The notes beneath the pieces were generated by a model that was not told where the DNA came from, searched no databases, and was given only the letters and a program-made list of their open reading frames with translations. Of a stretch of 64,000 nt of DNA, positions 1 through 64,000 are shown piece by piece; within the stretch, counting starts at the first letter, position 1; the number at the start of each line of letters is the position of its first letter. The position numbers and the translations under genes were made by a program. Source of the stretch: Saprospiraceae bacterium (GTDB taxonomy: Bacteria; Bacteroidota; Bacteroidia; Chitinophagales; Saprospiraceae); contig JAHDGU010000005.1 in assembly GCA_020627535.1 (NCBI GenBank), forward strand, positions 1 through 64,000. The letters are read 5' to 3'.

Positions 1-39
1 TGAAACAACTTGGAAACACTTAGTTTTAAACGCACCTAA

Positions 40-498
40 TTAAGGGTAGCTTACACAGCAGCTTGTGCGAGCTGTCCCTTACGCGTCAAGTGTATAAACG
101 CAGCAGCAGGTCGCAAAATAGAAGGACCAGCACATCAAGAGAGCTCAGAGCGAAACGACAGACGTGTCAAAAGATATCATGACTTCTATCGACTGCGAAA
201 GCAGGTTGTGGAGGCAGTGTTCGGTATATGGAAGCGGCAATGGCATATGGAATATGTACTCCTGAAAACCAAAGCTAAAGTAGAAGCAGAGCTCAACTTA
301 GCCTCTCTGACGTACAATCTACTGAGAGTAGTCAACTTAAAAGGTCTAAAATGGCTCGAAAATCGCCTGAAAACGGGCTTTTACGGTCTATTTCGACATA
401 GAGCACTGTGTGGAGCAAGACAGCAAGGATGTCAATTATTTCTTAGCTTCAACTCACAGCACTCCTGGAGCGTCAGAACAGCCTTAATTGTGGGTTGA
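40..498 (+). pseudogene. C-terminal remnant of an IS1182-like DDE transposase
   Basis: Reading from position 40 gives about 150 residues that look like the end of a Bacteroidota IS1182-type transposase. There is a cysteine cluster (C-x2-C-P-L-x3-C), then a YHDFYRLRKQVVEAVFG stretch followed by IKRQW-like residues (here IWKRQW), which matches the conserved region carrying the last catalytic Glu, and then a YNLLRVVN motif. In-frame stops at 37-39 and 1-3 cut it off from anything upstream, so no complete transposase can be read. The segment ends at a TGA at 496-498. It is a decayed insertion-sequence end, in keeping with the accessory nature of the left edge. The family name is from remembered motifs, so the exact IS family is less certain than the transposase call. 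Confidence 0.6.
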
Positions 499-547
499 TG
501 CACGGACTGCCGTTGTAGATAAGCGACAGCTTCCATTTAAAGTACAC

Positions 548-597
548 TTGACAAGTTGCAAGAAACAGACTATGTTTGTACCTACAAATAGGTTACA
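548..597 (+). promoter_or_regulatory. mazEF promoter with operator palindrome
   Basis: A TTG at 548-550 and an exact TAnnTTTG box (TATGTTTG, 571-578) are separated by 20 nt, the usual Bacteroidota -33/-7 layout. Directly behind it lies an imperfect palindrome, TGTACCTA at 577-584 and TAGGTTACA at 589-597, with a 4-nt centre, which ends at the base before the mazE ATG. AbrB-fold antitoxins bind palindromes of this sort to repress their own operon. Placement over the transcription start makes it a likely autoregulatory operator; binding is inferred. Confidence 0.6.
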
Positions 598-831
598 ATG
601 AAATTAAATGTTGTCAGAGTGGGTAATTCTAGGGGACTTAGGCTTCCAAAACGAATTTTGGAGGAGTACAGGATTACCGAACAGGTCGAATTGAATCTCA
701 AGGAAGGCTATATTGAGTTAAGGGCAATAGATGAGCCACGAGCTGGTTGGAGGGAAGACTTCATTCGTATGATGGCGGATGAAAATGAGGAGGAAAGGAT
801 TCCTGATTTCTTTGAAGATGAGGATGTATGA
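598..831 (+). CDS. mazE: MazE/AbrB-type antitoxin
   Basis: This is a 77-residue protein with an N-terminal SpoVT/AbrB-type DNA-binding fold. The VVRVGNSRGLRLPKRIL segment at residues 5-21 is the typical swapped-hairpin signature of MazE antitoxins. The C-terminal half is acidic (DENEEERIPDFFEDEDV), as expected of the flexible tail that binds and neutralises MazF. It overlaps the next gene by 4 nt (ATGA), so the pair is translationally coupled. The start is fixed by the palindrome and promoter that end right at the ATG. By family knowledge it would bind its own operator and act as the labile partner of the toxin. Confidence 0.88.
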   Translation: MKLNVVRVGNSRGLRLPKRILEEYRITEQVELNLKEGYIELRAIDEPRAGWREDFIRMMADENEEERIPDFFEDEDV

Positions 832-1145
832 CACAGTATACAGTCGTCGTGGTGAATTTAGATCCCACTGTTGGTCGAGAAATTCGTAAAACGCGGCCTT
901 GTTTAATAATATCGCCAAACGAGATGAATGAAGTTCTTGACACAGTAATTATTGCGCCAATTACGAGTAATCCGAGGAAATATGTGACGCGTGTTAAAAT
1001 TTCTCAGGAAAAATTTAAGGGGATGATAGTTCTTGATCAAATTCGAACTATAGATAAGTCAAGAATAAAAGATGAGCTAGGGGAGTTGCGAACGAAGAGT
1101 AAGCTAGAGGTGAAGTCTGTATTGCAAGAGATGTTCATAAAATAA
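828..1145 (+). CDS. mazF: MazF/PemK-type endoribonuclease toxin
   Basis: A 105-residue PemK/MazF toxin. The motifs VVVVNLDPTVGREIRKTRPCLIIS (start of the SH3-like barrel), IIAPITSN and IVLDQIRTIDKSR are the three conserved blocks of the family; the Arg and Thr of the first and last block form the RNase active site. MazF cuts mRNA in a sequence-specific manner in the cytoplasm when MazE is lost. The length is normal and the key residues are present, so the toxin looks intact. A 54-bp repeat starts a few bases after its stop codon, and a transposase remnant lies upstream, so the pair probably arrived by transfer. Confidence 0.9.
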   Translation: MTQYTVVVVNLDPTVGREIRKTRPCLIISPNEMNEVLDTVIIAPITSNPRKYVTRVKISQEKFKGMIVLDQIRTIDKSRIKDELGELRTKSKLEVKSVLQEMFIK

Positions 1146-1150
1146 GCGCC

Positions 1151-1207
1151 AGTCTACAACTAGGTAGATCACTACCATGCCGTCGATAACCAGGTGTTAG
1201 CTTGACT
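1151..1207 (+). repeat. Cassette-end repeat, copy 1
   Basis: This stretch matches 2167-2224. Over 54 aligned bases (1154-1207 against 2171-2224) 47 are identical, with a shared core CCATGCCGTCGATAAC and shared ends CTACAAC and AGCTTGACT. It begins 5 nt after the mazF stop codon. Its ends are weakly complementary (AGTC and GACT), so it can fold. It resembles integron attC sites in size, in position just behind a stop codon, and in a TACAAC / GTTAGC pair near its ends, but it does not fit the attC R-box consensus cleanly. Confidence 0.6.
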
Positions 1208-1292
1208 ATCCAAGGTTAAGTTCGTATTTTCAGTCAACAAACAGACGGCACGGCGGATCTACGCTTCACGTTGAAGAGCATAGAAAGGGATT

Positions 1293-1844
1293 ATGATTAG
1301 AATATACCTTTATATTATTCTGCTATGTACTTGTGCTCAAGATCTAATAGGTCAGAGCTATGAGGCAGAGCGTGATCACATATGCAATCAACTTGGTTTT
1401 GAGCAGCTCTCATAACAGAGCAGAGATACTTTGTATATGGCTTGGAGAGGTGATTTTGGTAGTCTCTTGAAAGAAAAAGATCGTCTTGGATGTCCTCTAG
1501 ATTTTAGTGATTGGAGTGACTTGTATATTTCATATTTCACACAAAGTATGAGCTTTGATGATCTAAATGCAATTTCAGAATATTACAAGGAGCGGGAAGT
1601 TGAACATCGGCAATATGTACTTAGTAGATCTGCGCATTGGTCGGATGCTGTTGATTGTCAGGTTGAACTCATGGCTGAATTGCGTTCTTTGTACTTGGAT
1701 AAAATCGAGTCATTTATAGATACGGTTAATTCTGTGTTATCGGTGGATCAAAAAGTTATGGTGACGGCTATTCTAGAGAGGAAACTGGAAAATCTAGGTA
1801 GGAAAGAAGATCATTTCCAGTGTCATCATGACAAAACTACGTGA
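1293..1844 (+). pseudogene. Exported protein gene split by an in-frame stop
   Basis: An ATG at 1293, preceded by a purine-rich AAAGGGA, opens a 40-codon frame with a clear signal peptide (MIRIYLYIILLCTCAQ, cleavage near residue 21). It meets a TAA at 1413-1415. The same frame continues without another stop to 1844 as a coherent acidic, Trp- and Tyr-rich protein of about 140 residues that could only start at a TTG (1431). The simplest reading is one secreted protein of about 180 residues broken by a single nonsense codon. The alternative is a short leader peptide plus a separate gene starting at 1431. I do not recognise the family. The base composition is more A/T-rich than the genes from 3 kb on. 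Confidence 0.5.
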
Positions 1845-1886
1845 GTCGACTCTTCACTCTTTATTTTTTTTCAGAGTTCGTTCAAC

Positions 1887-2159
1887 ATGATGCGAGAATT
1901 TCCGGCATCTTGCTATTACGAATTATTGGATTCAGAGATCGAAACGTACATGAACTTTGTGGATGATTTGCCGCTGTCTGAATATTTTGAGGCGTATGAA
2001 AGGTTCAGTCTTGAACTAATGAGGGGACTAAAAGACAGTGATTGTAGAGGTGGTCATGTGTTACCGTTTTATCATGAGCATGGTCGTCCTGAATGGGAAG
2101 AACATCACAGAAAAAGAAATGCGATTTACTTTATGGTTAAGCATTTTGTCAGAGAGTAA
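1887..2159 (+). CDS. Small unknown cytoplasmic protein
   Basis: This is a 90-residue acidic protein with no signal peptide or membrane segment; the predicted content is mostly helical. It has many aromatic residues and a His/Glu-rich C-terminal part (FYHEHGRPEWEEHHRKR, residues 61-77). I do not recognise a family. Two consecutive ATGs at 1887 and 1890 offer the start. It follows the split gene at 1293-1844 by 42 nt. Copy 2 of the local repeat starts 7 nt after its stop codon, the same relation as mazF has to copy 1, so the two small genes between the repeats may move as a unit. Confidence 0.5.
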   Translation: MMREFPASCYYELLDSEIETYMNFVDDLPLSEYFEAYERFSLELMRGLKDSDCRGGHVLPFYHEHGRPEWEEHHRKRNAIYFMVKHFVRE

Positions 2160-2166
2160 TAGGCTA

Positions 2167-2224
2167 AGCTCTACAACTAGCTAGATCGCGACCATGCCGT
2201 CGATAACGATGTATGAGCTTGACT
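2167..2224 (+). repeat. Cassette-end repeat, copy 2
   Basis: This is the second copy of the repeat at 1151-1207 (47 of 54 bases identical). Here the ends are properly complementary: AAGCTC at the left and GAGCTT at the right, flanking TACA and TGTA, with an inner CGAC-CATGCC-GTCG hairpin. It begins 7 nt after a stop codon. It is followed by GACTTTTTAAAGTC, itself a small palindrome that overlaps the end of the repeat. Confidence 0.6.
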
Positions 2225-2283
2225 TTTTAAAGTCGATTTCTCAATTGTGTCCTTAACGCTTATTTAATAATCGTTGACCGTGA

Positions 2284-2514
2284 TTGGCCAAGACCCTTTT
2301 TTTGCGCAATATTCAACTTGCCATGCTGCATAAAATCAAGAATAAACCGCCAATTTATCAACTATGGACAACTACAGTTGTCCTATGTGCTCTGTATTGC
2401 CTATTGAAGTATTTCTTTCTAGGACTGGGTTTTTTTGACTATCTGGTACAAGCCTATGTATTTATATCAATTATCATAGACTTTTTTATGGATCCTCGTA
2501 AAGAAGATAAGTAG
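2284..2514 (+). CDS. Small two-span membrane protein, unknown
   Basis: A 76-residue protein reading from a TTG at 2284; an internal ATG at 2323 would give a 63-residue form. Two hydrophobic stretches (about residues 28-46 and 50-68) predict two inner-membrane helices, followed by a short charged tail (MDPRKEDK). I do not recognise a family. It is the first gene after repeat copy 2. The 85 bases after it hold nothing I can identify. Confidence 0.4.
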   Translation: MAKTLFLRNIQLAMLHKIKNKPPIYQLWTTTVVLCALYCLLKYFFLGLGFFDYLVQAYVFISIIIDFFMDPRKEDK

Positions 2515-2599
2515 AAGTGTTCTTTCTTAGGCCATGACTTTCTTCAATGGAGATTCGAATTGAGAGGTCTTATGTGATCAAGCCGAGTATCTATGTACT

Positions 2600-2896
2600 T
2601 TGGCGCCTATCTTTAGAGCTCAAGAAAATTTGACGTGTATCGTGGGAGAAGTACAAAGATCGTGGGAGCGCCTATCGGAAATAGAAAAAGAAAAGGCAAT
2701 AGAGGCAATCGTACATTTCTTTGAGATTGAACGAGATGAGAAGATTGGTGCAGTGGCCGCCGAAAGACTGCTCAATCACTTTCTTCAAACTGTAGGGACT
2801 GATCTGTATAATAAAGGTGTTTTGGAAGCCAAGAAGGCAGTCAAGTATCGCCTTGATGGGCTGAACTACGACTTAGAGGACTTACTAGACCTTTGA
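2600..2896 (+). CDS. DUF2164 family protein
   Basis: The frame gives 98 residues from a TTG at 2600. The central part matches the DUF2164 pattern: an amphipathic helix rich in Glu/Lys (EIEKEKAIEAIVHFFEIE), then IGAVAAERLLNHFL and the characteristic DLYNKGVLEAKKAV segment (IYNQ-x-x-x-DA in the family), ending in a Leu/Asp-rich tail. The family has no known function and is found as short stand-alone cytoplasmic proteins. The start is uncertain because the family usually begins about 25 residues later than this TTG. Confidence 0.65.
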   Translation: MAPIFRAQENLTCIVGEVQRSWERLSEIEKEKAIEAIVHFFEIERDEKIGAVAAERLLNHFLQTVGTDLYNKGVLEAKKAVKYRLDGLNYDLEDLLDL

Positions 2897-2935
2897 ATGT
2901 TTCAATAAGCTTAAGCGATGTATGCCTTGTTGCTC

Positions 2936-4075
2936 TTAGCTAAACTTCCTGCCTAGCTGCTTATAATCTTTCCAACTGATGGCTGTCTCTTTCATCTGCT
3001 CTACTTCAGACTTGATAATATGCTTGAGCACCTCTTTCTCAGCTGTTATTTTTTCGATGACTTCAGCCCGATTACTCTCAGAGGTAAATCTGAGATCTGA
3101 TGTAGTCTGTGATTGAAGTTTTCCGGCGTAGAGATCATGTATATTCTGGGCCAATACTTCATGTTGATTGAGTCTATAGTCATAAGGGCTACGCGTGGAG
3201 ATAAGTTTGACAAATAAAGGTGCTGTTTCAATGGCAATGAAGAGCAAAGTGATAAAAATACTCGCCCATAGAATTGTACTGCTCTTCTGCGAGAGATTAC
3301 CAAGGGCATCTAGTCGCGCTGCAAGTCCACTCAGTTCTGTTTTGTCGAGATTTTCCAGACTAGTGGCCATTTCAGTCTCAATCATTTTGAGCTTCTCTTG
3401 TCTATCAGCGATCTGAGGTTCTAGTACACTTTGAAGTTCTTGCAGTTCAGCCTCTGCTTTATCTGCTTCTGTTTTCTTGGCTTTGTAGATGGGGCCTAGA
3501 TTTCGCTGACCAGATCCACCCGTCCCATCAGCTTCTTGGACGGCAGCCAAGGCTAGTTCATCTTTTTTTGCGGCTTTGGACTTTATCTCATACTTGAGAT
3601 CTTTAATCTCATCATTGACGAGATCTATGTCTCCTTGATATCTACTCTTTAGTAGGGCTTCTTGCTCTTTGTAGAGCTCTTGTTCTTTGAGGACAAGCTC
3701 TGCGTCAATTTCGCTTTCAAAGAGCTTTAGCTCTAGTGGTTTGGCAATGACAAACGCGATCAGAACTGCAAGGAAGATTCTTGGCAATGCCATCATTATT
3801 TCTTGCCATACCTTTCCTGTCTTTTTGATACTCATGACGATATATCGATCTAGATTGAAGATCATTAATCCCCAGAGAAGACCAAATATGATCGCTACCA
3901 CAGAAGAGTCAAAAACGGTATACAGAGCATATCCACCCGCTAGACTGGCAAATATGCCAGTGAAGAATATGGTCGCGCCTATACTTGCATATTTATTCGT
4001 ATCGGTCGGTGTTCTTCTGAGGATGGACTGATCTACACCAGCACAGATGTGGAAAAACTTTGTCAAGCTAGACAT
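2936..4075 (-). CDS. DUF4407 membrane protein with long coiled coil
   Basis: From the ATG at 4075 the product is 379 residues and starts like DUF4407 proteins (SLTKFFHICAGVDQSILRR). Hydrophobic spans follow at about residues 33-55, 58-76 and 96-115. A long charged helical region (about 120-265) predicts coiled coil, and a further span lies near 268-290 before a cytoplasmic helical tail. The frame stays open 50 codons upstream to 4225, but that extension has no family match, so I chose 4075. DUF4407 function is unknown; it is common in Bacteroidota. The gene lies just upstream of, and is read away from, the small accessory genes at the left edge. Confidence 0.8.
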   Translation of the reverse strand: MSSLTKFFHICAGVDQSILRRTPTDTNKYASIGATIFFTGIFASLAGGYALYTVFDSSVVAIIFGLLWGLMIFNLDRYIVMSIKKTGKVWQEIMMALPRIFLAVLIAFVIAKPLELKLFESEIDAELVLKEQELYKEQEALLKSRYQGDIDLVNDEIKDLKYEIKSKAAKKDELALAAVQEADGTGGSGQRNLGPIYKAKKTEADKAEAELQELQSVLEPQIADRQEKLKMIETEMATSLENLDKTELSGLAARLDALGNLSQKSSTILWASIFITLLFIAIETAPLFVKLISTRSPYDYRLNQHEVLAQNIHDLYAGKLQSQTTSDLRFTSESNRAEVIEKITAEKEVLKHIIKSEVEQMKETAISWKDYKQLGRKFS

Positions 4076-4277
4076 ACGATTGGTTTTATTGATAAGAAGT
4101 GGATGGAGTTGAGTAAGAACATATGTAATAACCCAATATTGACCAATTTCTTGTGCAGAGGGGTACGATTTTAGACCAATGTAAGAAATTAGCTGACGAA
4201 CCTTCAGCTCATTTTTTCTGTACACCGATCTGCTGAGATAAAGTCCGAAGGAGCCTCACTCATAATTGAAGAAACCC

Positions 4278-4328
4278 AAAAAAGGACACTACACATCGAT
4301 GCCGCTATGAAGTGGAGTTGTCCTTTTT
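4278..4328 (-). terminator. Intrinsic terminator overlapping the end of a CDS
   Basis: On the minus strand AAAAAGGACA and TGTCCTTTTT are perfectly complementary and extend further with ACTCCAC against GTGTAGT. The 3' arm runs into six T residues. The 5' arm lies inside the last codons of the DUF5916 gene ending at 4305, so the lysine codons at the protein's end double as terminator stem. It would stop that transcript before the DUF4407 gene. Confidence 0.7.
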
Positions 4329-6785
4329 CTTAAGACTGTAATAATCCAAAAAGTAGACCGCCTTTAGCGTGAATGTATTGAGTTGAGGTGATTGGAGCGT
4401 CCGATCAAGATTGTCAAAGTATCGGGGCAAGAGCTCATTTTGTGCCGTAGCAATAGCATCTTTCCATACGAAGATCAGGTCACTTCCCGGAGCAAAACGC
4501 CAAGTAAGGACCATATCAATGTTCAGCGCATTGAAGTTGATATCGTGTAACTGATTGCCATCCTCATCAGTACCATTGTACAGGATGTCTACCAGTTCTC
4601 CATTTTCACCGAGCTGGTAGACGTCAAGCACATCCACCTGATCCCATATATGGCGCAGTCGGAAGTTGATATTGAGATTTGGGTTTACGCTGTAGTCTAT
4701 AGTGAAGATATTCGAGACAGTAAGACGATCTCGTCGACTCATGTATGATCCACTAGGATCTAGTAAACTATAACCTATGCCCAGGCTGCTGATAGGAACA
4801 AACCCCACATCACGTTTATTCTTGCCGACTGCTGTGCGAAGCTCTACAATCATTCGATCCCATACGCGCAGTCTTGGCTGAAAGGAAAAGTCATAGCCAT
4901 GTCTCCCTTTTTCAAAAAATGTATAATGACTAAAGTCTATATCAATCGCAAAGTCTTTGCTGTAATTGGTAGAGAAAAATCCACCGTTTACGAGTAGACC
5001 TGGATTGGCCAAAAACAAAGAGAAATCTGAGGTGCGTGGCTCAAAATAATCATGAGTACCGAATGGCTCTGTGTACGTAAATCTTCCAAATCCGAGAAAA
5101 TCATTTGTACGATAAAATTGATTCTGGAATAAACTCAAATTAGAATACTGCCAATCACTGCGTAGTGTCTCATACTCAATGCCAAAATTGTATCGCGCAA
5201 AATTGAAATTCCCTTTCGGGTCAAAATTCCGGTAGGCGCCAAACCACTCTATCTCACGATAGTTTCTCAAGCGCTGAAACCCAAGATCATTAATTTCAAA
5301 TTCATTAGCTGTCTCTTCATAGCCAATATCAAAGACAAAGTTTCCACTCGTCTTGCCACCGGATAAGGCAAAGCGGTGACCCAGATCAGTCGTGCCGCTC
5401 CCATATAGCTGACTGATCGCACCAGAGCCCTGGAGTTGCCAAGTGATGGAGCTATCTTGTAGCCTAAACTCAGTCGCAGTCACATTGGCCTCAGGCGCAT
5501 CTCCCTTGCGCAGGACACTTGTGTTGATCAGAGATACGTAGCTATTGTTTTTCAGGTTTTGATCAAGGACAAAAACATTGTAATTCGTAAATGGATTGAT
5601 CACGACTTCTTTGGGCTCATCACCTCCGAGGATTTGCGCCACAGTCTTTTCAGATATCGCATTCAGCACTCCCACACCCAGTCCTTTTTCTGTCCTTCCA
5701 GTAAGCTTGGAGATATTGAGCAAGCGAGAGTTGCTCGGGACATTGGAGAGATATTGTCCCTCAGGGAGTTTTTCTTGAACCTCATTGAGCAAGGCAAGCT
5801 TGCCTCCGATTCTCCGGGTGAAAAATATATTGGCTCGATTAAATAGTTCTATACCCTCTTGAAAAAACTGCCGCTGTTCGTCAAACTGCACCTCAAAAGG
5901 TGATAAATTGAGTACCGCATTATCAGATCTTGCTTGACTAAAATCAGGGATCAGTGTCATATCCAGAGTGAATGCGTCATTGATACCATACTTGATGTCT
6001 GCACCACCCGTGATGGTAAATTCTGTCAAGTTTTTCGGATCCGCATTTTTGTCACTTAGCCAGCTGAAGTTTGTTGCGACAAAAGGGAAGAGTGTCAATC
6101 GGAGCGGAGACTCAATATCCTTGATTCCCGTCCATGTTCCCCACTGATTGATAAAGCCATTGACATTGGGATCGATATATGACCAGTGAGATACTTCACG
6201 GATACTCTCGATATTCCTCGCAAAATTGATCCCCCAGTCCTGCACTTCAGCTTCGGCAAATCTCACAGCATTATAAGGGATAAAGATCTCGACACTCCAG
6301 CCGTCGTCCCGGATGACAGACTTATTTTCCCACACGGCATTCCAGCCACTATCACCGTCATCACTACTGACACGTATATCATATTGCACTCCAGCGACAG
6401 ATGCACCGAAGATGTAGCCATTATTTCCAGCATTGTAGGTATCCAGAGAGATAGAGAACCAATCCGTATTTCTCACCTGATCGCGAGGTGTCATGCGTAC
6501 GATCAGACTATCAGGATCATCGTACATCATCGCATGGACATACACACCTTCGTCCGAGTACAAGACGCGGACTTCAGTGGGTTTAGAGCATGGGTCACCT
6601 GGATTGGGATTATTTTCTATGAAGTTGCTGAGTACTGCAGCATCTTGCCACGCAGGCTCATCAGCATGACCATCGATGTCAAATTTTGCATCAGTCTTTT
6701 GGGCGAAAGCCACGGGTCGATCCTGCTTTTGAGCGCACAGACTTATACAGAGCAGACTAGAGAGAATGAGGTAAAAGAGCTTCAC
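4305..6785 (-). CDS. DUF5916 outer-membrane protein with CBM9-like domain (paralog 1)
   Basis: 826 residues. A signal peptide (MKLFYLILSSLLCISLCAQ) is followed by a CBM9/DOMON-like domain at about residues 35-230 (IDGHADEPAW at the start, WNAVWENKS and a WSVEIFIPYNAVRF strand later). The rest is the DUF5916 beta-barrel region, with PDFSQARSDNAVLNLSPFE and EQRQFFQEGIELF as its hallmark, and an aromatic end typical of outer-membrane barrels. It probably sits in the outer membrane and binds or helps take up carbohydrate or another polymer; the substrate is unknown. A GTG at 6785 is the start, with a near-consensus box (GAACTTTG) 4 nt before it. A close paralog lies at 47789-50164. Confidence 0.85.
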   Translation of the reverse strand: MKLFYLILSSLLCISLCAQKQDRPVAFAQKTDAKFDIDGHADEPAWQDAAVLSNFIENNPNPGDPCSKPTEVRVLYSDEGVYVHAMMYDDPDSLIVRMTPRDQVRNTDWFSISLDTYNAGNNGYIFGASVAGVQYDIRVSSDDGDSGWNAVWENKSVIRDDGWSVEIFIPYNAVRFAEAEVQDWGINFARNIESIREVSHWSYIDPNVNGFINQWGTWTGIKDIESPLRLTLFPFVATNFSWLSDKNADPKNLTEFTITGGADIKYGINDAFTLDMTLIPDFSQARSDNAVLNLSPFEVQFDEQRQFFQEGIELFNRANIFFTRRIGGKLALLNEVQEKLPEGQYLSNVPSNSRLLNISKLTGRTEKGLGVGVLNAISEKTVAQILGGDEPKEVVINPFTNYNVFVLDQNLKNNSYVSLINTSVLRKGDAPEANVTATEFRLQDSSITWQLQGSGAISQLYGSGTTDLGHRFALSGGKTSGNFVFDIGYEETANEFEINDLGFQRLRNYREIEWFGAYRNFDPKGNFNFARYNFGIEYETLRSDWQYSNLSLFQNQFYRTNDFLGFGRFTYTEPFGTHDYFEPRTSDFSLFLANPGLLVNGGFFSTNYSKDFAIDIDFSHYTFFEKGRHGYDFSFQPRLRVWDRMIVELRTAVGKNKRDVGFVPISSLGIGYSLLDPSGSYMSRRDRLTVSNIFTIDYSVNPNLNINFRLRHIWDQVDVLDVYQLGENGELVDILYNGTDEDGNQLHDINFNALNIDMVLTWRFAPGSDLIFVWKDAIATAQNELLPRYFDNLDRTLQSPQLNTFTLKAVYFLDYYSLKKKDNSTS

Positions 6786-6874
6786 AGCTCAAAGTTCGAC
6801 TCATCTTCAGGCTTGCAGACCAGAACTTAACACTTCTTCACCTATCTTATCCGGCCATTGGTCGAATAATTGGG

Positions 6875-7291
6875 TTAAAGCCGATTCCATGTCTGCGTGC
6901 GATAAAGACCCGTCCAGTGTTTGCCACGGATATAGAGCACATCGGGCTCTTCACTTTCTATCCATGACACCAGGCGATATTCAGCACCCTTCTCTGGATC
7001 AAGGATCTTGCCCTTCCATACAGCGCCAGACTTCTTCAGATCCTCGATGATGATCAGCCCTAGCACCGGCTGATTGTACTTATCGCCCTTGCACTTCTCG
7101 CACAGAGCATCTGGCCGATCTGTGAGGATCTTGGTCACCTTTCCATACATCACGCCATTTTCCTCATAGATTTCGACCCAGGATTTGTCTTCCCCAGTTT
7201 CATCATCGGTGGTTTTCCATTGTCCTAGAGGGCTTTGGGCTATCAGGCTTCCGCCAAAAAGTGCCGCTACACAGAGTGCTATCAGACGCAT
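6875..7291 (-). CDS. DUF2147 exported protein
   Basis: This 138-residue protein has a signal peptide ([19 protein letters not shown]) followed by a DUF2147 domain: [20 protein letters not shown] at residues 20-39, GVMYGKV, a CEKCKGD turn, and [12 protein letters not shown] near residue 115. DUF2147 proteins are small periplasmic calycin-like barrels of unknown ligand. The CxxC pair is common in the family. The signal-peptide codons contain one copy of the window's iterated sequence (7246-7261). It is divergent from odhB with 131 bp between the starts. Confidence 0.85.
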
Positions 7292-7422
7292 ATCTCCACT
7301 TATTTTTTACAAAGAACGCCGTCTATCCTGTTTCAGTGCCGAAAAGTCTTGCTTTTCAATGTTCATCTAGTCAGAATTGTAGATTTTTGCCCTCACATCA
7401 GACAAGTCCAAAGCAATACAAT

Positions 7423-8646
7423 ATGAGTGTAGTAGAGATGCGCGTACCGACCATCGGGGAGTCAATCACGGAAGTCACCCTCAGCCAGTGGCTGGTAGAG
7501 GATGGCGGTCTCGTCAATCTTGATGATCCGATCTGTGAGTTTGAATCAGATAAGGCAACTCTCGAGTTTCCGGCCGAGGCACAAGGTAAGCTCATATATG
7601 TAGCATCTGAAGGTGACGATCTTGAGATCGGAGCATTGGTCGCCAAGATTGATACCAGTGTGGCAGTCACCGACAGCAAGCCTGCTGAGGATACGGCTTC
7701 CGCCAAAAAGTCTGAAGCGCCAGCGGCAAGTCCTGCAGCGCAGCCTACAGCATCGGACTCGCATGCGAGCGGTCATCCATCTCCTGCTGCGGCCAAGGAC
7801 ATGCGCGAAAAAGGTCTTTCAGCTAGCGACGTGACAGGCACTGGTAAAGGTGGACGAATCACTCAGCAAGATGTCAAGTCTGCAGAGAAGAAGCCTGCAC
7901 CAGTAGCTGCGCCAACGGCAAGTGCACCGGCTATAGATCCTACCAAGAGAGGGGAAAGAGTCGTGAAGATGAGCCGCATGAGACGTACCATCGCCAAGCG
8001 CCTCGTCTCTGCCAAGAATAATACAGCCATGCTCACCACCTTCAATGAGGTGGACCTGACCAATGTCATGGCACTGCGGAAAAAATATCAAGAAGAGTTC
8101 GTCAATAAATACGGCATCAAACTGGGATTCATGTCCATTTTCGCGAAAGCGTGTGCAGCAGCACTCATGGAAATGCCAGATGTCAATGCCTTCATTGACG
8201 GTAACAATATCATCTACCACGACTATGTCGATATATCAGTCGCCATATCTACGCCCAATGGCCTAGTTGTACCACCGATCCGCAATGTAGAGAGCATGGG
8301 CTTCCATGATATCGAGCAAGAGATCAAGCGTCTCGCGGGCAAAGCCAGAGAGGGATCACTGAGCTTGGATGAGATGACTGGAGGTACGTTCACCATCACC
8401 AATGGTGGCATCTTTGGATCTATGCTTAGCACACCCATACTCAATGAGCCTCAGTCGGCGATCCTTGGCATGCACAATATCGTACAAAGGCCTGTGGCAG
8501 TTGACGGTAAAGTAGAGATCAGACCGATGATGTATCTGGCTCTTAGCTACGACCATCGGATCATCGATGGCAGCACTTCAGTGACCTTCTTGGTCAAGGT
8601 GATCGAGTATCTCAAAGATCCTGTGAGACTGCTCATCAAGGCCTAG
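7423..8646 (+). CDS. odhB: 2-oxoglutarate dehydrogenase E2 (dihydrolipoyl succinyltransferase)
   Basis: 407 residues from the ATG at 7423. The frame stays open upstream to 7261 but the family N-terminus ([17 protein letters not shown]) fixes this start. Domains in order: lipoyl domain (about 1-78) with lipoylated Lys in ESDKATLEF; Ala/Pro-rich linker; E1/E3-binding domain (about 115-150, [13 protein letters not shown]); and the acyltransferase domain with the catalytic SYDHRIIDG near residue 378. It transfers succinyl from lipoamide to CoA in the TCA cycle. The E1 gene is not beside it, which is unusual as odhA and odhB are often adjacent. It could serve another 2-oxo acid complex, but TIGESI and the catalytic domain favour OdhB. 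Confidence 0.88.
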
Positions 8647-8654
8647 CCGACGAC

Positions 8655-9182
8655 ATGACACTGAGAGAATTCATCAACCATGTCTCTGACAATTCATGGA
8701 TGGCGATCGTCTACTTGGCGGCCATCCCACTGATCGCCCTATGGCTTGGCTGGATCGCCAAGGGCAAGGGCAATGACTCGCCTTGGTGCATGATGTACAG
8801 TGCCCTGATCTATGGTATTGCAGTGCCAGCCATTTTTGGTATATCCCTCACAGCCTACCTATTTCTGTTTGAGCGCAAGAGCATCTATGACATGGATCTC
8901 ATCATCCAAGTCCTACCTGTGCTATCGATGATCCTCACTATCTATATCATGAAGCGCAATGTCAAGATCGATCAGATCCCGGGATTCACTGGTATCGGAG
9001 GATTGATTCTCATCCTGTTCTCGCTCATGGCACTAGGATGGCTGCTTGACAGGACCAATATTTTTGCGATTAGCTTCATCCCTTTCGGATGGCTTATACT
9101 GGCATTGATCCTCTTCCCAGTCTTAATCTGGCTGGGTTTCCGGATGATGAATAGGTCTAAGAAAGAAAGTCCTACGATCTAG
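8655..9182 (+). CDS. Conserved multi-span membrane protein
   Basis: This 175-residue hydrophobic protein has about five predicted membrane helices: near residues 17-34, 48-70, 80-100, 112-130 and 137-160, with a short basic tail (MMNRSKKESPTI). It starts 8 nt after the odhB stop codon and so is probably in the same transcript. I recognise no functional motif. Its stop overlaps the stop of the convergent gene on the other strand (9179-9182). Confidence 0.7.
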   Translation: MTLREFINHVSDNSWMAIVYLAAIPLIALWLGWIAKGKGNDSPWCMMYSALIYGIAVPAIFGISLTAYLFLFERKSIYDMDLIIQVLPVLSMILTIYIMKRNVKIDQIPGFTGIGGLILILFSLMALGWLLDRTNIFAISFIPFGWLILALILFPVLIWLGFRMMNRSKKESPTI

Positions 9183-9625
9183 TCGACTTCTACCACGTCT
9201 ACGAGAGCATACATCAGGCGATTGACGTCCTCAGCATTGAGGACTAGGCGCCCCTTGATCGTGATAGGATCTGCTGTATACTTGATTGGTTCGAGGGCAG
9301 TGACCTCGATGACTGTCTCTGGTCCCGCTCCACCGCAGAAGAAACAGAGATTATAAGGAAAGGCGGAGAAGATGAACTCCGTATGACTTTTGTACCCTTC
9401 TGTCGGGATAATGTAGCCCTTCATCTCGATCTCTTGGCCTTCCAGAGCCTTTACCTCTTCACTAAAGACAGGCATATCGATCTTGAAGCCTAGGAGCTCA
9501 TTGTACTCCTTGGTATAAGTGATCTTGGCCAGCGTCTTCCATGAACTCGAGTTGATACCATCCTGTGCATGTCCGATGAGGAGGCTTCCGCCAAAAAGAA
9601 GGGCGATCGTCAGTAGCTTTTTCAT
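9179..9625 (-). CDS. Exported CFFCG protein, DUF3299-like (second of a tandem pair)
   Basis: 148 residues with a signal peptide (MKKLLTIALLFGGSLLIGHAQ). The core reads ALEGQEIEMKGYIIP, then FSAFPYNLCFFCGGAGPET and a V-E-V strand. This order (W-x-x-L near the start, a 'G-x-x-[IV]-x-x-x-G-[YF]-x-[IV]-P' strand, then a Cys-rich turn) resembles DUF3299 periplasmic proteins. The neighbouring gene encodes a protein with the same pattern, one nt upstream, so the pair arose by tandem duplication. It follows an ABC transporter whose permease has a histidine-rich loop, which suggests a periplasmic metal-handling role; this is inference. The DUF3299 assignment is from memory of the motif. Confidence 0.65.
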   Translation of the reverse strand: MKKLLTIALLFGGSLLIGHAQDGINSSSWKTLAKITYTKEYNELLGFKIDMPVFSEEVKALEGQEIEMKGYIIPTEGYKSHTEFIFSAFPYNLCFFCGGAGPETVIEVTALEPIKYTADPITIKGRLVLNAEDVNRLMYALVDVVEVD

Positions 9626-9626
9626 T

Positions 9627-10079
9627 TTAGTCTTTTCTCTTGATCACTTGCGCATATCTCAGTGTATAGATAGGGCTGGTGACAGTATTATCATTGAGCT
9701 CGAGGATGCCTCGTAGCCAGATTTTGTCTTCGGTATACTTGAGCTTGTCTCCCTCTTCCATGTAGACTTCCATGGCAGTCTCTGGACCTGCTTTCCCACA
9801 GAAGAAGCACATGTTATATGGGAGCGCGCTAAACATGAAGTAGCTTTGCTCGATCTTTCCTTTGAGAGGGATGATATAGCCTTGGACGTCGATCTCCTGT
9901 CCTTCTAGAGCCGTGATCCAAGGGCCAAATTTGGGCACATCAATATGGATCCCCATCTCCTCACTGTATACCTGCTCAAAATCCACCGTCTGCAAGACAC
10001 GCCAAGTGGACTCTTGAGCCTGCAGGAAAAGGACTGAGAGCAAAATAATCAAGGACGTTATGAGAGCCTTCATGATCAT
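9627..10079 (-). CDS. Exported CFFCG protein, DUF3299-like (first of a tandem pair)
   Basis: 150 residues; signal peptide MIMKALITSLIILLSVLFLQAQ. It shares with the next gene the blocks ALEGQEI, GYIIPLKG / GYIIPTEG, PYN[LM]CFFCG and AGPET, plus a final strand about 30 residues later. The two Cys in CFFCG could bind a metal or form a disulfide. It sits 99 nt behind the permease gene in the same direction and 1 nt before its paralog. Retention of both copies with the same Cys motif but otherwise marked divergence argues for two distinct roles. An alternative is a lipid- or haem-related periplasmic chaperone. Confidence 0.65.
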   Translation of the reverse strand: MIMKALITSLIILLSVLFLQAQESTWRVLQTVDFEQVYSEEMGIHIDVPKFGPWITALEGQEIDVQGYIIPLKGKIEQSYFMFSALPYNMCFFCGKAGPETAMEVYMEEGDKLKYTEDKIWLRGILELNDNTVTSPIYTLRYAQVIKRKD

Positions 10080-10178
10080 GCGAAATTATACTTTCTTCAC
10101 TCGTACCAACACGTAGTCGTCGTCATTCATATCCCAGCAGACGGTTTTTTAACCCTGTTTTAACCAGTAAGATCACGC

Positions 10179-11549
10179 CTATCCCTCACTCAAAGTAGAG
10201 TGGATGTCCGTCTTATAAGCCTGCCATGCAGGAATGACACTGGCGACCAAGCCGATCAACAAGGCAATCAAACCCATCCAAGCTTCTGCCGGTAGAAATT
10301 CCCAAGCACTCAAGCTATAGCGAAACTGCTCGCTGATCCTGGAGGCGAATGCCCAAGTACCGATGTGCGCCAGAAGCAGGCCGATGACAAATCCGAGAGC
10401 TGCTACCAAGAGACCTTCGAGTACGATCAACAAGAATAATCGACTCCGTCCTGCACCCATGACTCTCATCAGGGAAAGCTCATATTTTCGGTCCTTGAGG
10501 CTACTGAGCAGAGAGAAGAAGATGCTGAGGCCACTGACGATCGCTATGAGTATGGCAATAGCCCTCAATGCTTCTGTGCCTGATCCCATCATAGAGTACA
10601 CTCGTGAAATCTCGTAGGGAGGTGAAGCGGCCTGCATGTCAGTGTTTTCATTGATGGAGCGCGGCATGCTCATCGTCTGGAAATTGTTGTTCTTATATCT
10701 GATGAGCAGGGCAGTGATTTCCTCTTCAGGGTGATCTAAGAGCTGCGCATTGTTCACAGTTCCAAAATCGCTCGCATCTACTTCTACAGTGGTGTGTACA
10801 TGCGCACCATGATCATGATCATGGTGATCGTGTCCTGAGTGATCATGTCCTGAGTGATCATGATCTTCATGAGCCATACTATCACTGGCATGAGCCTCAG
10901 CTTCATGGTCATCGTCATGGTCATGATCATGGACACTCCAGACGCTGCTTGTATTTGTCAGGATTACTTGGTCTAGCACAGAGCCAGTTCCCTTCATGAT
11001 GCCCACCACGGTAAATGGCGTATGATGATCGTGTACCAGATCGGAGTTGTCGTCAAAGCCATGACTGCTCATAAACTGGTCACCTACATGGATGTGAAGC
11101 TTTTTGGCGACAGCCGCTCCGACGACGACCTCAAGATCCTCAGTCCACCAACGACCTTGAGCAAGCTCTCCGTCATACAGACGAGCATACTCGTGGGTGG
11201 TCCCGATGATGCGATAGGTCTTGTAACTATCTCCGATCGATGTAGGCACGGCCATTTCGATGAGAGGATGCTTGGGATTGAGAAATGGTGACACCTCTTT
11301 GATCGTGACATTTCCGGTAGGTGCATCGACATGATACATATTGCATAGGATCATCTGCATGGGGCTTCCTTTTGCCCCAATCACCAAGTCAATATCCGCC
11401 AGATTTCGATCAAAATTTTTGGTGAGCTGGTTGTTGACGAGCAGCAGTACCGTGATGAGCCCTATCCCAAGAGAAAACAAGATCAGACTCAAGAGTGCCG
11501 AGAGTGGTCTAGCCCACAGATTTTTCCATGCCAGTCGGATCCAACTCAT
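10179..11549 (-). CDS. FtsX/LolE-type ABC permease with histidine-rich periplasmic loop
   Basis: This 456-residue protein has a membrane helix at about 20-40, a large periplasmic domain (about 41-325) and three C-terminal helices (about 330-350, 375-400 and 420-445) around the conserved SSLKDRKYELSLMRVMGAG segment of FtsX-family permeases. What stands out is residues 207-252, where 17 His alternate with Asp, Gly and Ser (HDHDHDDDHE, GHDHSGHDHHDHDHG). Such loops bind Zn, Ni or Co in other proteins. Further HDHH residues occur near 173. The gene overlaps the ATPase gene by 4 nt, so they form one transporter. The family moves lipoproteins or drives periplasmic enzymes rather than importing ions, so a metal-sensing or metal-loading export role is possible. 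Confidence 0.85.
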   Translation of the reverse strand: MSWIRLAWKNLWARPLSALLSLILFSLGIGLITVLLLVNNQLTKNFDRNLADIDLVIGAKGSPMQMILCNMYHVDAPTGNVTIKEVSPFLNPKHPLIEMAVPTSIGDSYKTYRIIGTTHEYARLYDGELAQGRWWTEDLEVVVGAAVAKKLHIHVGDQFMSSHGFDDNSDLVHDHHTPFTVVGIMKGTGSVLDQVILTNTSSVWSVHDHDHDDDHEAEAHASDSMAHEDHDHSGHDHSGHDHHDHDHGAHVHTTVEVDASDFGTVNNAQLLDHPEEEITALLIRYKNNNFQTMSMPRSINENTDMQAASPPYEISRVYSMMGSGTEALRAIAILIAIVSGLSIFFSLLSSLKDRKYELSLMRVMGAGRSRLFLLIVLEGLLVAALGFVIGLLLAHIGTWAFASRISEQFRYSLSAWEFLPAEAWMGLIALLIGLVASVIPAWQAYKTDIHSTLSEG

Positions 11550-12181
11550 GAGTTCAATCTGATTTGATGAGAAAATCTGCTCGTGAGTCGATTGTCATGT
11601 GTGACGACGATCAGGCTTGCGCCAATCTTCTCTGCTTCATTGCTGATGAGATTGATGACTGCCTCACAATTGGCATCATCCAGAGCCGATGTTGGCTCAT
11701 CCGCCAAGATGAGTTTTGGTCTATGGATCAAGCCTCGAATGATTGAGACTCTTTGTTTCTCACCTTGCGAGAGCTGATGCATCTTGCGAGCCTTTTTGGC
11801 CGAAAGGCCTACAAGATCAAGCATCTGATCGATCAAGTCATCATCTTCTGAGACGCCGGCTAGCTTCTGGGCCAAAGAGAGATTTTCGCCCACCGTAAGC
11901 GCTCGAACAAAATGAGGTACCTGAAAAATCAATCCGATATGTCGACCACGAAAACTGTCGAGCTGTGTCTCACTCATACCGTACATATCTGTCCCACCTA
12001 GACGGACACTGCCAGATTGAGGCCTCAGGAGACCAGCCATGAGATGCAGCAGTGTCGTTTTTCCAGATCCTGACTGTCCAAGCAACAAGGCTTGTTGCCC
12101 AGCCTCCAAGGCGATGTCAGGAAATCTCAGTGCCGATCCACCTGCATAAGAAAACTGTATGTCGCTAGTGCTTAGATTCAT
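11546..12181 (-). CDS. LolD/MacB-type ABC ATPase
   Basis: 211 residues. Walker A is GQSGSGKTTL near residues 34-43, the signature is LSQGEKQRVSI near 137, Walker B is LILADEPTSALD near 157, and the switch His is VVTHD near 194. This is the MacB/LolD branch that pairs with FtsX-type permeases, and the partner gene overlaps it by 4 nt. It would power the permease from the cytoplasmic side. It begins 4 nt after the stop codon of the ROK kinase gene, so all share one transcript. Confidence 0.9.
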   Translation of the reverse strand: MNLSTSDIQFSYAGGSALRFPDIALEAGQQALLLGQSGSGKTTLLHLMAGLLRPQSGSVRLGGTDMYGMSETQLDSFRGRHIGLIFQVPHFVRALTVGENLSLAQKLAGVSEDDDLIDQMLDLVGLSAKKARKMHQLSQGEKQRVSIIRGLIHRPKLILADEPTSALDDANCEAVINLISNEAEKIGASLIVVTHDNRLTSRFSHQIRLNS

Positions 12182-12185
12182 TCAC

Positions 12186-13091
12186 TTAGAGGAGAGCAGC
12201 TCCGATGACACCGGCACTATCGCCCAACTTTGGTCTTAAAAACGGTGTGTGAAGTTCATTGTTGAACAAATATGGCACAACCTGAGCGACTCCTTCGTCA
12301 TAAAGTGCGTCAACATTGCTGACACCACCACCTAGAACGATGGCCCCGGGATCAATTACATTAATCAACCTAGCGACTCCTTCACCAAAGTAACGGAACA
12401 AGCGCTGCATAGTCTTTTCGGCAGCAGGGTCGAAGGTTCTGTCCTTGACGATGTCCCGCAAGGCTTTCTTCTGGCCGGTTTGCTCCTTGTAGTAGCGCTC
12501 GAGCGAGGGGCCAGAAATCACTGTCTCTGTGCAGCCAGCTTTGCCGCAATAGCATGGATGACCATCTGGCTCAAGGACATTGTGACCCCATTCTCCTCCG
12601 ATACCATGCGTGCCGTTGATGACCTTGTCGCCCACGACAAGTCCACCTCCGACGCCAGTGCCCATGATGATGCCAAAGACTACATCGACAGGCGTATCCA
12701 GCTCTGTGACTGCCCCAAGTTGGGCTTCGGCAAGCGCAAAACAGTTGGCGTCATTGGCCATGCGTAGCTCTAGCTGTAGCTTGTCTCTCAGATCAGCAAA
12801 GAGCGGCTTTCCTAGGAGACACTGGGTATTGCTATTCTTCAAGAGACCGGTGGATGGCTCAGTAGCTCCCGGCGTTCCAATGCCGATTTTGCTAGGTTGG
12901 AGACCTGTTTCTTTTTTGAGGATATTGACAAGCTTGTCAATCTGAGCGATGATGTGCTCATAGCCATGCTCTTGCTCCGTGGGCACTCTCGTCCTACAGA
13001 GGATGTCAATCTCATTGCCTTGTTTTTCAAAAACGACACCTTCGATCTTGGTTCCTCCTAGATCTATACCCCAATGGATGTTATCCTTCAT
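12186..13091 (-). CDS. ROK family sugar kinase
   Basis: 301 residues with the ROK fold. The phosphate-binding WGIDLGGTKIEG is at 7-18, the catalytic Asp in MANDANCFALAE near 112, GIIMGTGVGGG near 140, and the zinc-binding block H-x-CYCGKAGCTE near 178-190. A second ROK pattern, VIDPGAIVLGGGVSN, is near 264. These enzymes phosphorylate glucose, fructose or N-acetyl sugars in the cytoplasm; specificity cannot be read from the sequence. It is the first gene of the leftward ABC/CFFCG operon. A TACATTTG box lies 23 nt upstream of the start. Confidence 0.9.
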   Translation of the reverse strand: MKDNIHWGIDLGGTKIEGVVFEKQGNEIDILCRTRVPTEQEHGYEHIIAQIDKLVNILKKETGLQPSKIGIGTPGATEPSTGLLKNSNTQCLLGKPLFADLRDKLQLELRMANDANCFALAEAQLGAVTELDTPVDVVFGIIMGTGVGGGLVVGDKVINGTHGIGGEWGHNVLEPDGHPCYCGKAGCTETVISGPSLERYYKEQTGQKKALRDIVKDRTFDPAAEKTMQRLFRYFGEGVARLINVIDPGAIVLGGGVSNVDALYDEGVAQVVPYLFNNELHTPFLRPKLGDSAGVIGAALL

Positions 13092-13114
13092 ATAGTTTTA
13101 AGCACTCAGTGGCC

Positions 13115-13122
13115 CAAATGTA
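13115..13122 (-). promoter_or_regulatory. -7 box for the ROK/ABC operon
   Basis: TACATTTG on the minus strand, an exact TAnnTTTG, ends 23 nt before the ROK kinase start. No TTG was seen at the usual -33 spacing. Confidence 0.5.
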
Positions 13123-13176
13123 CTGGGAGCAGTAGAATTTTACGGAACAAAGACCATCTAATAACTCCCGATTCCT

Positions 13177-14592
13177 TTAAAACTGAAAGTAGATAAACTG
13201 CTCTCCGCTGGTCTGCACTATCATCAGACCAAATAGCATGACAGCCCAAGCAGAGATGACCAACCATCTCGGAGAGTTTTCAATGACAGAACGTAGACTA
13301 TGGCGGCGCATGGCGAAGTGCCCAAGAAATAGCAAGAGACATGTGACCAAGACAGCGACTATGCGATTGGTCGTTAAGACATCCTTCGTGCCGTGAATGC
13401 CCAACATTGATCCCAGTACATTCCATGCATCTTGAAAGCCCTCGGCCCGAAAAAAGACCCAAGTGACATTCACCAGCATATATGTTAGTAGAGCAAGTGC
13501 AAGTTTTGGGAGTACTCCTTCTGCCTTGAATTTGATTTTCTGCCGTAGCAGTCTTTCAATGACGAGATATGTGCCATGGAGCGCTCCCCAGATGACAAAG
13601 GTCCAAGCTGCGCCATGCCACAATCCTCCGAGCAACATGGTCAGCATGAGATTGACATAGGTGCGGTTGACACCTTTGCGATTACCACCCAAAGGGATAT
13701 AGAGATAATCACGGAGCCAGCTCGATAGTGAAATGTGCCAACGCTGCCACAACTCTGAAAAGCCAATGCTGCCATAGGGGTAGTTGAAGTTGTCTGGTAA
13801 TCTCATCCCCAGCATCAGTGCTATGCCAATGGCACAAAGTGAATACCCAGCAAAGTCAAAGAATATCTGACAAGAAAATGCCAGAGTTCCTGTCCAGGCA
13901 TCGAGAGGCGACAGCAGAACTCGATTTCCAAAGACCGAGTCTACCGCCGGGGACATGATACTATCCGCAAACACGGTCTTCTCAAATAGGCCTACTGTAA
14001 GGATCATAAGGCCCATAAAAAACTGATGGTGAGTAGCTCTTTTGGGCTCGTAAAACTGTGGGATGAGCTCGTCAGATCTTACGATCGGTCCAGCGACCAG
14101 CTGTGGAAAGAAAGTCACATAGAGCGCAAAATCCAGAAACGTCTTCGCGGGCTTCACTCTGCGCTTGTACAGATCAATGGTATAAGACATGGTCTGGAAA
14201 GTGTAGAAAGAGATTCCCATGGGTAGTAGGATATCCCATTCGGGTGGTGTGTAGTCCATACCCACCAGTCCAAGAACAGACTGGAAGTTTTCCATGAGGA
14301 AGTTTCCGTACTTGAAGAAGACGAGAAAGCCCAGATTCACACATATACTCAAGAGCAACCAAAGTTTTCTCCTGCGCTGATCGGTTTCTTTCACCATCTT
14401 TTTTCCGGCAGTCCAGTCGACGACCGTGGATATCCACAAGAGAAGAATCAATGGAGGATTCCACAGGGCATAGAAAAGGTAGCTGGCGAGAAGGAGGATT
14501 CCCTTCTTGACTTTCCAGCTCGTGGGTAGCCAGTAGTATAGCATGAGGACGACCGCCAAAAAGGCGATAAATCCAGTGGTGTTAAATAACAT
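13177..14592 (-). CDS. MBOAT family O-acyltransferase (AlgI/DltB type)
   Basis: 471 residues, about ten membrane helices. The N-terminus (LFNTTGFIAFLAVVLMLYYWLP) is the standard start of this family. Conserved blocks include LPMGISFYTFQTMSYTIDLY near 130-150, WQRWHISLSSWLRDYLYIPLGG near 285, and LLGGLWHGAAWTF near 330 with the catalytic His. AlgI-like proteins pass acyl groups from a cytoplasmic donor across the membrane to a partner that acetylates an exported polymer. The gene directly upstream encodes an SGNH-like membrane-anchored protein 6 nt away, the expected partner. The polymer is unknown. Confidence 0.9.
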   Translation of the reverse strand: MLFNTTGFIAFLAVVLMLYYWLPTSWKVKKGILLLASYLFYALWNPPLILLLWISTVVDWTAGKKMVKETDQRRRKLWLLLSICVNLGFLVFFKYGNFLMENFQSVLGLVGMDYTPPEWDILLPMGISFYTFQTMSYTIDLYKRRVKPAKTFLDFALYVTFFPQLVAGPIVRSDELIPQFYEPKRATHHQFFMGLMILTVGLFEKTVFADSIMSPAVDSVFGNRVLLSPLDAWTGTLAFSCQIFFDFAGYSLCAIGIALMLGMRLPDNFNYPYGSIGFSELWQRWHISLSSWLRDYLYIPLGGNRKGVNRTYVNLMLTMLLGGLWHGAAWTFVIWGALHGTYLVIERLLRQKIKFKAEGVLPKLALALLTYMLVNVTWVFFRAEGFQDAWNVLGSMLGIHGTKDVLTTNRIVAVLVTCLLLFLGHFAMRRHSLRSVIENSPRWLVISAWAVMLFGLMIVQTSGEQFIYFQF

Positions 14593-14598
14593 GTCGGT

Positions 14599-15621
14599 TT
14601 ATTTGAGGAGGTTCTGGTCTTGGAGTAATTGTATCAGCGTCCTGGTATAGACATCAGAGTCGTGTCGATCGAGATGAGACCACTCTGGTGGGTCCATATT
14701 CTTTGTAGCAGGGTGGTCCGCGTAGTGGAAAGAAAAGGCATCGACAGATTGGACTAAGCGATCCCAATATTTTTCTCGGGGAAATAGTTTTCCCTCTGTC
14801 TCGAGATATTTTCCAGAAACTGGAGGTCTAAGAATAGCGAGCTTACCACCCTTGTCCAGGTGTTTTTGAAAAATATCTGAATAGTAGTCCATGATAACAT
14901 CGATGCTGTCTGCGAGCTTATTTTTTCGTTCCGGCTCATCAGGTCCAAACCAGATGTCTTTTTGCCTTTGCTGTAGTACGCTGTCTTGTTCGAAGAATGG
15001 TGTCATACGTACATTTCTGTACTTATCCATACGAACCATTGGGGGCCAAGCTGGTGGATTTTTCACCGAGTCTCGATTTGGGAAGGGCATGCGATCAACG
15101 AGTGCTTCCATATTGATCGTAGGATCAGTATAGCCTAGAAGTGGATCAATTCTTTTGTAGATGGCATGATTGAGCTTTTGCGCATAGGTCCTCTTATACC
15201 GATGCTCCACGAAAGCTTTTCCGCGTCCAGCACCCCATGTGTCCCCGAGTGTGTAGAATAGTCCTGGTGCAACTCCCACGACCAGCAGGCCATTGAAGTC
15301 TGATTTTTCTATCACGTCTGCCAAGGGGTGAAATGGTGAGCTCCCGGGATAAGCGAGCATGTAGGGCCTTGTACCTGTGATGGAATCCCACAGGTGAATG
15401 TTGATGTCAAAATGTGCGCGGGACGAACCCATGATCACGACGTCATCTGATCCAGCATCGTCCATCTTGTCGCGCCACTCTGACCAATGGTCCAGGCTTT
15501 CTAGATCATAGGACCGGGGCCAATGCTTGACGGTGTGCCAGTAGTATTCATAACAGATGAGGAGCACAATGGCGATCCCCATCGCAGCAGCAAAGCTGCC
15601 AAGATTCAAATTGGAGTTCAT
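14599..15621 (-). CDS. SGNH-like membrane-anchored protein, MBOAT partner
   Basis: 340 residues with one N-terminal helix (about 10-28) and the rest outside the cytoplasm. VVIMGSSRAHFDI near residues 61-73 has the Ser of an SGNH block I, and WSHLDRHDSDVY near 313-324 has the Asp/His pair expected at the C-terminal end. AlgJ, AlgX and DltD are built the same way and finish the acyl transfer that an MBOAT begins. The MBOAT gene follows after 6 nt. It is divergent from the MATE gene. Overall similarity to named families is weak, so the call rests on these two motifs and on context. Confidence 0.7.
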   Translation of the reverse strand: MNSNLNLGSFAAAMGIAIVLLICYEYYWHTVKHWPRSYDLESLDHWSEWRDKMDDAGSDDVVIMGSSRAHFDINIHLWDSITGTRPYMLAYPGSSPFHPLADVIEKSDFNGLLVVGVAPGLFYTLGDTWGAGRGKAFVEHRYKRTYAQKLNHAIYKRIDPLLGYTDPTINMEALVDRMPFPNRDSVKNPPAWPPMVRMDKYRNVRMTPFFEQDSVLQQRQKDIWFGPDEPERKNKLADSIDVIMDYYSDIFQKHLDKGGKLAILRPPVSGKYLETEGKLFPREKYWDRLVQSVDAFSFHYADHPATKNMDPPEWSHLDRHDSDVYTRTLIQLLQDQNLLK

Positions 15622-15742
15622 AAGTCGGCAAGAATGAGGTTATTCTGATTCTAAGATAGTCTTCTTTCGAACGAATACCCAAGGCAGAGCCACCTGTTAC
15701 CTTCTTAACGAAGATTATAAATCCAAGGGCACCAGTGAAGTG

Positions 15743-15750
15743 TAGCTTTG
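15743..15750 (+). promoter_or_regulatory. -7 box for the MATE gene
   Basis: TAGCTTTG, an exact TAnnTTTG, ends 7 nt before the ATG at 15758. The 5' leader would be only a few nucleotides long. Confidence 0.5.
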
Positions 15751-15757
15751 CTGGCTC

Positions 15758-17152
15758 ATGATTGCCGAGGAGAAAAAACCATATTTCAGGCACTTTATTG
15801 ATGCCGTGAGAGGTGTGGAGATAGACTTCACATCTGTCAGCATCAACAAGGCCATTTTTTACTTGGCCATACCCATGATCTTTGAGCTGATCATTGAGGG
15901 CTTGTTTGCCGTAGCGGATATTCTCTTTTTGAGCAAGGTCAGTGAGGATGCAGTCTCAGTCGTAGGGATCACCGAGTCTGTCTTGTTCATCGTCTATAGT
16001 ATTGCGATCGGCCTTGGTATGGGTGCCACCGCCGTCGTAGCTCGACGTACGGGCGAGAAGGATCTAGAAGGTGCAAGCCATGCTGCTGCCCAAGCGGTGC
16101 TTCTCGGCATCCTTGTAGCGGCCTTGATCGCTTTAATTGGAATATTCTTTGCTCCTCAGATTTTGGCCGTATTTACGGACGAAGTCAATCTGATAGAGAC
16201 GGGTACGCCTTATGTCCAGATCATGCTCGGGACCAATGCGGTGATTGTCTTCCTTTTTTTATTCAACAGTATTTTCCGAGGCACTGGAGAGGCGAATTAC
16301 GCTATGATCGCATTGATGCTCTCTAGCATCTTGAATATCATCTTGGATTATCTCTTCATCTTCGGTATTGGGCCATTTCCGGAGCTAGGTCTCAAGGGAG
16401 CGGCAGTAGCTACCTCAATAGGGCGTGGTATCGGTGTCCTCTTCCAACTCTACATCCTTCTAAATAATAAGACAGCCATCAAGTGGATCCGATCTCACTT
16501 TACACCACAGATCGACTTGATCAAGCGCTTGATTCAAGTTTCCGCTGGTGGAATATTCCAGTTTGCTATCGAGTCTTTCAGCTGGATCTTCTTGACCTAT
16601 GTGATCGTGCAGTTTGGCAGTGAGACGCGCAATGGCTATTTCATTGCCTTCCGGATTATCGTCTTCAGCATTCTTCCAAGCTGGGGAATTGCCAATGCCG
16701 CTGCGACTCTTGTGGGACAAAATATGGGGGCGAAGCGATACCTGAGGGCAGAAGCCTCCGTATGGACCGCCGCGAAATACAATACCGTATTCTTGATCTT
16801 CGTCTCGATCCTTTTCGCCGCATTTGCCAGACCACTCGTCAGCATTTTCAACACAGATCCGATCATCGTCCAGCAAGGTGTGCGAGCACTCCGGATCATA
16901 TGCTGTGGCTACGTATTCTTTGGATATGGGATGGTCATCGGGCAGTCCTTCAATGGGGCAGGGGACACTTGGACACCTACGCGCTGGAACTTCATTGTCT
17001 TCTGGCTGATTCAGATACCGATGGCCTGGCTCTTGGCTAAGTGGATTGGTCCAGAAGGGGTCTACGTATCGATTGCAGTGAGTTCTTCCCTGATCGCTTT
17101 GATTCTTGTCCTTGTATTCCGAAAGGGCAATTGGATGAAGGTAGAGGTATAG
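15758..17152 (+). CDS. MATE family efflux transporter
   Basis: 464 residues with twelve predicted membrane helices in two related halves. The first helix carries LAIPMIFELIIEGLFAVADILFLSKV, typical of MATE proteins, and the second half starts near residue 250 with SAGGIFQFAIESFSW. GTGEANYAMIALMLSSILNIILDYLFIF is the conserved helix 5-6 region. These inner-membrane antiporters use Na+ or H+ to expel drugs or cationic compounds; the substrate is unknown. A short cytoplasmic N-terminus (about 28 residues) precedes the first helix. A -7 box lies just upstream, and the SGNH gene is divergent. Confidence 0.9.
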   Translation: MIAEEKKPYFRHFIDAVRGVEIDFTSVSINKAIFYLAIPMIFELIIEGLFAVADILFLSKVSEDAVSVVGITESVLFIVYSIAIGLGMGATAVVARRTGEKDLEGASHAAAQAVLLGILVAALIALIGIFFAPQILAVFTDEVNLIETGTPYVQIMLGTNAVIVFLFLFNSIFRGTGEANYAMIALMLSSILNIILDYLFIFGIGPFPELGLKGAAVATSIGRGIGVLFQLYILLNNKTAIKWIRSHFTPQIDLIKRLIQVSAGGIFQFAIESFSWIFLTYVIVQFGSETRNGYFIAFRIIVFSILPSWGIANAAATLVGQNMGAKRYLRAEASVWTAAKYNTVFLIFVSILFAAFARPLVSIFNTDPIIVQQGVRALRIICCGYVFFGYGMVIGQSFNGAGDTWTPTRWNFIVFWLIQIPMAWLLAKWIGPEGVYVSIAVSSSLIALILVLVFRKGNWMKVEV

Positions 17153-17173
17153 CTCAAGCATCCAAGCACTCCG

Positions 17174-17181
17174 TACCTTTG
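17174..17181 (+). promoter_or_regulatory. -7 box for ileS
   Basis: TACCTTTG, an exact TAnnTTTG, ends 23 nt before the ileS ATG at 17205. The box is placed after the MATE stop codon, so ileS has its own promoter. Confidence 0.5.
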
Positions 17182-17204
17182 CGGATCAAATTTTTTGACT
17201 GTCC

Positions 17205-20200
17205 ATGGCCTATAGATCGTATAGCAAATTAGACCTACCTAGCATCGACAAGGAGATCCTCCAGTTTTGGGAAGATCAAGATGTCTTTCAGCGCAGTGTG
17301 GAGCAACGTGATGTTGAGAATTCATTCGTCTTTTATGAAGGCCCTCCTTCTGCCAATGGTAAGCCTGGTATTCACCATGTGATGGCACGTACCGTCAAGG
17401 ATCTTTTCTGCAGATATCACAGCATGAAAGGTCAGCGCGTAGAGCGCAAAGGTGGTTGGGACACGCATGGTCTTCCGATCGAGCTGAGTGTAGAGAAAGA
17501 GCTCGGCATCACCAAGGAGGATATTGGCACCAAGATCACTGTCGAGGAATACAATGTGAAGTGCCGCGAGACGGTCATGAGATACAAAGATCTTTGGGAC
17601 TCGCTGACGCGAAAAATGGGCTATTGGGTAGATCTTGAAAATCCGTACATCACCTTTGACAATCACTATATCGAGTCGGTCTGGCACCTGCTGCACAAGC
17701 TCTATGATCAAGACTTGCTCTACAAGGGCTATACGATTCAGCCTTATAGTCCGGCAGCTGGTACTGGCCTCAGTACCCATGAGCTCAATCAGCCGGGCTG
17801 CTACAAAGAGGTCAAAGACACCAGCATCGTCGCACAGTTTGAAGTGACGAAGAATCCAAAGTCACAGTTTCTGTACGACGACGCTTCAGAAGATGAGGTG
17901 TTCATCCTGGCATGGACGACCACCCCATGGACACTTCCGTCCAATACCGCACTGTCCATGGGTCCGAAGATCGACTATGTGATGGTTGACACCTTCAATC
18001 CATACACCAAGCAGAGAGCGAATCTCATTTTGGCAAAAGCCTTGCTCTCCAAGTGGTTCAAAGCGGAGCAATGGGAAGCTGACTTTGATGCATTTGACGG
18101 AAGTCAGAAACTGATTCCCGTGCGCCAGATCGCAGAGTACAAAGGAGCGCAGTTTGAGGGAATCGAATACGTGCAGCTACTGAAGTATGGTATACCCGAA
18201 GATGGAGATGCTTTCAAAGTGCTGCTCGGAGATCATGTCACCACAGAAGATGGTACCGGTATCGTGCATACCGCGCCTAGCTTCGGTGCAGATGATATGC
18301 GCGTCGGTAAGAAGTATGGTATGGGCTCTCTGACCTTAGTGGACAAGACTGGGAAGTTTGTCGATGCGGTCACAGATTTTGCTGGCCGCTACGTCAAAAA
18401 CTATAAGGATGAAGAGGACTATGTATCCGTAGATGTGGATATTTCGGTAAAGCTCAAGCTCGAGAATCGTGCCTTCAATATCCAGAAATATGAGCATAAC
18501 TACCCGCATTGCTGGAGGACAGATAAGCCAGTGCTATACTATCCTTTGGACAGTTGGTTTGTGAAGACTACAGCTCGTAAGGAGCGTCTCATTGAGCTCA
18601 ATAAGACCATCAACTGGAAGCCAGCTCACACGGGGGAGAAACGCTTTGGCAATTGGCTTGAGAATCTCCAAGATTGGAACTTGAGTCGATCCAGATTTTG
18701 GGGAATTCCACTACCGATCTGGCGCACGGCTGATGGTGAAGAAGAACTCTGTATCGGCTCGATTGAGCAGCTCGGAACAGAGATCGCCAAGGCCAATGCA
18801 GCCCTTGGTCTAGACCAGGATGTGCCAGAAGATCTGCACAAGCCATATATAGATCGTGTAGTGCTCGTCAGTCCATCGGGAAAAGAGATGAAGCGCGAGT
18901 CAGATCTCATCGATGTGTGGTTTGATAGCGGAAGTATGCCTTATGCGCAGTGGCATTATCCATTTGAAAATCAAGATAAATTCAAGGCGAATTATCCTGC
19001 GGACTTCATCGCAGAAGGTGTAGATCAGACGCGGGGTTGGTTCTTCACGCTCCATGCCATCGCGACCTTGGCATTTGATCAAGTAGCCTTCAAGAATGTC
19101 GTGAGCAATGGCCTTGTACAAGACAAGCATGGTCGCAAGATGAGCAAGCGTTTGGGCAATGCCGTGGAGCCATTTGAGACATTGGACAAATATGGTGTCG
19201 ATGCCACGAGATGGTACATGATGAGCAATGCTGCTCCATGGGAAAATCTCAAGTTTGATCTCGAGGGTATCGTCGAGGTGCAGCGCAAGTTTCTCGGCAC
19301 TTTGTTCTACACTTATTCCTTTTACTCGCTCTATGCCAATATTGATGAGTTTGTGAATAAAGAGGAGCAGGTGGCTTTCGCCAAAAGGCCTGAAATCGAT
19401 CGATGGATCTTATCAAGTCTGCAGCAACTGGTCAAGAAGGTTGATGACTACTATGCGGACTACGACGTGACGCCGGCTTGCCGAGAGATCCAGTCCTTTG
19501 TCATCGATCAGTTGAGCAACTGGTATGTGAGACTATGTCGAAGAAGATTCTGGAAAGGTGACTACACAGAAGATAAAATCTCCGCCTACCAGACACTCTA
19601 CACATGTCTAGAAACTGTAGCACAGTTAATGGCACCTGTGGCGCCGTTCTTCGGTGATTGGTTGTACAAGAATCTCGTCGAGAGTGATGGCACTGCGAGT
19701 GAGCGATCCGTACATCTCACGGACTACCCCAGTGTCCATGAGGACTGGATCGACGAGAATCTCGAGCGCCGCATGGACAAGGCACAACGCATCTCTTCCT
19801 TGGTCTTGTCCCTGCGCAAGGGAGAAAACATCCGGGTGAGACAACCACTCCGCAAGATCCTTGTGCCCGTACTCGATAAGACATATGAGCAAGACGTAAA
19901 GCTTGTGGAAGATCTCATCAAGAGCGAAGTGAATGTCAAGCAGATCGAGTATGTCGATGACTCCTCTGGTGTGATACAGAAGCAAATCAAGCCCAACTTC
20001 AAAGTACTCGGCAAGCGCCTTGGGGGAGATATGAAGGCTGGAAATCAGCTGATCTCTGCCATGGATCAAGATGCTATCCGTCAATTTGAGCAGTCGGGCA
20101 CTCATGCCTTGCAGATTGAGGATCGCAGCTACGAGCTCACGCTAGATGATGTCCAGATCAGCTCCAAGGATATCCCTGGATGGTCCGTCGCATCTGATGC

Positions 20201-20495
20201 TGAGATTACCGTCGCCCTGGATGTGAGCCTAGATGAGGAACTCAAGCAAGAGGGTCTGGCAAGAGAAATAGTGAATCGGGTACAAAACCTCCGTAAAGAC
20301 CTTGACTTCAATGTCACGGATAAGATTACTGTCAAGATGAGTCGACAAGAGACCGTGGCACAAGCCGTAGCAGCCCATGAAGACTTCATCAAGACAGAGG
20401 TCCTGGCCAGTGAACTGTTGCTAGTTGATGGACTAGATGGCACTAGTGTAGAGCTGGTCGATGATATTGAGGTGAATATGGTCTTGAGCAAGTAG
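17205..20495 (+). CDS. ileS: Isoleucyl-tRNA synthetase
   Basis: 1096 residues, full length for the Bacteroidota enzyme. The class I HIGH equivalent is GIHH at residues 55-58 inside GPPSANGKPGIHHVMART, and KMSKR is at 645-649. RKGGWDTHGLPIELSVEKELG, TIQPYSPAAGTGLSTHELNQPG and the editing-domain WTTTPWTLPSNTAL are all present. It attaches isoleucine to tRNA-Ile in the cytoplasm and hydrolyses mischarged valine. The motifs resemble the eukaryote-like IleRS2 branch common in this phylum, which tends to tolerate mupirocin; that property is inferred. Its stop codon touches the inverted-repeat element that separates it from crcB. Confidence 0.97.
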   Translation: MAYRSYSKLDLPSIDKEILQFWEDQDVFQRSVEQRDVENSFVFYEGPPSANGKPGIHHVMARTVKDLFCRYHSMKGQRVERKGGWDTHGLPIELSVEKELGITKEDIGTKITVEEYNVKCRETVMRYKDLWDSLTRKMGYWVDLENPYITFDNHYIESVWHLLHKLYDQDLLYKGYTIQPYSPAAGTGLSTHELNQPGCYKEVKDTSIVAQFEVTKNPKSQFLYDDASEDEVFILAWTTTPWTLPSNTALSMGPKIDYVMVDTFNPYTKQRANLILAKALLSKWFKAEQWEADFDAFDGSQKLIPVRQIAEYKGAQFEGIEYVQLLKYGIPEDGDAFKVLLGDHVTTEDGTGIVHTAPSFGADDMRVGKKYGMGSLTLVDKTGKFVDAVTDFAGRYVKNYKDEEDYVSVDVDISVKLKLENRAFNIQKYEHNYPHCWRTDKPVLYYPLDSWFVKTTARKERLIELNKTINWKPAHTGEKRFGNWLENLQDWNLSRSRFWGIPLPIWRTADGEEELCIGSIEQLGTEIAKANAALGLDQDVPEDLHKPYIDRVVLVSPSGKEMKRESDLIDVWFDSGSMPYAQWHYPFENQDKFKANYPADFIAEGVDQTRGWFFTLHAIATLAFDQVAFKNVVSNGLVQDKHGRKMSKRLGNAVEPFETLDKYGVDATRWYMMSNAAPWENLKFDLEGIVEVQRKFLGTLFYTYSFYSLYANIDEFVNKEEQVAFAKRPEIDRWILSSLQQLVKKVDDYYADYDVTPACREIQSFVIDQLSNWYVRLCRRRFWKGDYTEDKISAYQTLYTCLETVAQLMAPVAPFFGDWLYKNLVESDGTASERSVHLTDYPSVHEDWIDENLERRMDKAQRISSLVLSLRKGENIRVRQPLRKILVPVLDKTYEQDVKLVEDLIKSEVNVKQIEYVDDSSGVIQKQIKPNFKVLGKRLGGDMKAGNQLISAMDQDAIRQFEQSGTHALQIEDRSYELTLDDVQISSKDIPGWSVASDAEITVALDVSLDEELKQEGLAREIVNRVQNLRKDLDFNVTDKITVKMSRQETVAQAVAAHEDFIKTEVLASELLLVDGLDGTSVELVDDIEVNMVLSK

Positions 20496-20588
20496 CGCTG
20501 GCGCGAGGATGCGTGCAGCAATCAGAGATGGCTTCTTGAGCGACTTCGTGTATATCAATGTTTCTCGTGCACCTTCTGGCGCCGAGCT
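20495..20588. repeat. Intergenic inverted repeat, copy A
   Basis: This fills the gap between the convergent ileS and crcB genes. Its right arm (20560-20588) matches 30216-30244 at 28 of 29 bases, with the core CCTTCTGGCGCCGAGCT. The left arm, around GCTGGCGCGAGGATGCG, is an imperfect reverse complement of the right arm, so the transcript can fold into a long hairpin from either strand. It is one of three related elements in the window and may also act as a bidirectional terminator or RNA stabiliser. Confidence 0.7.
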
Positions 20589-20953
20589 TACTGCCCCAAC
20601 TTCAGACCTAGCCAGATACCTCCGAGACATATGACGACACTCAGAAGCACATATGTCAATGCCAGTACCCACTGACCTTGCTCTATGAGACGAAAATTCT
20701 CTAGGCTGAAAGTCGAAAAAGTCGATAAACCACCACACAGTCCTACCATGGCAAAAAGCACCCACTCTTGATCGAGGGCACTTTTGCGCGAAAGCGCCCA
20801 TAAAAAACCCAAGAGAATGCAGCTCAACAAGTTGGCTGTAAAGGTGTGCCATGGGATTTGCTCAGGACTCATCTTGATCCAGATCGATAGCAAGTAGCGC
20901 AAGATCGATCCGAGTCCACCACCAAGAAATATGAGCAAGATCGATTTGGTCAT
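20588..20953 (-). CDS. crcB: Fluoride channel CrcB/Fluc
   Basis: 121 residues with four membrane helices. GGGLGSILRYLLS at about 11-23, the TFTANLLSC Asn-containing segment near 38, and GLCGGLSTFSTFSLE near 74-88 are the Fluc hallmarks; the Phe and Ser of the last block line the pore. The channel lets fluoride leave the cell. I start at the ATG at 20953, which fits family length; the frame remains open 18 codons upstream. That ATG overlaps the stop of the upstream transferase gene by 4 nt. No fluoride riboswitch was seen. Confidence 0.92.
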   Translation of the reverse strand: MTKSILLIFLGGGLGSILRYLLSIWIKMSPEQIPWHTFTANLLSCILLGFLWALSRKSALDQEWVLFAMVGLCGGLSTFSTFSLENFRLIEQGQWVLALTYVLLSVVICLGGIWLGLKLGQ

Positions 20954-22002
20954 GGCGAAGTGGTTTTGCTGCGACGGGCGAGAAGATGAAGTAGTACGGT
21001 GATACACACACTGATGGCAATCAAGATGTATAGCAGAGATCGAGCACCGAGCTGGTGCAGGACTATGAATACGACTGAGAGTAGAAGACTAACCAAGCTC
21101 AACAGGATTGCCGTCTGACGGTGAGACAATCCGCTCTGCACCAATATGTGGTGAATGTGGTTTTGATCGGGATGTAGAGGTGACTTGCCTTGCAGGATAC
21201 GATAGATGAAGACCCTGAGAGTGTCCAAGAGTGGGAGCAGCAATATCCCAGCAGCCACTGTAGGTACACCATCGATCTTGAGGGGGCTTGCGGCTAGACC
21301 ATGGTTGATCTCGATGAACTCTATGGCTTGGATTGCGCAGATGACGCCTATGAAGAGTGATCCTGTATCTCCCATGAAGATGCGCGCCGGTGTCCAGTTG
21401 AATTTCAAAAACGCGATGATCGCACCGATCAAGGATGCTGACATGATAGCCAGTTCGATCTCCTCCACACGATAAAACCAGTAGCCAAAGGTCCCCAAGA
21501 TGACGATCGAGATACAGCCGAGCAAGCCGTCAATCCCATCGATAAGATTGAAGCTATTGGTAATCACCAATATCGTAAAGGCGCTGAGCGCTAGGCTCAT
21601 TCCATAGGACAAATCCCAGATTCCTAGTATGCCGTAGAGGCTGGTGAGTCTGATACCAGCGAGATGAGCTAGGATCATGGCGGATAAGATCTGTGCCGCA
21701 AGTTTGATCCAAGGAGATACTGGATCAAGATCATCTTTGGCACCGACCAGAAAGAGGATGATCAAGGCGCCCAATATGTACTGGATATCGCCAAAGGCTG
21801 TGTAGGGTGTCCAGATGATGATACTCAAGACTACACCCGCTACGATCGCGATACCACCAAGGGTAGGTATGACCTCAATGTGCGACTTGCGAGCATCAGG
21901 GCGATCAAATAAGCCATATTTCTCAGCAAATCGTATGAGACGTGGGATGATGAGCAGGCTTACGCCAAAAGAAGTCAAGAAGGCCAGCACGAGCTCAGAC
22001 AT
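20950..22002 (-). CDS. Undecaprenyl-phosphate sugar-1-phosphate transferase (WecA/MraY family)
   Basis: 350 residues, about eleven helices. Family signatures include KSHIEVIPTLGGIAI near 39-53, VGAKDDLDPVSPW near 87, NSFNLIDGIDGLLG near 149, FMGDTGSLF near 210 and HPDQNHIHHILV near 280. It moves a sugar-1-phosphate, most likely GlcNAc-1-P, from a UDP-sugar to undecaprenyl phosphate on the inner face of the membrane, the first step of surface polysaccharide assembly. The HIHH loop favours WecA over MraY. The gene faces uppS, which makes the lipid carrier, across a short divergent promoter region. Confidence 0.9.
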   Translation of the reverse strand: MSELVLAFLTSFGVSLLIIPRLIRFAEKYGLFDRPDARKSHIEVIPTLGGIAIVAGVVLSIIIWTPYTAFGDIQYILGALIILFLVGAKDDLDPVSPWIKLAAQILSAMILAHLAGIRLTSLYGILGIWDLSYGMSLALSAFTILVITNSFNLIDGIDGLLGCISIVILGTFGYWFYRVEEIELAIMSASLIGAIIAFLKFNWTPARIFMGDTGSLFIGVICAIQAIEFIEINHGLAASPLKIDGVPTVAAGILLLPLLDTLRVFIYRILQGKSPLHPDQNHIHHILVQSGLSHRQTAILLSLVSLLLSVVFIVLHQLGARSLLYILIAISVCITVLLHLLARRSKTTSP

Positions 22003-22006
22003 GAGA

Positions 22007-22014
22007 CAAAGTTA
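22007..22014 (-). promoter_or_regulatory. -7 box, leaderless type, for the WecA-like gene
   Basis: TAACTTTG on the minus strand ends 4 nt before the ATG at 22002. With a start site about 4-5 nt after the last G, transcription would begin at or one base before the start codon. Confidence 0.5.
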
Positions 22015-22096
22015 AGATCGCTCAATCTCTGCTAATCTTCTCTATCTGCTCCAGCTCTACAGGCATGGCAGACAAGTGGAGCGCAGGCAATTCTTG

Positions 22097-22104
22097 TACT
22101 TTTG
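22097..22104 (+). promoter_or_regulatory. -7 box for uppS that decides its start codon
   Basis: TACTTTTG, an exact TAnnTTTG, ends 5 nt before the GTG at 22110. An ATG in the same frame at 22065 lies upstream of the box and would not be transcribed from it. Confidence 0.45.
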
Positions 22105-22109
22105 CTACT

Positions 22110-22841
22110 GTGAGTGTAGATACCACCAAAGCGGCGATAGACCCAGGCAAGTTACCTCAGCATATTGCTGTCATCATGGATGGTAATGGTCGGTGGGCCA
22201 AGCAAAAGGGGAAGCCGAGAGTCTTTGGCCACAAGAATGGTGTGGAATCTGTCCGCCAGATCACCGAGGCCGCGGCAGAGCTTGGTGTGCCCTATCTGAG
22301 TTTGTATGCCTTCTCCACCGAAAACTGGTCTCGGCCGGCACTTGAGGTCAATGCACTGATGAGTCTGCTCGTCGCGACCATCAAGAAAGAGATAGAAACG
22401 CTCCAGAAGAATAATATCAGGCTTCAAGCGATAGGTGATCTGAGTAGACTTCCGTCAAAAACGCATCAGGCTCTGCTGTCCGCCATAGAGGAGACCAAGG
22501 CCAACACGCGGATGACACTGGTCCTTGCGCTCAACTACAGTGGAAAATGGGATATCACACAAGCCGTCAATAAACTGCGTGGGGCAAGTTCCGAGATTAC
22601 TCAGGATGATCTGGCTGGAGCCTTGAGTACCGCCGGCATGCCAGACCCTGAGTTGATGATTCGTACGAGTGGAGAGGTCCGCATCAGCAATTTTTTCCTT
22701 TGGCAATTGGCCTATGGTGAGTTTTACTTCACCGATGTGCTCTGGCCAGACTTTCGCAAGCAGCACTTCTACCAGGCCATACTCGATTTTCAAACCCGTC
22801 AGCGCAGATTTGGCAAGACTGGGGAACAGCTTACGAGTTAA
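22110..22841 (+). CDS. uppS: Isoprenyl transferase (undecaprenyl diphosphate synthase)
   Basis: 243 residues from the GTG at 22110. The hallmark HIAVIMDGNGRWAKQKGKPR is at about 20-40, FGHKNGVESVR follows, then YLSLYAFSTENWSRP near 75-89, and PDPELMIRTSGEVRISNFFLWQLAYGEFYF near 190. It condenses isopentenyl units onto farnesyl diphosphate to make the C55 lipid carrier used for peptidoglycan and surface sugars. The frame is open to an ATG at 22065, but family alignment and the -7 box at 22097 favour the later GTG. In Bacteroidota uppS usually runs straight into bamA; here a MITE-like insertion separates them. Confidence 0.93.
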   Translation: MSVDTTKAAIDPGKLPQHIAVIMDGNGRWAKQKGKPRVFGHKNGVESVRQITEAAAELGVPYLSLYAFSTENWSRPALEVNALMSLLVATIKKEIETLQKNNIRLQAIGDLSRLPSKTHQALLSAIEETKANTRMTLVLALNYSGKWDITQAVNKLRGASSEITQDDLAGALSTAGMPDPELMIRTSGEVRISNFFLWQLAYGEFYFTDVLWPDFRKQHFYQAILDFQTRQRRFGKTGEQLTS

Positions 22842-22851
22842 GGCTTTTTGA

Positions 22852-23148
22852 AACCCAATTCGTGCATTAGGAATTATTTGAGCATTCTGTCATAGAGATA
22901 AGTCGCTGATATTGAATGTCTTGTGCATATTAGGATGACATTTTTGTTTGTAACATTTTGTTCCGGTTAAGAAGCCATTTCCCCAATCAGAACTCTCCTA
23001 GAAAAGTTGGCTGTGTCAACTCTTCGGGTTTAGCGTATTTCTGCTTCATAATCAGGCACTTACTCTCCTCGCTATGCCTCGTCGACCAAGTACCCGATTC
23101 TATTGCATAAATCCACTATCCTTCGAAGCCTAATGCACGAATTGGGTT
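22852..23148. mobile_element. MITE-like element with 20-bp perfect terminal inverted repeats
   Basis: AACCCAATTCGTGCATTAGG at 22852-22871 recurs as its exact reverse complement at 23129-23148. The 297-bp span has no open frame of note. It starts 10 nt after the uppS stop and ends about 90 nt before bamA. Short, non-coding, with perfect terminal repeats: this is a miniature inverted-repeat element. If the end is set at ACCC, the tips resemble IS982-family ends as I remember them. I could not see a clear target-site duplication. The 90 bases to bamA show nothing else. Confidence 0.65.
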
Positions 23149-23240
23149 AAACCTCGATACCAAGGCAACCATATGCGCAATCTGTTAAAGCCAGTACAGG
23201 CATAACATCTAACTTCGCACTCCGTTTTTCTACAGTGTTC

Positions 23241-25883
23241 ATGCAGAAAACTATGAGAATAATCTTCCTACTGACCTGTCTCGCAATGACAGCCCTGGCT
23301 ACAGCGCAGACCGGTGATACCCTTGCACCTATCGACTATGGCACACCACAGGAGTGGGAGATTGCCGGAGTAGAGGTCATAGGCTCCCAGTTTACTGACG
23401 TACCCACGCTCAAGTCTATATCAGGTCTGAGAGTAGGTAAGATCATCAGGATACCTGGAGCAGTGATTCAGAATGCCATCGAAAATCTCAATCGGCTCAA
23501 GCTCTTCAGTGATATCAGAATCATACAAGACAAGACAGAGGGAGATCTCATCTGGCTGACGATCCAAGTCCAGGAAAAGCCTACTCTTTCGAAGCACAGC
23601 TTTGCAGGAGTCAGGAAGGCCAGCCACGAAGATCTCAACGAAGAAGTGAGTCCTTTCTTGATCAAGGGAAGCCTGGTCACAGAGCATATGAAGGACAATA
23701 GCCGCATGGCACTGCAGTCCTTTTATCGTGAGAAAGGATTCTATGACGCCAAGATCAAGATCACTGAGGTACCAGATCCTAGACGTGTCAATGCTGTGTC
23801 ACTGAATTTTGATATTGACAAGGGCGATAAGGTCAAGATCCGCGATATCACTTTCAAGGGCAATGAGAATGTGAGGTCTAAGAAACTTCGCAAGGTGATG
23901 GAAAATACCAAAGAGAAGAGACGCCTTTTTGCCAAATCAAAATTTGACAATGAGGATCTCAGGGCTGACAAGAAAAGCATCGCAGCTTTCTACAACACTC
24001 TAGGATATCGAGATGCTAAGATCGTGCGTGACTCTGTGTGGAGAGGAGAAGATGGGCACTGGCAACTGCAGCTCGATGTAGATGAAGGCAGCCAGTACTT
24101 CATCGGTGATATTGGGTGGAAAGGAAATTCACTATACTCTGACGAGCAGCTCAATAGAGTCCTCGGTCTCAAAAAAGGTGATATCTACAATAGTGAGCTC
24201 ATTCAGACTCGCTTGAGCTTTAGTCTTGACGGGCGAGATGTCTCTAGTCTCTATCTTGACGATGGATACCTGTTTTTCTCGGCAGAGCCAGTAGAAGTAT
24301 CTATCTACAATGATACCATCGACCTCGAGATGCGCATGTACGAAGGACCTCAAGCGACCATTGATCGCGTAGTCATCAATGGCAACGACAGGACCCATGA
24401 CCATGTGATCAGACGAGAGCTCAGGACTAGGCCAGGTGAGAAGTTTTCTAGATCCGATATCATCAGATCTCAAAGAGAAATTATCAATCTTGGATATTTC
24501 AATCCAGAGACCATACAGATCGGCACTCCTGTCAATCAGCAGCGAGGTACTGTAGACATCGTCTACAATGTTGAAGAGACTCCTTCAGATCAGCTGGAGT
24601 TATCAGCAGGTTTTGGAGGTCTTGGTGGTGTGGTCGGTACACTAGGTGTAAGTTTCAACAATTTCTCACTGAGAAATGCTTTTGAGAAAGGCGCCTGGAA
24701 TCCGGTACCACAGGGAGATGGTCAGCGACTGAGTGTCAGAGCTCAGACCAATGGGCAATTCTTCCAGTCATACAACTTCTCCTTTACAGAGCCGTGGCTT
24801 GGAGGTAAGAAGAGAAATTCTCTGAGTGTCGGTGCAGTGTATACCAATATCGATAGAAGTTTTGGTAGTGCTTCGACGCCACGCCAGCTGAGCATCACCA
24901 AGTTCTTCGCAGGTCTCGGTACTCAGCTCAAGTGGCCTGATGACTTTTTCTCTAGCTCTACGACAATCAATATCGAGACGATTAATCTCAATGGCTTTCA
25001 AGGATTTACCACTATTGTAAATGGTGTACCTGAGGTGGTCGAGCGTGGGAAATTTCGGAATTTCAGTATCAATCAGATCTTCTCACGTAGCTCTATCAGT
25101 GAGCCGCTCTTCCCCAGGTCTGGATCGAGATTCTCTGTCAATCTGCAGTTCACTCCACCATACTCATGGTTCCGATCTGATAACTTTTGGGTCCTTCCAG
25201 ATGAAGAGCGCCAGCAGAGGATTGATGATCGCAACGATATCTTGATGGTCAGAGGATTTGATAAAATGACAGAAGCTCAAGAGCAGTCTTTCATCAATGC
25301 AGAAGAGAATTCTCGTCGATTTGCATTCCTTGAGTACCACAAGTGGCGTATCGATGCAGAGTGGTACTTCAATCTCTTTGGTAAATTTGTCCTGAGATCA
25401 GCAGCCAAGATCGGACTTCTAGGTACATACAGTAATAATGTAGGTTTCAGTCCTTTTGAGCGATTTGAGCTTGGTGGTGATGGATTGAGTAATCAAAACT
25501 TCGCCATCACTGGGCGCGATATCATAGCACTGAGAGGTTATGAGAGAGAGGATCTAGAAGCAAATACCGACAACAATGGTGGCGCGACAGTCTTCAATAA
25601 GTACACACTCGAGTTGCGATATCCGATCTCGCTCAATCCGAGTTCCACCATTTACGGCATGGCATTTTTGGAAGGTGGAAATTCCTTCCTCAATCCAGCA
25701 GACTACAATCCTTTTGAGCTGCGCAGAGTAGCAGGAGGTGGTCTCAGGGTCTTCTTACCGATGTTTGGTCTGCTAGGATTTGACTACGGCTGGGGATTTG
25801 ATAAGCCAGATGTCATCAGTGGTATCGATACGAGTCGAGGATTTGGGAAGTTTAGTATCATCTTAGGTTTCGAGCCGGACTAG
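23241..25883 (+). CDS. bamA: Outer membrane protein assembly factor BamA
   Basis: About 880 residues. Signal peptide MRIIFLLTCLAMTALATAQ, then five POTRA domains (about 35-430) with the repeated pattern of a strand-helix-helix ending in V-x-[IV]-x-[VI]-x-E-x-P, such as LIWLTIQVQEKP and VDIVYNVEETPS. The rest (about 440-880) is the Omp85 barrel, with LRGYERED near residue 770 as the lid-lock VRGY/F motif. It inserts barrel proteins such as the DUF5916 proteins here into the outer membrane. Starts at ATG 23241 or 23253 are both possible. Position behind uppS is the usual Bacteroidota order. Confidence 0.95.
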   Translation: MQKTMRIIFLLTCLAMTALATAQTGDTLAPIDYGTPQEWEIAGVEVIGSQFTDVPTLKSISGLRVGKIIRIPGAVIQNAIENLNRLKLFSDIRIIQDKTEGDLIWLTIQVQEKPTLSKHSFAGVRKASHEDLNEEVSPFLIKGSLVTEHMKDNSRMALQSFYREKGFYDAKIKITEVPDPRRVNAVSLNFDIDKGDKVKIRDITFKGNENVRSKKLRKVMENTKEKRRLFAKSKFDNEDLRADKKSIAAFYNTLGYRDAKIVRDSVWRGEDGHWQLQLDVDEGSQYFIGDIGWKGNSLYSDEQLNRVLGLKKGDIYNSELIQTRLSFSLDGRDVSSLYLDDGYLFFSAEPVEVSIYNDTIDLEMRMYEGPQATIDRVVINGNDRTHDHVIRRELRTRPGEKFSRSDIIRSQREIINLGYFNPETIQIGTPVNQQRGTVDIVYNVEETPSDQLELSAGFGGLGGVVGTLGVSFNNFSLRNAFEKGAWNPVPQGDGQRLSVRAQTNGQFFQSYNFSFTEPWLGGKKRNSLSVGAVYTNIDRSFGSASTPRQLSITKFFAGLGTQLKWPDDFFSSSTTINIETINLNGFQGFTTIVNGVPEVVERGKFRNFSINQIFSRSSISEPLFPRSGSRFSVNLQFTPPYSWFRSDNFWVLPDEERQQRIDDRNDILMVRGFDKMTEAQEQSFINAEENSRRFAFLEYHKWRIDAEWYFNLFGKFVLRSAAKIGLLGTYSNNVGFSPFERFELGGDGLSNQNFAITGRDIIALRGYEREDLEANTDNNGGATVFNKYTLELRYPISLNPSSTIYGMAFLEGGNSFLNPADYNPFELRRVAGGGLRVFLPMFGLLGFDYGWGFDKPDVISGIDTSRGFGKFSIILGFEPD

Positions 25884-25886
25884 AAA

Positions 25887-26522
25887 TCAGTCCTTGATAT
25901 TTGGATCCACTCTTCGCTTCTTGAGTTTTTCCTTCAAGTCAGAGTCTTCTGGTAAATCTATGATTCCGACGATTTTATCTAGCTCCTTGTCTCTGTCTAG
26001 CACAATATGATAATACCTCAGCGTCTCAGGATCATCAGGGAGATTGACGTCTTTGGTATGGATGAATCCTAAGTGCTCTAGCACTTTTTGTGAGCCGATA
26101 TTGCTCTTTGTAGTGATCGCGGAGAGCTCTCTAAATTTCCAAGTGGTCCGAGCGAGTTGAGCGATTTTGGCGGCAGCCTCCTTGGCATAACCCTGACCCC
26201 AATACTCGCCGAGCAAAGCAAAACCTAGATCAGGCACGTCCAATCCTGGACGACAGTAGATGCCACACACACCAATCTTCTCGCCTGTCTCTTCCAAGAG
26301 AACTACATTGTTGGAGACACCGATCTCCTCTAGCTGCGGAAATACCTTGGTCCTGATATACTCTTCCGCCTCTGCTACGGTGTGCACATTGCGGTCACCG
26401 ATATTCTCGAGCCAGCCGGGAGAATTGAGCAACTCGAGCTGAAACTCAGCGTCCTCCAGTGTCTGGCGCCTGATGATGAGTCGATCCGTGCGCCAAGGTC
26501 CTTCATAGCTATCACCACTCAT
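25887..26522 (-). CDS. GNAT family N-acetyltransferase (RimJ/RimL type)
   Basis: 211 residues from the ATG at 26522. WRTDRLIIRRQTLEDAEFQLEL is the usual RimJ-like beginning; the acetyl-CoA loop is LGEYWGQGYAKEA near 108-120; and SNIGSQKVLEHLGF near 147-160 is the conserved last helix. It acetylates an amine on a protein or small molecule in the cytoplasm. The frame continues upstream, but this start overlaps the preceding gene by only 11 nt and matches the family. A lysine-rich tail of about 35 residues (EKLKKRRVDPNIKD) extends beyond the domain. Confidence 0.85.
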   Translation of the reverse strand: MSGDSYEGPWRTDRLIIRRQTLEDAEFQLELLNSPGWLENIGDRNVHTVAEAEEYIRTKVFPQLEEIGVSNNVVLLEETGEKIGVCGIYCRPGLDVPDLGFALLGEYWGQGYAKEAAAKIAQLARTTWKFRELSAITTKSNIGSQKVLEHLGFIHTKDVNLPDDPETLRYYHIVLDRDKELDKIVGIIDLPEDSDLKEKLKKRRVDPNIKD

Positions 26523-26898
26523 TGAGCGAATCGAAAATTTGTACGCGACTCCAGAGATCCTTGGACTCCTCGATGAAGTCGAGGTGGACTTGCTCGGCTT
26601 GATAAGCATCATGAGCTGCCTTATCGGCAAATGATACGATGAGGCAGTAGCTGTAACTATTGTCTACGACCTCCCGCGGAGTCATTGCTGGTGATCCCAG
26701 ATGCATGCTTTGCACATACTCAGAACTCTCGATGAAGCTTTTGACGGAAGTCTCAAAAGCTGCTCCATCTCGATCCTTGTCATGGAGCCAGAATAGCACG
26801 ACGTGGACAAAGTCTCCATCGATGACACGAGATGAGTCTGATGGCGATGTGCAAGAAGCTAATAAGAGCACTGCAATGGATAAAAGTAATGGACGCAT
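26512..26898 (-). CDS. Dabb-domain lipoprotein
   Basis: 128 residues. The signal MRPLLLSIAVLLLASC has a lipobox (LLAS-C16). From residue 29 a stress-response A/B barrel (Dabb) domain follows: VHVVLFWLHDKDRDGAAFE at the first strand, SMHLGSPA in the middle, YSYCLIVSFADKAAHDAYQ and HLDFIEE at the end. Dabb proteins are small ferredoxin-like dimers; most are cytoplasmic enzymes or stress proteins, so a lipid-anchored one is uncommon but known in this phylum. It is the third gene of a four-gene leftward operon. Confidence 0.82.
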   Translation of the reverse strand: MRPLLLSIAVLLLASCTSPSDSSRVIDGDFVHVVLFWLHDKDRDGAAFETSVKSFIESSEYVQSMHLGSPAMTPREVVDNSYSYCLIVSFADKAAHDAYQAEQVHLDFIEESKDLWSRVQIFDSLNEW

Positions 26899-26933
26899 GA
26901 GCTGGTCTGATTGAGCTCACAAGATAGAAGAAT

Positions 26934-27674
26934 CTATCTGTACAGCGCAAACTTCGCCAGGCCAATGCGCTGCAAAAAGTGCTTGCAGCTGACCCACAGC
27001 ACTCCTAGGCCATACTTGGCAGAGCGACGAAAATTGATACTCGAGGCCTCCTCAAAGTACTTGGTAGGGCAGCTCACCTCCGCAATACCAAAGTCTCTGT
27101 AGATGATCTGTGAGAGCATCTGATTGTCAAAGATGAAGTCATCTGAGTTATCGTTGAAGTTGATCCCACGCAGCACATCTGCAGAAAAGGCACGATATCC
27201 CGTGTGATACTCTGACAGCTTATGATTCACAAGGATATTCTGCGCTAGGGTCAGAAATCGATTGGCGATGTACTTGTAGATCGGCATCCCGCCTTTGAGG
27301 GCGCCTTTGCCAAGTATGCGTGAGCCGAGCACAACAGGATAGAGGTCTTGGGCAATGATATTGGCCATGCTCGGGATGAGCTTGGGCGTATATTGATAGT
27401 CTGGGTGCAGCATGATGACGATATCTGCATCGAGCTCTAGAGCCTTATTATATAGTGACTTTTGATTGCCACCATATCCGCGGTTTTCGCGGTGGGCGAT
27501 GATATGCTTGATGCCGAGACCTGCTGCCACAGCCACGGTATCATCTTGACTCGCATCATCGCAGAGGACGATTTCGTCTACGATATCCATAGGAATCTCC
27601 TTCAAGGTGCGTTCGAGCGTCTTGGACGCATTGTACGCTGGCATGACGACGACGACCTTCTGCTCGAGATGCAT
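26934..27674 (-). CDS. Family 2 glycosyltransferase (dolichyl-phosphate mannose synthase-like)
   Basis: 246 residues. The GT-A fold starts with VVVVMPAYNASKTLERTL at 7-24; CDDASQDDT is the nucleotide-binding loop; and VIMLHPDYQY near 88 takes the place of the DXD metal site (H-P-D). GYRAFSADVLRGI near 165 and DDFIFDNQMLSQI near 182 complete the signature. It lacks the C-terminal membrane spans of many relatives. It likely moves a sugar from a nucleotide donor to a lipid phosphate or glycan. It lies 1 nt behind the DUF5606 gene in one transcript. Confidence 0.86.
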   Translation of the reverse strand: MHLEQKVVVVMPAYNASKTLERTLKEIPMDIVDEIVLCDDASQDDTVAVAAGLGIKHIIAHRENRGYGGNQKSLYNKALELDADIVIMLHPDYQYTPKLIPSMANIIAQDLYPVVLGSRILGKGALKGGMPIYKYIANRFLTLAQNILVNHKLSEYHTGYRAFSADVLRGINFNDNSDDFIFDNQMLSQIIYRDFGIAEVSCPTKYFEEASSINFRRSAKYGLGVLWVSCKHFLQRIGLAKFALYR

Positions 27675-27675
27675 G

Positions 27676-28068
27676 CTATTCTTCTTCGTCTAACAGATCT
27701 AGTTTGCCCAGGGCCTTGTACCACTGTATCACCTTCTTGATATCTCCAGCCTTGACACGATCCTCATCAAAGTCTGGTAAGATCTCTTCAAAATACTCAA
27801 AGAGTTCGTGAGGAGGGCTCTTGGGAGCGACAGGTGGGTGCTTGGCCTCGACCTCTTTCATCTTGAGGAAGACATCAGCTAGGGGCACTGTATCACCAAG
27901 CGTGTAGATCGATATAGACTCGAGTGGAGAAAACTGATGTTTTCGAGCGGATACAAATCTGCGCTTGCCGGTTGCCAAGTCTTCTACGATCAGTCCATTG
28001 GCCCGATTACCGACCATCTTAAACATTCCTGGTAGGCCGCTGACGGCAAGGATATTGGTGAGATTCAT
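27676..28068 (-). CDS. DUF5606 family protein
   Basis: 130 residues, no signal or membrane segment. The N-terminal half, NILAVSGLPGMFKMVGNRANGLIVED, with RRFVSARKHQFSPLESISIY, is the conserved DUF5606 block found throughout Bacteroidota. The C-terminal half (HELFEYFEEILPDFDEDRV and KKVIQWYKALGKLDLLD) is a second conserved helical domain. Function is unknown. It is the promoter-proximal gene of the operon that continues with a glycosyltransferase, a Dabb lipoprotein and a GNAT enzyme. A -7 box sits 4 nt before its ATG. Confidence 0.85.
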   Translation of the reverse strand: MNLTNILAVSGLPGMFKMVGNRANGLIVEDLATGKRRFVSARKHQFSPLESISIYTLGDTVPLADVFLKMKEVEAKHPPVAPKSPPHELFEYFEEILPDFDEDRVKAGDIKKVIQWYKALGKLDLLDEEE

Positions 28069-28072
28069 AGCA

Positions 28073-28080
28073 CAAATTTA
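28073..28080 (-). promoter_or_regulatory. -7 box, leaderless type, for the DUF5606 operon
   Basis: TAAATTTG on the minus strand ends 4 nt before the ATG at 28068, the same spacing as at 22007 and 60729. Confidence 0.5.
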
Positions 28081-28095
28081 CAGCCTGAGGAGAGA

Positions 28096-30093
28096 CTAGT
28101 AAGCTAGGAGTTGCTCTAGGCTGTCTGCGAGTCTGGCTTTCGCCAAAAAGTCTTGCTCCAATATCGGTGAAAACGGAATTGGCGTATCCAGGGAAGCGCA
28201 TCTAAGAACTGGTGCGTCGAGATACTCGAAGCAGTGCTGGCTGATCCAAGCGCTGATCTCCGCTCCGATACCACCAGTGAGATTGTCCTCATGTAGGACA
28301 AGCACACGATTGGTCTTTTGGACCGACTCGCGCACAGCTTCCCAGTCTATGGGTGAAAGCCATCTCAGGTCGATGATATCTGCGTCTATATCTTGTTCTT
28401 CGCTGATTTGCTCTGCCCACTGCACACCCATGCCATAGGTGATAATACTACAAGAATTCCCTTCACGGACGACTCGTGCTTTGCCCAAGGGCACATTGGA
28501 ATAGCCTTGAGGTACTTCGCCCTCGATACTGCGATAAAGTCCCTTGTGCTCAAAGTACATATGTGGATTGGGATCCTCAATGCAGCTCAGTAGCATACCC
28601 TTGGCATCCGCTGGTGTTGATGGATACGCAATCCGCAGCCCAGCGACATGGAAAAACCACGCTTCATTGCTCTGACTATGAAATGGTCCTGCGCCCATGC
28701 CACCGCCAGTCGGCATCCTGACCACCACGTCAGCCGTCGCTCCCCAGCGGTAGTGAATCTTTGCCAGATTGTTGACGATCTGGTTGAATCCACATGTGAC
28801 AAAGTCGGCAAACTGCATCTCCACCATTGACTTGCCACCTTCAAGGCTGTAGCCTAGAGCAGCACCGATAATGGCGCTTTCGCAGAGAGGTGTATTGCGT
28901 ACTCGATCGGCGCCGTATCGATCGAGAAATCCATTGGTGATCTTGAAGACACCACCGTAGTCAGCGATGTCTTGACCCATGAGAACGAGATCTGGATATG
29001 CTCTCATCGCCTCGTCGAGCCCTTCGGAGATGGCATCGATGAATCTTTTGGTCTCCGTGCTATTACTTGGAGCTCTATCCTGGAGAGATTGAGGCTTAAA
29101 GACGTCTGATATCTCTAGCCCGTGACTTGGAGCTGTGAAGTTATCGCTCTGAGCAAGCTCAGCATTAATCTCGGACTTGATGCCTTGTCTCATGTCGAGT
29201 ATGTCATCTTCGCTCAATACATCCTCAGCGATCAGGTATTTTTCGAAGTTGATCACTGGATCGCGCTCGATCCAGTAGTCCATCAGATCTTGAGGCACAT
29301 ATTTGGTGCCAGAGGCTTCTTCATGTCCTCGCTGACGGAAGGTCATGCACTCTATAAGGACTGGTTCTGGATTGCGTCTTATTTCTTCGGCGACCTTGGA
29401 GACAGTATCATATACTTCGATCACATTGTTTCCATCGATAGTCATGGATCTCATGCCATATCCGGCTCCGCGATCTGCGAGCTGCTCACAGCGAAACTGT
29501 TGTGATACAGGTGTGCTCAGACCGTAGCCATTGTTCTCTATGACGAAAATCACTGGTAGTTGCCAGACAGCTGCCACATTGAGCGCTTCGTGAAATTCAC
29601 CTTCACTTGTACCACCTTCTCCTGTGAAGGCCAGTGTAACCTTGGATTGCTTACGGTTTTTATAAGCCATGGCGACACCATCAGCTAGTGATAACTGTGG
29701 GCCAAGGTGGGAAATCATCCCGACCACATGGTGCTCCAGGCTACCAAAGTGAAAGGACCTGTCTCGCCCATTGGTGAAGCCCTCAAGCTTTCCTTGCCAC
29801 TGCGCATAGAGCTTGCTGAGCGGAATGTTTCTTGTGGTAAATACACCAAGATTTCGGTGCATCGGGAAGATCATCTCGTCAGTTGCCAATGCACTAGTAC
29901 ATCCGACTGCGATTGCCTCTTGACCGATGCCGCTAAACCACTTAGAGATCTTGCCTTGCCTCAAGTAGATCAGCATCTTCTCTTCGATCATCCGAGGGAG
30001 AAGCATCTTGCGATAGAGATCTATAAGTAGTTTGTCTGAGTACCGCTTTCGCTCAAATGCGATGGGTAGAGAAAGTGATGTGCTTTCGGACAT
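28096..30093 (-). CDS. Fused alpha/beta E1 component of a 2-oxo acid dehydrogenase
   Basis: 665 residues from the ATG at 30093. The alpha half (about 1-320) has the thiamine-diphosphate motif, from FTGEGGTSEGEFHEALNVAA to FVIENNGYG, and GHEEASGTKYVP. The beta half (about 345-665) has MGQDIADYGGVF, RVRNTPLCESAIIGAALGYSLEG and VLVLHEDNLTGGIGAEI. In two-gene systems these are separate proteins; the fusion is common in Bacteroidota. It decarboxylates a branched-chain 2-oxo acid or pyruvate and loads the acyl group on lipoamide. The substrate cannot be settled from sequence. No E2 or E3 gene is beside it. The frame is open 33 codons upstream, but family alignment favours this start. Confidence 0.88.
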   Translation of the reverse strand: MSESTSLSLPIAFERKRYSDKLLIDLYRKMLLPRMIEEKMLIYLRQGKISKWFSGIGQEAIAVGCTSALATDEMIFPMHRNLGVFTTRNIPLSKLYAQWQGKLEGFTNGRDRSFHFGSLEHHVVGMISHLGPQLSLADGVAMAYKNRKQSKVTLAFTGEGGTSEGEFHEALNVAAVWQLPVIFVIENNGYGLSTPVSQQFRCEQLADRGAGYGMRSMTIDGNNVIEVYDTVSKVAEEIRRNPEPVLIECMTFRQRGHEEASGTKYVPQDLMDYWIERDPVINFEKYLIAEDVLSEDDILDMRQGIKSEINAELAQSDNFTAPSHGLEISDVFKPQSLQDRAPSNSTETKRFIDAISEGLDEAMRAYPDLVLMGQDIADYGGVFKITNGFLDRYGADRVRNTPLCESAIIGAALGYSLEGGKSMVEMQFADFVTCGFNQIVNNLAKIHYRWGATADVVVRMPTGGGMGAGPFHSQSNEAWFFHVAGLRIAYPSTPADAKGMLLSCIEDPNPHMYFEHKGLYRSIEGEVPQGYSNVPLGKARVVREGNSCSIITYGMGVQWAEQISEEQDIDADIIDLRWLSPIDWEAVRESVQKTNRVLVLHEDNLTGGIGAEISAWISQHCFEYLDAPVLRCASLDTPIPFSPILEQDFLAKARLADSLEQLLAY

Positions 30094-30167
30094 GTCTGCC
30101 TGTAATTCTGCTACTAGAATCAAAGGTCTGCATTTCCCTGAGAAGCAACACTCTTTTGTTGAAACCA

Positions 30168-30244
30168 GCTGGCGCCGGAAGGCGCTCAGCAAACAAGCTA
30201 AGTCAAGGAAGCCCTGTTTCTCGTGCGCCTTCTGGCGCCGAGCT
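30168..30244. repeat. Intergenic inverted repeat, copy B
   Basis: The clearest copy of the family. The left arm (30168-30195, beginning AGCTGGCGCCGGAAGGCGC) is a near-complete reverse complement of the right arm (30216-30244), with about 20 nt between them. The right arm is identical to copy A at 28 of 29 bases. It lies between the divergent starts of the E1 gene and the gene at 30317. Confidence 0.75.
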
Positions 30245-30316
30245 GTCTCTTTCTACATACATGCAAACCAAACTCTGACCTTCATCGTTTGAGAGGTACA
30301 GAATCAATGAGTCAAG

Positions 30317-31111
30317 ATGAGATCCCCGTCCACTTTAGTGAGAATCAACTTTTTTATCATCTTGGGATGCTTTGCAATCTGCCGCCAATTAGTGGCACAG
30401 CCAGAGAAATATTCCATAGAACCGTATGTGAATGTAGTGATGCCTATACCCGGTATTGGAGCCACAGAACTTGGACTTGGCTTCAATGAAATTGATACAA
30501 GAATTTTGCCCTATACTGACTTAGGAATCGTAGCAAGAAGGAATTTTAAGAATTGGTCATTTGGTGTTTCCTGTAGTTACAAGACTTACACAACCTTGAT
30601 TGACTATCAGTTATTAAGTACTGGAGACTTGTCCTCCATCCTATTGGACAAAAATGTTGAAATCAAGCAGAAATTTCTGGGATTAGGACTCTCCTTTGAG
30701 TTTATGAGAGACAAGACCATCGTGCCTCATATCAGTTTTGATCTGAATGATCCGATTTCATCCTCCAGAAACATCCCTTCATACTCCAGCAATATCGGTT
30801 TTTACTCTGATGTCGTTGAAGGCGAAACGGCAGTGCACAATATAGTCGTAGATGAATTTGCTTCTCCTAGCGGAAGTCCATATGATTATGGTTTATTGGG
30901 TCTTGGAGCCTCATATGAGTTGCACAAAAGAGTATTTGTCCGAGCAACAGTATTCAAGAACCTCTTGCACGGTAACACGAAAACCTATAAACTCCGAGTT
31001 GCAGGAACTAACCCTAACTCTACTGATCCACTTGAGAACCTGAACGACTTTAAGCTCACTAGCGATGTGTTGGCCTTTTCTCTAGGGTTGTCATATCGGA
31101 TATCACTCTAG
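30317..31111 (+). CDS. Exported outer-membrane beta-barrel-like protein
   Basis: 264 residues. A signal peptide (NFFIILGCFAICRQLVAQ, cleaved near residue 28) precedes a chain of amphipathic strands with alternating aromatic and Gly residues, including FGVSCSYKTYTT, LGLGLSFEFM, GLLGLGASYELHKRVFVRATVF and a final LAFSLGLSYRISL. That ending, an aromatic-rich strand with a C-terminal hydrophobic residue, suggests an 8- to 12-strand barrel in the outer membrane. I do not recognise a named family. It is more A/T-rich than neighbours and stands alone between a repeat element and pheT. Confidence 0.6.
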   Translation: MRSPSTLVRINFFIILGCFAICRQLVAQPEKYSIEPYVNVVMPIPGIGATELGLGFNEIDTRILPYTDLGIVARRNFKNWSFGVSCSYKTYTTLIDYQLLSTGDLSSILLDKNVEIKQKFLGLGLSFEFMRDKTIVPHISFDLNDPISSSRNIPSYSSNIGFYSDVVEGETAVHNIVVDEFASPSGSPYDYGLLGLGASYELHKRVFVRATVFKNLLHGNTKTYKLRVAGTNPNSTDPLENLNDFKLTSDVLAFSLGLSYRISL

Positions 31112-31230
31112 CTACCAGCAAATCTTAGGCGCCAAGACATGCGCAATAGCAAGAAAGAGTGCTTACCCACTGGCAAATCAGCAATCGCAAATCAAAAATC
31201 TCAAATAATTCCGCCGGCGCCGAGCCTTGT

Positions 31231-31238
31231 TATCTTTG
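31231..31238 (+). promoter_or_regulatory. -7 box for pheT
   Basis: TATCTTTG, an exact TAnnTTTG, ends 29 nt before the pheT ATG at 31268. A CGGCGCCGAGC sequence like the tip of the intergenic repeat lies just upstream (31215-31225). Confidence 0.5.
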
Positions 31239-31267
31239 CGCCCTCAATACAACAAGGTACTGACTCC

Positions 31268-33697
31268 ATGAAAATATCACTCGCTTGGCTCAAAGAATAT
31301 ATTGACATCGACCTTCCGGTAGAACAGGTCTCCCAGATCTTGACAGCGATCGGTCTCGAGGTCGAAGGAACTGATGAGGTTGAAACCATTCGAGGCGGTC
31401 TGAAAGATGTCGTCATCGGAGAAGTGCGCGAGTGCTCCAAGCATCCAGATGCTGATAAATTGAGCTTGACCAAGGTAAATGTAGGAGCCGAAGAACAGTT
31501 GCAGATCGTCTGTGGAGCGCCCAATGTCGCTGCAGGTCAAAAAGTACTCGTGGCACTCGTGGGATGTAAAATTTATACGGGTCCAGATGAGTCATTCACC
31601 ATCAAGCGATCAAAGATCAGAGGTGTCGAGTCTCAAGGGATGATCTGTGCTGAAGATGAGCTGGGTCTCGGAGATAGTCATGATGGCATCATGGTGCTAC
31701 CAGACGATGCCAAGATTGGCACGCCGGCGGCAGAATACTTCAAGGTAGAGACAGATACGGTCTTTGACATAGGTCTCACACCCAATCGGAGTGATGCTAC
31801 CAGCCACCTCGGTGTAGCACGAGATCTATTGGCATATCTCAAGATGAATGAGGGCTCCCAGAGTCAACTCAAGTGGCCAAGTGCTGAGCTTGACAGCCCG
31901 GCGGATGGCATTGATATCAAAGTCAAAATTGAAGATGGGCAAGCATGTCCGAGATTTTCTGGAGTGGTATTGCGCAATGTGCAAGTGGGTCCATCTCCCG
32001 ACTGGATGAAGCAGCGCTTAGAATCCATCGGAGTGCGAAGCATCAATAATATTGTGGACATCACCAACTTCGTCCTTCACGAGTACGGTCAGCCGCTGCA
32101 CGCGTATAATCTAGACAAGATCGCCAAGGACGAGATCAGAGTGAAGTTTTTGCCGGCAGGCACCCCATTTCTCTCCCTTGACGAAAAAGAAAGAAAACTC
32201 CGAGCTCAAGACCTGATGATCTGTGATGGTGAGGACAAGCCGATGTGTATGGCCGGCGTCTTTGGTGGTATCGACAGTGGAGTGGTCGACGACACGACGA
32301 GAGTGTATCTCGAGGCCGCGTACTTTGACGCCAAGACTCTGCGCAATAGCTCCATGTCACATATATTGCGGACAGATGCTGCGATGGTATTTGAGAAGGG
32401 TAGTGACCCGATGATGACTGTGCCTGCTCTCAAGCGTGCTGCGCAGCTCATGGTCGAGTACGCTGGCGCGGAGATTGCATCTGAGATCACTGATGTCATC
32501 TCGGCACCGATAGAGCGAAAGCAATGCACAGTGAGATGGGCTCGCGTCAATCGTGTGATCGGCAATGATATTCCTGCGGAGACAGTCGTCAAGATCCTAG
32601 AAGCACTGGACTTTGAGATCCTGAAGCGTGATGATCAGGCAGTGCTGGTTTCTGTACCTACTTGCAGGGCGGACGTCACGCGTGAGGTAGATGTCATCGA
32701 AGAGATCCTCAGGATCTACGGCTTCAATCAAGTAGAGATCGGACATACGGCCAACTATGCACTCATCCCGAGCGAGCGTGCAAGCAGCTATGCTGTGCAA
32801 GATCAGCTGAGCGCTCTGCTCACGGGCAGAGGATTTCTGGAGATGATGGGTCTGAGTCTCATGAAGACCACGGACCTCGTAGCTGTGGGGCAAGAAGAGG
32901 AGCGTCTTGTGAAGATCAACAATACTTCCAATATTGAGCTCAATGCCATGCGGCCCGATCTTCTATTGAGTGGTCTAGAATCTATCAAGCATAATCTCAA
33001 TCGTCGTCAGCTGAGGCTGAAACTCTATGAGCTCGGCAAGTCCTATCAGAGACAAGACGATGACTACCATGAAGAGCAGGGCGTGAGCCTATTTGTCTCA
33101 GGTGCAAGCACGGCATACTGGAATCGAGATGAGCAGTCCTCCGATTTCTACGAACTCAAGAGCGAGGTACATGCGGTCTTACAGAGATTTGGCATCGTGA
33201 AATATCAAAGCTCCGAACTGGAAGACGAGCGCTTTGCCTACGGCATGCACTATCATCAAGGTCCAAAAACCATCGCCAAATTTGGACTCCTGAGCCCCAA
33301 GATCTGTCGTAAGATGGATGTAGATCAAGAGGTGTTTGCCGCATGGATTGATTGGAAATCGATCTTGCGCAAGGCTGCCAAGCACAGTATCACCATAGAG
33401 GCGCCAAGCAAGTATCCTGCCATCACAAGGGACTTAGCGCTCAAGCTGAGATCTGATGTGAGCTATGGGAAGATCGAAGCGCTTTCGCGCAAAATAGCCA
33501 AGCCACACTTGACGGATCTCCGTCTCTTCGATGTCTATATCAGTGATGAGATGAAATCAGAGGGCTTCAAGTCTTATGCCATCTCCTATACATTCCAGAG
33601 TGCAGAAAAAACACTCAAGGACAAGGAAATCGAGAAGACAATGAATAAGCTCATTAGCACCTACGAGCGCGAGCTCGGCGCTGAGATCCGCAAGTAG
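31268..33697 (+). CDS. pheT: Phenylalanyl-tRNA synthetase beta subunit
   Basis: 809 residues from the ATG at 31268 (MKISLAWLKEYIDIDLP is the family start; the frame opens earlier but only into the promoter region). Domains in order: tRNA-binding fold (about 40-155, GEVRECSKHPDADKLSLTKV), the B3/B4 editing domain (about 210-400, with the INNIVDITNFVLHEYGQPLHAYNLDK block), B5 (about 410-480), the catalytic-like core, and the C-terminal anticodon-binding FDX-ACB domain (about 715-808, PSKYPAITRDLAL). It forms the alpha2-beta2 enzyme that charges tRNA-Phe. pheS is not in the window. Confidence 0.96.
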   Translation: MKISLAWLKEYIDIDLPVEQVSQILTAIGLEVEGTDEVETIRGGLKDVVIGEVRECSKHPDADKLSLTKVNVGAEEQLQIVCGAPNVAAGQKVLVALVGCKIYTGPDESFTIKRSKIRGVESQGMICAEDELGLGDSHDGIMVLPDDAKIGTPAAEYFKVETDTVFDIGLTPNRSDATSHLGVARDLLAYLKMNEGSQSQLKWPSAELDSPADGIDIKVKIEDGQACPRFSGVVLRNVQVGPSPDWMKQRLESIGVRSINNIVDITNFVLHEYGQPLHAYNLDKIAKDEIRVKFLPAGTPFLSLDEKERKLRAQDLMICDGEDKPMCMAGVFGGIDSGVVDDTTRVYLEAAYFDAKTLRNSSMSHILRTDAAMVFEKGSDPMMTVPALKRAAQLMVEYAGAEIASEITDVISAPIERKQCTVRWARVNRVIGNDIPAETVVKILEALDFEILKRDDQAVLVSVPTCRADVTREVDVIEEILRIYGFNQVEIGHTANYALIPSERASSYAVQDQLSALLTGRGFLEMMGLSLMKTTDLVAVGQEEERLVKINNTSNIELNAMRPDLLLSGLESIKHNLNRRQLRLKLYELGKSYQRQDDDYHEEQGVSLFVSGASTAYWNRDEQSSDFYELKSEVHAVLQRFGIVKYQSSELEDERFAYGMHYHQGPKTIAKFGLLSPKICRKMDVDQEVFAAWIDWKSILRKAAKHSITIEAPSKYPAITRDLALKLRSDVSYGKIEALSRKIAKPHLTDLRLFDVYISDEMKSEGFKSYAISYTFQSAEKTLKDKEIEKTMNKLISTYERELGAEIRK

Positions 33698-33751
33698 TCT
33701 GACTCCACTGAGTTTCTCGGCTAATCTTCTGATAGTCAATGTACTGACACA

Positions 33752-33765
33752 TTTTGGCGAAAGCC
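33752..33765 (-). repeat. Iterated 14-mer, intergenic copy of a window-wide family
   Basis: Reads GGCTTTCGCCAAAA on the minus strand. Identical 14-mers are at 19373-19386, 28135-28148, 40891-40904 and 43596-43609. One- or two-base variants are at 6696-6711, 7246-7261, 7695-7710, 9583-9598, 21957-21971, 26165-26178, 52853-52866, 54133-54146, 56651-56664, 60605-60620 and 62449-62465. This copy lies between pheT and the next gene, so it is not explained by protein coding. See the findings. Confidence 0.75.
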
Positions 33766-33830
33766 ATACATAACGACTCTGTCTGAGTATGGCCTCGCAT
33801 ACATGACAAAATTGTGAGTATCTTTATGCT

Positions 33831-34103
33831 ATGAGTGTCAGTCAGAAAATCGATGGGCTAGAAGCTAAGATCAAGCTGCTCGTGGAGAAGTATGAGCTGA
33901 CAAAAGAGGAATTTGAAATTGTTAAACGAGAGAAACAAGATCTCGAGAGACAGTTATTGGCATTCCAAAAACAAGGTGTCCAGCCGACACAGGCGGCGCT
34001 CTTCGAAGAGCTGCCGAGCCAAGAGAAACAAGGGCTCAAAGAGAAGCTGGATCAGTATATAGAAGAGGTGGATGAGTGCATCGACCTCGTCAATAAATTG
34101 TAG
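33831..34103 (+). CDS. Small coiled-coil protein upstream of zapA
   Basis: This 90-residue, highly charged protein is predicted to be one long coiled coil at residues 5-48 (IDGLEAKIKLLVEKYELT onward, with a heptad pattern of Leu/Ile/Val), then a short Pro/Gln turn and a second helix (residues 62-90, LKEKLDQYIEEVDECIDLVNKL). It has no signal or membrane span. It is 13 nt before zapA, in the pheT-zapA-rny gene order usual for this phylum, so a role with ZapA at the division ring is plausible by analogy with ZapB. A near-consensus box (TATCTTTA) lies 4 nt before its ATG. Confidence 0.7.
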   Translation: MSVSQKIDGLEAKIKLLVEKYELTKEEFEIVKREKQDLERQLLAFQKQGVQPTQAALFEELPSQEKQGLKEKLDQYIEEVDECIDLVNKL

Positions 34104-34116
34104 GCGTATACAGTAG

Positions 34117-34410
34117 ATGAGCGAACAGGAAGAGAGAAATATTGATCTGATGATAGCTGGTAGGAGCTACTCGCTGCGCATCAAGCGCAAGGACGAGCTC
34201 AATATCCGCAAGATCGCTGATGAGATCAATGAAAAGGTGAAGAATCTTTCGCTCACATACACGCGCAAGGATAAGCAAGACTGCCTTTGCATCGCCCTAC
34301 TGACGTATGCCGTCGAAAACTATAAACTGAAGAATCAAAGGTCACAGGATGATCCCGAGCAAGAAGCACGGATCGAAGCCTTGACCAGCCTTGTGGACGC
34401 GTGCCTGTAA
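34117..34410 (+). CDS. zapA: Cell division protein ZapA
   Basis: 97 residues. The N-terminal globular part (NIDLMIAGRSYSLRIKRKDELNIRKIADEINEKV) is the ZapA fold, and a C-terminal helix (YAVENYKLKNQRSQDD, then EARIEALTSLVDACL) forms the dimerising coiled coil. ZapA binds FtsZ filaments and aligns them in the division ring. It follows the small coiled-coil gene by 13 nt and precedes rny by 44 nt. No 6S RNA is visible in the short gap behind it. Confidence 0.88.
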   Translation: MSEQEERNIDLMIAGRSYSLRIKRKDELNIRKIADEINEKVKNLSLTYTRKDKQDCLCIALLTYAVENYKLKNQRSQDDPEQEARIEALTSLVDACL

Positions 34411-34454
34411 TATCTCTCTAGTCTCTTGTCAGCTCTCACGCTAAAACAAGAACT

Positions 34455-36110
34455 ATGGAACCCATCACGATTATCGTAGGAGTGATCGCGGCACTACTGG
34501 GCTTCGGTGGAGCCTTTGGAGTATTCTCCAGCCGCACCAAAAAACTACAGCAAGAATATGACAAGCAAGCCGACATCGCCAAGCGCGAGCTAGATCTCGA
34601 TGTACAACGCAAACTAGCTGCCGCCGAGACCAAAGCGGAGAAGATCATCGCCAAGGCAGAGTCCAAAAACGAGTCGATCAAGCAAAAGAAGATCCAAGAA
34701 GCCAAGGAGAAATTCTCCCGCTTCAAGTCAGAGTTTGAAAGCTATAAGGCTGATCACAAAGTAGAGATGAAAGACCGAGAGAATCAGGTCGTCAATCGCG
34801 AGCGTGATCTCAAGGACAGATTCAAGGAGCTTCACAAAAGAGAAGAGTCTTTCGAGTCAAAGGAAGTCGAAACGAAAGCGATCAAGGAAAATCTTGAGAA
34901 GCAGCTCAAGATCGTCTCCAAGAAGAAAGAAGAGCTCGACAAGAGCCTCGAAGTGCACATCAAGAAGCTCGAGAGCATCGCAGGATTGACTCAGCAAGAA
35001 GCCAAAGAAGAACTACTGAGTGCGATCAAGGCAAAAGCCGAGACCGATGCACTTGCACTAGAAAAGAGATTGCTCGGTGAGGCAAAGGCACGCGCTAGCA
35101 AGGATGCGAAGAAGATCATCATCGAAAGCATTCAACGCCAATGCGCTGAGTATACCATCGAAAATACTGTCTCCGTCTTCAATCTGGATAGTGATGACAT
35201 CAAGGGGCAGATCATCGGTCGAGAAGGCAGAAACATACGAGCTCTCGAGGCAGCAACGGGTGCCGAGATCGTCGTGGACGATACTCCAGAGGCGATCATC
35301 ATCTCTAGCTTCGATCCGATCCGTAGAGAAGTTTGCCGCTTATCGCTCAAGCGTCTAGTTGCGGATGGAAGGATCCACCCAGCGAGGATCGAAGAAGTGA
35401 CTGCCAAAGTCAAGAAGCAGCTTACTGAGCAAATCATCGAGATCGGTGAGCGTACAGTGATCGATCTAGATATCCATGGACTCGACGCCAATCTGGTGCG
35501 TATGGTTGGGCGTATGAGATTCCGCTCAAGTTATGGTCAGAATCTCCTCAAGCACTCTATCGAGACAGCCAATCTGTGTGCTGCGATGGGTGCAGAGATC
35601 GGGCTTACGCCCAAACAAATCAAGCTTGCCAAGCGCGCTGGTCTACTCCATGATGTGGGGAAAGTCGCAGAAGAAGAATCGGAGCTATCGCATGCGATCC
35701 TCGGTATGGAAATGTGCGAGAAGTACAAGGAGCATCCGATAGTGCTCAATGCAGTAGGAGCACACCACGACGAGATCGAAATGAATAATATTATCTCGCC
35801 GATTGTCCAAGCATGTGATGCCATCTCTGGTGCAAGACCAGGTGCAAGACGAGAGATCCTAGAGAGCTATCTCAAGCGTCTCAAGGACCTCGAAGATCTT
35901 GCTCTTGCCTATGACGGTGTAGAGAAAGTCTATGCTATGCAGGCCGGTCGTGAGCTGAGAGTGATCGTAGAGTCAGAGAAAGTCAGTGATGACTACGCTG
36001 ATGATCTCTCCTTCATGATCAGCAAGAAGATCGAAGAGGAGATGCAATATCCTGGTCAGGTCAAGGTGACAGTGATACGGGAGAAGCGCTCTACGAGCTT
36101 TGCGCGGTAG
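34455..36110 (+). CDS. rny: Ribonuclease Y
   Basis: 551 residues. A single N-terminal membrane helix (about 3-25) is followed by a long charged coiled coil (about 28-200). A KH domain comes next, with [30 protein letters not shown] at about 249-278. The HD phosphohydrolase domain has [17 protein letters not shown] and the metal site [13 protein letters not shown] near 396-408. It is a membrane-anchored endoribonuclease that starts mRNA decay. Length and domain order are standard. It is the last gene of the pheT-side group and converges with a truncated DUF5916 gene. Confidence 0.96.
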
Positions 36111-36310
36111 TCTTTTAGTGAATGGCAGAATCTTTAGATCTCTCGAGAGCGACTTTATTATCTTGGTTAAGACACGTGTAGAACTGTCAATTACCGATGC
36201 GACGATTTCTCAAGAAGAGCTTGAGAGAGATATGGAGACATGGTAAAATTCTCCGGCTCATCAGAGGTGCGGGAGTGCTCAAGGGCTGTCTTGTAGATGG
36301 GAGATTATCC

Positions 36311-37732
36311 TTATAACCCAAATCGATAATTCAACTTCACCACGAGACTCCGATTCTTGGGGCCAAATTTTCCATCGACGAGATAGCTGTCTGTGTACAC
36401 CACAAACAGATCTGACATCGAAGAATAGCGCCATTGCAATCTAGAATTGAGATTGAAGTCTTTGGACTGGGTATTGTACTGGACGAAGGTGGTCCAAAAG
36501 AGACTGATCGAGAAATTGATCTCTGCTGTGAAATTTGTCAAGAATAAATCGAGCTCACCATATGGCTCTGGCAGTCTGATGGCATTTTGCTCAAAGCCAA
36601 GAGCAAATCGAGCCCAAGGTTGAATTCGATAATTGAGACTTAAGATATTGGTGAGCTTGGTGCCATTGTAAAATTGTCCGTAGACACTAAATATCTCGAA
36701 GTTGAAAAGTTTGCGCTGATCACTCAGATATTGGATATTCAACTCGGCGAAGTTGTAGTCACCCACAGGTAGAGGCTCATTGGTCAGAGCAAATGGAAAT
36801 ATGAGGTCTACATACTGATGATTGAGTCGAAATCGTAGTTGGCTGGTATTCTTGTAAAATATGAAATGTCTCAACCGCGTATACCAATCATTAAGACCAG
36901 TGCCATCATTGACAACTACAAAGTTTTCCAAGCCAGACCAGTGAAAATTGACCTTGCCAGAGTCTGGGTAGATGTAGTAGTTGAACATATTGCCGATCTG
37001 CGTATAGCCGATTCGCTCGATGGTACCAGTGATGGGATTAAAATTATTGAGCCTCGCATTGAAGCCCATATCGGCAAAGTAATTCTGGCCGAGATCTTGG
37101 ATAAATAGGAAAGATCTGAATCTCTGACCAGAATACTCTATCCGGCCATATAGATGTCTGTTATCATCGCTAATGCCGTCCTTAAATGAATGGACATACC
37201 CAAGCTGCCCTGAGATCTTGCGATCGTCCGTGCTGAGGTTGATCTCTCCACCCAGATTGCGTCCATAGTCCGAGTTCAGAGCTTCTGCAAAAGTGGCCTG
37301 TCGATTGAGGAAAAATGCCTTGACATTGGATCGCTTACTGATCGCTCTTTCACCACTAAAACCAGAATAATTCTGGGCGGAGAATCCTGCATTTTCTCTA
37401 GTCTGCATGGTAAATGCTCCGATGCGAGATTTCTGATCAAGATTTCCTGTGATGCGAGCACCTGCAACAATGGGGACTGTATTTCCGGCAGGATCAAGAC
37501 CTATCCTACGACTATAAAATGGGCGATTGGCAAATTGACCGTAATTGCTAAATATGTCTGCATTCTCCAAGAAGAATTGGCGACGCTCAGGGAAGAAAAT
37601 ATCGAATCGGGTCAGATTGGTGACCTGGCGATCTACGTCTACTTGTGAGAAATCAGGATTGAGCGTCAAGTCAAGATTGAGGTCGGTGGTCAATGCAAGT
37701 TTTGCATCTAGTCCGCCTGGCCACCTGACCAA
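36311..37732 (-). pseudogene. DUF5916 barrel gene lacking its N-terminal third
   Basis: 473 residues can be read, all of them the DUF5916 barrel region: NPDFSQVDVDRQVTNLTRF near 27, FFPERRQFFLENADIF near 46, and barrel strands to the C-terminal NRSLVVKLNYRFGL. Complete relatives have a signal peptide and a CBM9-like domain of about 250-300 residues in front; here neither is present. The frame is cut by a TGA (37733-37735) that is the stop codon of the small gene at 37733-37918, in the same frame with no gap. Without a signal peptide the barrel cannot reach the outer membrane, so I call it a pseudogene formed by a recombination junction. It belongs to a different DUF5916 branch than the two complete copies. 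Confidence 0.7.
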
Positions 37733-37918
37733 TCAGTCTGACTGATAGAAGAACTTCCAGTCACAGATGTCCCATGGATTGGTGGGCTCGGAGCGATGTT
37801 TCGGAGTCAAGCCAAGCCTGACTCTCTGCTTATTCACTCGACGAAACTTGCGATTGTACTCCGCACGCCGGAGACCACTGTCTTTGATGATTCCGACTTT
37901 CTTGAATGATCTTGACAT
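37733..37918 (-). CDS. Small basic protein of an unnamed family
   Basis: 61 residues, strongly basic (MSRSFKKVGIIKD at the start, then RRAEYNRKFRRVNKQRVR), ending in WDICDWKFFYQSD. I recall short proteins with an MSRSYKK-like start, an Arg/Lys-rich middle and a W-D-x-x-D-x-x-[FY][FY] end in many bacteria, often near mobile or competition genes; none has a known function. It overlaps nothing and is preceded 3 nt upstream by a perfect 9-bp inverted repeat. Its stop codon is fused to the truncated DUF5916 frame. Confidence 0.6.
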   Translation of the reverse strand: MSRSFKKVGIIKDSGLRRAEYNRKFRRVNKQRVRLGLTPKHRSEPTNPWDICDWKFFYQSD

Positions 37919-37921
37919 GAT

Positions 37922-37944
37922 ATGTAAGGATTTAGTCCTTACAT
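37922..37944 (-). promoter_or_regulatory. Perfect inverted repeat abutting a start codon
   Basis: ATGTAAGGA and TCCTTACAT (9 bp each, 5-nt centre) lie 3 nt upstream of the small gene's ATG at 37918. It could be an operator or an mRNA hairpin that blocks translation initiation. Confidence 0.5.
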
Positions 37945-38055
37945 GGTGTCGTAGTCGGTATAGTAGTGATGAGAAGTCATGATATTATGTTCTACGGAAT
38001 GTATGCTGCAAGGTAAGGAGAAATTACTCCCCAATCGAGAGAGACATCACAGTCT

Positions 38056-38292
38056 TTAGCCAAGAAAATAGATGAAGACAACAATCATCATGAATAGGAC
38101 TGCTACCGTCACATTTCTACTCTGACGTGTAGCAGCCTCTCTCTCCTCCAACCAGCTTGCGCCCAATTTGGGCTCAAGACCATCTGTACTCAAAGACTGA
38201 TTTAACCACAGTTCATCGAACTTGCTGAAAGCAGTCCTATTCTTGGCCTTTCTCTGAAGACCTGTAATTCCAACAAAGAAATTTGATCTCAT
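38056..38292 (-). CDS. Single-span membrane protein, short member of a local family
   Basis: 78 residues. The cytoplasmic part (1-57) has FSKFDELWLNQS and LEPKLGASWLEE; one membrane helix (about 59-77) ends the protein. The next gene upstream encodes a longer protein with the same pattern: F-x-K-F, W-x-x-Q-S, L-x-PKLG-x-x-W-x-EE, then an Arg-rich stretch and a helix. So these two are paralogs. I know no named family with this motif. Orientation suggests a cytoplasmic N-domain anchored by its C-terminal helix. Confidence 0.6.
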   Translation of the reverse strand: MRSNFFVGITGLQRKAKNRTAFSKFDELWLNQSLSTDGLEPKLGASWLEEREAATRQSRNVTVAVLFMMIVVFIYFLG

Positions 38293-38490
38293 GATGAGTA
38301 ATTTTCTTCATTATAGGTGTATGGTCTGTGATTTGCCTTAAATCACGACGAGTCTAGGGAGAAAGTCGATGGAGGATGTAGATGCTGGTAGCATTATAAA
38401 GTGTTTCTGCTCTTTCTTTTTGAGGACCACTTTGTTGCCTTCCACGGTCGTTGAGATCAAACGATCTTTTCTAAGTTTCAGATCTATAAA

Positions 38491-39063
38491 TCAAGATCCT
38501 GCGGTCAACAGACTTTCATATTCCTGACAACTAATCTTCTTAGTTACCCACAAATAGTTGAGGAGCTCTTCTCGATACTGACAAAATGATGGATACTCCT
38601 GGCATAGTAACTTGGAGCATCGGAGCAATCCATCTTGTACATCTCGATCAGAAGGATTCATCAGCATTGCTTCTTCATACTTTTCGAATGCTATGCCGAA
38701 GTGTCCAAGCTCCACATAGTAGTGAGCACTCATCTTGAGCTCATCAAAATGATCGCGTGAATAATAAGTGTGACTATCCCTTTCGGATGGTTGATCTCTT
38801 GGTGAGTTGTGGTTGACTTTTTCTATTGTTGATAGAAGCCAAAGTCCAGTTAAAATGAGACTTGTAAGTAGCACAGTGAGTACAATTCTCTCTCTTCGCA
38901 CTCTCTTCCTCGATTCTTCTACCCACCCTGTTCCTAATTTGGGATTTAAGTTGTTTCTGTCTGTTGATTGCTCGGACCAGTGCTTTCCGAATTTTTTGAA
39001 AGCTTTTTTGTGCTTGACATCGGTACCGGAGTGACCATGAATGTGGAAATATGCTTTGCCCAT
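38491..39063 (-). CDS. Membrane-anchored protein, long member of the same family with a C-terminal TPR-like domain
   Basis: 190 residues. Residues 1-55 repeat the motif of the 78-residue neighbour (FKKFGKHWSEQS, LNPKLGTGWVEESRKR), followed by a membrane helix (about 60-80). A periplasmic or exterior domain of about 110 residues follows, with a helix pair resembling one TPR unit (YYVELGHFGIAFEKYEEAMLMNPSD) and four Cys (C-S-K-L-L-C-x5-C and a later one). Function is unknown. It lies in the same direction as its short paralog with 198 nt between them, in which I see no gene. Confidence 0.6.
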   Translation of the reverse strand: MGKAYFHIHGHSGTDVKHKKAFKKFGKHWSEQSTDRNNLNPKLGTGWVEESRKRVRRERIVLTVLLTSLILTGLWLLSTIEKVNHNSPRDQPSERDSHTYYSRDHFDELKMSAHYYVELGHFGIAFEKYEEAMLMNPSDRDVQDGLLRCSKLLCQEYPSFCQYREELLNYLWVTKKISCQEYESLLTAGS

Positions 39064-39154
39064 GACAGAGGATTTATTGCATATTATCCTGTGTCCAATT
39101 TTGTCACCGAAATTTCACGACCAGTCTCGAAAAAAATAAGATGAACGCCTCTTG

Positions 39155-39661
39155 CTAAGCAGAGGCCGCCTCTGATGAGCTCAATTTCTCAATGCTCTCA
39201 AGATACGCCGCAAGTCTCTCTGGCTCTTGCGTCCCAATCAAGAATTTATTGGTCCCGCCTGTATTGAGTACAAGTTGTAGACCTTGATTTCCCTTGGTAT
39301 TATATGCTTTGCCAGCACTTCCCCAGCGTACGCCCCAGCCACCGTATTCGGCCATTGGCCTATATTGCCTGATGTATGCTGATTCGACTTGATCCCAAGA
39401 AAATTCTTTTGCCGGAAACGGCCAAAACTTCAATCTGATACCAGACTCATCGATCTCCGTGTACAACTTGAACTTCCACATGATGATCAGTGGTACCACA
39501 CAGACCAAAAATGCAATCCAGACTCCGGACTCTTTAGGTATGATGGTCTGGCTCTCTCCGCTGAAAAACATCCAGAGACATACACAAAGGATAAATACAG
39601 GCCCAAGAAGCAGCGCTCCTCGAAATAGCCAGTGGTCCATCTTTTGTGTCTCTATATACAT
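39155..39661 (-). CDS. Two-span membrane protein with PH-like domain
   Basis: 168 residues from the ATG at 39661. Two hydrophobic helices (about 12-35 and 46-62) are followed by a strand-rich domain: LYTEIDESGIRLKFWPF, then WDQVESAYIRQYRP, a Gly-rich GGWGVRWGSAGKAY turn, and LVLNTGGTNKFLIGTQEPERLAAYLE. This order is that of bacterial PH-like (DUF6141-type) membrane proteins of unknown function. The ATG shares one base with the pirin stop codon, so the two are coupled. Confidence 0.65.
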   Translation of the reverse strand: MYIETQKMDHWLFRGALLLGPVFILCVCLWMFFSGESQTIIPKESGVWIAFLVCVVPLIIMWKFKLYTEIDESGIRLKFWPFPAKEFSWDQVESAYIRQYRPMAEYGGWGVRWGSAGKAYNTKGNQGLQLVLNTGGTNKFLIGTQEPERLAAYLESIEKLSSSEAASA

Positions 39662-40404
39662 CACGCACTCATACTGTAGAGCTCCGCATACCGCTTGTAC
39701 GGGAGCTCTGTGGGTGTTGCTACGATAAACAACTCGAGGGACTCTGATGGTTCGATTGTGAGAGCATCTTCGTCGTGCAATATGATGAAATCGTCGATAT
39801 TCACTTCTTCTGCGCCAATCGACCCGCTCCCGCCAAGTACGTAGATACTGTAATGATTGGCCTTTTTGAGCGGAAGCTCGGTCCGACTCGACAACTTGCG
39901 TCTCATGATCTCAACACCCAAGCTGTCCATCACGATACCGTCATCCGCCTTGCGATAGTCCATCACACCATCCTGCCAGTCAAATGCATCACTGCGGTAG
40001 TCATCATAGCTAGCATCTTGCTGCAGCGTCTGACGCAAGCCTGGATCAAACCATATCTGAAACATCACACTGCCTGCTTCCATATGCTCCGCGTGACTGA
40101 TACCACTACCGGCTCTGATGATTTGTACATCTCCTTTGTCCAGTGGGATCCAGTCTCTCTGTTGCGTATCATAGTGACGTATGCGACCTTCCAGTACAAA
40201 TGACATAATCTCAAATCCCTGATGTGGATGGAGCGCGATAGTGCTATCCACGAGAGCGGTAGCCTTGGCCCAATAAAACAGATTGCCGTATGGCGTCACC
40301 GCTCCTCCATCCTGCGGAAATCCGATGGGCTTGTTTTCGATGATCTGGCCCTGATTGAACTGACCCTGGCCTTGTTGATCTATGGTGTATTTGTTTATTG
40401 GCAT
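39661..40404 (-). CDS. Pirin family protein
   Basis: 247 residues from the ATG at 40404. The frame opens 24 codons further up, but that part runs into the repeat element. The N-terminal cupin has LFYWAKATALVDSTIALHPHQGFEIMSFVLEG, with the metal ligands H-P-H-x-G-x-E, and ISHAEHMEAG for the fourth ligand. The C-terminal cupin lacks metal ligands, as usual. Pirins bind iron; some act as quercetin 2,3-dioxygenases, others modulate metabolic enzymes. Which role applies here is unknown. The membrane protein gene follows with a one-base overlap. Confidence 0.9.
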   Translation of the reverse strand: MPINKYTIDQQGQGQFNQGQIIENKPIGFPQDGGAVTPYGNLFYWAKATALVDSTIALHPHQGFEIMSFVLEGRIRHYDTQQRDWIPLDKGDVQIIRAGSGISHAEHMEAGSVMFQIWFDPGLRQTLQQDASYDDYRSDAFDWQDGVMDYRKADDGIVMDSLGVEIMRRKLSSRTELPLKKANHYSIYVLGGSGSIGAEEVNIDDFIILHDEDALTIEPSESLELFIVATPTELPYKRYAELYSMSA

Positions 40405-40445
40405 ATGAGCTAGACAATTATTTGCTCTCCATTGTTGTGAGCTTT

Positions 40446-40515
40446 CAGGCGGTCCAGGGACGCACGCAGCGAGCAAGGATGACTTGTGCTTCTCGTGTGT
40501 GTCCGCGCGCCGAGC
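40446..40515. repeat. Intergenic inverted repeat, copy C (diverged)
   Basis: Lies between the pirin start and the YjbQ stop. The left part (GGCGGTCCAGGGACGCACGC) and right part (CTTCTCGTGTGTGTCCGCGC) are imperfect reverse complements, and the right end CTTCTCGTG and GCGCCGAGC correspond to the same positions in copies A and B. It is the most diverged of the three. Confidence 0.5.
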
Positions 40516-40560
40516 ATATAAGTTTTGGGTTTTCTCGGAAAGTGTATTGTCGTAGCTTCT

Positions 40561-40974
40561 CTAGCCCATCATCGTCATCACGATGCGACGTGCCGAGGCT
40601 CGATTGCGAAATTCGCATAGATAGATACCTTGCCAAGTGCCGAGATTGAGCTGATGATTTGTGACTGGGATTTGAAGTTGACAGCCGATCATCGCGGCTT
40701 TGATATGGGCTGGCATATCATCTGGCCCTTCGATGGTGTGCTTCAGGAATGGGAGCCGCTCAGGCACGATATGATTGAAGACCGACTCAAAATCTGTCAG
40801 TACATCTGGATCCGCGGCCTCATTGATCGTGATGGCTGCTGAGGTGTGCTTGATGAAGAGATGTAGCATACCGATGTCCGGAAGAGGATCGGCTTTCGCC
40901 AAAATGTCCTGCGTCACTACATGGTAGCCCCTTGACTTGGGAGGTAAGATGATCTCTTTTTGCCAGTGAATCAT
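40561..40974 (-). CDS. YjbQ/UPF0047 family protein
   Basis: 137 residues. The block [27 protein letters not shown] at about 37-63 and the ending [30 protein letters not shown] are the two signatures of this family. Its members fold as trimers, and some can complement a thiamin phosphate synthase defect at high dose, though the natural role is unclear. Its start overlaps the RidA stop by 4 nt, so the two genes are coupled. Confidence 0.9.
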
Positions 40975-41390
40975 AGAGGTGAGTAGGCAGTGACCTTGAT
41001 CTCAATGAGCAAGTGAGGATGAGGAAGCTGATGTACAGCGACTGTAGTCCTTGCGGGTCCGTCGTGGTCAAAGTACTCCGCGTAGGCCTCATTGTAGCCA
41101 GCAAAGTCATTCATATTGACGAGGAAGCTGCTCAGCTCCACGACCTCGTGAAGTCCTGAGCCTACTGACTCAAGGATGTCACGGATATTGTCAAGCACCG
41201 CTCTGGTCTGCTCGCGAATATCGAGCTGCCAAGTGCCCATCTCATCGACTTTGTTGCATCCTGCGATGGTATTGTCAGCACGGCGAGAGCTGGTGCCTGA
41301 AACAAATAGAAAATCGCCAGCACGCTTGACATGCGGATATTTTCCTCGTGGTGTTGCTTTTTGTTGGAGTACTTTGTGATCTTTATTCAT
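40971..41390 (-). CDS. RidA family protein, 2-aminomuconate deaminase-like
   Basis: 139 residues. The beginning [22 protein letters not shown] and the later [46 protein letters not shown] are RidA/YjgF-fold signatures. The final [23 protein letters not shown] contains the catalytic Arg and Glu. The 'SGTSSRR-x-D-x-T-I-x-G' variant is that of 2-aminomuconate deaminases of the kynurenine route, so it may act in tryptophan breakdown; a general imine deaminase is the alternative. The SDR gene opposite is of a type found in the same route. A TACTTTTG box lies 19 nt upstream. Confidence 0.85.
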
Positions 41391-41409
41391 AGCTGACGAA
41401 TTACACTAC

Positions 41410-41417
41410 CAAAAGTA
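41410..41417 (-). promoter_or_regulatory. -7 box for the RidA-YjbQ operon
   Basis: TACTTTTG on the minus strand, exact TAnnTTTG, ends 19 nt before the ATG at 41390. The divergent SDR start is at 41425. Confidence 0.45.
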
Positions 41418-41424
41418 CTGGACC

Positions 41425-42210
41425 ATGAACTTAGATCTACAAGGAAAGAATGCACTCGTCTGCGGTAGTAGCCGAGGAATCGGAAAGGCCATTGCCATCG
41501 AGCTAGCTGCACTTGGCGCCAATGTGACGCTCGTAGCACGATCTGCCGATAAGCTTGCGCAAAATATCCATAAGCTCCAGAAGATTGATGGGCAGCAGCA
41601 TGACTACCTCGTGGCTGACTTCTCGGATCCAGAGGATCTCAAGAAGAGAGTCAAAGGCCTATTGGCCAAAAAGAAGATTCACATCTTGATCAATAATACT
41701 GGTGGTCCTGCCGGTGGAGAAATTTTGAAAGCAGAGCCAGAGCAATTTCTCGATGCGTATCGCAAGCATCTCATTTGCAACCATCTACTGGTGCAGCTTG
41801 TAGTGCCAGGTATGAAGAGTGAGGGATACGGACGCATCATCAACATCATCAGTACCTCTGTCAAAGCTCCGATTCCGGGCCTTGGAGTGAGTAATACGAC
41901 CAGAGGAGCAGTAGCCAGCTGGGCCAAGACCATGGCCAATGAGCTCGCACCTCATGGTATCACGGTGAATAATATCCTGCCTGGTTTCACTCAGACAGAG
42001 CGGATCGATGAGATCGTGAGCGCTAGAGCGCAAAAGGCGGGAATCTCCGAAGATGAGGCCAAGGCGCGGATGGTTGCGACTGTTCCGATGGCCAGATTTG
42101 CCGATCCTAGCGAAATCGCCAATGTGGCTGCCTTCTTGGCGAGTCCTGCGGCGAGCTATGTGAGTGGGACGAGCTTGAGAGTGGACGGTAGTCGCACCGC
42201 CAGTATCTAG
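41425..42210 (+). CDS. SDR family oxidoreductase without the YxxxK pair
   Basis: 261 residues with a Rossmann fold. The cofactor loop is ALVCGSSRGIGKAIA at 10-24, NNTGG near 90 is the structural Asn motif, and GRIINIISTSVKAPIPG near 137 has the catalytic Ser. At the place of YxxxK this protein has SNTTR (residues 156-160), so Tyr is replaced by Ser and Lys by Arg. I remember the same NTTR variant in a subfamily linked to 3-hydroxyanthranilate breakdown, where it is conserved. It may therefore be an isomerase-like or hydratase-like SDR relative instead of a dehydrogenase. It is divergent from the RidA gene with 34 bp between starts. Confidence 0.85.
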   Translation: MNLDLQGKNALVCGSSRGIGKAIAIELAALGANVTLVARSADKLAQNIHKLQKIDGQQHDYLVADFSDPEDLKKRVKGLLAKKKIHILINNTGGPAGGEILKAEPEQFLDAYRKHLICNHLLVQLVVPGMKSEGYGRIINIISTSVKAPIPGLGVSNTTRGAVASWAKTMANELAPHGITVNNILPGFTQTERIDEIVSARAQKAGISEDEAKARMVATVPMARFADPSEIANVAAFLASPAASYVSGTSLRVDGSRTASI

Positions 42211-42306
42211 GGCTGCAGGACTCGCTGCGATGATTACTGTCCCGGGAGAATGTGTAGTGCGAATCTGGTAAATCTGAGGATTTATTGACTCCCTATCAGT
42301 ACATCA

Positions 42307-44325
42307 ATGCAGATACAGAAGATGCTCAGATCTACACTTTCTTTCCTTGCGATCAGTGTGCTAGTAGCGCATACCGCCCTAGCTCAGCTTTCACCTCAAG
42401 AAGCGATCGAGGGTATGGGTCGAGGGATCAATCTCGGCAATACCCTTGAGCCACCTACCGAAGGTGCATGGAATAATGGTCCCGCACAGGAAGCGCACTT
42501 TGATGCGTATCAGGAAGCGGGCTTTACCAATGTGCGTATCCCTGTGCGCTGGGACCTCCATACGGGAAATGCTGTGCCTTATGACATCCAAGACTCATGG
42601 ATGGATCGCGTAGAAGAAGTAGTGGATTGGGCGCTTGATCGAGGATTTTACGTCACACTCAATGGACATCACGAGGACTGGCTCAAAAACAACTATGATG
42701 ATCCCAATCTCAGAGCGCGCTACGACTCGATCTGGGTACAGATCTCTGAGAGATTTAAGGACAAAGACGAGCGGCTACTGATGGAGATCATCAATGAGCC
42801 CAATGGCATGAATCGCTTACAGGTGGACGATCTCAATGCTAGGATTCTTGGAATCATACGAGAGAACAATCCTACGCGAATTGTCATCTTTGGTGGGCAA
42901 GGCTGGGCAAATTCTCCCGATCTACTGCAAGCGGCCATACCAGAAGATGACTATCTGATCGGATACTATCATGCCTATGATCCATGGCCATTTTCTGGTG
43001 AGGGACAAGGCACTTGGGGCACCGCTTCAGACTATGCCCAGCTCACCAACAAATACCAGTCCGTAAAGTCATGGTCTGAGGAGCACGGAGTGCCAGTTCA
43101 TCACAGCGAGTTTGGTGCGATACATGCTTGCGATTACAATTCTCGGATGAGAATCTATGCGCACAATGTGGAGGAATGTATGGTTCATGGATTTGCGTTC
43201 TCTGTATGGGATGATGGTGGCGACTTTGGCATACTTGATAGAGGATCTCATACATGGCCAGAAGTCAAGGATATACTGATCCACTATCACGAGGATTCAC
43301 CCAATCAGATCACTTCTGAGCTTATCGTCGATCCTAGTGATAGTAGTCAAAGTATCTTGGTGCGCTGGAATAATCGGCATGAGGGCGACATGCCGATCAT
43401 CGTGGAAAGAGCCGTAGGAGCTCGCAATCAATTTGAGCGTATTGCAGTACTGCCATCGACGGCAAGGAGTTTCCCAGATCTTGATGTATCTGCTGGCCAG
43501 ACCTATACTTACCGTGTGCATACCATGAGAGAAGACAGCACATTGCTCCACGGATATCCCACAAGAATCAGAATCCTCGCAACTGAGCAGAGTCATTTTG
43601 GCGAAAGCCCACAACAGATCCCCGGAAAGATTGAGGTAGAGGACTATGATGAGGGTGGCGAAGGCCTAGCCTATCACGACAATGATGCGATCAACATCCC
43701 TGGCCAATATCGCCCAGATGAGGGCGTGGACATCGGCGGGACTGATGGTGGATATACACTTGGGTATGTATCCCAAGGTGAGTGGCTCGAATACACGGTA
43801 GACGTGCAGATTAGTGGTGTGTACAGCGTGAGAGCTATGGTCGCTTCCGAACAAGCGAATGGCAGATGGAGCGTAGGCGTTGGTGATCAAGGAGAGTCAG
43901 TGAGCCTACTTGTCCCGAGCACTGGTGACTGGAACGAATATGTGGAAGTCATTGCAGCAGGGGCACTGTCACTAGATGCAGGTCGACAAGTCATGCGGAT
44001 TGATATTCTCAATGATGTACCCTTCAATCTGGACGTGGTTGAGATCAGGCTGGAGAACGTGGCGACAGAAGATCAGGCGGCAGATGTCTTGCAGTTTGAG
44101 CTATATCCCAATCCCGCAAGTGCTGAAGTACAGCTTGTCAGAAGAGCGGAAGATCTCGGCATGGTAGATATAGTGCTCCTAGATGCTCAAGGAAAGCATG
44201 TGAGGACGATGAATACAGAGGGCTATGAGTTGCAATTGGATATTTCAGGAGTAGAGCAAGGGCTGTACTATGTCAAATTGCAATCAGAGCAAGGTGTTGG
44301 CATCCAGTCCTTGGTGATCCAATAG
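42307..44325 (+). CDS. Secreted GH5 endoglucanase with CBM6 and type IX sorting domain
   Basis: 672 residues. Signal peptide (to about residue 26); GH5 catalytic domain about 30-315 with GINLGNTLEPPTEG, acid/base Glu164 in IINEPNG and nucleophile Glu268 in HHSEFGA; a linker Ig/FnIII-like domain about 320-425; CBM6 about 430-580 (KIEVEDYDEGGEGLAYHDND start, GEWLEYTVDV core). A C-terminal type IX secretion domain covers 590-672 (LYPNPASAEVQLV and LSGVEQGLYYVKL-like end). It probably cuts beta-1,4-glucan or a similar chain outside the cell. An iterated 14-mer copy lies in the FnIII-CBM6 linker. Confidence 0.92.
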   Translation: MQIQKMLRSTLSFLAISVLVAHTALAQLSPQEAIEGMGRGINLGNTLEPPTEGAWNNGPAQEAHFDAYQEAGFTNVRIPVRWDLHTGNAVPYDIQDSWMDRVEEVVDWALDRGFYVTLNGHHEDWLKNNYDDPNLRARYDSIWVQISERFKDKDERLLMEIINEPNGMNRLQVDDLNARILGIIRENNPTRIVIFGGQGWANSPDLLQAAIPEDDYLIGYYHAYDPWPFSGEGQGTWGTASDYAQLTNKYQSVKSWSEEHGVPVHHSEFGAIHACDYNSRMRIYAHNVEECMVHGFAFSVWDDGGDFGILDRGSHTWPEVKDILIHYHEDSPNQITSELIVDPSDSSQSILVRWNNRHEGDMPIIVERAVGARNQFERIAVLPSTARSFPDLDVSAGQTYTYRVHTMREDSTLLHGYPTRIRILATEQSHFGESPQQIPGKIEVEDYDEGGEGLAYHDNDAINIPGQYRPDEGVDIGGTDGGYTLGYVSQGEWLEYTVDVQISGVYSVRAMVASEQANGRWSVGVGDQGESVSLLVPSTGDWNEYVEVIAAGALSLDAGRQVMRIDILNDVPFNLDVVEIRLENVATEDQAADVLQFELYPNPASAEVQLVRRAEDLGMVDIVLLDAQGKHVRTMNTEGYELQLDISGVEQGLYYVKLQSEQGVGIQSLVIQ

Positions 44326-44328
44326 ATC

Positions 44329-44361
44329 AAAAAAAGCCCTGAATACGCGCATATTCAGGGC
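44329..44361 (-). terminator. Intrinsic terminator for the PDZ gene
   Basis: On the minus strand GCCCTGAATA and TATTCAGGGC pair perfectly (10 bp, 6-nt loop) and are followed by seven T residues. A second hairpin, GCATCA with TGATGC (44366-44383), sits next to it. The pair separates the convergent GH5 and PDZ genes; the first hairpin may also serve the GH5 transcript, although it lacks a T-run on that strand. Confidence 0.8.
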
Positions 44362-44399
44362 CTAGGCATCACCGTAATGATGCGATAGATTTTTGTCGA

Positions 44400-44849
44400 T
44401 TAAGACTTTGTCTTCTTTTTGGCACAAGACTTTGCACAGCTTTTGGCGCAAGCCTTCTTAGAGGACTTGTCCATAGTTCCGCCATCTACAGTGGCCATCG
44501 GAGATGCCATCGAGATAGATCTGCTGATCACTTGACCATCTCTCATGACACTGAAGTCTACACTTTCGCTTCCTTCATTTGCCTTGAGCAAGCCATTGAG
44601 CTCGTCTACTGATGCTACGCTCGCATCACTGACACTATTGATCTGATCTCCTACATGGATACCAGCTTTGTGAGCAGGCCCGTCTTCTTTGACATTGGTA
44701 AATACGAGAGTGCCATTGACGACATCGACTGTCGCGCCAAGGCACATTTCTGGGCTACAAGACTTCTTACAAGATACTTTGTCAGCAGTCTGAGCGCTGA
44801 GTGCAAGACCGCAAAGTGCTATACACAGTGTGAAAAAGAGTTTTTTCAT
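44400..44849 (-). CDS. Exported PDZ-domain protein with Cys/Lys tail
   Basis: 149 residues. Signal peptide MKKLFFTLCIALCGLALSAQ, then a short Cys-rich segment (CKKSCSPEMC, residues 27-36) and one PDZ domain (about 36-115, LVFTNVKEDGPAHKAGIHVGDQINSV with the GLGF-like loop LGATV). The last 25 residues are Lys/Cys-rich, with three CAKS-type repeats (ACAKSCAKSCAKKK). It resembles the PDZ part of HtrA but has no protease domain. The clustered Cys could bind metal or cross-link. It is monocistronic, with its own terminator. Confidence 0.75.
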   Translation of the reverse strand: MKKLFFTLCIALCGLALSAQTADKVSCKKSCSPEMCLGATVDVVNGTLVFTNVKEDGPAHKAGIHVGDQINSVSDASVASVDELNGLLKANEGSESVDFSVMRDGQVISRSISMASPMATVDGGTMDKSSKKACAKSCAKSCAKKKTKS

Positions 44850-44964
44850 GATTGGATAGATTAAATGAATTTGATACAGTAAAATTATAACATCTTAGTT
44901 ACGCAATGTGAAGGGCAATGTGTATGCCAGTTTGCACACATTTACACTCAATAACAAATCAGCC

Positions 44965-45390
44965 ATGGAAAACCTGAAGAAGATAGAGCACATCGGTATC
45001 GCGGTACATGACATCGAGGAGAGCAATGAGCTCTTTGAGAAGCTACTTGGTATCGCGCCGTACAAGCAAGAGCTCGTCGAGAGTGAGCATGTGTTGACTT
45101 CCTTCTTCCGCTCTGGGCCCAATAAGATCGAGCTGCTGCAGGCGACACATGAGGATAGTGCCATCGCCAAGTATCTTGAGCGCAAGAAGCCAGGCATCCA
45201 TCACATCGCCTTTGCTGTAGATGATATATACGCAGAGATGGATCGCTTACGCGAAAATGGCTTTGTACTCCTCAATGAAAAGCCAAAGCGAGGTGCAGAT
45301 AATAAACTCGTCTGCTTTGTACATCCCAAGACTGCCAACGGTGTCTTGGTAGAGCTCTGCCAAGAGATGAGTGAGTCAGAGAAGGTCTAG
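44965..45390 (+). CDS. mce: Methylmalonyl-CoA epimerase
   Basis: 141 residues from the ATG at 44965. This is a VOC-fold protein with KIEHIGIAVHDIEESNELFEKLLG at 6-29, SFFRSGPNKIELLQ near 45-58, KPGIHHIAFAVDDIYAEMDRL near 73-93, and KTANGVLVELCQ near the end. The metal ligands His9, Glu56, His79 and Glu131 of the family appear present (position numbers approximate). It swaps the 2R and 2S forms of methylmalonyl-CoA between propionate and succinate metabolism. The mutase genes are not in the window. Confidence 0.92.
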   Translation: MENLKKIEHIGIAVHDIEESNELFEKLLGIAPYKQELVESEHVLTSFFRSGPNKIELLQATHEDSAIAKYLERKKPGIHHIAFAVDDIYAEMDRLRENGFVLLNEKPKRGADNKLVCFVHPKTANGVLVELCQEMSESEKV

Positions 45391-45431
45391 TAGGCAGATT
45401 ATCAGGGATTTACATTTCGATAAACTAAATA

Positions 45432-45487
45432 TTTAGTAGAAATACTAAAAAAGTAGTTGCAATACTAAATACTTAGGAATACCTTTG
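45432..45487 (+). promoter_or_regulatory. BlaI-type operators over the blaI/M56 promoter
   Basis: TTTAGTA-GAAA-TACTAAA (45432-45449) is a perfect 7-bp dyad. TAGT-TGCAAT-ACTA (45454-45467) is a second, shorter one. A TTG at 45457-45459 and an exact TAnnTTTG box (TACCTTTG, 45480-45487) are 20 nt apart, so the second dyad covers the -33 region. BlaI/MecI repressors bind TACTA/TAGTA dyads, so this is a convincing autorepression region. The -7 box also rules out translation from the TTG at 45485. Confidence 0.75.
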
Positions 45488-45505
45488 AGTCAAAGCTCAT
45501 GCTAT

Positions 45506-45865
45506 ATGAAGAAGTTGACGCGCAAGGAAGAAGAAATCATGCAGATCCTCTGGCAGATGGATCGTGCCTTCATCAAGGACATCGTCGAGGCGATGCCTGC
45601 ACCCAAACCACATTACAACACGGTCTCTACGATGATGAAGATCTTGGAAGAGAAGCAATTTGTCTCCAAGGAGAAATTTGGTAATATGCTCAGCTATAGT
45701 CCTCTGGTGAAAAGGGAAGACTACAAGACAGATGCACTTGGGGATCTAGTCAACAAGTACTTTGACAATTCTGCTCAGAATCTGGTCTTGCACTTCGCCC
45801 AAAACGAGAATATCTCCGAGAAGGAGCTCGAAGAGATTCTCAAAATGATCAAATCTCAAAAATGA
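45506..45865 (+). CDS. BlaI/MecI/CopY family repressor
   Basis: 119 residues from the ATG at 45506. The winged helix has MKKLTRKEEEIMQILWQMDRAFIKDIVEAM and NTVSTMMKILEEKQFVSKEKFGNMLSYSPLV; the C-terminal helices form the dimer and carry the proteolysis region. BlaI proteins repress their own operon until a membrane M56 peptidase triggers their removal. The next gene overlaps by 4 nt and encodes that peptidase type. No beta-lactamase gene is near, so the target is probably not a penicillinase. Confidence 0.9.
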   Translation: MKKLTRKEEEIMQILWQMDRAFIKDIVEAMPAPKPHYNTVSTMMKILEEKQFVSKEKFGNMLSYSPLVKREDYKTDALGDLVNKYFDNSAQNLVLHFAQNENISEKELEEILKMIKSQK

Positions 45866-47628
45866 CGCTCATGACCTATTTGATACATTCTTCAATTCTC
45901 TTGGGTTTCACAGCCTTGTTTTATTGGTTGTTCTTACGTCGAGAGACATTCTACAGACTCAATCGATGGATATTACTCGGATCTGTCTTGCTCTCAGTGA
46001 CGCTGCCATTGATCAGCATACCGCAGTACTTGTCACTGCGAACTCAGGGCAAGGCAAAGGTCAGCCTTGTGGAGAATACAATACAACAAACTTTGCCTGT
46101 GCTGGTGCAGGAAGCTCCTCAAGAGCGGACGAGCCCGCAAGTGATCCATGCTCCTGCATCAGATCTTGTGACGCAGAGATCCGGGATTGGATGGTATGAT
46201 TTGATTAAATACCTCTACATATCAGGAGTGATCATTTTCTCTCTTGTCTTCGTGATACAATTGGTCGTATTGCTTGCGAGAAGATTTACACTCAACAGTG
46301 TACAGTCAGGAAAGTACACCATCGTAGAACTTATTAAGGATCATGAGCCATACTCTTTTCTCAACAGCATCTACATCAACCCGAGCAGCTATGATCAGAA
46401 TACCTACGAGCACATCTTTGAGCACGAGAAGGTACATGTAGACCAGGCCCACTTTATGGACAAGTTAGTTGCTGAAGTCTTGGTGATTGTCTTCTGGTTC
46501 AATCCTTTTGTCTGGTACCTCAGAGGAGCACTCAGTAAGAATCTGGAATTTCTCACAGATCAAAGTCTCCTTCGTCAAGGTCTTCCCAAGCAAGAGTATC
46601 AGATGAGCCTTCTGAAAGTGTCGACTTCGACAAAACCATTTAACCTTAGCACAAGCTATAATAATTCATTTCTCAAAAACAGAATCATGATGATGAATGC
46701 AAAGAACTCAACAGTAACATCCTACTGGAAATACCTTTTTATACTTCCACTTTTTATTTTTTCTCTCGCAATGCTCAATGCAGTGGATCAGGGTGATAGA
46801 ACGCCAAGTGGAGTCAAGCTGTCAAATCCAGTACAAGAAAACATGGCTTCACCAACAGAGAATGAAGACAAGAAGGATGGTCAGAAAATGAAGGAGAATA
46901 TTTCTTCTGATCACAAAATGCAAACTGAGGTCAAGACTCAGATCAAAAAGATAAAGCCTGAGCAGGAATCAGACGGAGTCATGGATAAAGCCATGAATGA
47001 AGTTGAGCTTGATTTGCCTGAATTTTCAAGCTTTACGGCTGGTAATACTGCCAATGTATACGTGACTCAGGGCAATCGACAGAAAGTCGTAGTGAAAGGT
47101 CCACAATACCTCATTGACAAATTGAACAAACAAGTGAATGGTGAACACTGGGATATCAATTTCCAAGAAAAGAGTAGATGGAAGAATAATAACTACAATG
47201 AGGATATCAATGTGTACATCACCATCAAAAACCTACGCCATGCAGGCGTCAGTGGTGTCGGGAATATCAAAGGAATGAATGCTTTCAAAGTCAATAATGA
47301 TGTCAAGTTTGCCTGTAGTGGTGTCGGTAATATTGAAATGGAAGTACATGCTAATGATATCAGCTGTGGTGTATCTGGAGCTGGATCCATGATGCTCAAG
47401 GGAAGTGGTGATCACTTCAATGTAGCGATTAGTGGAAGTGGCCATGTAGATGCTCCCTATCTCAGTGTCAAGACTGCTCAGATGCAAATCTCAGGGGCGG
47501 GAAATATAGCAGCAGAGGTCTCTGACGAGCTCAGAGTCACGATCAGTGGATCAGGCTCTGTGAAATATCGCGGAAATCCCAAGGTGAAAAAGACTGTCTC
47601 TGGCAATGGGTCAGTAGTAGCCTACTAG
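45862..47628 (+). CDS. BlaR1-like M56 metallopeptidase fused to a DUF2807 head domain
   Basis: 588 residues. Membrane helices lie at about 5-23, 35-53, 117-138 and 203-220, with a cytoplasmic-side HEKVH zinc site at 188-192 and Glu229 as a likely third ligand. A further helix is near 290-308. A linker rich in Lys/Glu follows (about 320-380). The C-terminus (about 385-588) is not a penicillin-binding sensor but a DUF2807 beta-helix, with repeats such as GVSGVGNIKG, GVSGAGSMMLKG and ISGSGSVKY. Other M56 proteins in this phylum carry varied outer domains, so DUF2807 may be the sensor here. The signal is unknown. Confidence 0.87.
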   Translation: MTLMTYLIHSSILLGFTALFYWLFLRRETFYRLNRWILLGSVLLSVTLPLISIPQYLSLRTQGKAKVSLVENTIQQTLPVLVQEAPQERTSPQVIHAPASDLVTQRSGIGWYDLIKYLYISGVIIFSLVFVIQLVVLLARRFTLNSVQSGKYTIVELIKDHEPYSFLNSIYINPSSYDQNTYEHIFEHEKVHVDQAHFMDKLVAEVLVIVFWFNPFVWYLRGALSKNLEFLTDQSLLRQGLPKQEYQMSLLKVSTSTKPFNLSTSYNNSFLKNRIMMMNAKNSTVTSYWKYLFILPLFIFSLAMLNAVDQGDRTPSGVKLSNPVQENMASPTENEDKKDGQKMKENISSDHKMQTEVKTQIKKIKPEQESDGVMDKAMNEVELDLPEFSSFTAGNTANVYVTQGNRQKVVVKGPQYLIDKLNKQVNGEHWDINFQEKSRWKNNNYNEDINVYITIKNLRHAGVSGVGNIKGMNAFKVNNDVKFACSGVGNIEMEVHANDISCGVSGAGSMMLKGSGDHFNVAISGSGHVDAPYLSVKTAQMQISGAGNIAAEVSDELRVTISGSGSVKYRGNPKVKKTVSGNGSVVAY

Positions 47629-47677
47629 ATCTAGTAGAAAAATTCAAATAGTCAAATACTTTTCTTTCTAGGAGATT

Positions 47678-47700
47678 TCAGAATCCGTATTGGATTCTGA
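47678..47700. other. Perfect hairpin between genes
   Basis: TCAGAATCC and GGATTCTGA (9 bp, 5-nt loop) lie 50 nt after the M56 stop and 89 nt before the next gene. No T-run follows on either strand, so it may be an operator or a weak transcript end. Confidence 0.45.
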
Positions 47701-47788
47701 GCTCCCTAGAAGTAGCCACTTGACATGTCCCGTCAACGGATGTGCAGTGACCCTCTCGTCTTTTCTTAAAACCTGTAAACACACAAGA

Positions 47789-50164
47789 ATGAAGTTTCAC
47801 GGCCTCATAATAGCTCTGCTTTGTACCATAGTGACCCTTGGCGCACAAGAGAAGACTATAGAAGCGCACAGAATCTCAGGTGCCATATCAGTCGATGGCC
47901 ATTTGGATGAAGCCATATGGTCAAATATCCCAGTAGGCGCATCGGGTTTGACCAATTTCCGACCGACTGATGGCGAACCCATGTCTCAGAGATCGGAGGT
48001 CAAATTGGCTTATGACGACAACTCTATTTATGTCGCTGCCACTTTATATGAAAATGGACGAGATAGCATCAAGACAGAGTTGGTCGCTAGAGACAATATC
48101 GGCTTGTCCGATTTTTTTGGCTTTTACATCGATACCTATGGCAATGGGACGAACGCATTCGAATTTATTCTGCAAGCAACGGGTGTTCAATTTGATGCAA
48201 GACTTACGCCGCAGAATGAAGATCAATCGTGGAATGCTGTATGGTATAGCGATGTGCATATCACGGATACAGCTTGGTTTGCTGAAATTGAGATTCCATT
48301 TTCAGCTTTGAGATTTTCTACCGAAGAATCGCAAGACTGGCGCATCAACTTCTTCAGAAGAAGAGCTGCTACAGGAGAACAAGGAAATTGGGTTGCGGTA
48401 GATCTTGAGCAAGACAATACCTTTTTGATTAGTACTGCCAAGATTGAAGGTCTCTACGACATTGATGCACCCGTGAGATTATCCATCTCACCTTATGCTG
48501 CTGCATATGCCAATCAGGTACGCGAAGCTGGCGGGTCCAATGAGTCCTCATATAATTATAGTTTGGGAATGGATCTGAAGTATGGACTGACAGATGCATT
48601 CACACTTGACATGACTTTGATTCCAGATTTTAATCAAGTAAGGTCTGACGATCAAGTGCTCAATCTTAGTCCTGCAGAAGTCTACTTTGCAGAAAATAGA
48701 GCATTCTTCACAGAAGGAATTGAGCTTTTCAACAAAGGAGGATTGTTCTATTCGCGTAGGATAGGAAATGGGCGAAGAATGCTGAATGGAACGAAAATTT
48801 CTGGCCGGACAAAAGGTGGTTTGGGAATCGGATTATTTAATGCCATCGAGGCCGAAGACTTCATTGAGTCGGTAGACCCTGAGTCTGGAAAGACAGAGCG
48901 TATCACTACAGCACCTCTAAGTAACTACAATGTAGTAGTGCTGGATAAAGATCTAAAGAATAATTCGTCTATTACTCTCACCAATACGAATGTATGGCGA
49001 TCCGGAAATTACTCTGACGCAAATGTCACCGGTCTGAATTACAACATCAAGAATAAGAAACAGAGCTTCGGGACAAGGGGCGAAGTTCAATATTCCAATA
49101 TTACCCGTCCAGAGCAAAGTAATAAAGATGGATATAGATTGCACCTTGTAGCAGACAAGCTCAATGGATCATTCGTCTATGGGGCAAGATACATAGAAGT
49201 CTCTCCACAGTATGATCAGAATGATCTTGGATTCCTTCCATTCAATAACTACCGCGAAGCTGGTATCTTTTTTCGCTATAGGGATTTTGATGGTTTATGG
49301 AAATTTCAACGATTCAATTCATGGTTCAATATATACACGAGTCGTGAGTATGACTCCAATCGCTATTACAGGAGCTATGTGAATCTTGGATTTTGGGCTC
49401 AATTCCCCTCTTTAGTGCAACTGGAGCTATGGGGTTTTCGGCAGTTTGCCGGAAATGACATCTACGAAGCAAGGCAGCGAGGACGGTTTGTCAAGAGATC
49501 TGATCAACAGGTATTTGGCTTTTGGATGAGCAGTGACAATCGGAAGAAAATCAATGTCCAGGCCTTTGGATCTTGGGCGACGAGAGAAAATGATGAAGGT
49601 CTTAATCGTGACTTCGGTACGCGATGGAGCTACAGACATAGTGATAAAATCTCCCTTCGATTCAACAACTACATATCTTGGAGAGATGATCTGCAGGCAT
49701 ATGTGACTCATCTCTCGTCTGATGATATTTTGTTTGGACAAAGGGATCAATCTATCGTCTCCAATGTCCTCGGTGTTGATTATACGATTAACAATAGACT
49801 TTCATTTGACCTCAGAGTCCGTCATTGGTGGACCAAGATCGGCTATGACAGATACTTTGACCTACTTGAGGATGGTGGATTGGAAGAAATTGACTATGCT
49901 GACAATCACAACGTGAGTTTTAACTCCTTCAACTTGGATGCAAATCTCAGATGGATATTTGCGCCTGGGAGTGAGCTTCGTCTGGTCTGGAAGAAAACGA
50001 TCACAGGACAACTAGCTGATCCCTCTTGGGATTATGACAAATTGAAATATCGTGATGGCCTTAACTCTCTCAGAAATTTCGGTCAGAATCAGAGTTTCTC
50101 GATCAGCTGCTTGTACTTTCTTGACTATGCTAGAGATATCCGGAGGGTGGCGAATAATAGGTAA
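47789..50164 (+). CDS. DUF5916 outer-membrane protein with CBM9-like domain (paralog 2)
   Basis: 791 residues from the ATG at 47789; the frame opens further up but the signal peptide (MKFHGLIIALLCTIVTLGAQ) fixes this start. The CBM9-like domain runs about 25-220 (ISVDGHLDEAIW start, WNAVWYSDVHITDTAWFAEIEIPFSALRF later). The barrel follows, with PDFNQVRSDDQVLNLSPAEVYF and ENRAFFTEGIELF. It aligns with the 826-residue protein at 4305-6785 over its whole length. Both would be assembled by BamA and sit in the outer membrane. The ligand is unknown. The gene is clearly richer in A/T than its paralog, which may point to separate origins. Confidence 0.87.
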   Translation: MKFHGLIIALLCTIVTLGAQEKTIEAHRISGAISVDGHLDEAIWSNIPVGASGLTNFRPTDGEPMSQRSEVKLAYDDNSIYVAATLYENGRDSIKTELVARDNIGLSDFFGFYIDTYGNGTNAFEFILQATGVQFDARLTPQNEDQSWNAVWYSDVHITDTAWFAEIEIPFSALRFSTEESQDWRINFFRRRAATGEQGNWVAVDLEQDNTFLISTAKIEGLYDIDAPVRLSISPYAAAYANQVREAGGSNESSYNYSLGMDLKYGLTDAFTLDMTLIPDFNQVRSDDQVLNLSPAEVYFAENRAFFTEGIELFNKGGLFYSRRIGNGRRMLNGTKISGRTKGGLGIGLFNAIEAEDFIESVDPESGKTERITTAPLSNYNVVVLDKDLKNNSSITLTNTNVWRSGNYSDANVTGLNYNIKNKKQSFGTRGEVQYSNITRPEQSNKDGYRLHLVADKLNGSFVYGARYIEVSPQYDQNDLGFLPFNNYREAGIFFRYRDFDGLWKFQRFNSWFNIYTSREYDSNRYYRSYVNLGFWAQFPSLVQLELWGFRQFAGNDIYEARQRGRFVKRSDQQVFGFWMSSDNRKKINVQAFGSWATRENDEGLNRDFGTRWSYRHSDKISLRFNNYISWRDDLQAYVTHLSSDDILFGQRDQSIVSNVLGVDYTINNRLSFDLRVRHWWTKIGYDRYFDLLEDGGLEEIDYADNHNVSFNSFNLDANLRWIFAPGSELRLVWKKTITGQLADPSWDYDKLKYRDGLNSLRNFGQNQSFSISCLYFLDYARDIRRVANNR

Positions 50165-50262
50165 AAAAGTAGTGAAAAAATTCTGTTAGTGTTCGCTGGT
50201 TAGATCAGATTTTCAGCAAAATTTCGAAAGCTGCATTTTGCACATGGGCTTTGAGTATAGAC

Positions 50263-51399
50263 CTATCTCTGGCTTTCTTCATCCGCTTTTAGAACCTTGT
50301 TACTTGGGTTCCACTTGAAGGGATAAACGCTTTGTTTCAAAAATCCTTTTGGGAATGCGACGTTTTCCAAACCGGTGCCTGAAGGCCATTGATCACCAGG
50401 TAGATGATAGGTTCCAAATATCATGTCCAAAATTGGAAACATTACGGCAAAGTTCTTTCCATAGAATTCAGGTTCGACACAGTGGTGCCAATGATGATAC
50501 TGGGGTGTGGTAATTATGTATTTGAGGAACCCAAATCTGATATTCGTATTTGCATGAATTAGTACGGCATGAATAGCCAGTACTACAACGAAGACATTGA
50601 ATGCGAGACTCGAGAAGCCAAGAATGTAGATTGGAATAAATGACATCGATCTTGTCACAAAGATGTCGATAAAGTGAGTTCTAGAACCGGCAAGCCAGTC
50701 CATATTTTTAGTAGAGTGATGAATGGAATGAAACCTCCAGAGGTATTGATGAGAATGAAAGAACCTATGTGTCCAGTACTGAAATAGATCAGACACCAGA
50801 AGGGCGCCCAGCAACTGAACGACAAAGGGTGTGGATTGTACCCATTGATGTACGCCGTCCAGGTTCAAATCACCGAATAGAAAGACGGCTGGCTCTCGAG
50901 TAATTACACCGAATAATTGGATAAAAAGATGACTGACGGTAAAATAGAGAAGATCAGTGCGCCACTCTGGGTGAAATCTTGATTGCTCTTCATTCTTGGG
51001 AAATGCGAGTTCTATGGGAACAAATATTATGACCATTAAGAGTAGGTCAAGCAACAACCAATCAAGGCCCAGGGACCATTGTGTCTGTTGTACGGCACGG
51101 CCTTCTACTGTGAATCCTCCGAGAAAGATCGCTAGAGCACATAGAATTATTCCTATTGTAGCGTAGCGCTTCTTTTTGCTAAGGAGAAAACTTACAATTG
51201 AAAATACAAAGGACAAAGCTATTGCAACAAACATGAGTTTTTCAACAAATTCTGCTGAATAGATTTTTCTCAGATCCGCAGTGGTCAGTAACTCTGGGAA
51301 TTTAAAACAAAGGATTCCTAACAATGATGAAGCAGCTAGGAAAATGGAGAGTATTCCACTTATTTTGCCTTCACCAATCCTAACTCGGGGATTTGACAT
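50263..51399 (-). CDS. Sterol desaturase/fatty acid hydroxylase family protein
   Basis: 378 residues. Four hydrophobic helices in the first 150 residues precede the hydroxylase domain (about 180-330). The di-iron His boxes are HRFFH, WRFHSIHHS and QYHHWHH, with a further H in THFIDI. The enzymes hydroxylate or desaturate lipids in the inner membrane, using O2. Substrates in bacteria include sphingolipids, carotenoids and hopanoids; which applies here is open. The N-terminal helices are longer than in the minimal family member. It stands alone, convergent with the DUF5916 gene. Confidence 0.85.
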   Translation of the reverse strand: MSNPRVRIGEGKISGILSIFLAASSLLGILCFKFPELLTTADLRKIYSAEFVEKLMFVAIALSFVFSIVSFLLSKKKRYATIGIILCALAIFLGGFTVEGRAVQQTQWSLGLDWLLLDLLLMVIIFVPIELAFPKNEEQSRFHPEWRTDLLYFTVSHLFIQLFGVITREPAVFLFGDLNLDGVHQWVQSTPFVVQLLGALLVSDLFQYWTHRFFHSHQYLWRFHSIHHSTKNMDWLAGSRTHFIDIFVTRSMSFIPIYILGFSSLAFNVFVVVLAIHAVLIHANTNIRFGFLKYIITTPQYHHWHHCVEPEFYGKNFAVMFPILDMIFGTYHLPGDQWPSGTGLENVAFPKGFLKQSVYPFKWNPSNKVLKADEESQR

Positions 51400-51590
51400 G
51401 TCAATCTAACGTTGCTATGTTAAATATATTATCAATTGTGACATCTTGAAGAGTTCCCAGCTTCTCATGACTGGATGATCTGTTTAGGCCTTGTAAATTT
51501 GAAAGTCCACTATGGACAGTATGCGAGTTGATTTATCACGTACAAATAACAGGACAGATTCTACAGAAATTAGCGAGATCAACCTTGTTT

Positions 51591-52928
51591 TCATTGTGTT
51601 ATTTTCACCAACTCCACTCGACGATTAAGCGCTCTCCCCGTCGCCGTGGCATTATCAGCGACTGGTTTTGACTCTCCCAATCCTCGTACTACGACTTGAC
51701 GGTCATCGACTCGATAGATGTCAAGAAGTCGCTTTTTAATGGCTTGACTTCTCAAAAGAGATAAAGACATATTGTACTCATCTGATCCTTGAGAGTCTGT
51801 ATGACCCTGGACTTCGATCTTCATTGTTGGATCTGAGAGAAGCATATTGGCAATTTGCTCAATTAGTGAGTAGGACTCTGACTTGATTACGCTCTTGTCT
51901 GCGTCGAAGTAGATTCCATAAAGTCTGATATGACCTTTTTCTTGAATCGTTTTTTTGATGCTTGATTCTTCAATGGAAGATCCCACAGAAAAACTCTCAG
52001 CAGATAAAAGCTCTGGTCCATTGTCTGCATATGCCCAGCGGACTTCATACTCACCTTTTTCACTGGGACTGATCATTTCTAATTGGCCGCCTTTGGGGTT
52101 ATCTACATAAGCATAGTCGATATACCCGCGGAGTCCAGCTTTCGTCCCTTTATGAAATATACCAAACCAGGATCGAGTACTGAGATTTTCGTGACCAGTG
52201 TATTGTATGACGAATGGGGTAGATGGATCAATTTTTTTCTCCGGAAGGGTAAATTGGATTCCATCTAGAGACGGCATTCCCACGCGAAATGGAACCACTT
52301 TCAACAGCGGGCCAGAATTATTAGCAAAAAATCTTAACTCGTAATCACCAGATTCTGGTGCGCGGAGAAGTAGACGGCCGTCTTTGAAGTTTCCATAATA
52401 TGCATAGGAAATATAGCTTGATGTGGATGCCTTGTCTTCACCGGCTCTGAATATCCCAAGCCAGGCCTTATCATTGAGCTCTATGTCTGTTATGAGGTGA
52501 ACGGTTATGTTTTGACTGGCCTCGACATTTTGTTCTTCGATGTATAGTTCAATTTCTTCGGGAAATATTGGTTTGACTTGGAAAGAGGCGCTGGCTACTT
52601 GCTTGCCATAATTACTGTCCAGCACCCGGAACTCATATTCACCACCGAGAGCCGGAGCATCAAATTCTAGTGCCTCATGAATTTTTTGACGGACATATTG
52701 ATAAGTTGTGTATTCAGAATGAGAGCCAGCTGGAATTCCTTTTGGAAAAAGTCCAATCCATGCAGTTTCACTCAGTGGAGATGTTGTTGAGTATTTTAGC
52801 TCAATGGCATTGCCAGTCCTGTAGATGCTGGTATCCAGCTGTACTTGGACCATTTGGGCGAAAGCCTCACTGTGCATCCCAGAGGTCCAGCTAAGTATGA
52901 AAAGAAATTGAATCAGTGACTTGGTCAT
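51591..52928 (-). CDS. OmpA-family protein with three tandem W-x-G-[IL]-F beta domains
   Basis: 445 residues. After a signal peptide (to about residue 25) come three related beta-sandwich units of about 98 residues. The landmark AWIGLFPKG, AWLGIFRAG and SWFGIFHKG sit at Trp57, Trp156 and Trp254, each followed by a Y-x-x-Y strand and a GEYE[FV]R-like strand. The C-terminus (about 335-445) is an OmpA peptidoglycan-binding domain, with FDADKSVIKSES, VQGHTDSQGSDEYN and LNRRVELV. It would anchor to peptidoglycan in the periplasm. The beta units look like Ig-type domains; I do not know a named family. A variant of the iterated 14-mer encodes the signal-peptide cleavage region (EAFAQM). Confidence 0.8.
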   Translation of the reverse strand: MTKSLIQFLFILSWTSGMHSEAFAQMVQVQLDTSIYRTGNAIELKYSTTSPLSETAWIGLFPKGIPAGSHSEYTTYQYVRQKIHEALEFDAPALGGEYEFRVLDSNYGKQVASASFQVKPIFPEEIELYIEEQNVEASQNITVHLITDIELNDKAWLGIFRAGEDKASTSSYISYAYYGNFKDGRLLLRAPESGDYELRFFANNSGPLLKVVPFRVGMPSLDGIQFTLPEKKIDPSTPFVIQYTGHENLSTRSWFGIFHKGTKAGLRGYIDYAYVDNPKGGQLEMISPSEKGEYEVRWAYADNGPELLSAESFSVGSSIEESSIKKTIQEKGHIRLYGIYFDADKSVIKSESYSLIEQIANMLLSDPTMKIEVQGHTDSQGSDEYNMSLSLLRSQAIKKRLLDIYRVDDRQVVVRGLGESKPVADNATATGRALNRRVELVKITQ

Positions 52929-52992
52929 TGTGAACTATAAGCTAATTGAGGTAAAGCTAGTTCCTCGCCATTGGCAATGCATATCTTAGTGA

Positions 52993-55047
<2,055 letters not shown>

Positions 55048-55070
55048 GCGAGAATCTAGGAGGCTATTCT

Positions 55071-56099
55071 ATGCGTTCAGTCATATTTGGAATGATTATT
55101 CTTTGCTCCACTTCTTGCACTTCGCAAGAGAGAGGAGGCGATGACACCCAAGTTGTAGGTATGCCTATTGCACAGTATGTGAATGATGTATTTGAAGATT
55201 CTCAGCATCACATGTGGTTTGCGACTTTAAATTTTGGTCTTGCAAGGTATGACGGAGATTCCTTGCGCTACTTGACCATAGCAGATGGCTTGCCATCCAA
55301 CAGGATCACAGCTGTGATCGAAGATGATGAAGGCATACTGTGGATCGGCAGTGGTGACGGTCTAGTGCGTTATGATGGTAAAGAGTTCGTGCAGTACAGC
55401 TTGGGTGACGGTTTTTCTGTAAATAGTATCAGCACCCTTCTTATCGATTCAAAGGAGCGATTTTGGGTAGGTACTTGGGCTGGTGTGTATCAGTTTGATG
55501 GAAAGGATTTTGTGAGTTGGGATATTCCTTATCCAGAAGTCACTACTCTGACCAATGAGGATACCAAAGGCTGGATTACGGAGTTACAAGAAGATCATGG
55601 TGGCAATATTTGGATCGCACGAGACGGCTATGGAGTTTGTAAATACGACGGAGAAGGATTCCAGCATTATTTGAAAAAAGACGGCTTGCACAACAATGGT
55701 ATTACAGAAGTAGTGGTTGAGGAAAATGGTTCTATTTGGTTTGGCACTAGAAATACGGCTATGGATCATGGAGATCTAGAGACCAAGGTAAAGTCTAGTG
55801 GCGTGAATAAGTGGGAAAATGGTGTTATCAGAAGCTTTCCAGATATTGAGGCTTTGAATGCCACAGAAGTCTACGAGCTTTATCAGGATCGTAAGCAACA
55901 GATTTGGATCGGGACTTCGACTCATGGAGTGTACAAATGGGATGGTGATGAATTTGGACATTACGATATTCCTATATCTGTGACTTGTATGCTTGAGGAC
56001 CAGAGTGGACAGCTTTGGCTCGGTGGAGCAGGCGGACTATATCGCATTGACAACTCAGATCAAATTACTCACGTAACCACTCTTGGTCCATGGAAATAA
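55071..56099 (+). CDS. Exported beta-propeller (two-component-regulator propeller repeats)
   Basis: 342 residues. The N-terminal signal ends in CSTSC, a probable lipoprotein site at residue 16. Repeats of about 40-45 residues follow, each with a W-[IFV]-[GA]-T/S motif: MWFATLNFGLARYDGD, LWIGSGDGLVRYDGK, FWVGTWAGVYQFDGK, IWIARDGYGVCKYDGE, IWFGTRN, IWIGTSTHGVYKWDGD, LWLGGAGGLYRID. These are the Reg_prop propeller units found in hybrid two-component sensors, here free-standing without a kinase. It may bind a glycan or serve as an accessory sensor. It is followed by a RidA gene 2 nt later. Confidence 0.82.
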   Translation: MRSVIFGMIILCSTSCTSQERGGDDTQVVGMPIAQYVNDVFEDSQHHMWFATLNFGLARYDGDSLRYLTIADGLPSNRITAVIEDDEGILWIGSGDGLVRYDGKEFVQYSLGDGFSVNSISTLLIDSKERFWVGTWAGVYQFDGKDFVSWDIPYPEVTTLTNEDTKGWITELQEDHGGNIWIARDGYGVCKYDGEGFQHYLKKDGLHNNGITEVVVEENGSIWFGTRNTAMDHGDLETKVKSSGVNKWENGVIRSFPDIEALNATEVYELYQDRKQQIWIGTSTHGVYKWDGDEFGHYDIPISVTCMLEDQSGQLWLGGAGGLYRIDNSDQITHVTTLGPWK

Positions 56100-56101
56100 A
56101 T

Positions 56102-56650
56102 ATGACGAAAGCGCTTTCTTTTTTGTTACCACTTTTCTTTTTAGTTTCTTGTCAAAAAGAAGCTGTTTCTGATGTGACAGTTCCTCAGGAAAGAGATGTT
56201 TATGCCGTCCTGAAAGAACTAGGCGTAGAACTCGGAAGTGTCAAAGCTCCCATTGCCAACTATGCCAATGCTATCAAGACGGGTAATCTAATTTTTCTTG
56301 CCGGGAAAGGCAGTCGAGATGAAAATGGAGAACTCATCACTGGAAAATTGGGGCAAGATCTTTCTGTGGATGAAGGATACAGAGCGGCACGCTCGATCGC
56401 AATTTCACAATTGGAAGTGCTACACAATGAATTGGGCGATCTCAACCGGGTCACTCGTCTTGTAAAAGTCACTGGCATGGTTAATGCCACAGATGACTTT
56501 ACACAGCACCCGGAGGTAATCAATGGATTCAGCGATTTTATGGTCGAAGTATTTGGGGATAGAGGTAAGCATGCTCGTGCGGCGGTTGGGATGAGTTCTC
56601 TTCCTCGAAACCTTGCAGTAGAGATAGATTTGATTGTAGAGTTTCTATGA
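56102..56650 (+). CDS. RidA family lipoprotein
   Basis: 182 residues from the ATG at 56102; another start at 56090 overlaps the previous gene. The signal MTKALSFLLPLFFLVSC has a lipobox (LVS-C17). The RidA domain is about 45-182: FLAGKGSRDENGELI, then GYRAARSIAISQLEVLHNELGDLNRVTRLVKVTGMVNATDDF, and HARAAVGMSSLPRNLAVEIDLIVEF with Arg and Glu in place. RidA proteins hydrolyse reactive imines in the cytoplasm; an exported, lipid-anchored one is unusual. It lies between a propeller and a pyrophosphatase gene, both also exported, and overlaps the latter by 4 nt. Confidence 0.87.
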   Translation: MTKALSFLLPLFFLVSCQKEAVSDVTVPQERDVYAVLKELGVELGSVKAPIANYANAIKTGNLIFLAGKGSRDENGELITGKLGQDLSVDEGYRAARSIAISQLEVLHNELGDLNRVTRLVKVTGMVNATDDFTQHPEVINGFSDFMVEVFGDRGKHARAAVGMSSLPRNLAVEIDLIVEFL

Positions 56651-57285
56651 GGCTGTCGCCAAAATATGCGTTTTATTCATTAGTCTTCGCACTGTCATTC
56701 ATCACATGTGAGAATGGTGTGTCGACGAAGAGTAACTCTCGAGATTTTCTTCATTTGGTGAATGATATTCCGACTTGGACTGAGGATAGCTTGGTCAATG
56801 TTGTGATTGAAATTCCTGCTGGCACAAATCTGAAGTATGAGGTCAACAAGGAGTCTGGGAGGCTTGATATAGAACAGATCCATAGCCAGCCGAGGACAGT
56901 GAACTATCTTCCATATCCTGTGAATTATGGAATGATACCAGGCACGCTCTTGGCCAAAGAAGACGGTGGTGACGGAGATCCACTGGATGTCATGGTTTTT
57001 GGTTCAGCAATGGATACGGCAAGTATTGCAAGTGTGCGAGTCATAGGCTTACTGCGTTTACTTGACGGCGGTGAGCAAGATGACAAGTTGCTAGCGATTT
57101 TGCCAAAAGCACATCTTAGTTCGATCGAAGATCTGGATGATTTTCGAGAGATGTATCCAGGGGCTCTTAATATCATCGAGATATGGTTTATCAACTACAA
57201 GGGCCCAGATCAAATGAAGAGTCAGGGATGGTCTCGTGCAGACGAAGCGGGTGAATTGCTTCTTAAAGCCAATGCTTCCTATTAG
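56647..57285 (+). CDS. Exported family I inorganic pyrophosphatase
   Basis: 212 residues. An N-terminal hydrophobic signal (YAFYSLVFALSFITC, residues 7-21) ends in a Cys, though the lipobox is not canonical. The enzyme domain runs about 35-205, with VVIEIPAGTNLKYEV, NYLPYPVNYGMIPGTL, and the metal site DGGDGDPLDVMVFG, which fits the PROSITE D-x-D-P-x-D pattern. IWFINYKGPDQMKSQGW is the conserved end. The catalytic residues look intact, so it should split diphosphate, but outside the cytoplasm. The usual soluble enzyme has no signal. Its start overlaps the RidA stop (ATGA). Confidence 0.88.
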   Translation: MRLSPKYAFYSLVFALSFITCENGVSTKSNSRDFLHLVNDIPTWTEDSLVNVVIEIPAGTNLKYEVNKESGRLDIEQIHSQPRTVNYLPYPVNYGMIPGTLLAKEDGGDGDPLDVMVFGSAMDTASIASVRVIGLLRLLDGGEQDDKLLAILPKAHLSSIEDLDDFREMYPGALNIIEIWFINYKGPDQMKSQGWSRADEAGELLLKANASY

Positions 57286-57442
57286 CTATGATTTTTATAG
57301 AATTGAGGCTCTACTAATCTACCTATTGTATACTATTCGCCAATTTATGCTTAACTTTCTAGTACGAATTGGGAAATCGTACGCGTTTTGAGGGGCATAT
57401 TATCTATTCACAGCACTTCAACGTGTATAAATTTATTTTCAT

Positions 57443-58915
57443 ATGACCACTACGATCCTGAGATGCTTCTACCTCTTCTTAGCCCTTCTTGCTCTTCAGT
57501 CATGCACAGAAGATACACCAACCAGCAATGTCAGCTCCTCTGAAAATATCTTCAATTTATATCTAACTGATTGTCCTTTTGATGCGGACGAAGTCAATGT
57601 AGAGATTCTTAATGTTATTGTGGAGGATGAAGATGGCAACGAGACCGTTCTTTCAACGAATGCAGGGATTTATAATCTTCTCGAATTTACTGACGGGGTT
57701 GATACATTGTTAGCTTTCGGTACAGTTGATATAGATGATATCGAACACATTTACTTTGATCTGGGAGATGAGAATACCATTGTAGTCGATGGAGTTACGT
57801 ATCCACTTCAGCTCCGCGTGACGAATCTCATCAAAGTGCGCGTAGATCTGGATGAGCTTGGTGACGAGGACTATCTTGTTGAGTTTTTCGCCTGTACGTC
57901 TATTATCAAGAATGATGATGGTTATTTTCTTAAACCAGTGATCAAGTTTAAGGGTGAGCGCGATCGTCCTCGTCTTACTGATGTTGAAGATCTTATTGAG
58001 GATTTACAGGAGTGCTATGATTTGGTCTATCCCATAGCACTTATTGATGAAGATGAACAGATCGTAGAGGTCAGCAGTGATGAAGAATTGATAGATGCGC
58101 TTCTGACTGGCAAGTATGTCGATGTGCAGTTTCCTATATCTGTGATCAACATCGATGGAGAGGTATTCGAATTGAATGCGGCTTCCGATCTGAGAGACTT
58201 AGAGAGCTGCGAGGATGAAGATGATGAAGATGATGAAGATGAAGATGAGGAAGAGGATGACGAGGATGACGAGGATGACGAGGATGACGAGGATGAAGAA
58301 GAGTGTCATGCTAGCCTCGAAAGAATATTCTACGTACTTCCGCGCTGCTACGATATTGTTTTTCCTATTTCTTTGATCAGTTCTGATGGAAATACTCTCA
58401 ATGTCAATGATATTGATGAGCTCTTGTCGGTATTTGACTCACATGATGTAGATAGTATCGTGTATCCCATCCAGCTCTTTGATGATGAGGGAGAAGAAGT
58501 CGTAGTTGAAGAGTTTGACGAATTGAAAGAACTTGCTAGAAACTGTCATCAAGACGAAGACGACGAAGATGAGGATGAAGATGAGGATGAAGATGAGGAT
58601 GAAGATGAGGACGACGAAGATGAGGACGACGAAGATGAGGATGATGAGGACGACGAAGATGATAACAACAACGATCGACTAGAAAGAACTCTTGATAAAC
58701 TCGAAGATTGCTTTACAATTCTTTATCCTGTAGATCTTCTTCTTACAAGTGGAGATGTAATCACTGCTGAAGATGAAGAAACACTGGAAGTGCTGCTTGA
58801 TAATCGTGATATCGATGACTTTATCTATCCTGTTGATCTTATAGATGAAAACGACGAGCTTGTTCAAGTCAACAACTTTGATGAGTTGTTGGCACTGAGA
58901 AGAGAGTGTCGATAG
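57443..58915 (+). CDS. DUF4382 lipoprotein with three Cys-bounded repeats and poly-Asp/Glu linkers
   Basis: 490 residues. Lipobox LALQS-C21. Residues 36-170 look like DUF4382: FNLYLTDCPFDADEVNVEI, YNLLEFTDG, DIEHIYFDLGDENTIVVDG. Then come three repeats of about 75 residues (about 180-256, 289-369, 415-490), each starting with C[YF][DT]-x-[LVI][YF]P[IV] and ending in a Cys. Each contains two half-units with a [YF]P[IV]-x-[LVI] core. Between them lie two linkers made only of Asp and Glu, residues 257-287 and 371-407. Such surface acidic tracts could bind calcium or set a spacer. I recognise no named family for the repeats. Confidence 0.75.
   Translation: MTTTILRCFYLFLALLALQSCTEDTPTSNVSSSENIFNLYLTDCPFDADEVNVEILNVIVEDEDGNETVLSTNAGIYNLLEFTDGVDTLLAFGTVDIDDIEHIYFDLGDENTIVVDGVTYPLQLRVTNLIKVRVDLDELGDEDYLVEFFACTSIIKNDDGYFLKPVIKFKGERDRPRLTDVEDLIEDLQECYDLVYPIALIDEDEQIVEVSSDEELIDALLTGKYVDVQFPISVINIDGEVFELNAASDLRDLESCEDEDDEDDEDEDEEEDDEDDEDDEDDEDEEECHASLERIFYVLPRCYDIVFPISLISSDGNTLNVNDIDELLSVFDSHDVDSIVYPIQLFDDEGEEVVVEEFDELKELARNCHQDEDDEDEDEDEDEDEDEDEDDEDEDDEDEDDEDDEDDNNNDRLERTLDKLEDCFTILYPVDLLLTSGDVITAEDEETLEVLLDNRDIDDFIYPVDLIDENDELVQVNNFDELLALRRECR
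58211..58303 (+). repeat. Low-complexity Asp/Glu codon tract 1
   Basis: 31 codons for Asp or Glu only, made of shifting GAG-GAT-GAC units (for instance GAGGATGACGAGGATGAC). It is prone to length change by slippage in multiples of three. Confidence 0.9.
58553..58663 (+). repeat. Low-complexity Asp/Glu codon tract 2
   Basis: 37 codons for Asp or Glu only, built from GATGAGGATGAA- and GACGACGAAGATGAG-type units. Like tract 1 it separates two of the Cys-bounded repeats, and it ends in a short Asn run. Confidence 0.9.
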
Positions 58916-58943
58916 ACAAAAAAGGTCTTGACAGTCAGAGGGA

Positions 58944-59915
58944 TTATTCACCCAGAGACTGAGTATCAAGTAAATGGCGGATGGGAATTTTTAATCTTCC
59001 CGCCCAAGCTCGTTCTGAGTGATTGGATCCTGGAAAAGAAAGTGTTTTCCAAGACGATGATGTGAAGCCGAGGGCAACGAGTAATGAGTCGACTTCTTTT
59101 TGATATTTTGGATACAAAGCATCCAATGTCTGATCTCCCAAGTCCATATACAGTCTATGACGACCTGGACTTGGGAGCTTGGCTTCCAAATAATCCATCA
59201 TGGTTGCTGGAATCGGATTATTGATCGTGTCATATGCTCCGATCCAATGCGTGGACAGGCAAGCCACACCTCCCAATAGCTCGGGATATTCACAAAGCGC
59301 ATAGGCAGAAATTAGGCCACCCATACTGGATCCCATCATGAAGGTGTTTTTCCTTTCTGGTCGCGTCGAGTATGTTCGATCGATATGTGGCTTGAGTTCT
59401 TGAAATATAAATTTCAAGTATGCATCAGAAAATGCATCCCTTGACATCAGTGCTTGTCCTTGACCATCTTGTCCTTTACTTTGAAGTTTTTGTCGATACT
59501 CTGTCGGAATCGCATTAAAAACCTTCTCAGGAAAATATTCCGAATGCCTCAGTTCAGTATTGTGAATACCGACTATAATGCACGGTGGTATTTGTTCTGA
59601 TTTTATCAGGTCTCCTATGGTCTCATCCACTTGCCACTCTTGCTTATTCCATGTCGTCGTAGAATCAAATAACATCTGCCCATCATGCATATAGATGACA
59701 GGATATTTTTTATTTGTTGAATACGCTTCTGGAAGCCAGACATCCACATGTCGATCATTCACATAGTCTGAGGAGAAATTCTCAATGCGCTCTATTGTGC
59801 CACTGGCGACTTTGACATCAGTTGTTGGAGCTTTTTCAGGAGAACAGAAAATAGAAAGGAGGAATATGCAGAACAAGCAGAAATTGCACATCACTCTTGT
59901 TCTCAGTATTCCCAT
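58944..59915 (-). CDS. Exported alpha/beta-hydrolase esterase (Fes/esterase D type)
   Basis: 323 residues. The signal (about residues 10-24, FCLFCIFLLSIFC) ends in a Cys that may be lipidated. The hydrolase domain has DVWLPEAYSTNKKYPVIYMHDGQMLF, FMMGSSMGGLISAYALCEYPE with the nucleophile Ser, LYMDLGDQTLDALYP with the Asp region, and FPGSNHSERAWAGRL with the His. Families with this layout cut enterobactin, feruloyl or acetyl esters. It is the second gene of an operon: its ATG shares one base with the stop codon of the pseudouridine synthase gene. Confidence 0.85.
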   Translation of the reverse strand: MGILRTRVMCNFCLFCIFLLSIFCSPEKAPTTDVKVASGTIERIENFSSDYVNDRHVDVWLPEAYSTNKKYPVIYMHDGQMLFDSTTTWNKQEWQVDETIGDLIKSEQIPPCIIVGIHNTELRHSEYFPEKVFNAIPTEYRQKLQSKGQDGQGQALMSRDAFSDAYLKFIFQELKPHIDRTYSTRPERKNTFMMGSSMGGLISAYALCEYPELLGGVACLSTHWIGAYDTINNPIPATMMDYLEAKLPSPGRHRLYMDLGDQTLDALYPKYQKEVDSLLVALGFTSSSWKTLSFPGSNHSERAWAGRLKIPIRHLLDTQSLGE

Positions 59916-60724
59916 TATTTTCTTCTCTTAGGCTTAAAAGTCTTGCGAGAGGTTCCACTTTGACCTTGACGCGGTCTCGTCTTTTTAATTCTAGGAGCTC
60001 TGGCTTTTGGCGGCAGCTCTATTTTTTTCATCTCAGATTTGAGCTGATCGACTTCTTGACTTGTGAGGTTGCGCCATTTTCCTAGAGCTAACTTCCCGAG
60101 ATGGATATTTACTACACGCACGCGCTGAAGAGATGTCACTTTGCAACCGAGCTCATTGCACATTCTTCTGATCTGTCGATTGAGACCTTGCTTGAGAATA
60201 ATGCGAAAAGTGTTTTTATTGATTTTCTCGACTTCACAGGGCAGCGTCACACGATCTAAAATCTGCACACCAGAAGACATTTTCTTGACAAAGTCCTTAT
60301 TGATGCCTCGGTCGACTGAGACGATATATTCTTTTTCATGCTGGTACCGGGCATGTATCAGCATATTGGCAAAATCGCCATCATTCGTCAAGAGGATGAG
60401 ACCCTCAGAATTCTTGTCGAGGCGTCCTACAGGAAATATCCGATTCTCGTGACCGATGAAGTCGATGATATTATTCGCCACATTTGGGTTCGCTGTAGTC
60501 TCTACACCTTTGGGCTTATTCAGTGCGATATAGATCTTCTTCTTGGTCTGCATCAGCGCTTCGCCATCAATGGTCACTACATCACCAGTTATGACGCGAT
60601 TGCCCTTTTGGGCGACAGCCCCGTTGATCTCCACACGACCCTGCTCGATGATCGTATCTGCCGCACGACGGGAGCAAAATCCTGTCTGGCTGATGAATTT
60701 ATTGAGAGAAATACCCTTTTCCAC
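59915..60724 (-). CDS. RluF/RsuA-family pseudouridine synthase
   Basis: 269 residues from a GTG at 60724. An S4 RNA-binding domain (1-60, SLNKFISQTGFCSRRAADTIIEQGRVEING) precedes the catalytic domain, with GRLDKNSEGLILLTNDG near 97-113, where Asp is the nucleophile. KEYIVSV and GLNRQIRRMCNELGCKVTSLQRVRV are also present. The basic C-terminal tail (about 240-269, KARAPRIKKTRPRQG) is longer than usual. It converts uridine to pseudouridine in rRNA; the site is likely 23S U2604/U2605-like for RluF but cannot be told from sequence. A -7 box lies 4 nt before the GTG. Confidence 0.92.
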   Translation of the reverse strand: MEKGISLNKFISQTGFCSRRAADTIIEQGRVEINGAVAQKGNRVITGDVVTIDGEALMQTKKKIYIALNKPKGVETTANPNVANNIIDFIGHENRIFPVGRLDKNSEGLILLTNDGDFANMLIHARYQHEKEYIVSVDRGINKDFVKKMSSGVQILDRVTLPCEVEKINKNTFRIILKQGLNRQIRRMCNELGCKVTSLQRVRVVNIHLGKLALGKWRNLTSQEVDQLKSEMKKIELPPKARAPRIKKTRPRQGQSGTSRKTFKPKRRK

Positions 60725-60728
60725 AGCT

Positions 60729-60742
60729 CAAAGGTACTTTTG
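60729..60742. promoter_or_regulatory. Two overlapping divergent -7 boxes
   Basis: CAAAGGTACTTTTG holds a minus-strand TACCTTTG (60729-60736) and a plus-strand TACTTTTG (60735-60742), sharing the central TA. Each ends exactly 4 nt before a start codon: GTG at 60724 leftward and ATG at 60747 rightward. Both transcripts would be leaderless and the two promoters mutually exclusive. Confidence 0.6.
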
Positions 60743-60746
60743 TCGC

Positions 60747-61577
60747 ATGAAGAAACAGGAAGTGAGGTTTCAAAGCACTACAGGTCATGAGCTCGTTGGC
60801 TACACTATCAAGCATCCTCAGGAGAAGGCGAAGCTCCACATCGTACATGGAATGGGAGAGCATATCGGTCGCTATGATTTCCTGGCGGCACGGTTCTACG
60901 GCCTTGGATACTCGATATATGGTTATGATCATTTTGGGCATGGCAAGTCTGAAGGTGATCGTGCATACTTCACGGATGTGGATGATTTTGTAAGTGATAT
61001 GCGGACTTGGGTGGAGCTTCAAGGACTTCAAGAGAGCAAGACGCCGGTCTTTCTCGTCGCTCACAGTCTTGGCAGTCTCATCTCCTTGCGCTACCTCATG
61101 AGCCATGATGAGAGCTATATGGCTGTGGTGATGAGTGGTACAGCTCTCGAGGTGGCCAAAAAGCTCCCTAAGCCCTTACTCATGATGGCAGATACTGCGT
61201 CCAAGTATTTTCCGAAGGGAAGGTGGATCAAATTTGAGCGAAAAGACATCTGTCGCAATCCTAAGACCCAAGAGGACTACTTCAAAGATCCTCTTGTCAA
61301 TACCACCGGCAACCCCAATCGGAGCGGTGTGGTCCTCATGAAAGCAATGGAAGACACGCAGAAGAGCCTACACAAGATACACCAGCCTCTTCTCATCATG
61401 CATGGAGGCGACGATAAGCTTTGCCACGTGCGTGGATCTGAACTTCTATTTGAGAAGGCTTCAAGCATCAAAAAGAAGCTGCGCATCTATGATGGCTACT
61501 ACCATGAAGTGCTCAATGAGGAGATCCGTCCGCAATTGCTCGACGAGATCCAAGCGTTCTTTGAAGAACATCTCTAG
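60747..61577 (+). CDS. Alpha/beta hydrolase, monoacylglycerol lipase type
   Basis: 276 residues from the ATG at 60747. HIVHGMGEHIGRYDFLAARFYGLGYSIYGYDHFGHGKSEGDRAYFTDVDDFVSDM (residues about 31-85, shown here only as a span of conserved blocks HGMGEH and GHGKSEG) is typical of the MGL/lysophospholipase branch. The nucleophile is Ser in VAHSLGSL near 108-115, the acid Asp in MHGGDDKLC near 217, and the His in YDGYYHEVLNE near 250. It cleaves a fatty-acyl ester in the cytoplasm or at the membrane; there is no signal peptide. The frame is open upstream but the -7 box at 60735 sets the start. Confidence 0.88.
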   Translation: MKKQEVRFQSTTGHELVGYTIKHPQEKAKLHIVHGMGEHIGRYDFLAARFYGLGYSIYGYDHFGHGKSEGDRAYFTDVDDFVSDMRTWVELQGLQESKTPVFLVAHSLGSLISLRYLMSHDESYMAVVMSGTALEVAKKLPKPLLMMADTASKYFPKGRWIKFERKDICRNPKTQEDYFKDPLVNTTGNPNRSGVVLMKAMEDTQKSLHKIHQPLLIMHGGDDKLCHVRGSELLFEKASSIKKKLRIYDGYYHEVLNEEIRPQLLDEIQAFFEEHL

Positions 61578-61660
61578 CCCATCTTAAGAGCTATTTAACC
61601 AATCCTCCGAAACTGGGTGCGCTGGCTGATCGTATATTGAGTAGACAAAACACACAAGCG

Positions 61661-62107
61661 ATGAAACAGCTATTTACTCTTTTTGCACTCTTGGGACTGA
61701 CATACACGCTCGCCGCACAGGATCTCGTCAAGGGCGATCTCAAGTCCATGTTGAGTGGTGGAAGCTTTGTGGTCAATGATATAGCCAGCTACAATGTGGT
61801 GGAGAGCAAGCAGACGGGATTTGCGGGTGCCATGAGCGAGCAGTATGCGAGATTTGAGAAGTGGTACAAGTCAAGCACGGAGGAGCAGCTGATCAAGATG
61901 ACGGATCATGCTAGTGGAGTCGTGCGGGCTTACGCATTCTGGGGCTTGGTGAAGAAGGAAAGCAGCTTCTTACGGGAGATCCGCAATGCGCATATGGACG
62001 ATGATGAGATCATCGATACGACCAATGGTTGTGTCATGGAAAAAGTGACTGTCGCCCAGTTCATGGATCGTATGCTCAAGGGTACGATTCTTGGCGGAGG
62101 AAGATAG
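61661..62107 (+). CDS. Small exported protein, unknown
   Basis: 148 residues from the ATG at 61661. Signal peptide MKQLFTLFALLGLTYTLAAQ. The mature part of about 128 residues is mostly helical, with HASGVVRAYAFWGLVKKES near 85-103 that resembles a HEAT-like helix pair, and a conserved-looking TTNGCVMEKVTVAQFMDRML near the end with a single Cys. I recognise no named family, although the pattern recalls short Bacteroidota proteins that check for residual activity of HEAT-type repeats. It follows the lipase gene by 83 nt and precedes the CotH gene by 71 nt. Confidence 0.6.
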   Translation: MKQLFTLFALLGLTYTLAAQDLVKGDLKSMLSGGSFVVNDIASYNVVESKQTGFAGAMSEQYARFEKWYKSSTEEQLIKMTDHASGVVRAYAFWGLVKKESSFLREIRNAHMDDDEIIDTTNGCVMEKVTVAQFMDRMLKGTILGGGR

Positions 62108-62178
62108 CATAGCACGTTCATTCTGTCATTCGCCCTCAATGCTGTGCACATCTTGAGCATTGTCCTTATTTTCGGTAC

Positions 62179-64000
62179 ATGAAGAGTGTATGGACGATTT
62201 CTTTTTTTCTTGGTTTTGTGTTGAGCGCTTTCGCGCAAATGGGTCTCGAAGAAAGCAACTACGTCTTCGATGACAGCAGCGTCCCACGTATTGATATTCT
62301 CATTGATCAAGATTCTCTTGATGAAATTCTAGATCCTGCAAATTGGTGGTCTGATCATGAGTATCCAGCCACTTTCATATTTACCAAGGATGGTGATTCC
62401 TATGAAGTAAACCAGATAGGTTTTCGCTTACGCGGAAATACATCTAGAGCTGCCGCCAAAAAGTCTTTTAAAATTTCGATCAATAGTTTTGAGACGAAGA
62501 AGTTTTTTGGTCTAGAAAAACTGAATCTCAATGGAGAGAAGAATGATCCTTCTCTGATGCGATCTAAACTTTGTTGGGACTTATTTTCTCAGATGGGTGT
62601 GCCATCAGCTCGAGCCAATCACGTAGAGCTCTACATCAATGGTGAGTACAAAGGCCTCTATTTAAATACAGAGCACATCGACGAAGAATTTGTGCGAAAG
62701 CGCTTCCCTAGCAATAGTGGAAACCTATACAAATGTCTCTATCCAGCTGACCTTGCATACAAAGGAGAAGACCCCGATCTCTACAAAGAGGAGTTCAATG
62801 GGCGTCGAGCCTACGAATTAAAAATCAATAATGATATTGACGACTATACGGATATTGCCAGCTTGATTTCTATCCTTGATCAAGTTCCAAGTGATGCCAA
62901 AGACTGCCTTGTGGATCGGTGGATAGATGTTGATTTGTATATCTCCGCATTGGCAGTAGATATTGTGACAGGAAATTGGGATGGTCCTCTCAACAAGAAC
63001 AATTATTACCTCTACTTCGACACAGACCGGAACAATTTTGTTTATTTCCCTTTTGATCTAGATAATACTTTTGGCATTGACTGGTTTGGTGTTGACTGGG
63101 CCACTGCAAATATTTATCGTTGGTTTGACAATGCGAGAGAAGATCGACCGCTGCAGGATCATATTTTGTCCGTACCAGAGTATCGGAGCCAATTGGGCTG
63201 GGAGGTCGATCGAGTGTCGGATATCTTGCGAGCAGAGTCATATGATGCGGAGCTTGAGGGTTTTAGAGATTTACTTAGAAGTGCCAGAGAGGCTGACCCC
63301 TATGCCTCACTCGACTACGGTTGGGATCTAGATCACTATGACCTCTCTTTTGATATGTCAATTGGGGATCACGTGAAGTATGGCTTGCGAAATTATATAT
63401 CTACTCGGCTAGAAGCCAATCGCATACAGATTGACAATTACAATCCTCTTCCGATCATCCAGCGATTACGTCAGACTCAATCCGCAGAGAGGATTACTTG
63501 GGAGATAAGCTTGAGGTCTTTGCTCCCTATAGATAGTATCATGGTGAACTATACTGATAGGGACAACAATACATATAGAGAAAAGGTGGATTTTTCTAGT
63601 CAAGACATGTGGAGATTTGAGACGACACTTTTATCGCCAGGCAGAGTGGAGTATAGCTTCGAGATTTATGAGTCAGATGGTGATTATCGCCCTTATCCTA
63701 GATGTGGCGAGTATGCGACTGATTTCGGAAGTATTACTGATGATCCTTTGGTTGTCAACGAGTTTATGGCAGACAATGAAGAGTATGTAGCAGATCAGGC
63801 GGGAGACTTTGATGACTGGATTGAACTTTATAATACGAGTGAGAATACGATCTTCTTGGCCAACTATTTCTTGACGGATGATCCAGGAGAGCCAGATAAG
63901 TGGGCACTACCATTGATTCCACTAGCTCCAGACAGTTATCTCATCATATGGGCAGATGACGATCTAGAGCAAGATGGATACCACGCCAACTTCAAATTGT
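62179..64000 (+). CDS. CotH-like kinase protein with lamin-tail domain (cut by the window edge)
   Basis: The frame from ATG 62179 is open to the right edge, 607 codons so far. Signal peptide MKSVWTISFFLGFVLSAFAQ. The CotH domain runs about 35-400: VPRIDILIDQDSLDEIL, GFRLRGNTSRAAAKKSFKIS with the nucleotide-binding Arg/Lys, LNLNGEKNDPSLMRSKL, ELYINGEYKGLYLNTEHID, and the metal-binding FPFDLDNTFGIDWF. A beta domain follows (about 420-510), then a lamin-tail domain from about 515 (PLVVNEFMADN, DWIELYNTSENTIFLANYFLTDD). Exported CotH-LTD proteins are common in this phylum and usually end in a type IX sorting domain, here beyond the edge. A near-consensus box (TATTTTCG) lies 4 nt before the ATG. 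Confidence 0.88.
   Translation, partial: MKSVWTISFFLGFVLSAFAQMGLEESNYVFDDSSVPRIDILIDQDSLDEILDPANWWSDHEYPATFIFTKDGDSYEVNQIGFRLRGNTSRAAAKKSFKISINSFETKKFFGLEKLNLNGEKNDPSLMRSKLCWDLFSQMGVPSARANHVELYINGEYKGLYLNTEHIDEEFVRKRFPSNSGNLYKCLYPADLAYKGEDPDLYKEEFNGRRAYELKINNDIDDYTDIASLISILDQVPSDAKDCLVDRWIDVDLYISALAVDIVTGNWDGPLNKNNYYLYFDTDRNNFVYFPFDLDNTFGIDWFGVDWATANIYRWFDNAREDRPLQDHILSVPEYRSQLGWEVDRVSDILRAESYDAELEGFRDLLRSAREADPYASLDYGWDLDHYDLSFDMSIGDHVKYGLRNYISTRLEANRIQIDNYNPLPIIQRLRQTQSAERITWEISLRSLLPIDSIMVNYTDRDNNTYREKVDFSSQDMWRFETTLLSPGRVEYSFEIYESDGDYRPYPRCGEYATDFGSITDDPLVVNEFMADNEEYVADQAGDFDDWIELYNTSENTIFLANYFLTDDPGEPDKWALPLIPLAPDSYLIIWADDDLEQDGYHANFKL

Follow-up and report, generated by a model that had tools for sequence, protein, structure and literature searches.

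A genome-wide DNA hairpin tag in a Saprospiraceae bacterium, probably a self-recognition mark for DNA exchange

The window, i.e., the whole stretch of 64,000 nucleotides of Saprospiraceae DNA that was analysed, contains the IleRS and PheT genes and a short hairpin-forming repeat, hereafter the tag, on both strands. Tags with a 4-bp stem were found within the IleRS gene (TGGCTTTCGCCAAAA, 19372-19386, +), within the PheT gene (TGCCTGCCGGCAAAA, 32148-32162, −; GCGCTTTCGCGCAAA, 33479-33493, +), outside called genes (GCGCTTTCGCGCAAA, 20783-20797, −; TGGCTTTCGCCAAAA, 33752-33766, −), and as GGCCTTTCGGCCAAA with swapped inner pairs (11795-11809, −), TCGCTGACGCGAAAA (17601-17615, +), TGGCTTTCGCCAAAA (28134-28148, +), GGGCTTACGCCCAAA (35601-35615, +), GAGCTTCCGCTCAAA with an A-T pair (39865-39879, −), TCGCTTACGCGAAAA (45243-45257, +), GGGCTGTCGCCCAAA (60607-60621, −) and GCGCTTTCGCGCAAA (62225-62239, +). 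The stem of TGGCTTTCGCCCAAA (6698-6712, −) has 3 bp. The other sites were AGGCTTCCGCCAAAA (7245-7259 and 9582-9596, both +), CGGCTTCCGCCAAAA (7694-7708, +), ACGCTTTCGCGAAAA with a C-G/G-C swapped stem (8138-8152, −), CGGCTGTCGCCAAAA (11102-11116, −), AGGCTTACGCCAAAA (21956-21970, +), AGACTTCCGTCAAAA with an A-T inner pair (22446-22460, +, and, outside called genes, 26739-26753, −), GCTCTGCCGAGAAAA (24274-24288, −), AGGCTGCCGCCAAAA (26165-26179, −), CGGCTTTCGCCAAAA (40890-40904, +, outside called genes), GGGCTTTCGCCAAAA (43596-43610, −), AGGCTTGCGCCAAAA (44441-44455, −, outside called genes), AGGCTTTCGCCCAAA (52853-52867, −), GGCCTGTCGGCAAAA (54500-54514, +), AGGCTGTCGCCAAAA (56650-56664, +) and TCGCTTACGCGGAAA with a weak tail (62424-62438, +). 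Variants at 18028 (loop TTTT) and 54132 (unpaired T) did not conform to the hairpin definition.

Five exact copies of the 14-mer GGCTTTCGCCAAAA had been reported in the original prediction and were located at 19373 (+), 28135 (+), 33752 (−), 40891 (+) and 43596 (−); with 15 more within two mismatches, the window holds 20 near-copies against a chance level of 0.35 (dinucleotide shuffle). The whole-genome count proposed there gave 650 copies at ≤1 mismatch in 4.09 Mb (328 on the plus and 322 on the minus strand), compared with 0 and 1 on the two strands of the reversed sequence. A search with the generalised hairpin returned 658 matches, against 3 in the reversed sequence. In the genes of a 1.655-Mb part of the genome, 79 copies of the exact 14-mer compare with a mean of 1.0 after synonymous-codon shuffling, and 495 generalised hairpins with 13.6 (maximum 20), an enrichment of about 36-fold for the hairpin, in agreement with the predicted genome-wide signal unrelated to protein coding; chance and codon usage are ruled out as its source by these shuffles. 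The density was about 0.4 tags per kb, or some 1,600 per genome by extrapolation, and GCGAAAGC was the most enriched 8-mer. No flank consensus beyond the AAAWG tail was detected around the sites. The repeat, in short, is a DNA hairpin tag present throughout the genome.

The tag follows the pattern 5'-N N N C-T[T/G]NC-G N' N' [A/C] AAA [A/T] G-3', composed of a stem of 3-4 bp, a loop T[T/G]NC closed by C-G, and then AAA[A/T]G; the opposite strand reads 5'-C[A/T]TTT, the stem and a GN[A/C]A loop. Covariation was measured at 460 sites collected without requiring pairing. The inner stem pair was complementary at 447 of the 460 sites (263 expected; chi-square p 3e-223), the middle pair at 418 (225 expected; p 1e-139) and the outer pair at 260 (137 expected; p 2e-53), and all four Watson-Crick pair types were present at the stem positions. 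Since the stem letters vary freely yet stay complementary, the conserved feature is the hairpin, and three traits define the tag: base pairing, a tetraloop closed by C-G, and an AAA tail left unpaired. The predicted consensus GGCTKYCGCCMAAAAG is indeed the commonest form of the repeat but only one face of the covarying hairpin, and GCGCTTTCGCGCAAA, found as predicted at 20783 (−), 33479 (+) and 62225 (+), belongs to the same element, one of its base pairs being swapped, and is not a separate form. Folding of the tags as single-stranded DNA was predicted at −2.9 to −4.9 kcal/mol. The d(GCGAAAGC) and d(cGNNAg) tetraloops are exceptionally stable DNA mini-hairpins in vitro, and the loop grammar of the tag, C-GN[A/C]A-G, falls inside the d(cGNNAg) class; these mini-hairpins are known as a physical motif, and we know of no report of them as a genome-wide signal.

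At one orthologous site in a sister genome a compensatory stem change, from GCGC-TTTC-GCGC to GGGC-TTTC-GCCC, was observed between flanks of about 61% identity, and two further tag sites were unchanged at a flank identity of 58-68%. The sister-genome alignments at tag sites were mostly gap-free, indicating that tags arise by substitution within existing genes and not by insertion. Template-switch repair makes stems complementary, and a mutational by-product of such repair, turning near-palindromes into perfect hairpins, would accord with the pairing; it leaves unexplained the fixed loop with its C-G closure, the AAA tail, the 658 matches against 3 and the even spacing on each strand described below, by which it is refuted as a full explanation, and it is scarcely credible.

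Called genes contained 480 of 637 tag sites, in all codon phases and in both orientations, with a slight excess in the gene orientation (272/208). This excess, together with the stability of GAAA, GGAA, GTAA and GCAA loops in RNA, would suit an RNA-level element in mRNAs, such as a GNRA-type hairpin, an attenuator or a protein-binding site. However, the two orientations are nearly equal, some sites lie outside called genes, GNGA loops are absent, G-T (in RNA, GU) wobble is almost absent from the stems and no Rfam match was found within the window, so that an RNA element or terminator is largely refuted and highly improbable. The disregard for the direction of transcription and replication and the near absence of wobble point to DNA, not RNA.

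Same-strand tag pairs at distances of 0.5-3 kb numbered 198, compared with 317 expected, whereas opposite-strand pairs showed no depletion in this range; since tags repel each other on the same strand only, each strand needs its own tag. Neighbouring tags were on the same strand in 217 of 643 cases (p 1e-16). Same-strand neighbours were also scarce in genome G001 (34/94, p 0.0096), and strand alternation was not significant in the small samples from G100, G030, G156 and G691. Tags were evenly spaced (VMR 0.47 per 20 kb), with each strand carrying about one in every 5 kb. The strand bias relative to replication for which the original prediction proposed a check was not found: tag strand did not correlate with GC skew (r −0.008), therefore leading and lagging strands are equal in tags, and a replication-polarised signal is ruled out. 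The same equality speaks against a chromosome maintenance signal acting in replication priming, segregation or nucleoid folding through hairpins that one strand extrudes or exposes, and the patchy presence among genera would be surprising in an essential housekeeping signal; the even spacing, and the use of hairpins by phages as priming and primosome sites, are in its favour, and such a role is improbable.

A Chi-like recombination hotspot was also considered, in which the tag would modulate unwinding by an AddAB/RecBCD-type helicase-nuclease from one side, each orientation serving one direction of travel. Chi is likewise orientation-specific, spaced on the kilobase scale and read on one strand, and the even distribution of tags in coding DNA, with each orientation recurring about every 5 kb, is consistent with such a role. 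The known Chi sites, in contrast, are short words of constant sequence that show no stem covariation, and they usually have a replication bias that is strong in E. coli and absent here; the tag is orientation-specific but not a fixed word. The Chi-like reading gives no reason for lineage dialects, the approximately 36-fold enrichment over codon shuffles stands against it, and it is considered unlikely.

REP and IS200/605 ends consist of a hairpin plus a short single-stranded guide, and the tag, with its small hairpin and short unpaired tail, resembles them in layout. Mobile hairpins, i.e., REP (or BIME) elements mobilised by a Y1 transposase (RAYT/TnpA-REP), or targets of the attC/IS200 type, would thus be an alternative. 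However, the Y1_Tnp domain (PF01797) was absent from the window's genome, and REP elements are intergenic and spread by insertion, whereas most tags lie inside genes, in all frames, have no conserved flank beyond the tail and, from the largely gap-free alignments, appear to originate by substitution. A REP/RAYT identity is largely refuted, and mobile hairpins in general are very unlikely.

Conservation in related species, another check proposed at the outset, was confirmed: the tag was found in many Saprospiraceae genera, patchily, and the differences between genera were mainly in the 3' tail, giving rise to dialects. No enrichment was found at PheT-locus relatives from other Bacteroidota genomes. 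The palindrome GCTTTCGCGAAAGC, named in the original prediction for marine flavobacteria, is real in Flavobacteriaceae, with 578 copies in G719 and 408 in G888 (reversed control 0), and has no copy in the window's genome (G000). In these two genera it occurs evenly spaced once per 5.5-7.8 kb genome-wide, close to the per-strand tag density of the window's genome, with a minimum gap of 1.3 kb among the listed places. Like the tag, it contains the CGC-TTTC-GCG + AAA hairpin, here present simultaneously on the two strands; unlike the tag, it has a fixed stem, and both strands share a single fused, self-complementary site. The covarying stem, the strand-specific spacing and the tail dialects are observations additional to the original prediction.

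Among known signals, the DNA uptake sequences (DUS) of Neisseriaceae are likewise genome-wide short motifs in coding and non-coding DNA, with lineage dialects and a probable function in marking self DNA, and the tag, too, is enriched genome-wide far beyond codon-preserving chance. The uptake signal sequences (USS) of Pasteurellaceae share with it the high density, the even spread and the embedding in genes. An ordinary double-stranded uptake word of DUS/USS type, recognised by ComP or another type IV pilin, would account for how densely and evenly the tags are spread, for their location in coding DNA and for the dialects. However, the neisserial DUS has a fixed sequence that ComP reads in double-stranded form, and the USS consists of a fixed core flanked by AT tracts, with no hairpin requirement, whereas the tag has no such flanks, its stem covaries, and repulsion on the same strand only, with each strand needing its own tag, does not fit a fixed double-stranded word. 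Type IV pilus machinery was not evident either: in the 99.67% complete genome the search for a PilB/PilT-type ATPase gave only sub-cut-off T2SSE matches (best E 6.7e-5), and elsewhere in the family the presence of pilus ATPases, judged by eye, does not track the motif. Therefore, the reader is not a ComP-type receptor of a type IV pilus here, an ordinary uptake word is distinctly improbable, and with the Y1 transposase also lacking, the tag belongs neither to the known DUS/ComP system nor to REP elements. Cyanobacterial HIP1 is a very abundant dispersed short motif as well, but it is a fixed palindromic octamer without covariation or strand-specific spacing. The covarying stem and the asymmetric tail of the tag differ from any invariant palindromic double-stranded word, and the methylation motif and HIP1-type word that had been suggested cannot produce stem covariation or same-strand repulsion.

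The tag is probably a self-recognition mark for DNA exchange. Uptake or recombination had been among the functions predicted and is still the best guess; from the above evidence we infer, with a probability of about one half, that the tag is read on single-stranded DNA in DNA uptake or exchange. To our knowledge, every uptake sequence that has been studied in depth works by way of type IV pili, and the lack of a clear pilus ATPase in this genome therefore counts against uptake here. A protein would read the folded hairpin and its tail on single-stranded DNA, and tag-bearing DNA would be preferred in the exchange, most likely uptake or import through natural transformation, in which one of the two strands is taken in as single-stranded DNA. 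Tagged alleles would overwrite untagged ones; through this biased transfer, tags would spread among genes until each strand carried roughly one in 5 kb, a spacing comparable to the length of an exchanged fragment. Tail dialects would keep exchange within a lineage. The competence channel ComEC is encoded in the window's genome; it is present in 281 of 298 genomes of the family, and this near-universal presence does not discriminate, so that it was rejected as a discriminating partner of the tag. More tentatively, it is possible that Bacteroidia (Saprospiraceae and some Flavobacteriaceae) use a self-recognition code based on secondary structure, placed on each strand about every 5 kb, made of a C-G-closed GN[A/C]A mini-hairpin and a lineage-specific unpaired tail and read on single-stranded DNA by an exchange system independent of type IV pili.

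The uptake and recombination signals known to date have a fixed sequence, which is recognised either on duplex DNA or simply as a string of letters; a signal that is dispersed, based on a fold and carried separately by each strand would be a new way for cells to mark own DNA. In the same phylum, Riemerella columbina prefers its own DNA in transformation, and k-mer counting gave no clear uptake sequence in this species (PMC7965970); a signal of this kind would explain how such counting misses uptake sequences in self-preferring Bacteroidota. The literature searched contained no paper describing uptake sequences of such a type in Bacteroidota, and, as far as this search showed, the tag is probably of a type not previously described.

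That foreign DNA lacks tags is only weakly supported by the observations. Genes below 43% GC carried 6 tags in 75 genes, a scarcity confounded by the GC-richness of the motif itself. In the site-poor region C5:150-178 kb only giant Rhs-like genes and the SprA gene were tag-free, and a duplicated 7.6-kb integrase/primase element carried 6 tags (3 per copy), i.e., the normal density. This rules out the region as a tag-free mobile island, and foreign-looking DNA is therefore not always untagged.

The five exact copies of the 14-mer GGCTTTCGCCAAAA in the window were all recovered at the positions originally noted, as were those of the related form GCGCTTTCGCGCAAA, and matches with up to two mismatches numbered 20 (0.35 expected). 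That the signal would be genome-wide was borne out by a scan of the whole genome (4.09 Mb in 25 contigs), which gave 650 matches at up to one mismatch (328 forward, 322 reverse) versus one for the pattern read backwards. The strongest 8-mer was GCTTTCGC/GCGAAAGC (458 kb, then 1.655 Mb analysed), the flanks of which were matched pairs (GG..CC, GC..GC, GA..TC and so on). When pairing was required, 658 hairpin sites were found versus 3 for the sequence reversed. Both GCGAAAGC and c(GNNA)g belong to the DNA hairpins known for their exceptional stability.

Covariation was analysed in 460 sites selected by loop and tail alone (NNN-C-T[T/G]NC-G-NNN-AAA[A/T]G), with pairing not required. The inner stem pair was Watson-Crick in 447 sites (263 expected if independent; chi-square p = 3e-223), the middle pair in 418 (225 expected; p = 1e-139) and the outer pair in 260 (137 expected; p = 2e-53), and G-T wobble was nearly absent from the inner and middle positions. 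The loop, closed by a C-G pair, was TTTC, TGTC, TTCC, TTAC, TTGC, TGCC, TGAC or TGGC, which reads GN[A/C]A on the opposite strand, GNGA being absent. In a loop-length scan, the geometry that showed strong enrichment was AAAWG directly after a hairpin whose stem is 4 bp and perfect and whose loop has 4 bases (310 versus 47 for the reversed tail); predicted single-stranded DNA folding energies were -2.9 to -4.9 kcal/mol.

A coding origin was rejected, as the original prediction had held: called genes (simple codon-score method, covering 79% of the sequence) contained 495 hairpin sites versus a mean of 13.6 (maximum 20) in synonymous-codon shuffles. An RNA element was likewise rejected, since 272 sites lay in the same orientation as the gene, 208 in the opposite one and 157 outside called genes, and no Rfam match was found in the window. 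Strand use was unrelated to GC skew (r -0.008, 32 blocks), which argues against a replication-linked signal; a role in chromosome maintenance is considered quite improbable, and a Chi-like role only slightly less so.

The sites were spread more evenly than chance would give, with a variance/mean of 0.47 per 20 kb measured along a 540-kb stretch. Same-strand pairs 0.5–3 kb apart were depleted (198 versus about 317 expected for random placement) without overall depletion of opposite-strand pairs, so that a site on one strand is no substitute for one on the other. Only 217 of 643 neighbouring sites shared a strand (p 1e-16), as did 34 of 94 in G001, the sister genome of the same genus (p 0.0096); in the smaller samples from G100, G030, G156 (other Saprospiraceae) and G691 (Flavobacteriaceae) alternation was not significant. 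From the depletion and the alternation it follows that each strand carries its own series, of about one site per 4.7–5.0 kb. Convergent pairs (+ then -) 100–1000 bp apart were in mild excess (89 versus 59 expected; contigs C1, C10 and others) and divergent pairs were not.

In the alignment with the sister genome (69.5% nucleotide identity across aligned parts), two sites were identical within flanks of 58–68% identity, and one showed a compensatory double change (GCGC-TTTC-GCGC versus GGGC-TTTC-GCCC; flanks 61% identical); a second such case was present only with an alignment gap. Most other sites had no counterpart in mostly gap-free alignment, which indicates that sites appear and vanish by substitution within genes.

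Conservation across relatives, also raised originally, was found in part of the family: many Saprospiraceae genera were strongly enriched and many others were not, with the highest counts of GCTTTCGCNNAAA matches in G100 (761) and G190 (837). What these relatives have in common is the hairpin; the tail varies, being [A/C]AAA[A/T]G in the window's genome, AAAAC in G100, GAA[T/A/G] in G030 and AAAW in G156 and G029. G691 had 43 RAA-tailed hairpins versus 2 in the control. In two further Flavobacteriaceae genera the full palindrome GCTTTCGCGAAAGC, which holds CGC-TTTC-GCG-AAA on both strands simultaneously, occurred in 578 (G719) and 408 (G888) copies (reversed control 0), evenly spaced with a minimum gap of about 1.3 kb among the places listed. 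Its density, one per 5.5–7.8 kb, is close to the per-strand density here, and it may be the same tag with the copies for the two strands fused into one; it merits separate study. A Flavobacteriaceae genome also contained a CRISPR-like array of about 77 units with a 77-bp period (TATCTTCGTGATTAATCGCAAC...TTGTGAATTGCTTTC; L202:14650-19963 and L203:40-502).

Use of the tag for DNA exchange is given a probability of about 0.5. Biased DNA transfer yields such copy patterns in DUS and USS, and the present tags are alike in being more than 1000, coding-compatible, lineage-specific and evenly spaced. Because same-strand sites repel each other and the hairpin is required, a reading step on single-stranded DNA is suggested; the tag would be read during import through ComEC, which is present here but near-universal across the family, or later. 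The genome differs from a classical uptake system in that no clear type IV pilus ATPase and no Y1 transposase were found in it. Riemerella columbina, of the same phylum, preferred its own DNA in competition, and the k-mer count of its authors gave A/T-rich words only (PMC7965970); a structure-coded tag would evade such counting. In a literature search excluding subscription papers and preprints, neither a Bacteroidota uptake sequence nor a genome-wide hairpin signal of this kind was found. The signal is regarded as categorically new because what is conserved in it is a fold, spaced separately on each strand; were its function uptake, it would extend the concept of uptake signals by a new mode.

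Low-GC genes had few tags, and two giant Rhs-repeat genes (L049:12364-19929 and L080:2191-10947), one with a TcdB-middle-like domain, had none, where the mean density would give about 3 to 4. Absence of tags from foreign DNA is nevertheless a weak argument, since a 7.6-kb element in two identical tandem copies (L049, contig C5, about 138–153 kb), encoding a tyrosine integrase, a CHC2/Toprim primase and small genes, carried 3 tags per copy, the normal density. The window proteins included a cellulase that carries a Por secretion tail and one protein whose closest named relatives were from Saprospiraceae MAGs, which marks the organism as a Saprospiraceae-type member of the Bacteroidota. Acidic-codon low-complexity repeats (GATGAAGATGAGGA / GAGGATGACGAGGA) were observed within one ORF at window positions 58238-58611.

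Follow-up and report, generated by a model that had tools for sequence, protein, structure and literature searches.

What does an ABC transporter do whose permease carries a dense run of periplasmic histidines and whose gene is followed by genes for two small exported proteins with a CFFCG motif? The locus lies in the first 64,000 nucleotides, hereafter called the window, of contig JAHDGU010000005.1 of a Saprospiraceae bacterium. An earlier note on these genes, made from the letters alone, had likened them to the zinc-regulated Zrg systems, which aid growth without zinc in bacteria such as Vibrio. Published work on the Zrg machine is divided, with one side having it import zinc and the other having it export a metal chelator. 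In the literature that we searched, with limited coverage, we found no earlier account of a Zrg system in Bacteroidota.

Gene order and the two exported proteins

The five genes of interest (Table 1) are transcribed from the minus strand in the order ROK-type kinase, ATPase, permease, D2 and D1, with a 99-bp gap between the permease and the D2-D1 pair. Since the ATPase starts 4 bp past the kinase gene, kinase, ATPase and permease are probably read as one transcript. A ROK gene upstream of the ATPase is also seen at loci L032, L036, L041, L045, L050 and L107 of relatives, and the order ROK-ATPase-permease was found again in several of them. In several relatives the module shares operons with zinc-starvation genes; that of the window sits behind the kinase gene. 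As for the ATPase itself, the NCBIfam models for DevA, LolD and FtsE match with scores under their cut-offs.

Table 1. Genes, motifs and codons of the locus, with positions in the window and supporting evidence.
Feature	Positions	Strand	Evidence
ROK-family kinase gene	12186-13091	minus	4 bp upstream of ATPase
ATPase, LolD/FtsE/DevA-like, 211 aa	11546-12181	minus	ABC_tran E 3.6e-32
Permease, FtsX/MacB-type, Zrg clade, 456 aa	10179-11549	minus	FtsX + MacB_PCD, tree, reciprocal best hit, fold
H163 codon, first invariant periplasmic His (HG motif)	11061-11063	minus	21/21 Bacteroidota + 4/4 Zrg
H173 codon, second invariant periplasmic His	11031-11033	minus	Permease alignment
H207 codon, third invariant His, start of His loop	10929-10931	minus	Permease alignment
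His/Asp-rich loop, permease residues 207-252, 17 His	10794-10931	minus	Direct count, shuffles, pLDDT
D2, exported DUF3299-like protein, 150 aa	9627-10079	minus	PF11736 21.1 bits; D2 clade 99/95
CFFC motif of D2 (C91, C94)	9798-9809	minus	20-member alignment
D1, exported DUF3299-like protein, 148 aa	9179-9625	minus	PF11736 19.2 bits; pLDDT 87.7; Foldseek 4HSP
CFFC motif of D1 (C94, C97)	9335-9346	minus	Alignment vs DUF3299 CxH

The small proteins D1 and D2 both carry the motifs ALEGQEI, GYIIP and PYN[LM]CFFCG[GK]AGPET, and each begins with a hydrophobic, signal-like segment, which agrees with the earlier description of two exported proteins with common motifs. Their suspected kinship with DUF3299 also proved right, albeit at the edge of detection. 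That is, the Pfam model PF11736 (DUF3299) scored both just under its cut-off of 22 bits, and a D-family profile built from 20 Bacteroidota relatives aligned with five annotated DUF3299 proteins in hhalign (96.3%, E 1.5e-9). The AlphaFold2 model of D1 is an OB-fold for which Foldseek returned a sole PDB match under an E-value of 0.001, namely 4HSP, the DUF3299 protein PA4066 of P. aeruginosa; the next matches were OB-fold proteins. A sequence search of the PDB (phmmer) had given the same structure at no better than E 0.24, which is no more than a hint. The CxxC is invariant in the 20-member D-family alignment, and the loop that matches the CFFC of D1 holds an invariant C-x-H in annotated DUF3299 proteins (C108 and H110 of the PA4066-type protein). 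On the strength of sequence and predicted fold, we consider D1 and D2 to be remote homologues of DUF3299 proteins and hence of ZrgE. In the D-family tree they fall on opposite sides of a well-supported branch (99/95), D1 being the more conserved paralogue and D2 a separate paralogue clade, so the duplication that the earlier reader had spotted is old within the family.

A permease of the Zrg clade and its histidines

Pfam assigns the permease to FtsX (E 5e-17) and MacB_PCD (E 1e-13), and its layout, TM1 followed by a large periplasmic domain and three more TM helices, is that of the four-helix FtsX/MacB type; the AlphaFold2 model has a fold like that of MacB, LolE and HrtB. Its position was determined in a tree that took in LolC, LolE, MacB and four other FtsX permeases of the window's genome, with plasmid-borne zrg clusters as the proteobacterial references. 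The Bacteroidota permeases and four proteobacterial Zrg permeases formed one group (support 99/96) made up of two sister groups, and LolC/E, MacB and the genome's own FtsX permeases fell outside it. Similarly, a PA4065-type query against the window's genome found the window permease as the best match (94.9+60.2 bits; next, 36.4 bits), and the two are reciprocal best hits. When plasmids were searched with the window permease and gene neighbours were ignored, the best matches included permeases encoded beside DUF3299 genes (Phaeobacter, Catenovulum). The LolCE model scored 59 bits on the window permease, against a cut-off of 362. From these sequence comparisons we conclude that the permease is a homologue of ZrgB.

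The permease contains 29 histidines in all, and the count of 17 that had been given for residues 207-252 is exact; in 20,000 rounds of shuffling the protein, the count in any stretch of 46 residues never went above 12. Residues 210-258 are predicted to be disordered (AlphaFold2 pLDDT <50). The earlier note had counted on the loop not varying freely to zero length among close relatives. Loop length does vary among them, the lowest His density at 50 permease loci being 3 and the highest 28 per 46 residues, and it is because of this span that the loop looks accessory. In contrast to the variable loop, three histidines, H163, H173 and H207, and no others are invariant across the 25 permeases aligned (21 from Bacteroidota and 4 from Zrg systems, covering two phyla), and they are absent from the aligned LolC, LolE and MacB and from the genome's own paralogues. 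We therefore regard the invariant triad as a better signature than the loop.

In the proteobacterial Zrg permeases examined, H207 is present and the loop absent; the loop has been inserted, at variable length, behind an invariant histidine shared with ZrgB-type permeases. The His-rich segment of proteobacterial Zrg systems is carried by ZrgA, where it is variable and dispensable (PMC9820375). We considered the loop as a fused ZrgA and rejected this, as it has no PF10986 match and its length is free. Of the proposal that the His-rich part had been fused into the permease, the location inside the permease is correct, and "fused" is too strong a word with no ZrgA domain there.

Co-occurrence, missing ZrgA and zinc-gene context

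Across 148 Bacteroidota genomes drawn phylum-wide, the permease and D families occurred together in an identical set of 26 with zero discordance; the co-occurring genomes are related and the events hence non-independent, with presence and absence alternating within families (e.g., f1 and f25). In 21 of the 26 genomes the two genes lie side by side, and in the other five they are separated, which makes the association more than linkage; the neighbourhood of permease and D genes thus does recur in other genomes. Among 101 relatives, 62 had both families, 36 had neither and 3 had a single one, the closest named genomes being Saprospiraceae such as Phaeodactylibacter, Lewinella, Neolewinella and Portibacter. 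Within the window's family, the permease was in view at 21 of 80 D1 loci, many contigs ending early; we judged linkage at this level to be too weak as evidence and used phyletic co-occurrence instead. The ABC machine and its exported partner are inherited together across Bacteroidota, and this unfailing pairing makes the small D protein a component and not a bystander.

ZrgA (PF10986, DUF2796) did not exceed the cut-off in any of 31 module-bearing Bacteroidota genomes, comprising that of the window and 30 others, one of which gave a sub-threshold match of 20 residues. As a positive control, the same model detected ZrgA in three plasmid records. A natural version that lacks ZrgA and always keeps its DUF3299-like partner points to the core parts of the machine.

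At three loci of relatives (L093, L094 and L101), Pfam annotation places the module in operons with a COG0523 GTPase, DUF1826, MerC, a Fur-family regulator and TonB receptors. Two of these, L094 (Fur//COG0523-ATPase-permease-D-DUF1826-TonB receptor) and L093 (MerC-COG0523-ATPase-permease-D), have the palindrome TGCAACAnTGTTGCA, which upstream regions have in common. In 61 genomes of the window's family we found 49 exact matches to the palindrome and 0 to its reversed control, and the palindrome precedes genes for Fur-family proteins, COG0523, MerC, DUF1826 and TonB receptors. We inspected 44 site clusters, and 29 of them lie ahead of one or more genes for a TonB receptor, MerC, COG0523, a Fur-family protein, DUF1826, ATPase-permease or D, operon calls being automatic and approximate and the reference gene families having been picked from previously found loci. 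Out of 50 permease loci, 5 have the palindrome in the 3.5 kb before them, where 0.05 would be expected; these include L073 (operon MerC-ATPase-permease) and L077 (DUF4625-ATPase-permease), whose permeases are close kin of the window's in the same clade. COG0523/DUF1826 clusters under Zur control are known (PMC2770081), and the palindrome is a candidate Zur box. A literature search combining the palindrome with Zur returned unrelated papers only, none of which described it.

The window itself has no site, either near the module or elsewhere, so zinc control of its copy is at most a possibility. The window's genome encodes three Fur-family proteins and has two palindrome sites before a MerC-COG0523 operon, away from the module. 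The suggestion of a Bacteroidota system for zinc or another metal thus draws strength from the COG0523, DUF1826, MerC and Fur operons that stand under the palindrome in relatives and loses some from the window copy, which lacks it. We take the window's system to be probably zinc-linked.

Mechanism, alternatives and known systems

The explanation that we favour, with somewhat better than even confidence, is that the locus represents a Bacteroidota branch of Zrg-type systems that has no ZrgA and is composed of a ZrgC-like ATPase, a ZrgB-like permease and the ZrgE-like D1 and D2, and that it hands metal on in the following way. The disordered His/Asp loop on the periplasmic domain of the permease would gather zinc or a similar metal locally, doing the job of the separate zinc-binding ZrgA, which is essential in Vibrio. 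A site in the periplasmic domain, of which H163, H173 and H207 form part, may then receive or sense the metal; these residues would bind it and lie close together in space. Hydrolysis of ATP in the cytosol would open and close the periplasmic domains, as in MacB and LolCDE (type VII ABC), and their movement might, jointly with the exported OB-fold proteins D1 and D2, pass the metal on, as fold and co-occurrence suggest, the CxxC of these proteins being a candidate ligand or redox pair. What we infer here is which metal is handled, which way it moves and what the CFFCG proteins do, and the window copy would work likewise despite its missing box. With the three histidines named, there are targets for mutation, and metal handling is open to direct tests.

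More tentatively, and with clearly less confidence, one might extend this to Zrg-type ABC systems at large, which would then be ATP-driven machines for periplasmic metal hand-over and not zinc transporters across a membrane. Their His triad would receive metal, from ZrgA in proteobacteria and from the His loop in cis in Bacteroidota, and exchange it with the CxH/CxxC site of an obligate DUF3299 partner.

Several of the same observations could be read differently. The system might be an exporter of the MacB type, such as has been proposed for PA4064/PA4065, whose cargo is a metallophore or a complex of metal and chelator, and its metal parts would then serve to expel bound metal and not to acquire it; the window permease falls in the PA4065 clade, its model has the MacB fold, and deletion of PA4065 raised cobalt in P. 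aeruginosa (PMC11481552). However, we saw no gene for a MacA-like adaptor, an outer-membrane channel or metallophore synthesis in the window's gene cluster, and the modules of relatives accompany zinc-starvation genes of the uptake type, all of which makes such export unlikely. A similarly low probability attaches to a true importer that takes zinc through the inner membrane to the cytoplasm, which is the usual annotation of ZrgABC: to our knowledge, type VII ABC permeases of the MacB/LolE type have no metal path through the membrane, and the solute-binding protein ZrgA is absent. What speaks for import is the zinc-starvation gene context in relatives, along with the requirement of Vibrio for zrg and znu to grow under zinc limitation (PMC9820375).

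The weak matches to LolD, LolCE and FtsE models and the wide variation in loop length could also suit a LolE- or FtsEX-like mover of lipoproteins, or of signals meant for an enzyme of the envelope, in which the His loop would be an incidental low-complexity insertion, but the LolCE score, the exclusion of LolC/E by the tree, the invariant triad and the zinc-gene context make this quite improbable. Efflux proteins can carry His-rich loops and the MacB relatives are exporters, as would befit a device for metal efflux or detoxification that answers excess metal. Such a role seems very improbable to us, since the operons of relatives, with COG0523, DUF1826 and TonB receptors, are typical of zinc starvation (PMC2770081 for Zur-regulated COG0523/DUF1826).

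Among known systems, LolCDE and MacB (type VII ABC) are alike in permease topology and fold and differ in belonging to a separate clade without H163, H173 and H207. MacB is moreover fused to its own ATPase and works with MacA/TolC, whereas ATPase and permease are separate genes in the window and no adaptor gene was found in the neighbourhood. PA4063-PA4066 of Pseudomonas aeruginosa (PMC11481552; PDB 4HSP) shares the permease clade, the DUF3299 fold and the gene order ATPase-permease-DUF3299 (seen at L193). It differs in having its own ZrgA-type protein, PA4063, in a permease without His loop and in its proposed function, the reported export of a cobalt-pyochelin complex as opposed to zinc handling.

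With ZrgABCDE of V. cholerae and V. parahaemolyticus (PMC9820375, PMC9817125), the window's system has in common an ATPase gene separate from that of its MacB-like, ZrgB-clade permease, an adjoining periplasmic protein of the DUF3299 type (below the Pfam cut-off), a zinc-starvation context, here in relatives, and a His-rich disordered segment within the system. Unlike ZrgABCDE, it has no ZrgA and carries its His-rich segment in the permease, its DUF3299-like proteins are duplicated and have CFFC in place of CxH, and its copy is without the candidate Zur box. Because both ZrgA and the operator were sought and not found here, we do not file it as ZrgABCDE and regard it as a variant whose working is probably similar. 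The comparison with Zrg systems drawn in the earlier note is nonetheless upheld by the DUF3299 homology, the permease tree, the recurring neighbourhood and the co-occurrence of the two families.

Candidate metal-related loci in the window's own genome and other genomes

Elsewhere in the same genome, the palindrome that we take as a candidate Zur box occurs twice, at a spacing of 38 bp, upstream of a MerC-COG0523 operon (L218), which is likely the zinc-starvation operon of this organism. Two candidate boxes also lie in L227, flanked by a TonB receptor gene and the gene of a secreted protein of 609 aa that carries a Por secretion tail. Near the palindrome in a set of five loci (L077, L269, L288, L296, and L302), among them one from a relative (L077), TonB receptors are repeatedly adjoined by genes of DUF4625-type lipoproteins, possibly surface zinc-binding partners. 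In another own-genome region (L216), a Fur-family gene is followed by the gene of a 106-aa protein rich in His and by that of a CzcA/CusA-like efflux pump, a group that looks like a metal-resistance block.

Positions of features in the window, its genome, and the Catenovulum plasmid
Feature	Region	Position	Orientation
175-aa membrane protein	window	8655-9182	convergent with D1
Candidate Zur boxes (L218)	C15:132000-145000	7379 and 7417	
Candidate boxes (L227)	C16:84500-95500	about 5272-5315	
Fur-family/efflux group (L216)	C8:188000-200000		
Perfect palindrome	plasmid L195	about 1846-1864	

Neighbors of D-family genes

In eight or more relatives, the gene of the 175-aa membrane protein again lies close to D1, in some cases together with the dihydrolipoamide acyltransferase gene. 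In three genomes (L052, L056, and L059), additional CFFCG-type protein genes adjoin the L20/IF-3 ribosomal gene cluster. In L057, the D-family gene adjoins genes of a MacA/HlyD-like adaptor and of an ABC ATPase in place of the usual permease.

A related cluster on a Catenovulum plasmid

A Catenovulum plasmid (L195) encodes MerC, a DUF3299 protein, an ATPase, and a Zrg-type permease; ZrgA is absent from this replicon, and its absence may extend beyond Bacteroidota. The plasmid also carries the perfect palindrome AATGTTATATTATAACATT, which resembles the Zur site of V. parahaemolyticus.
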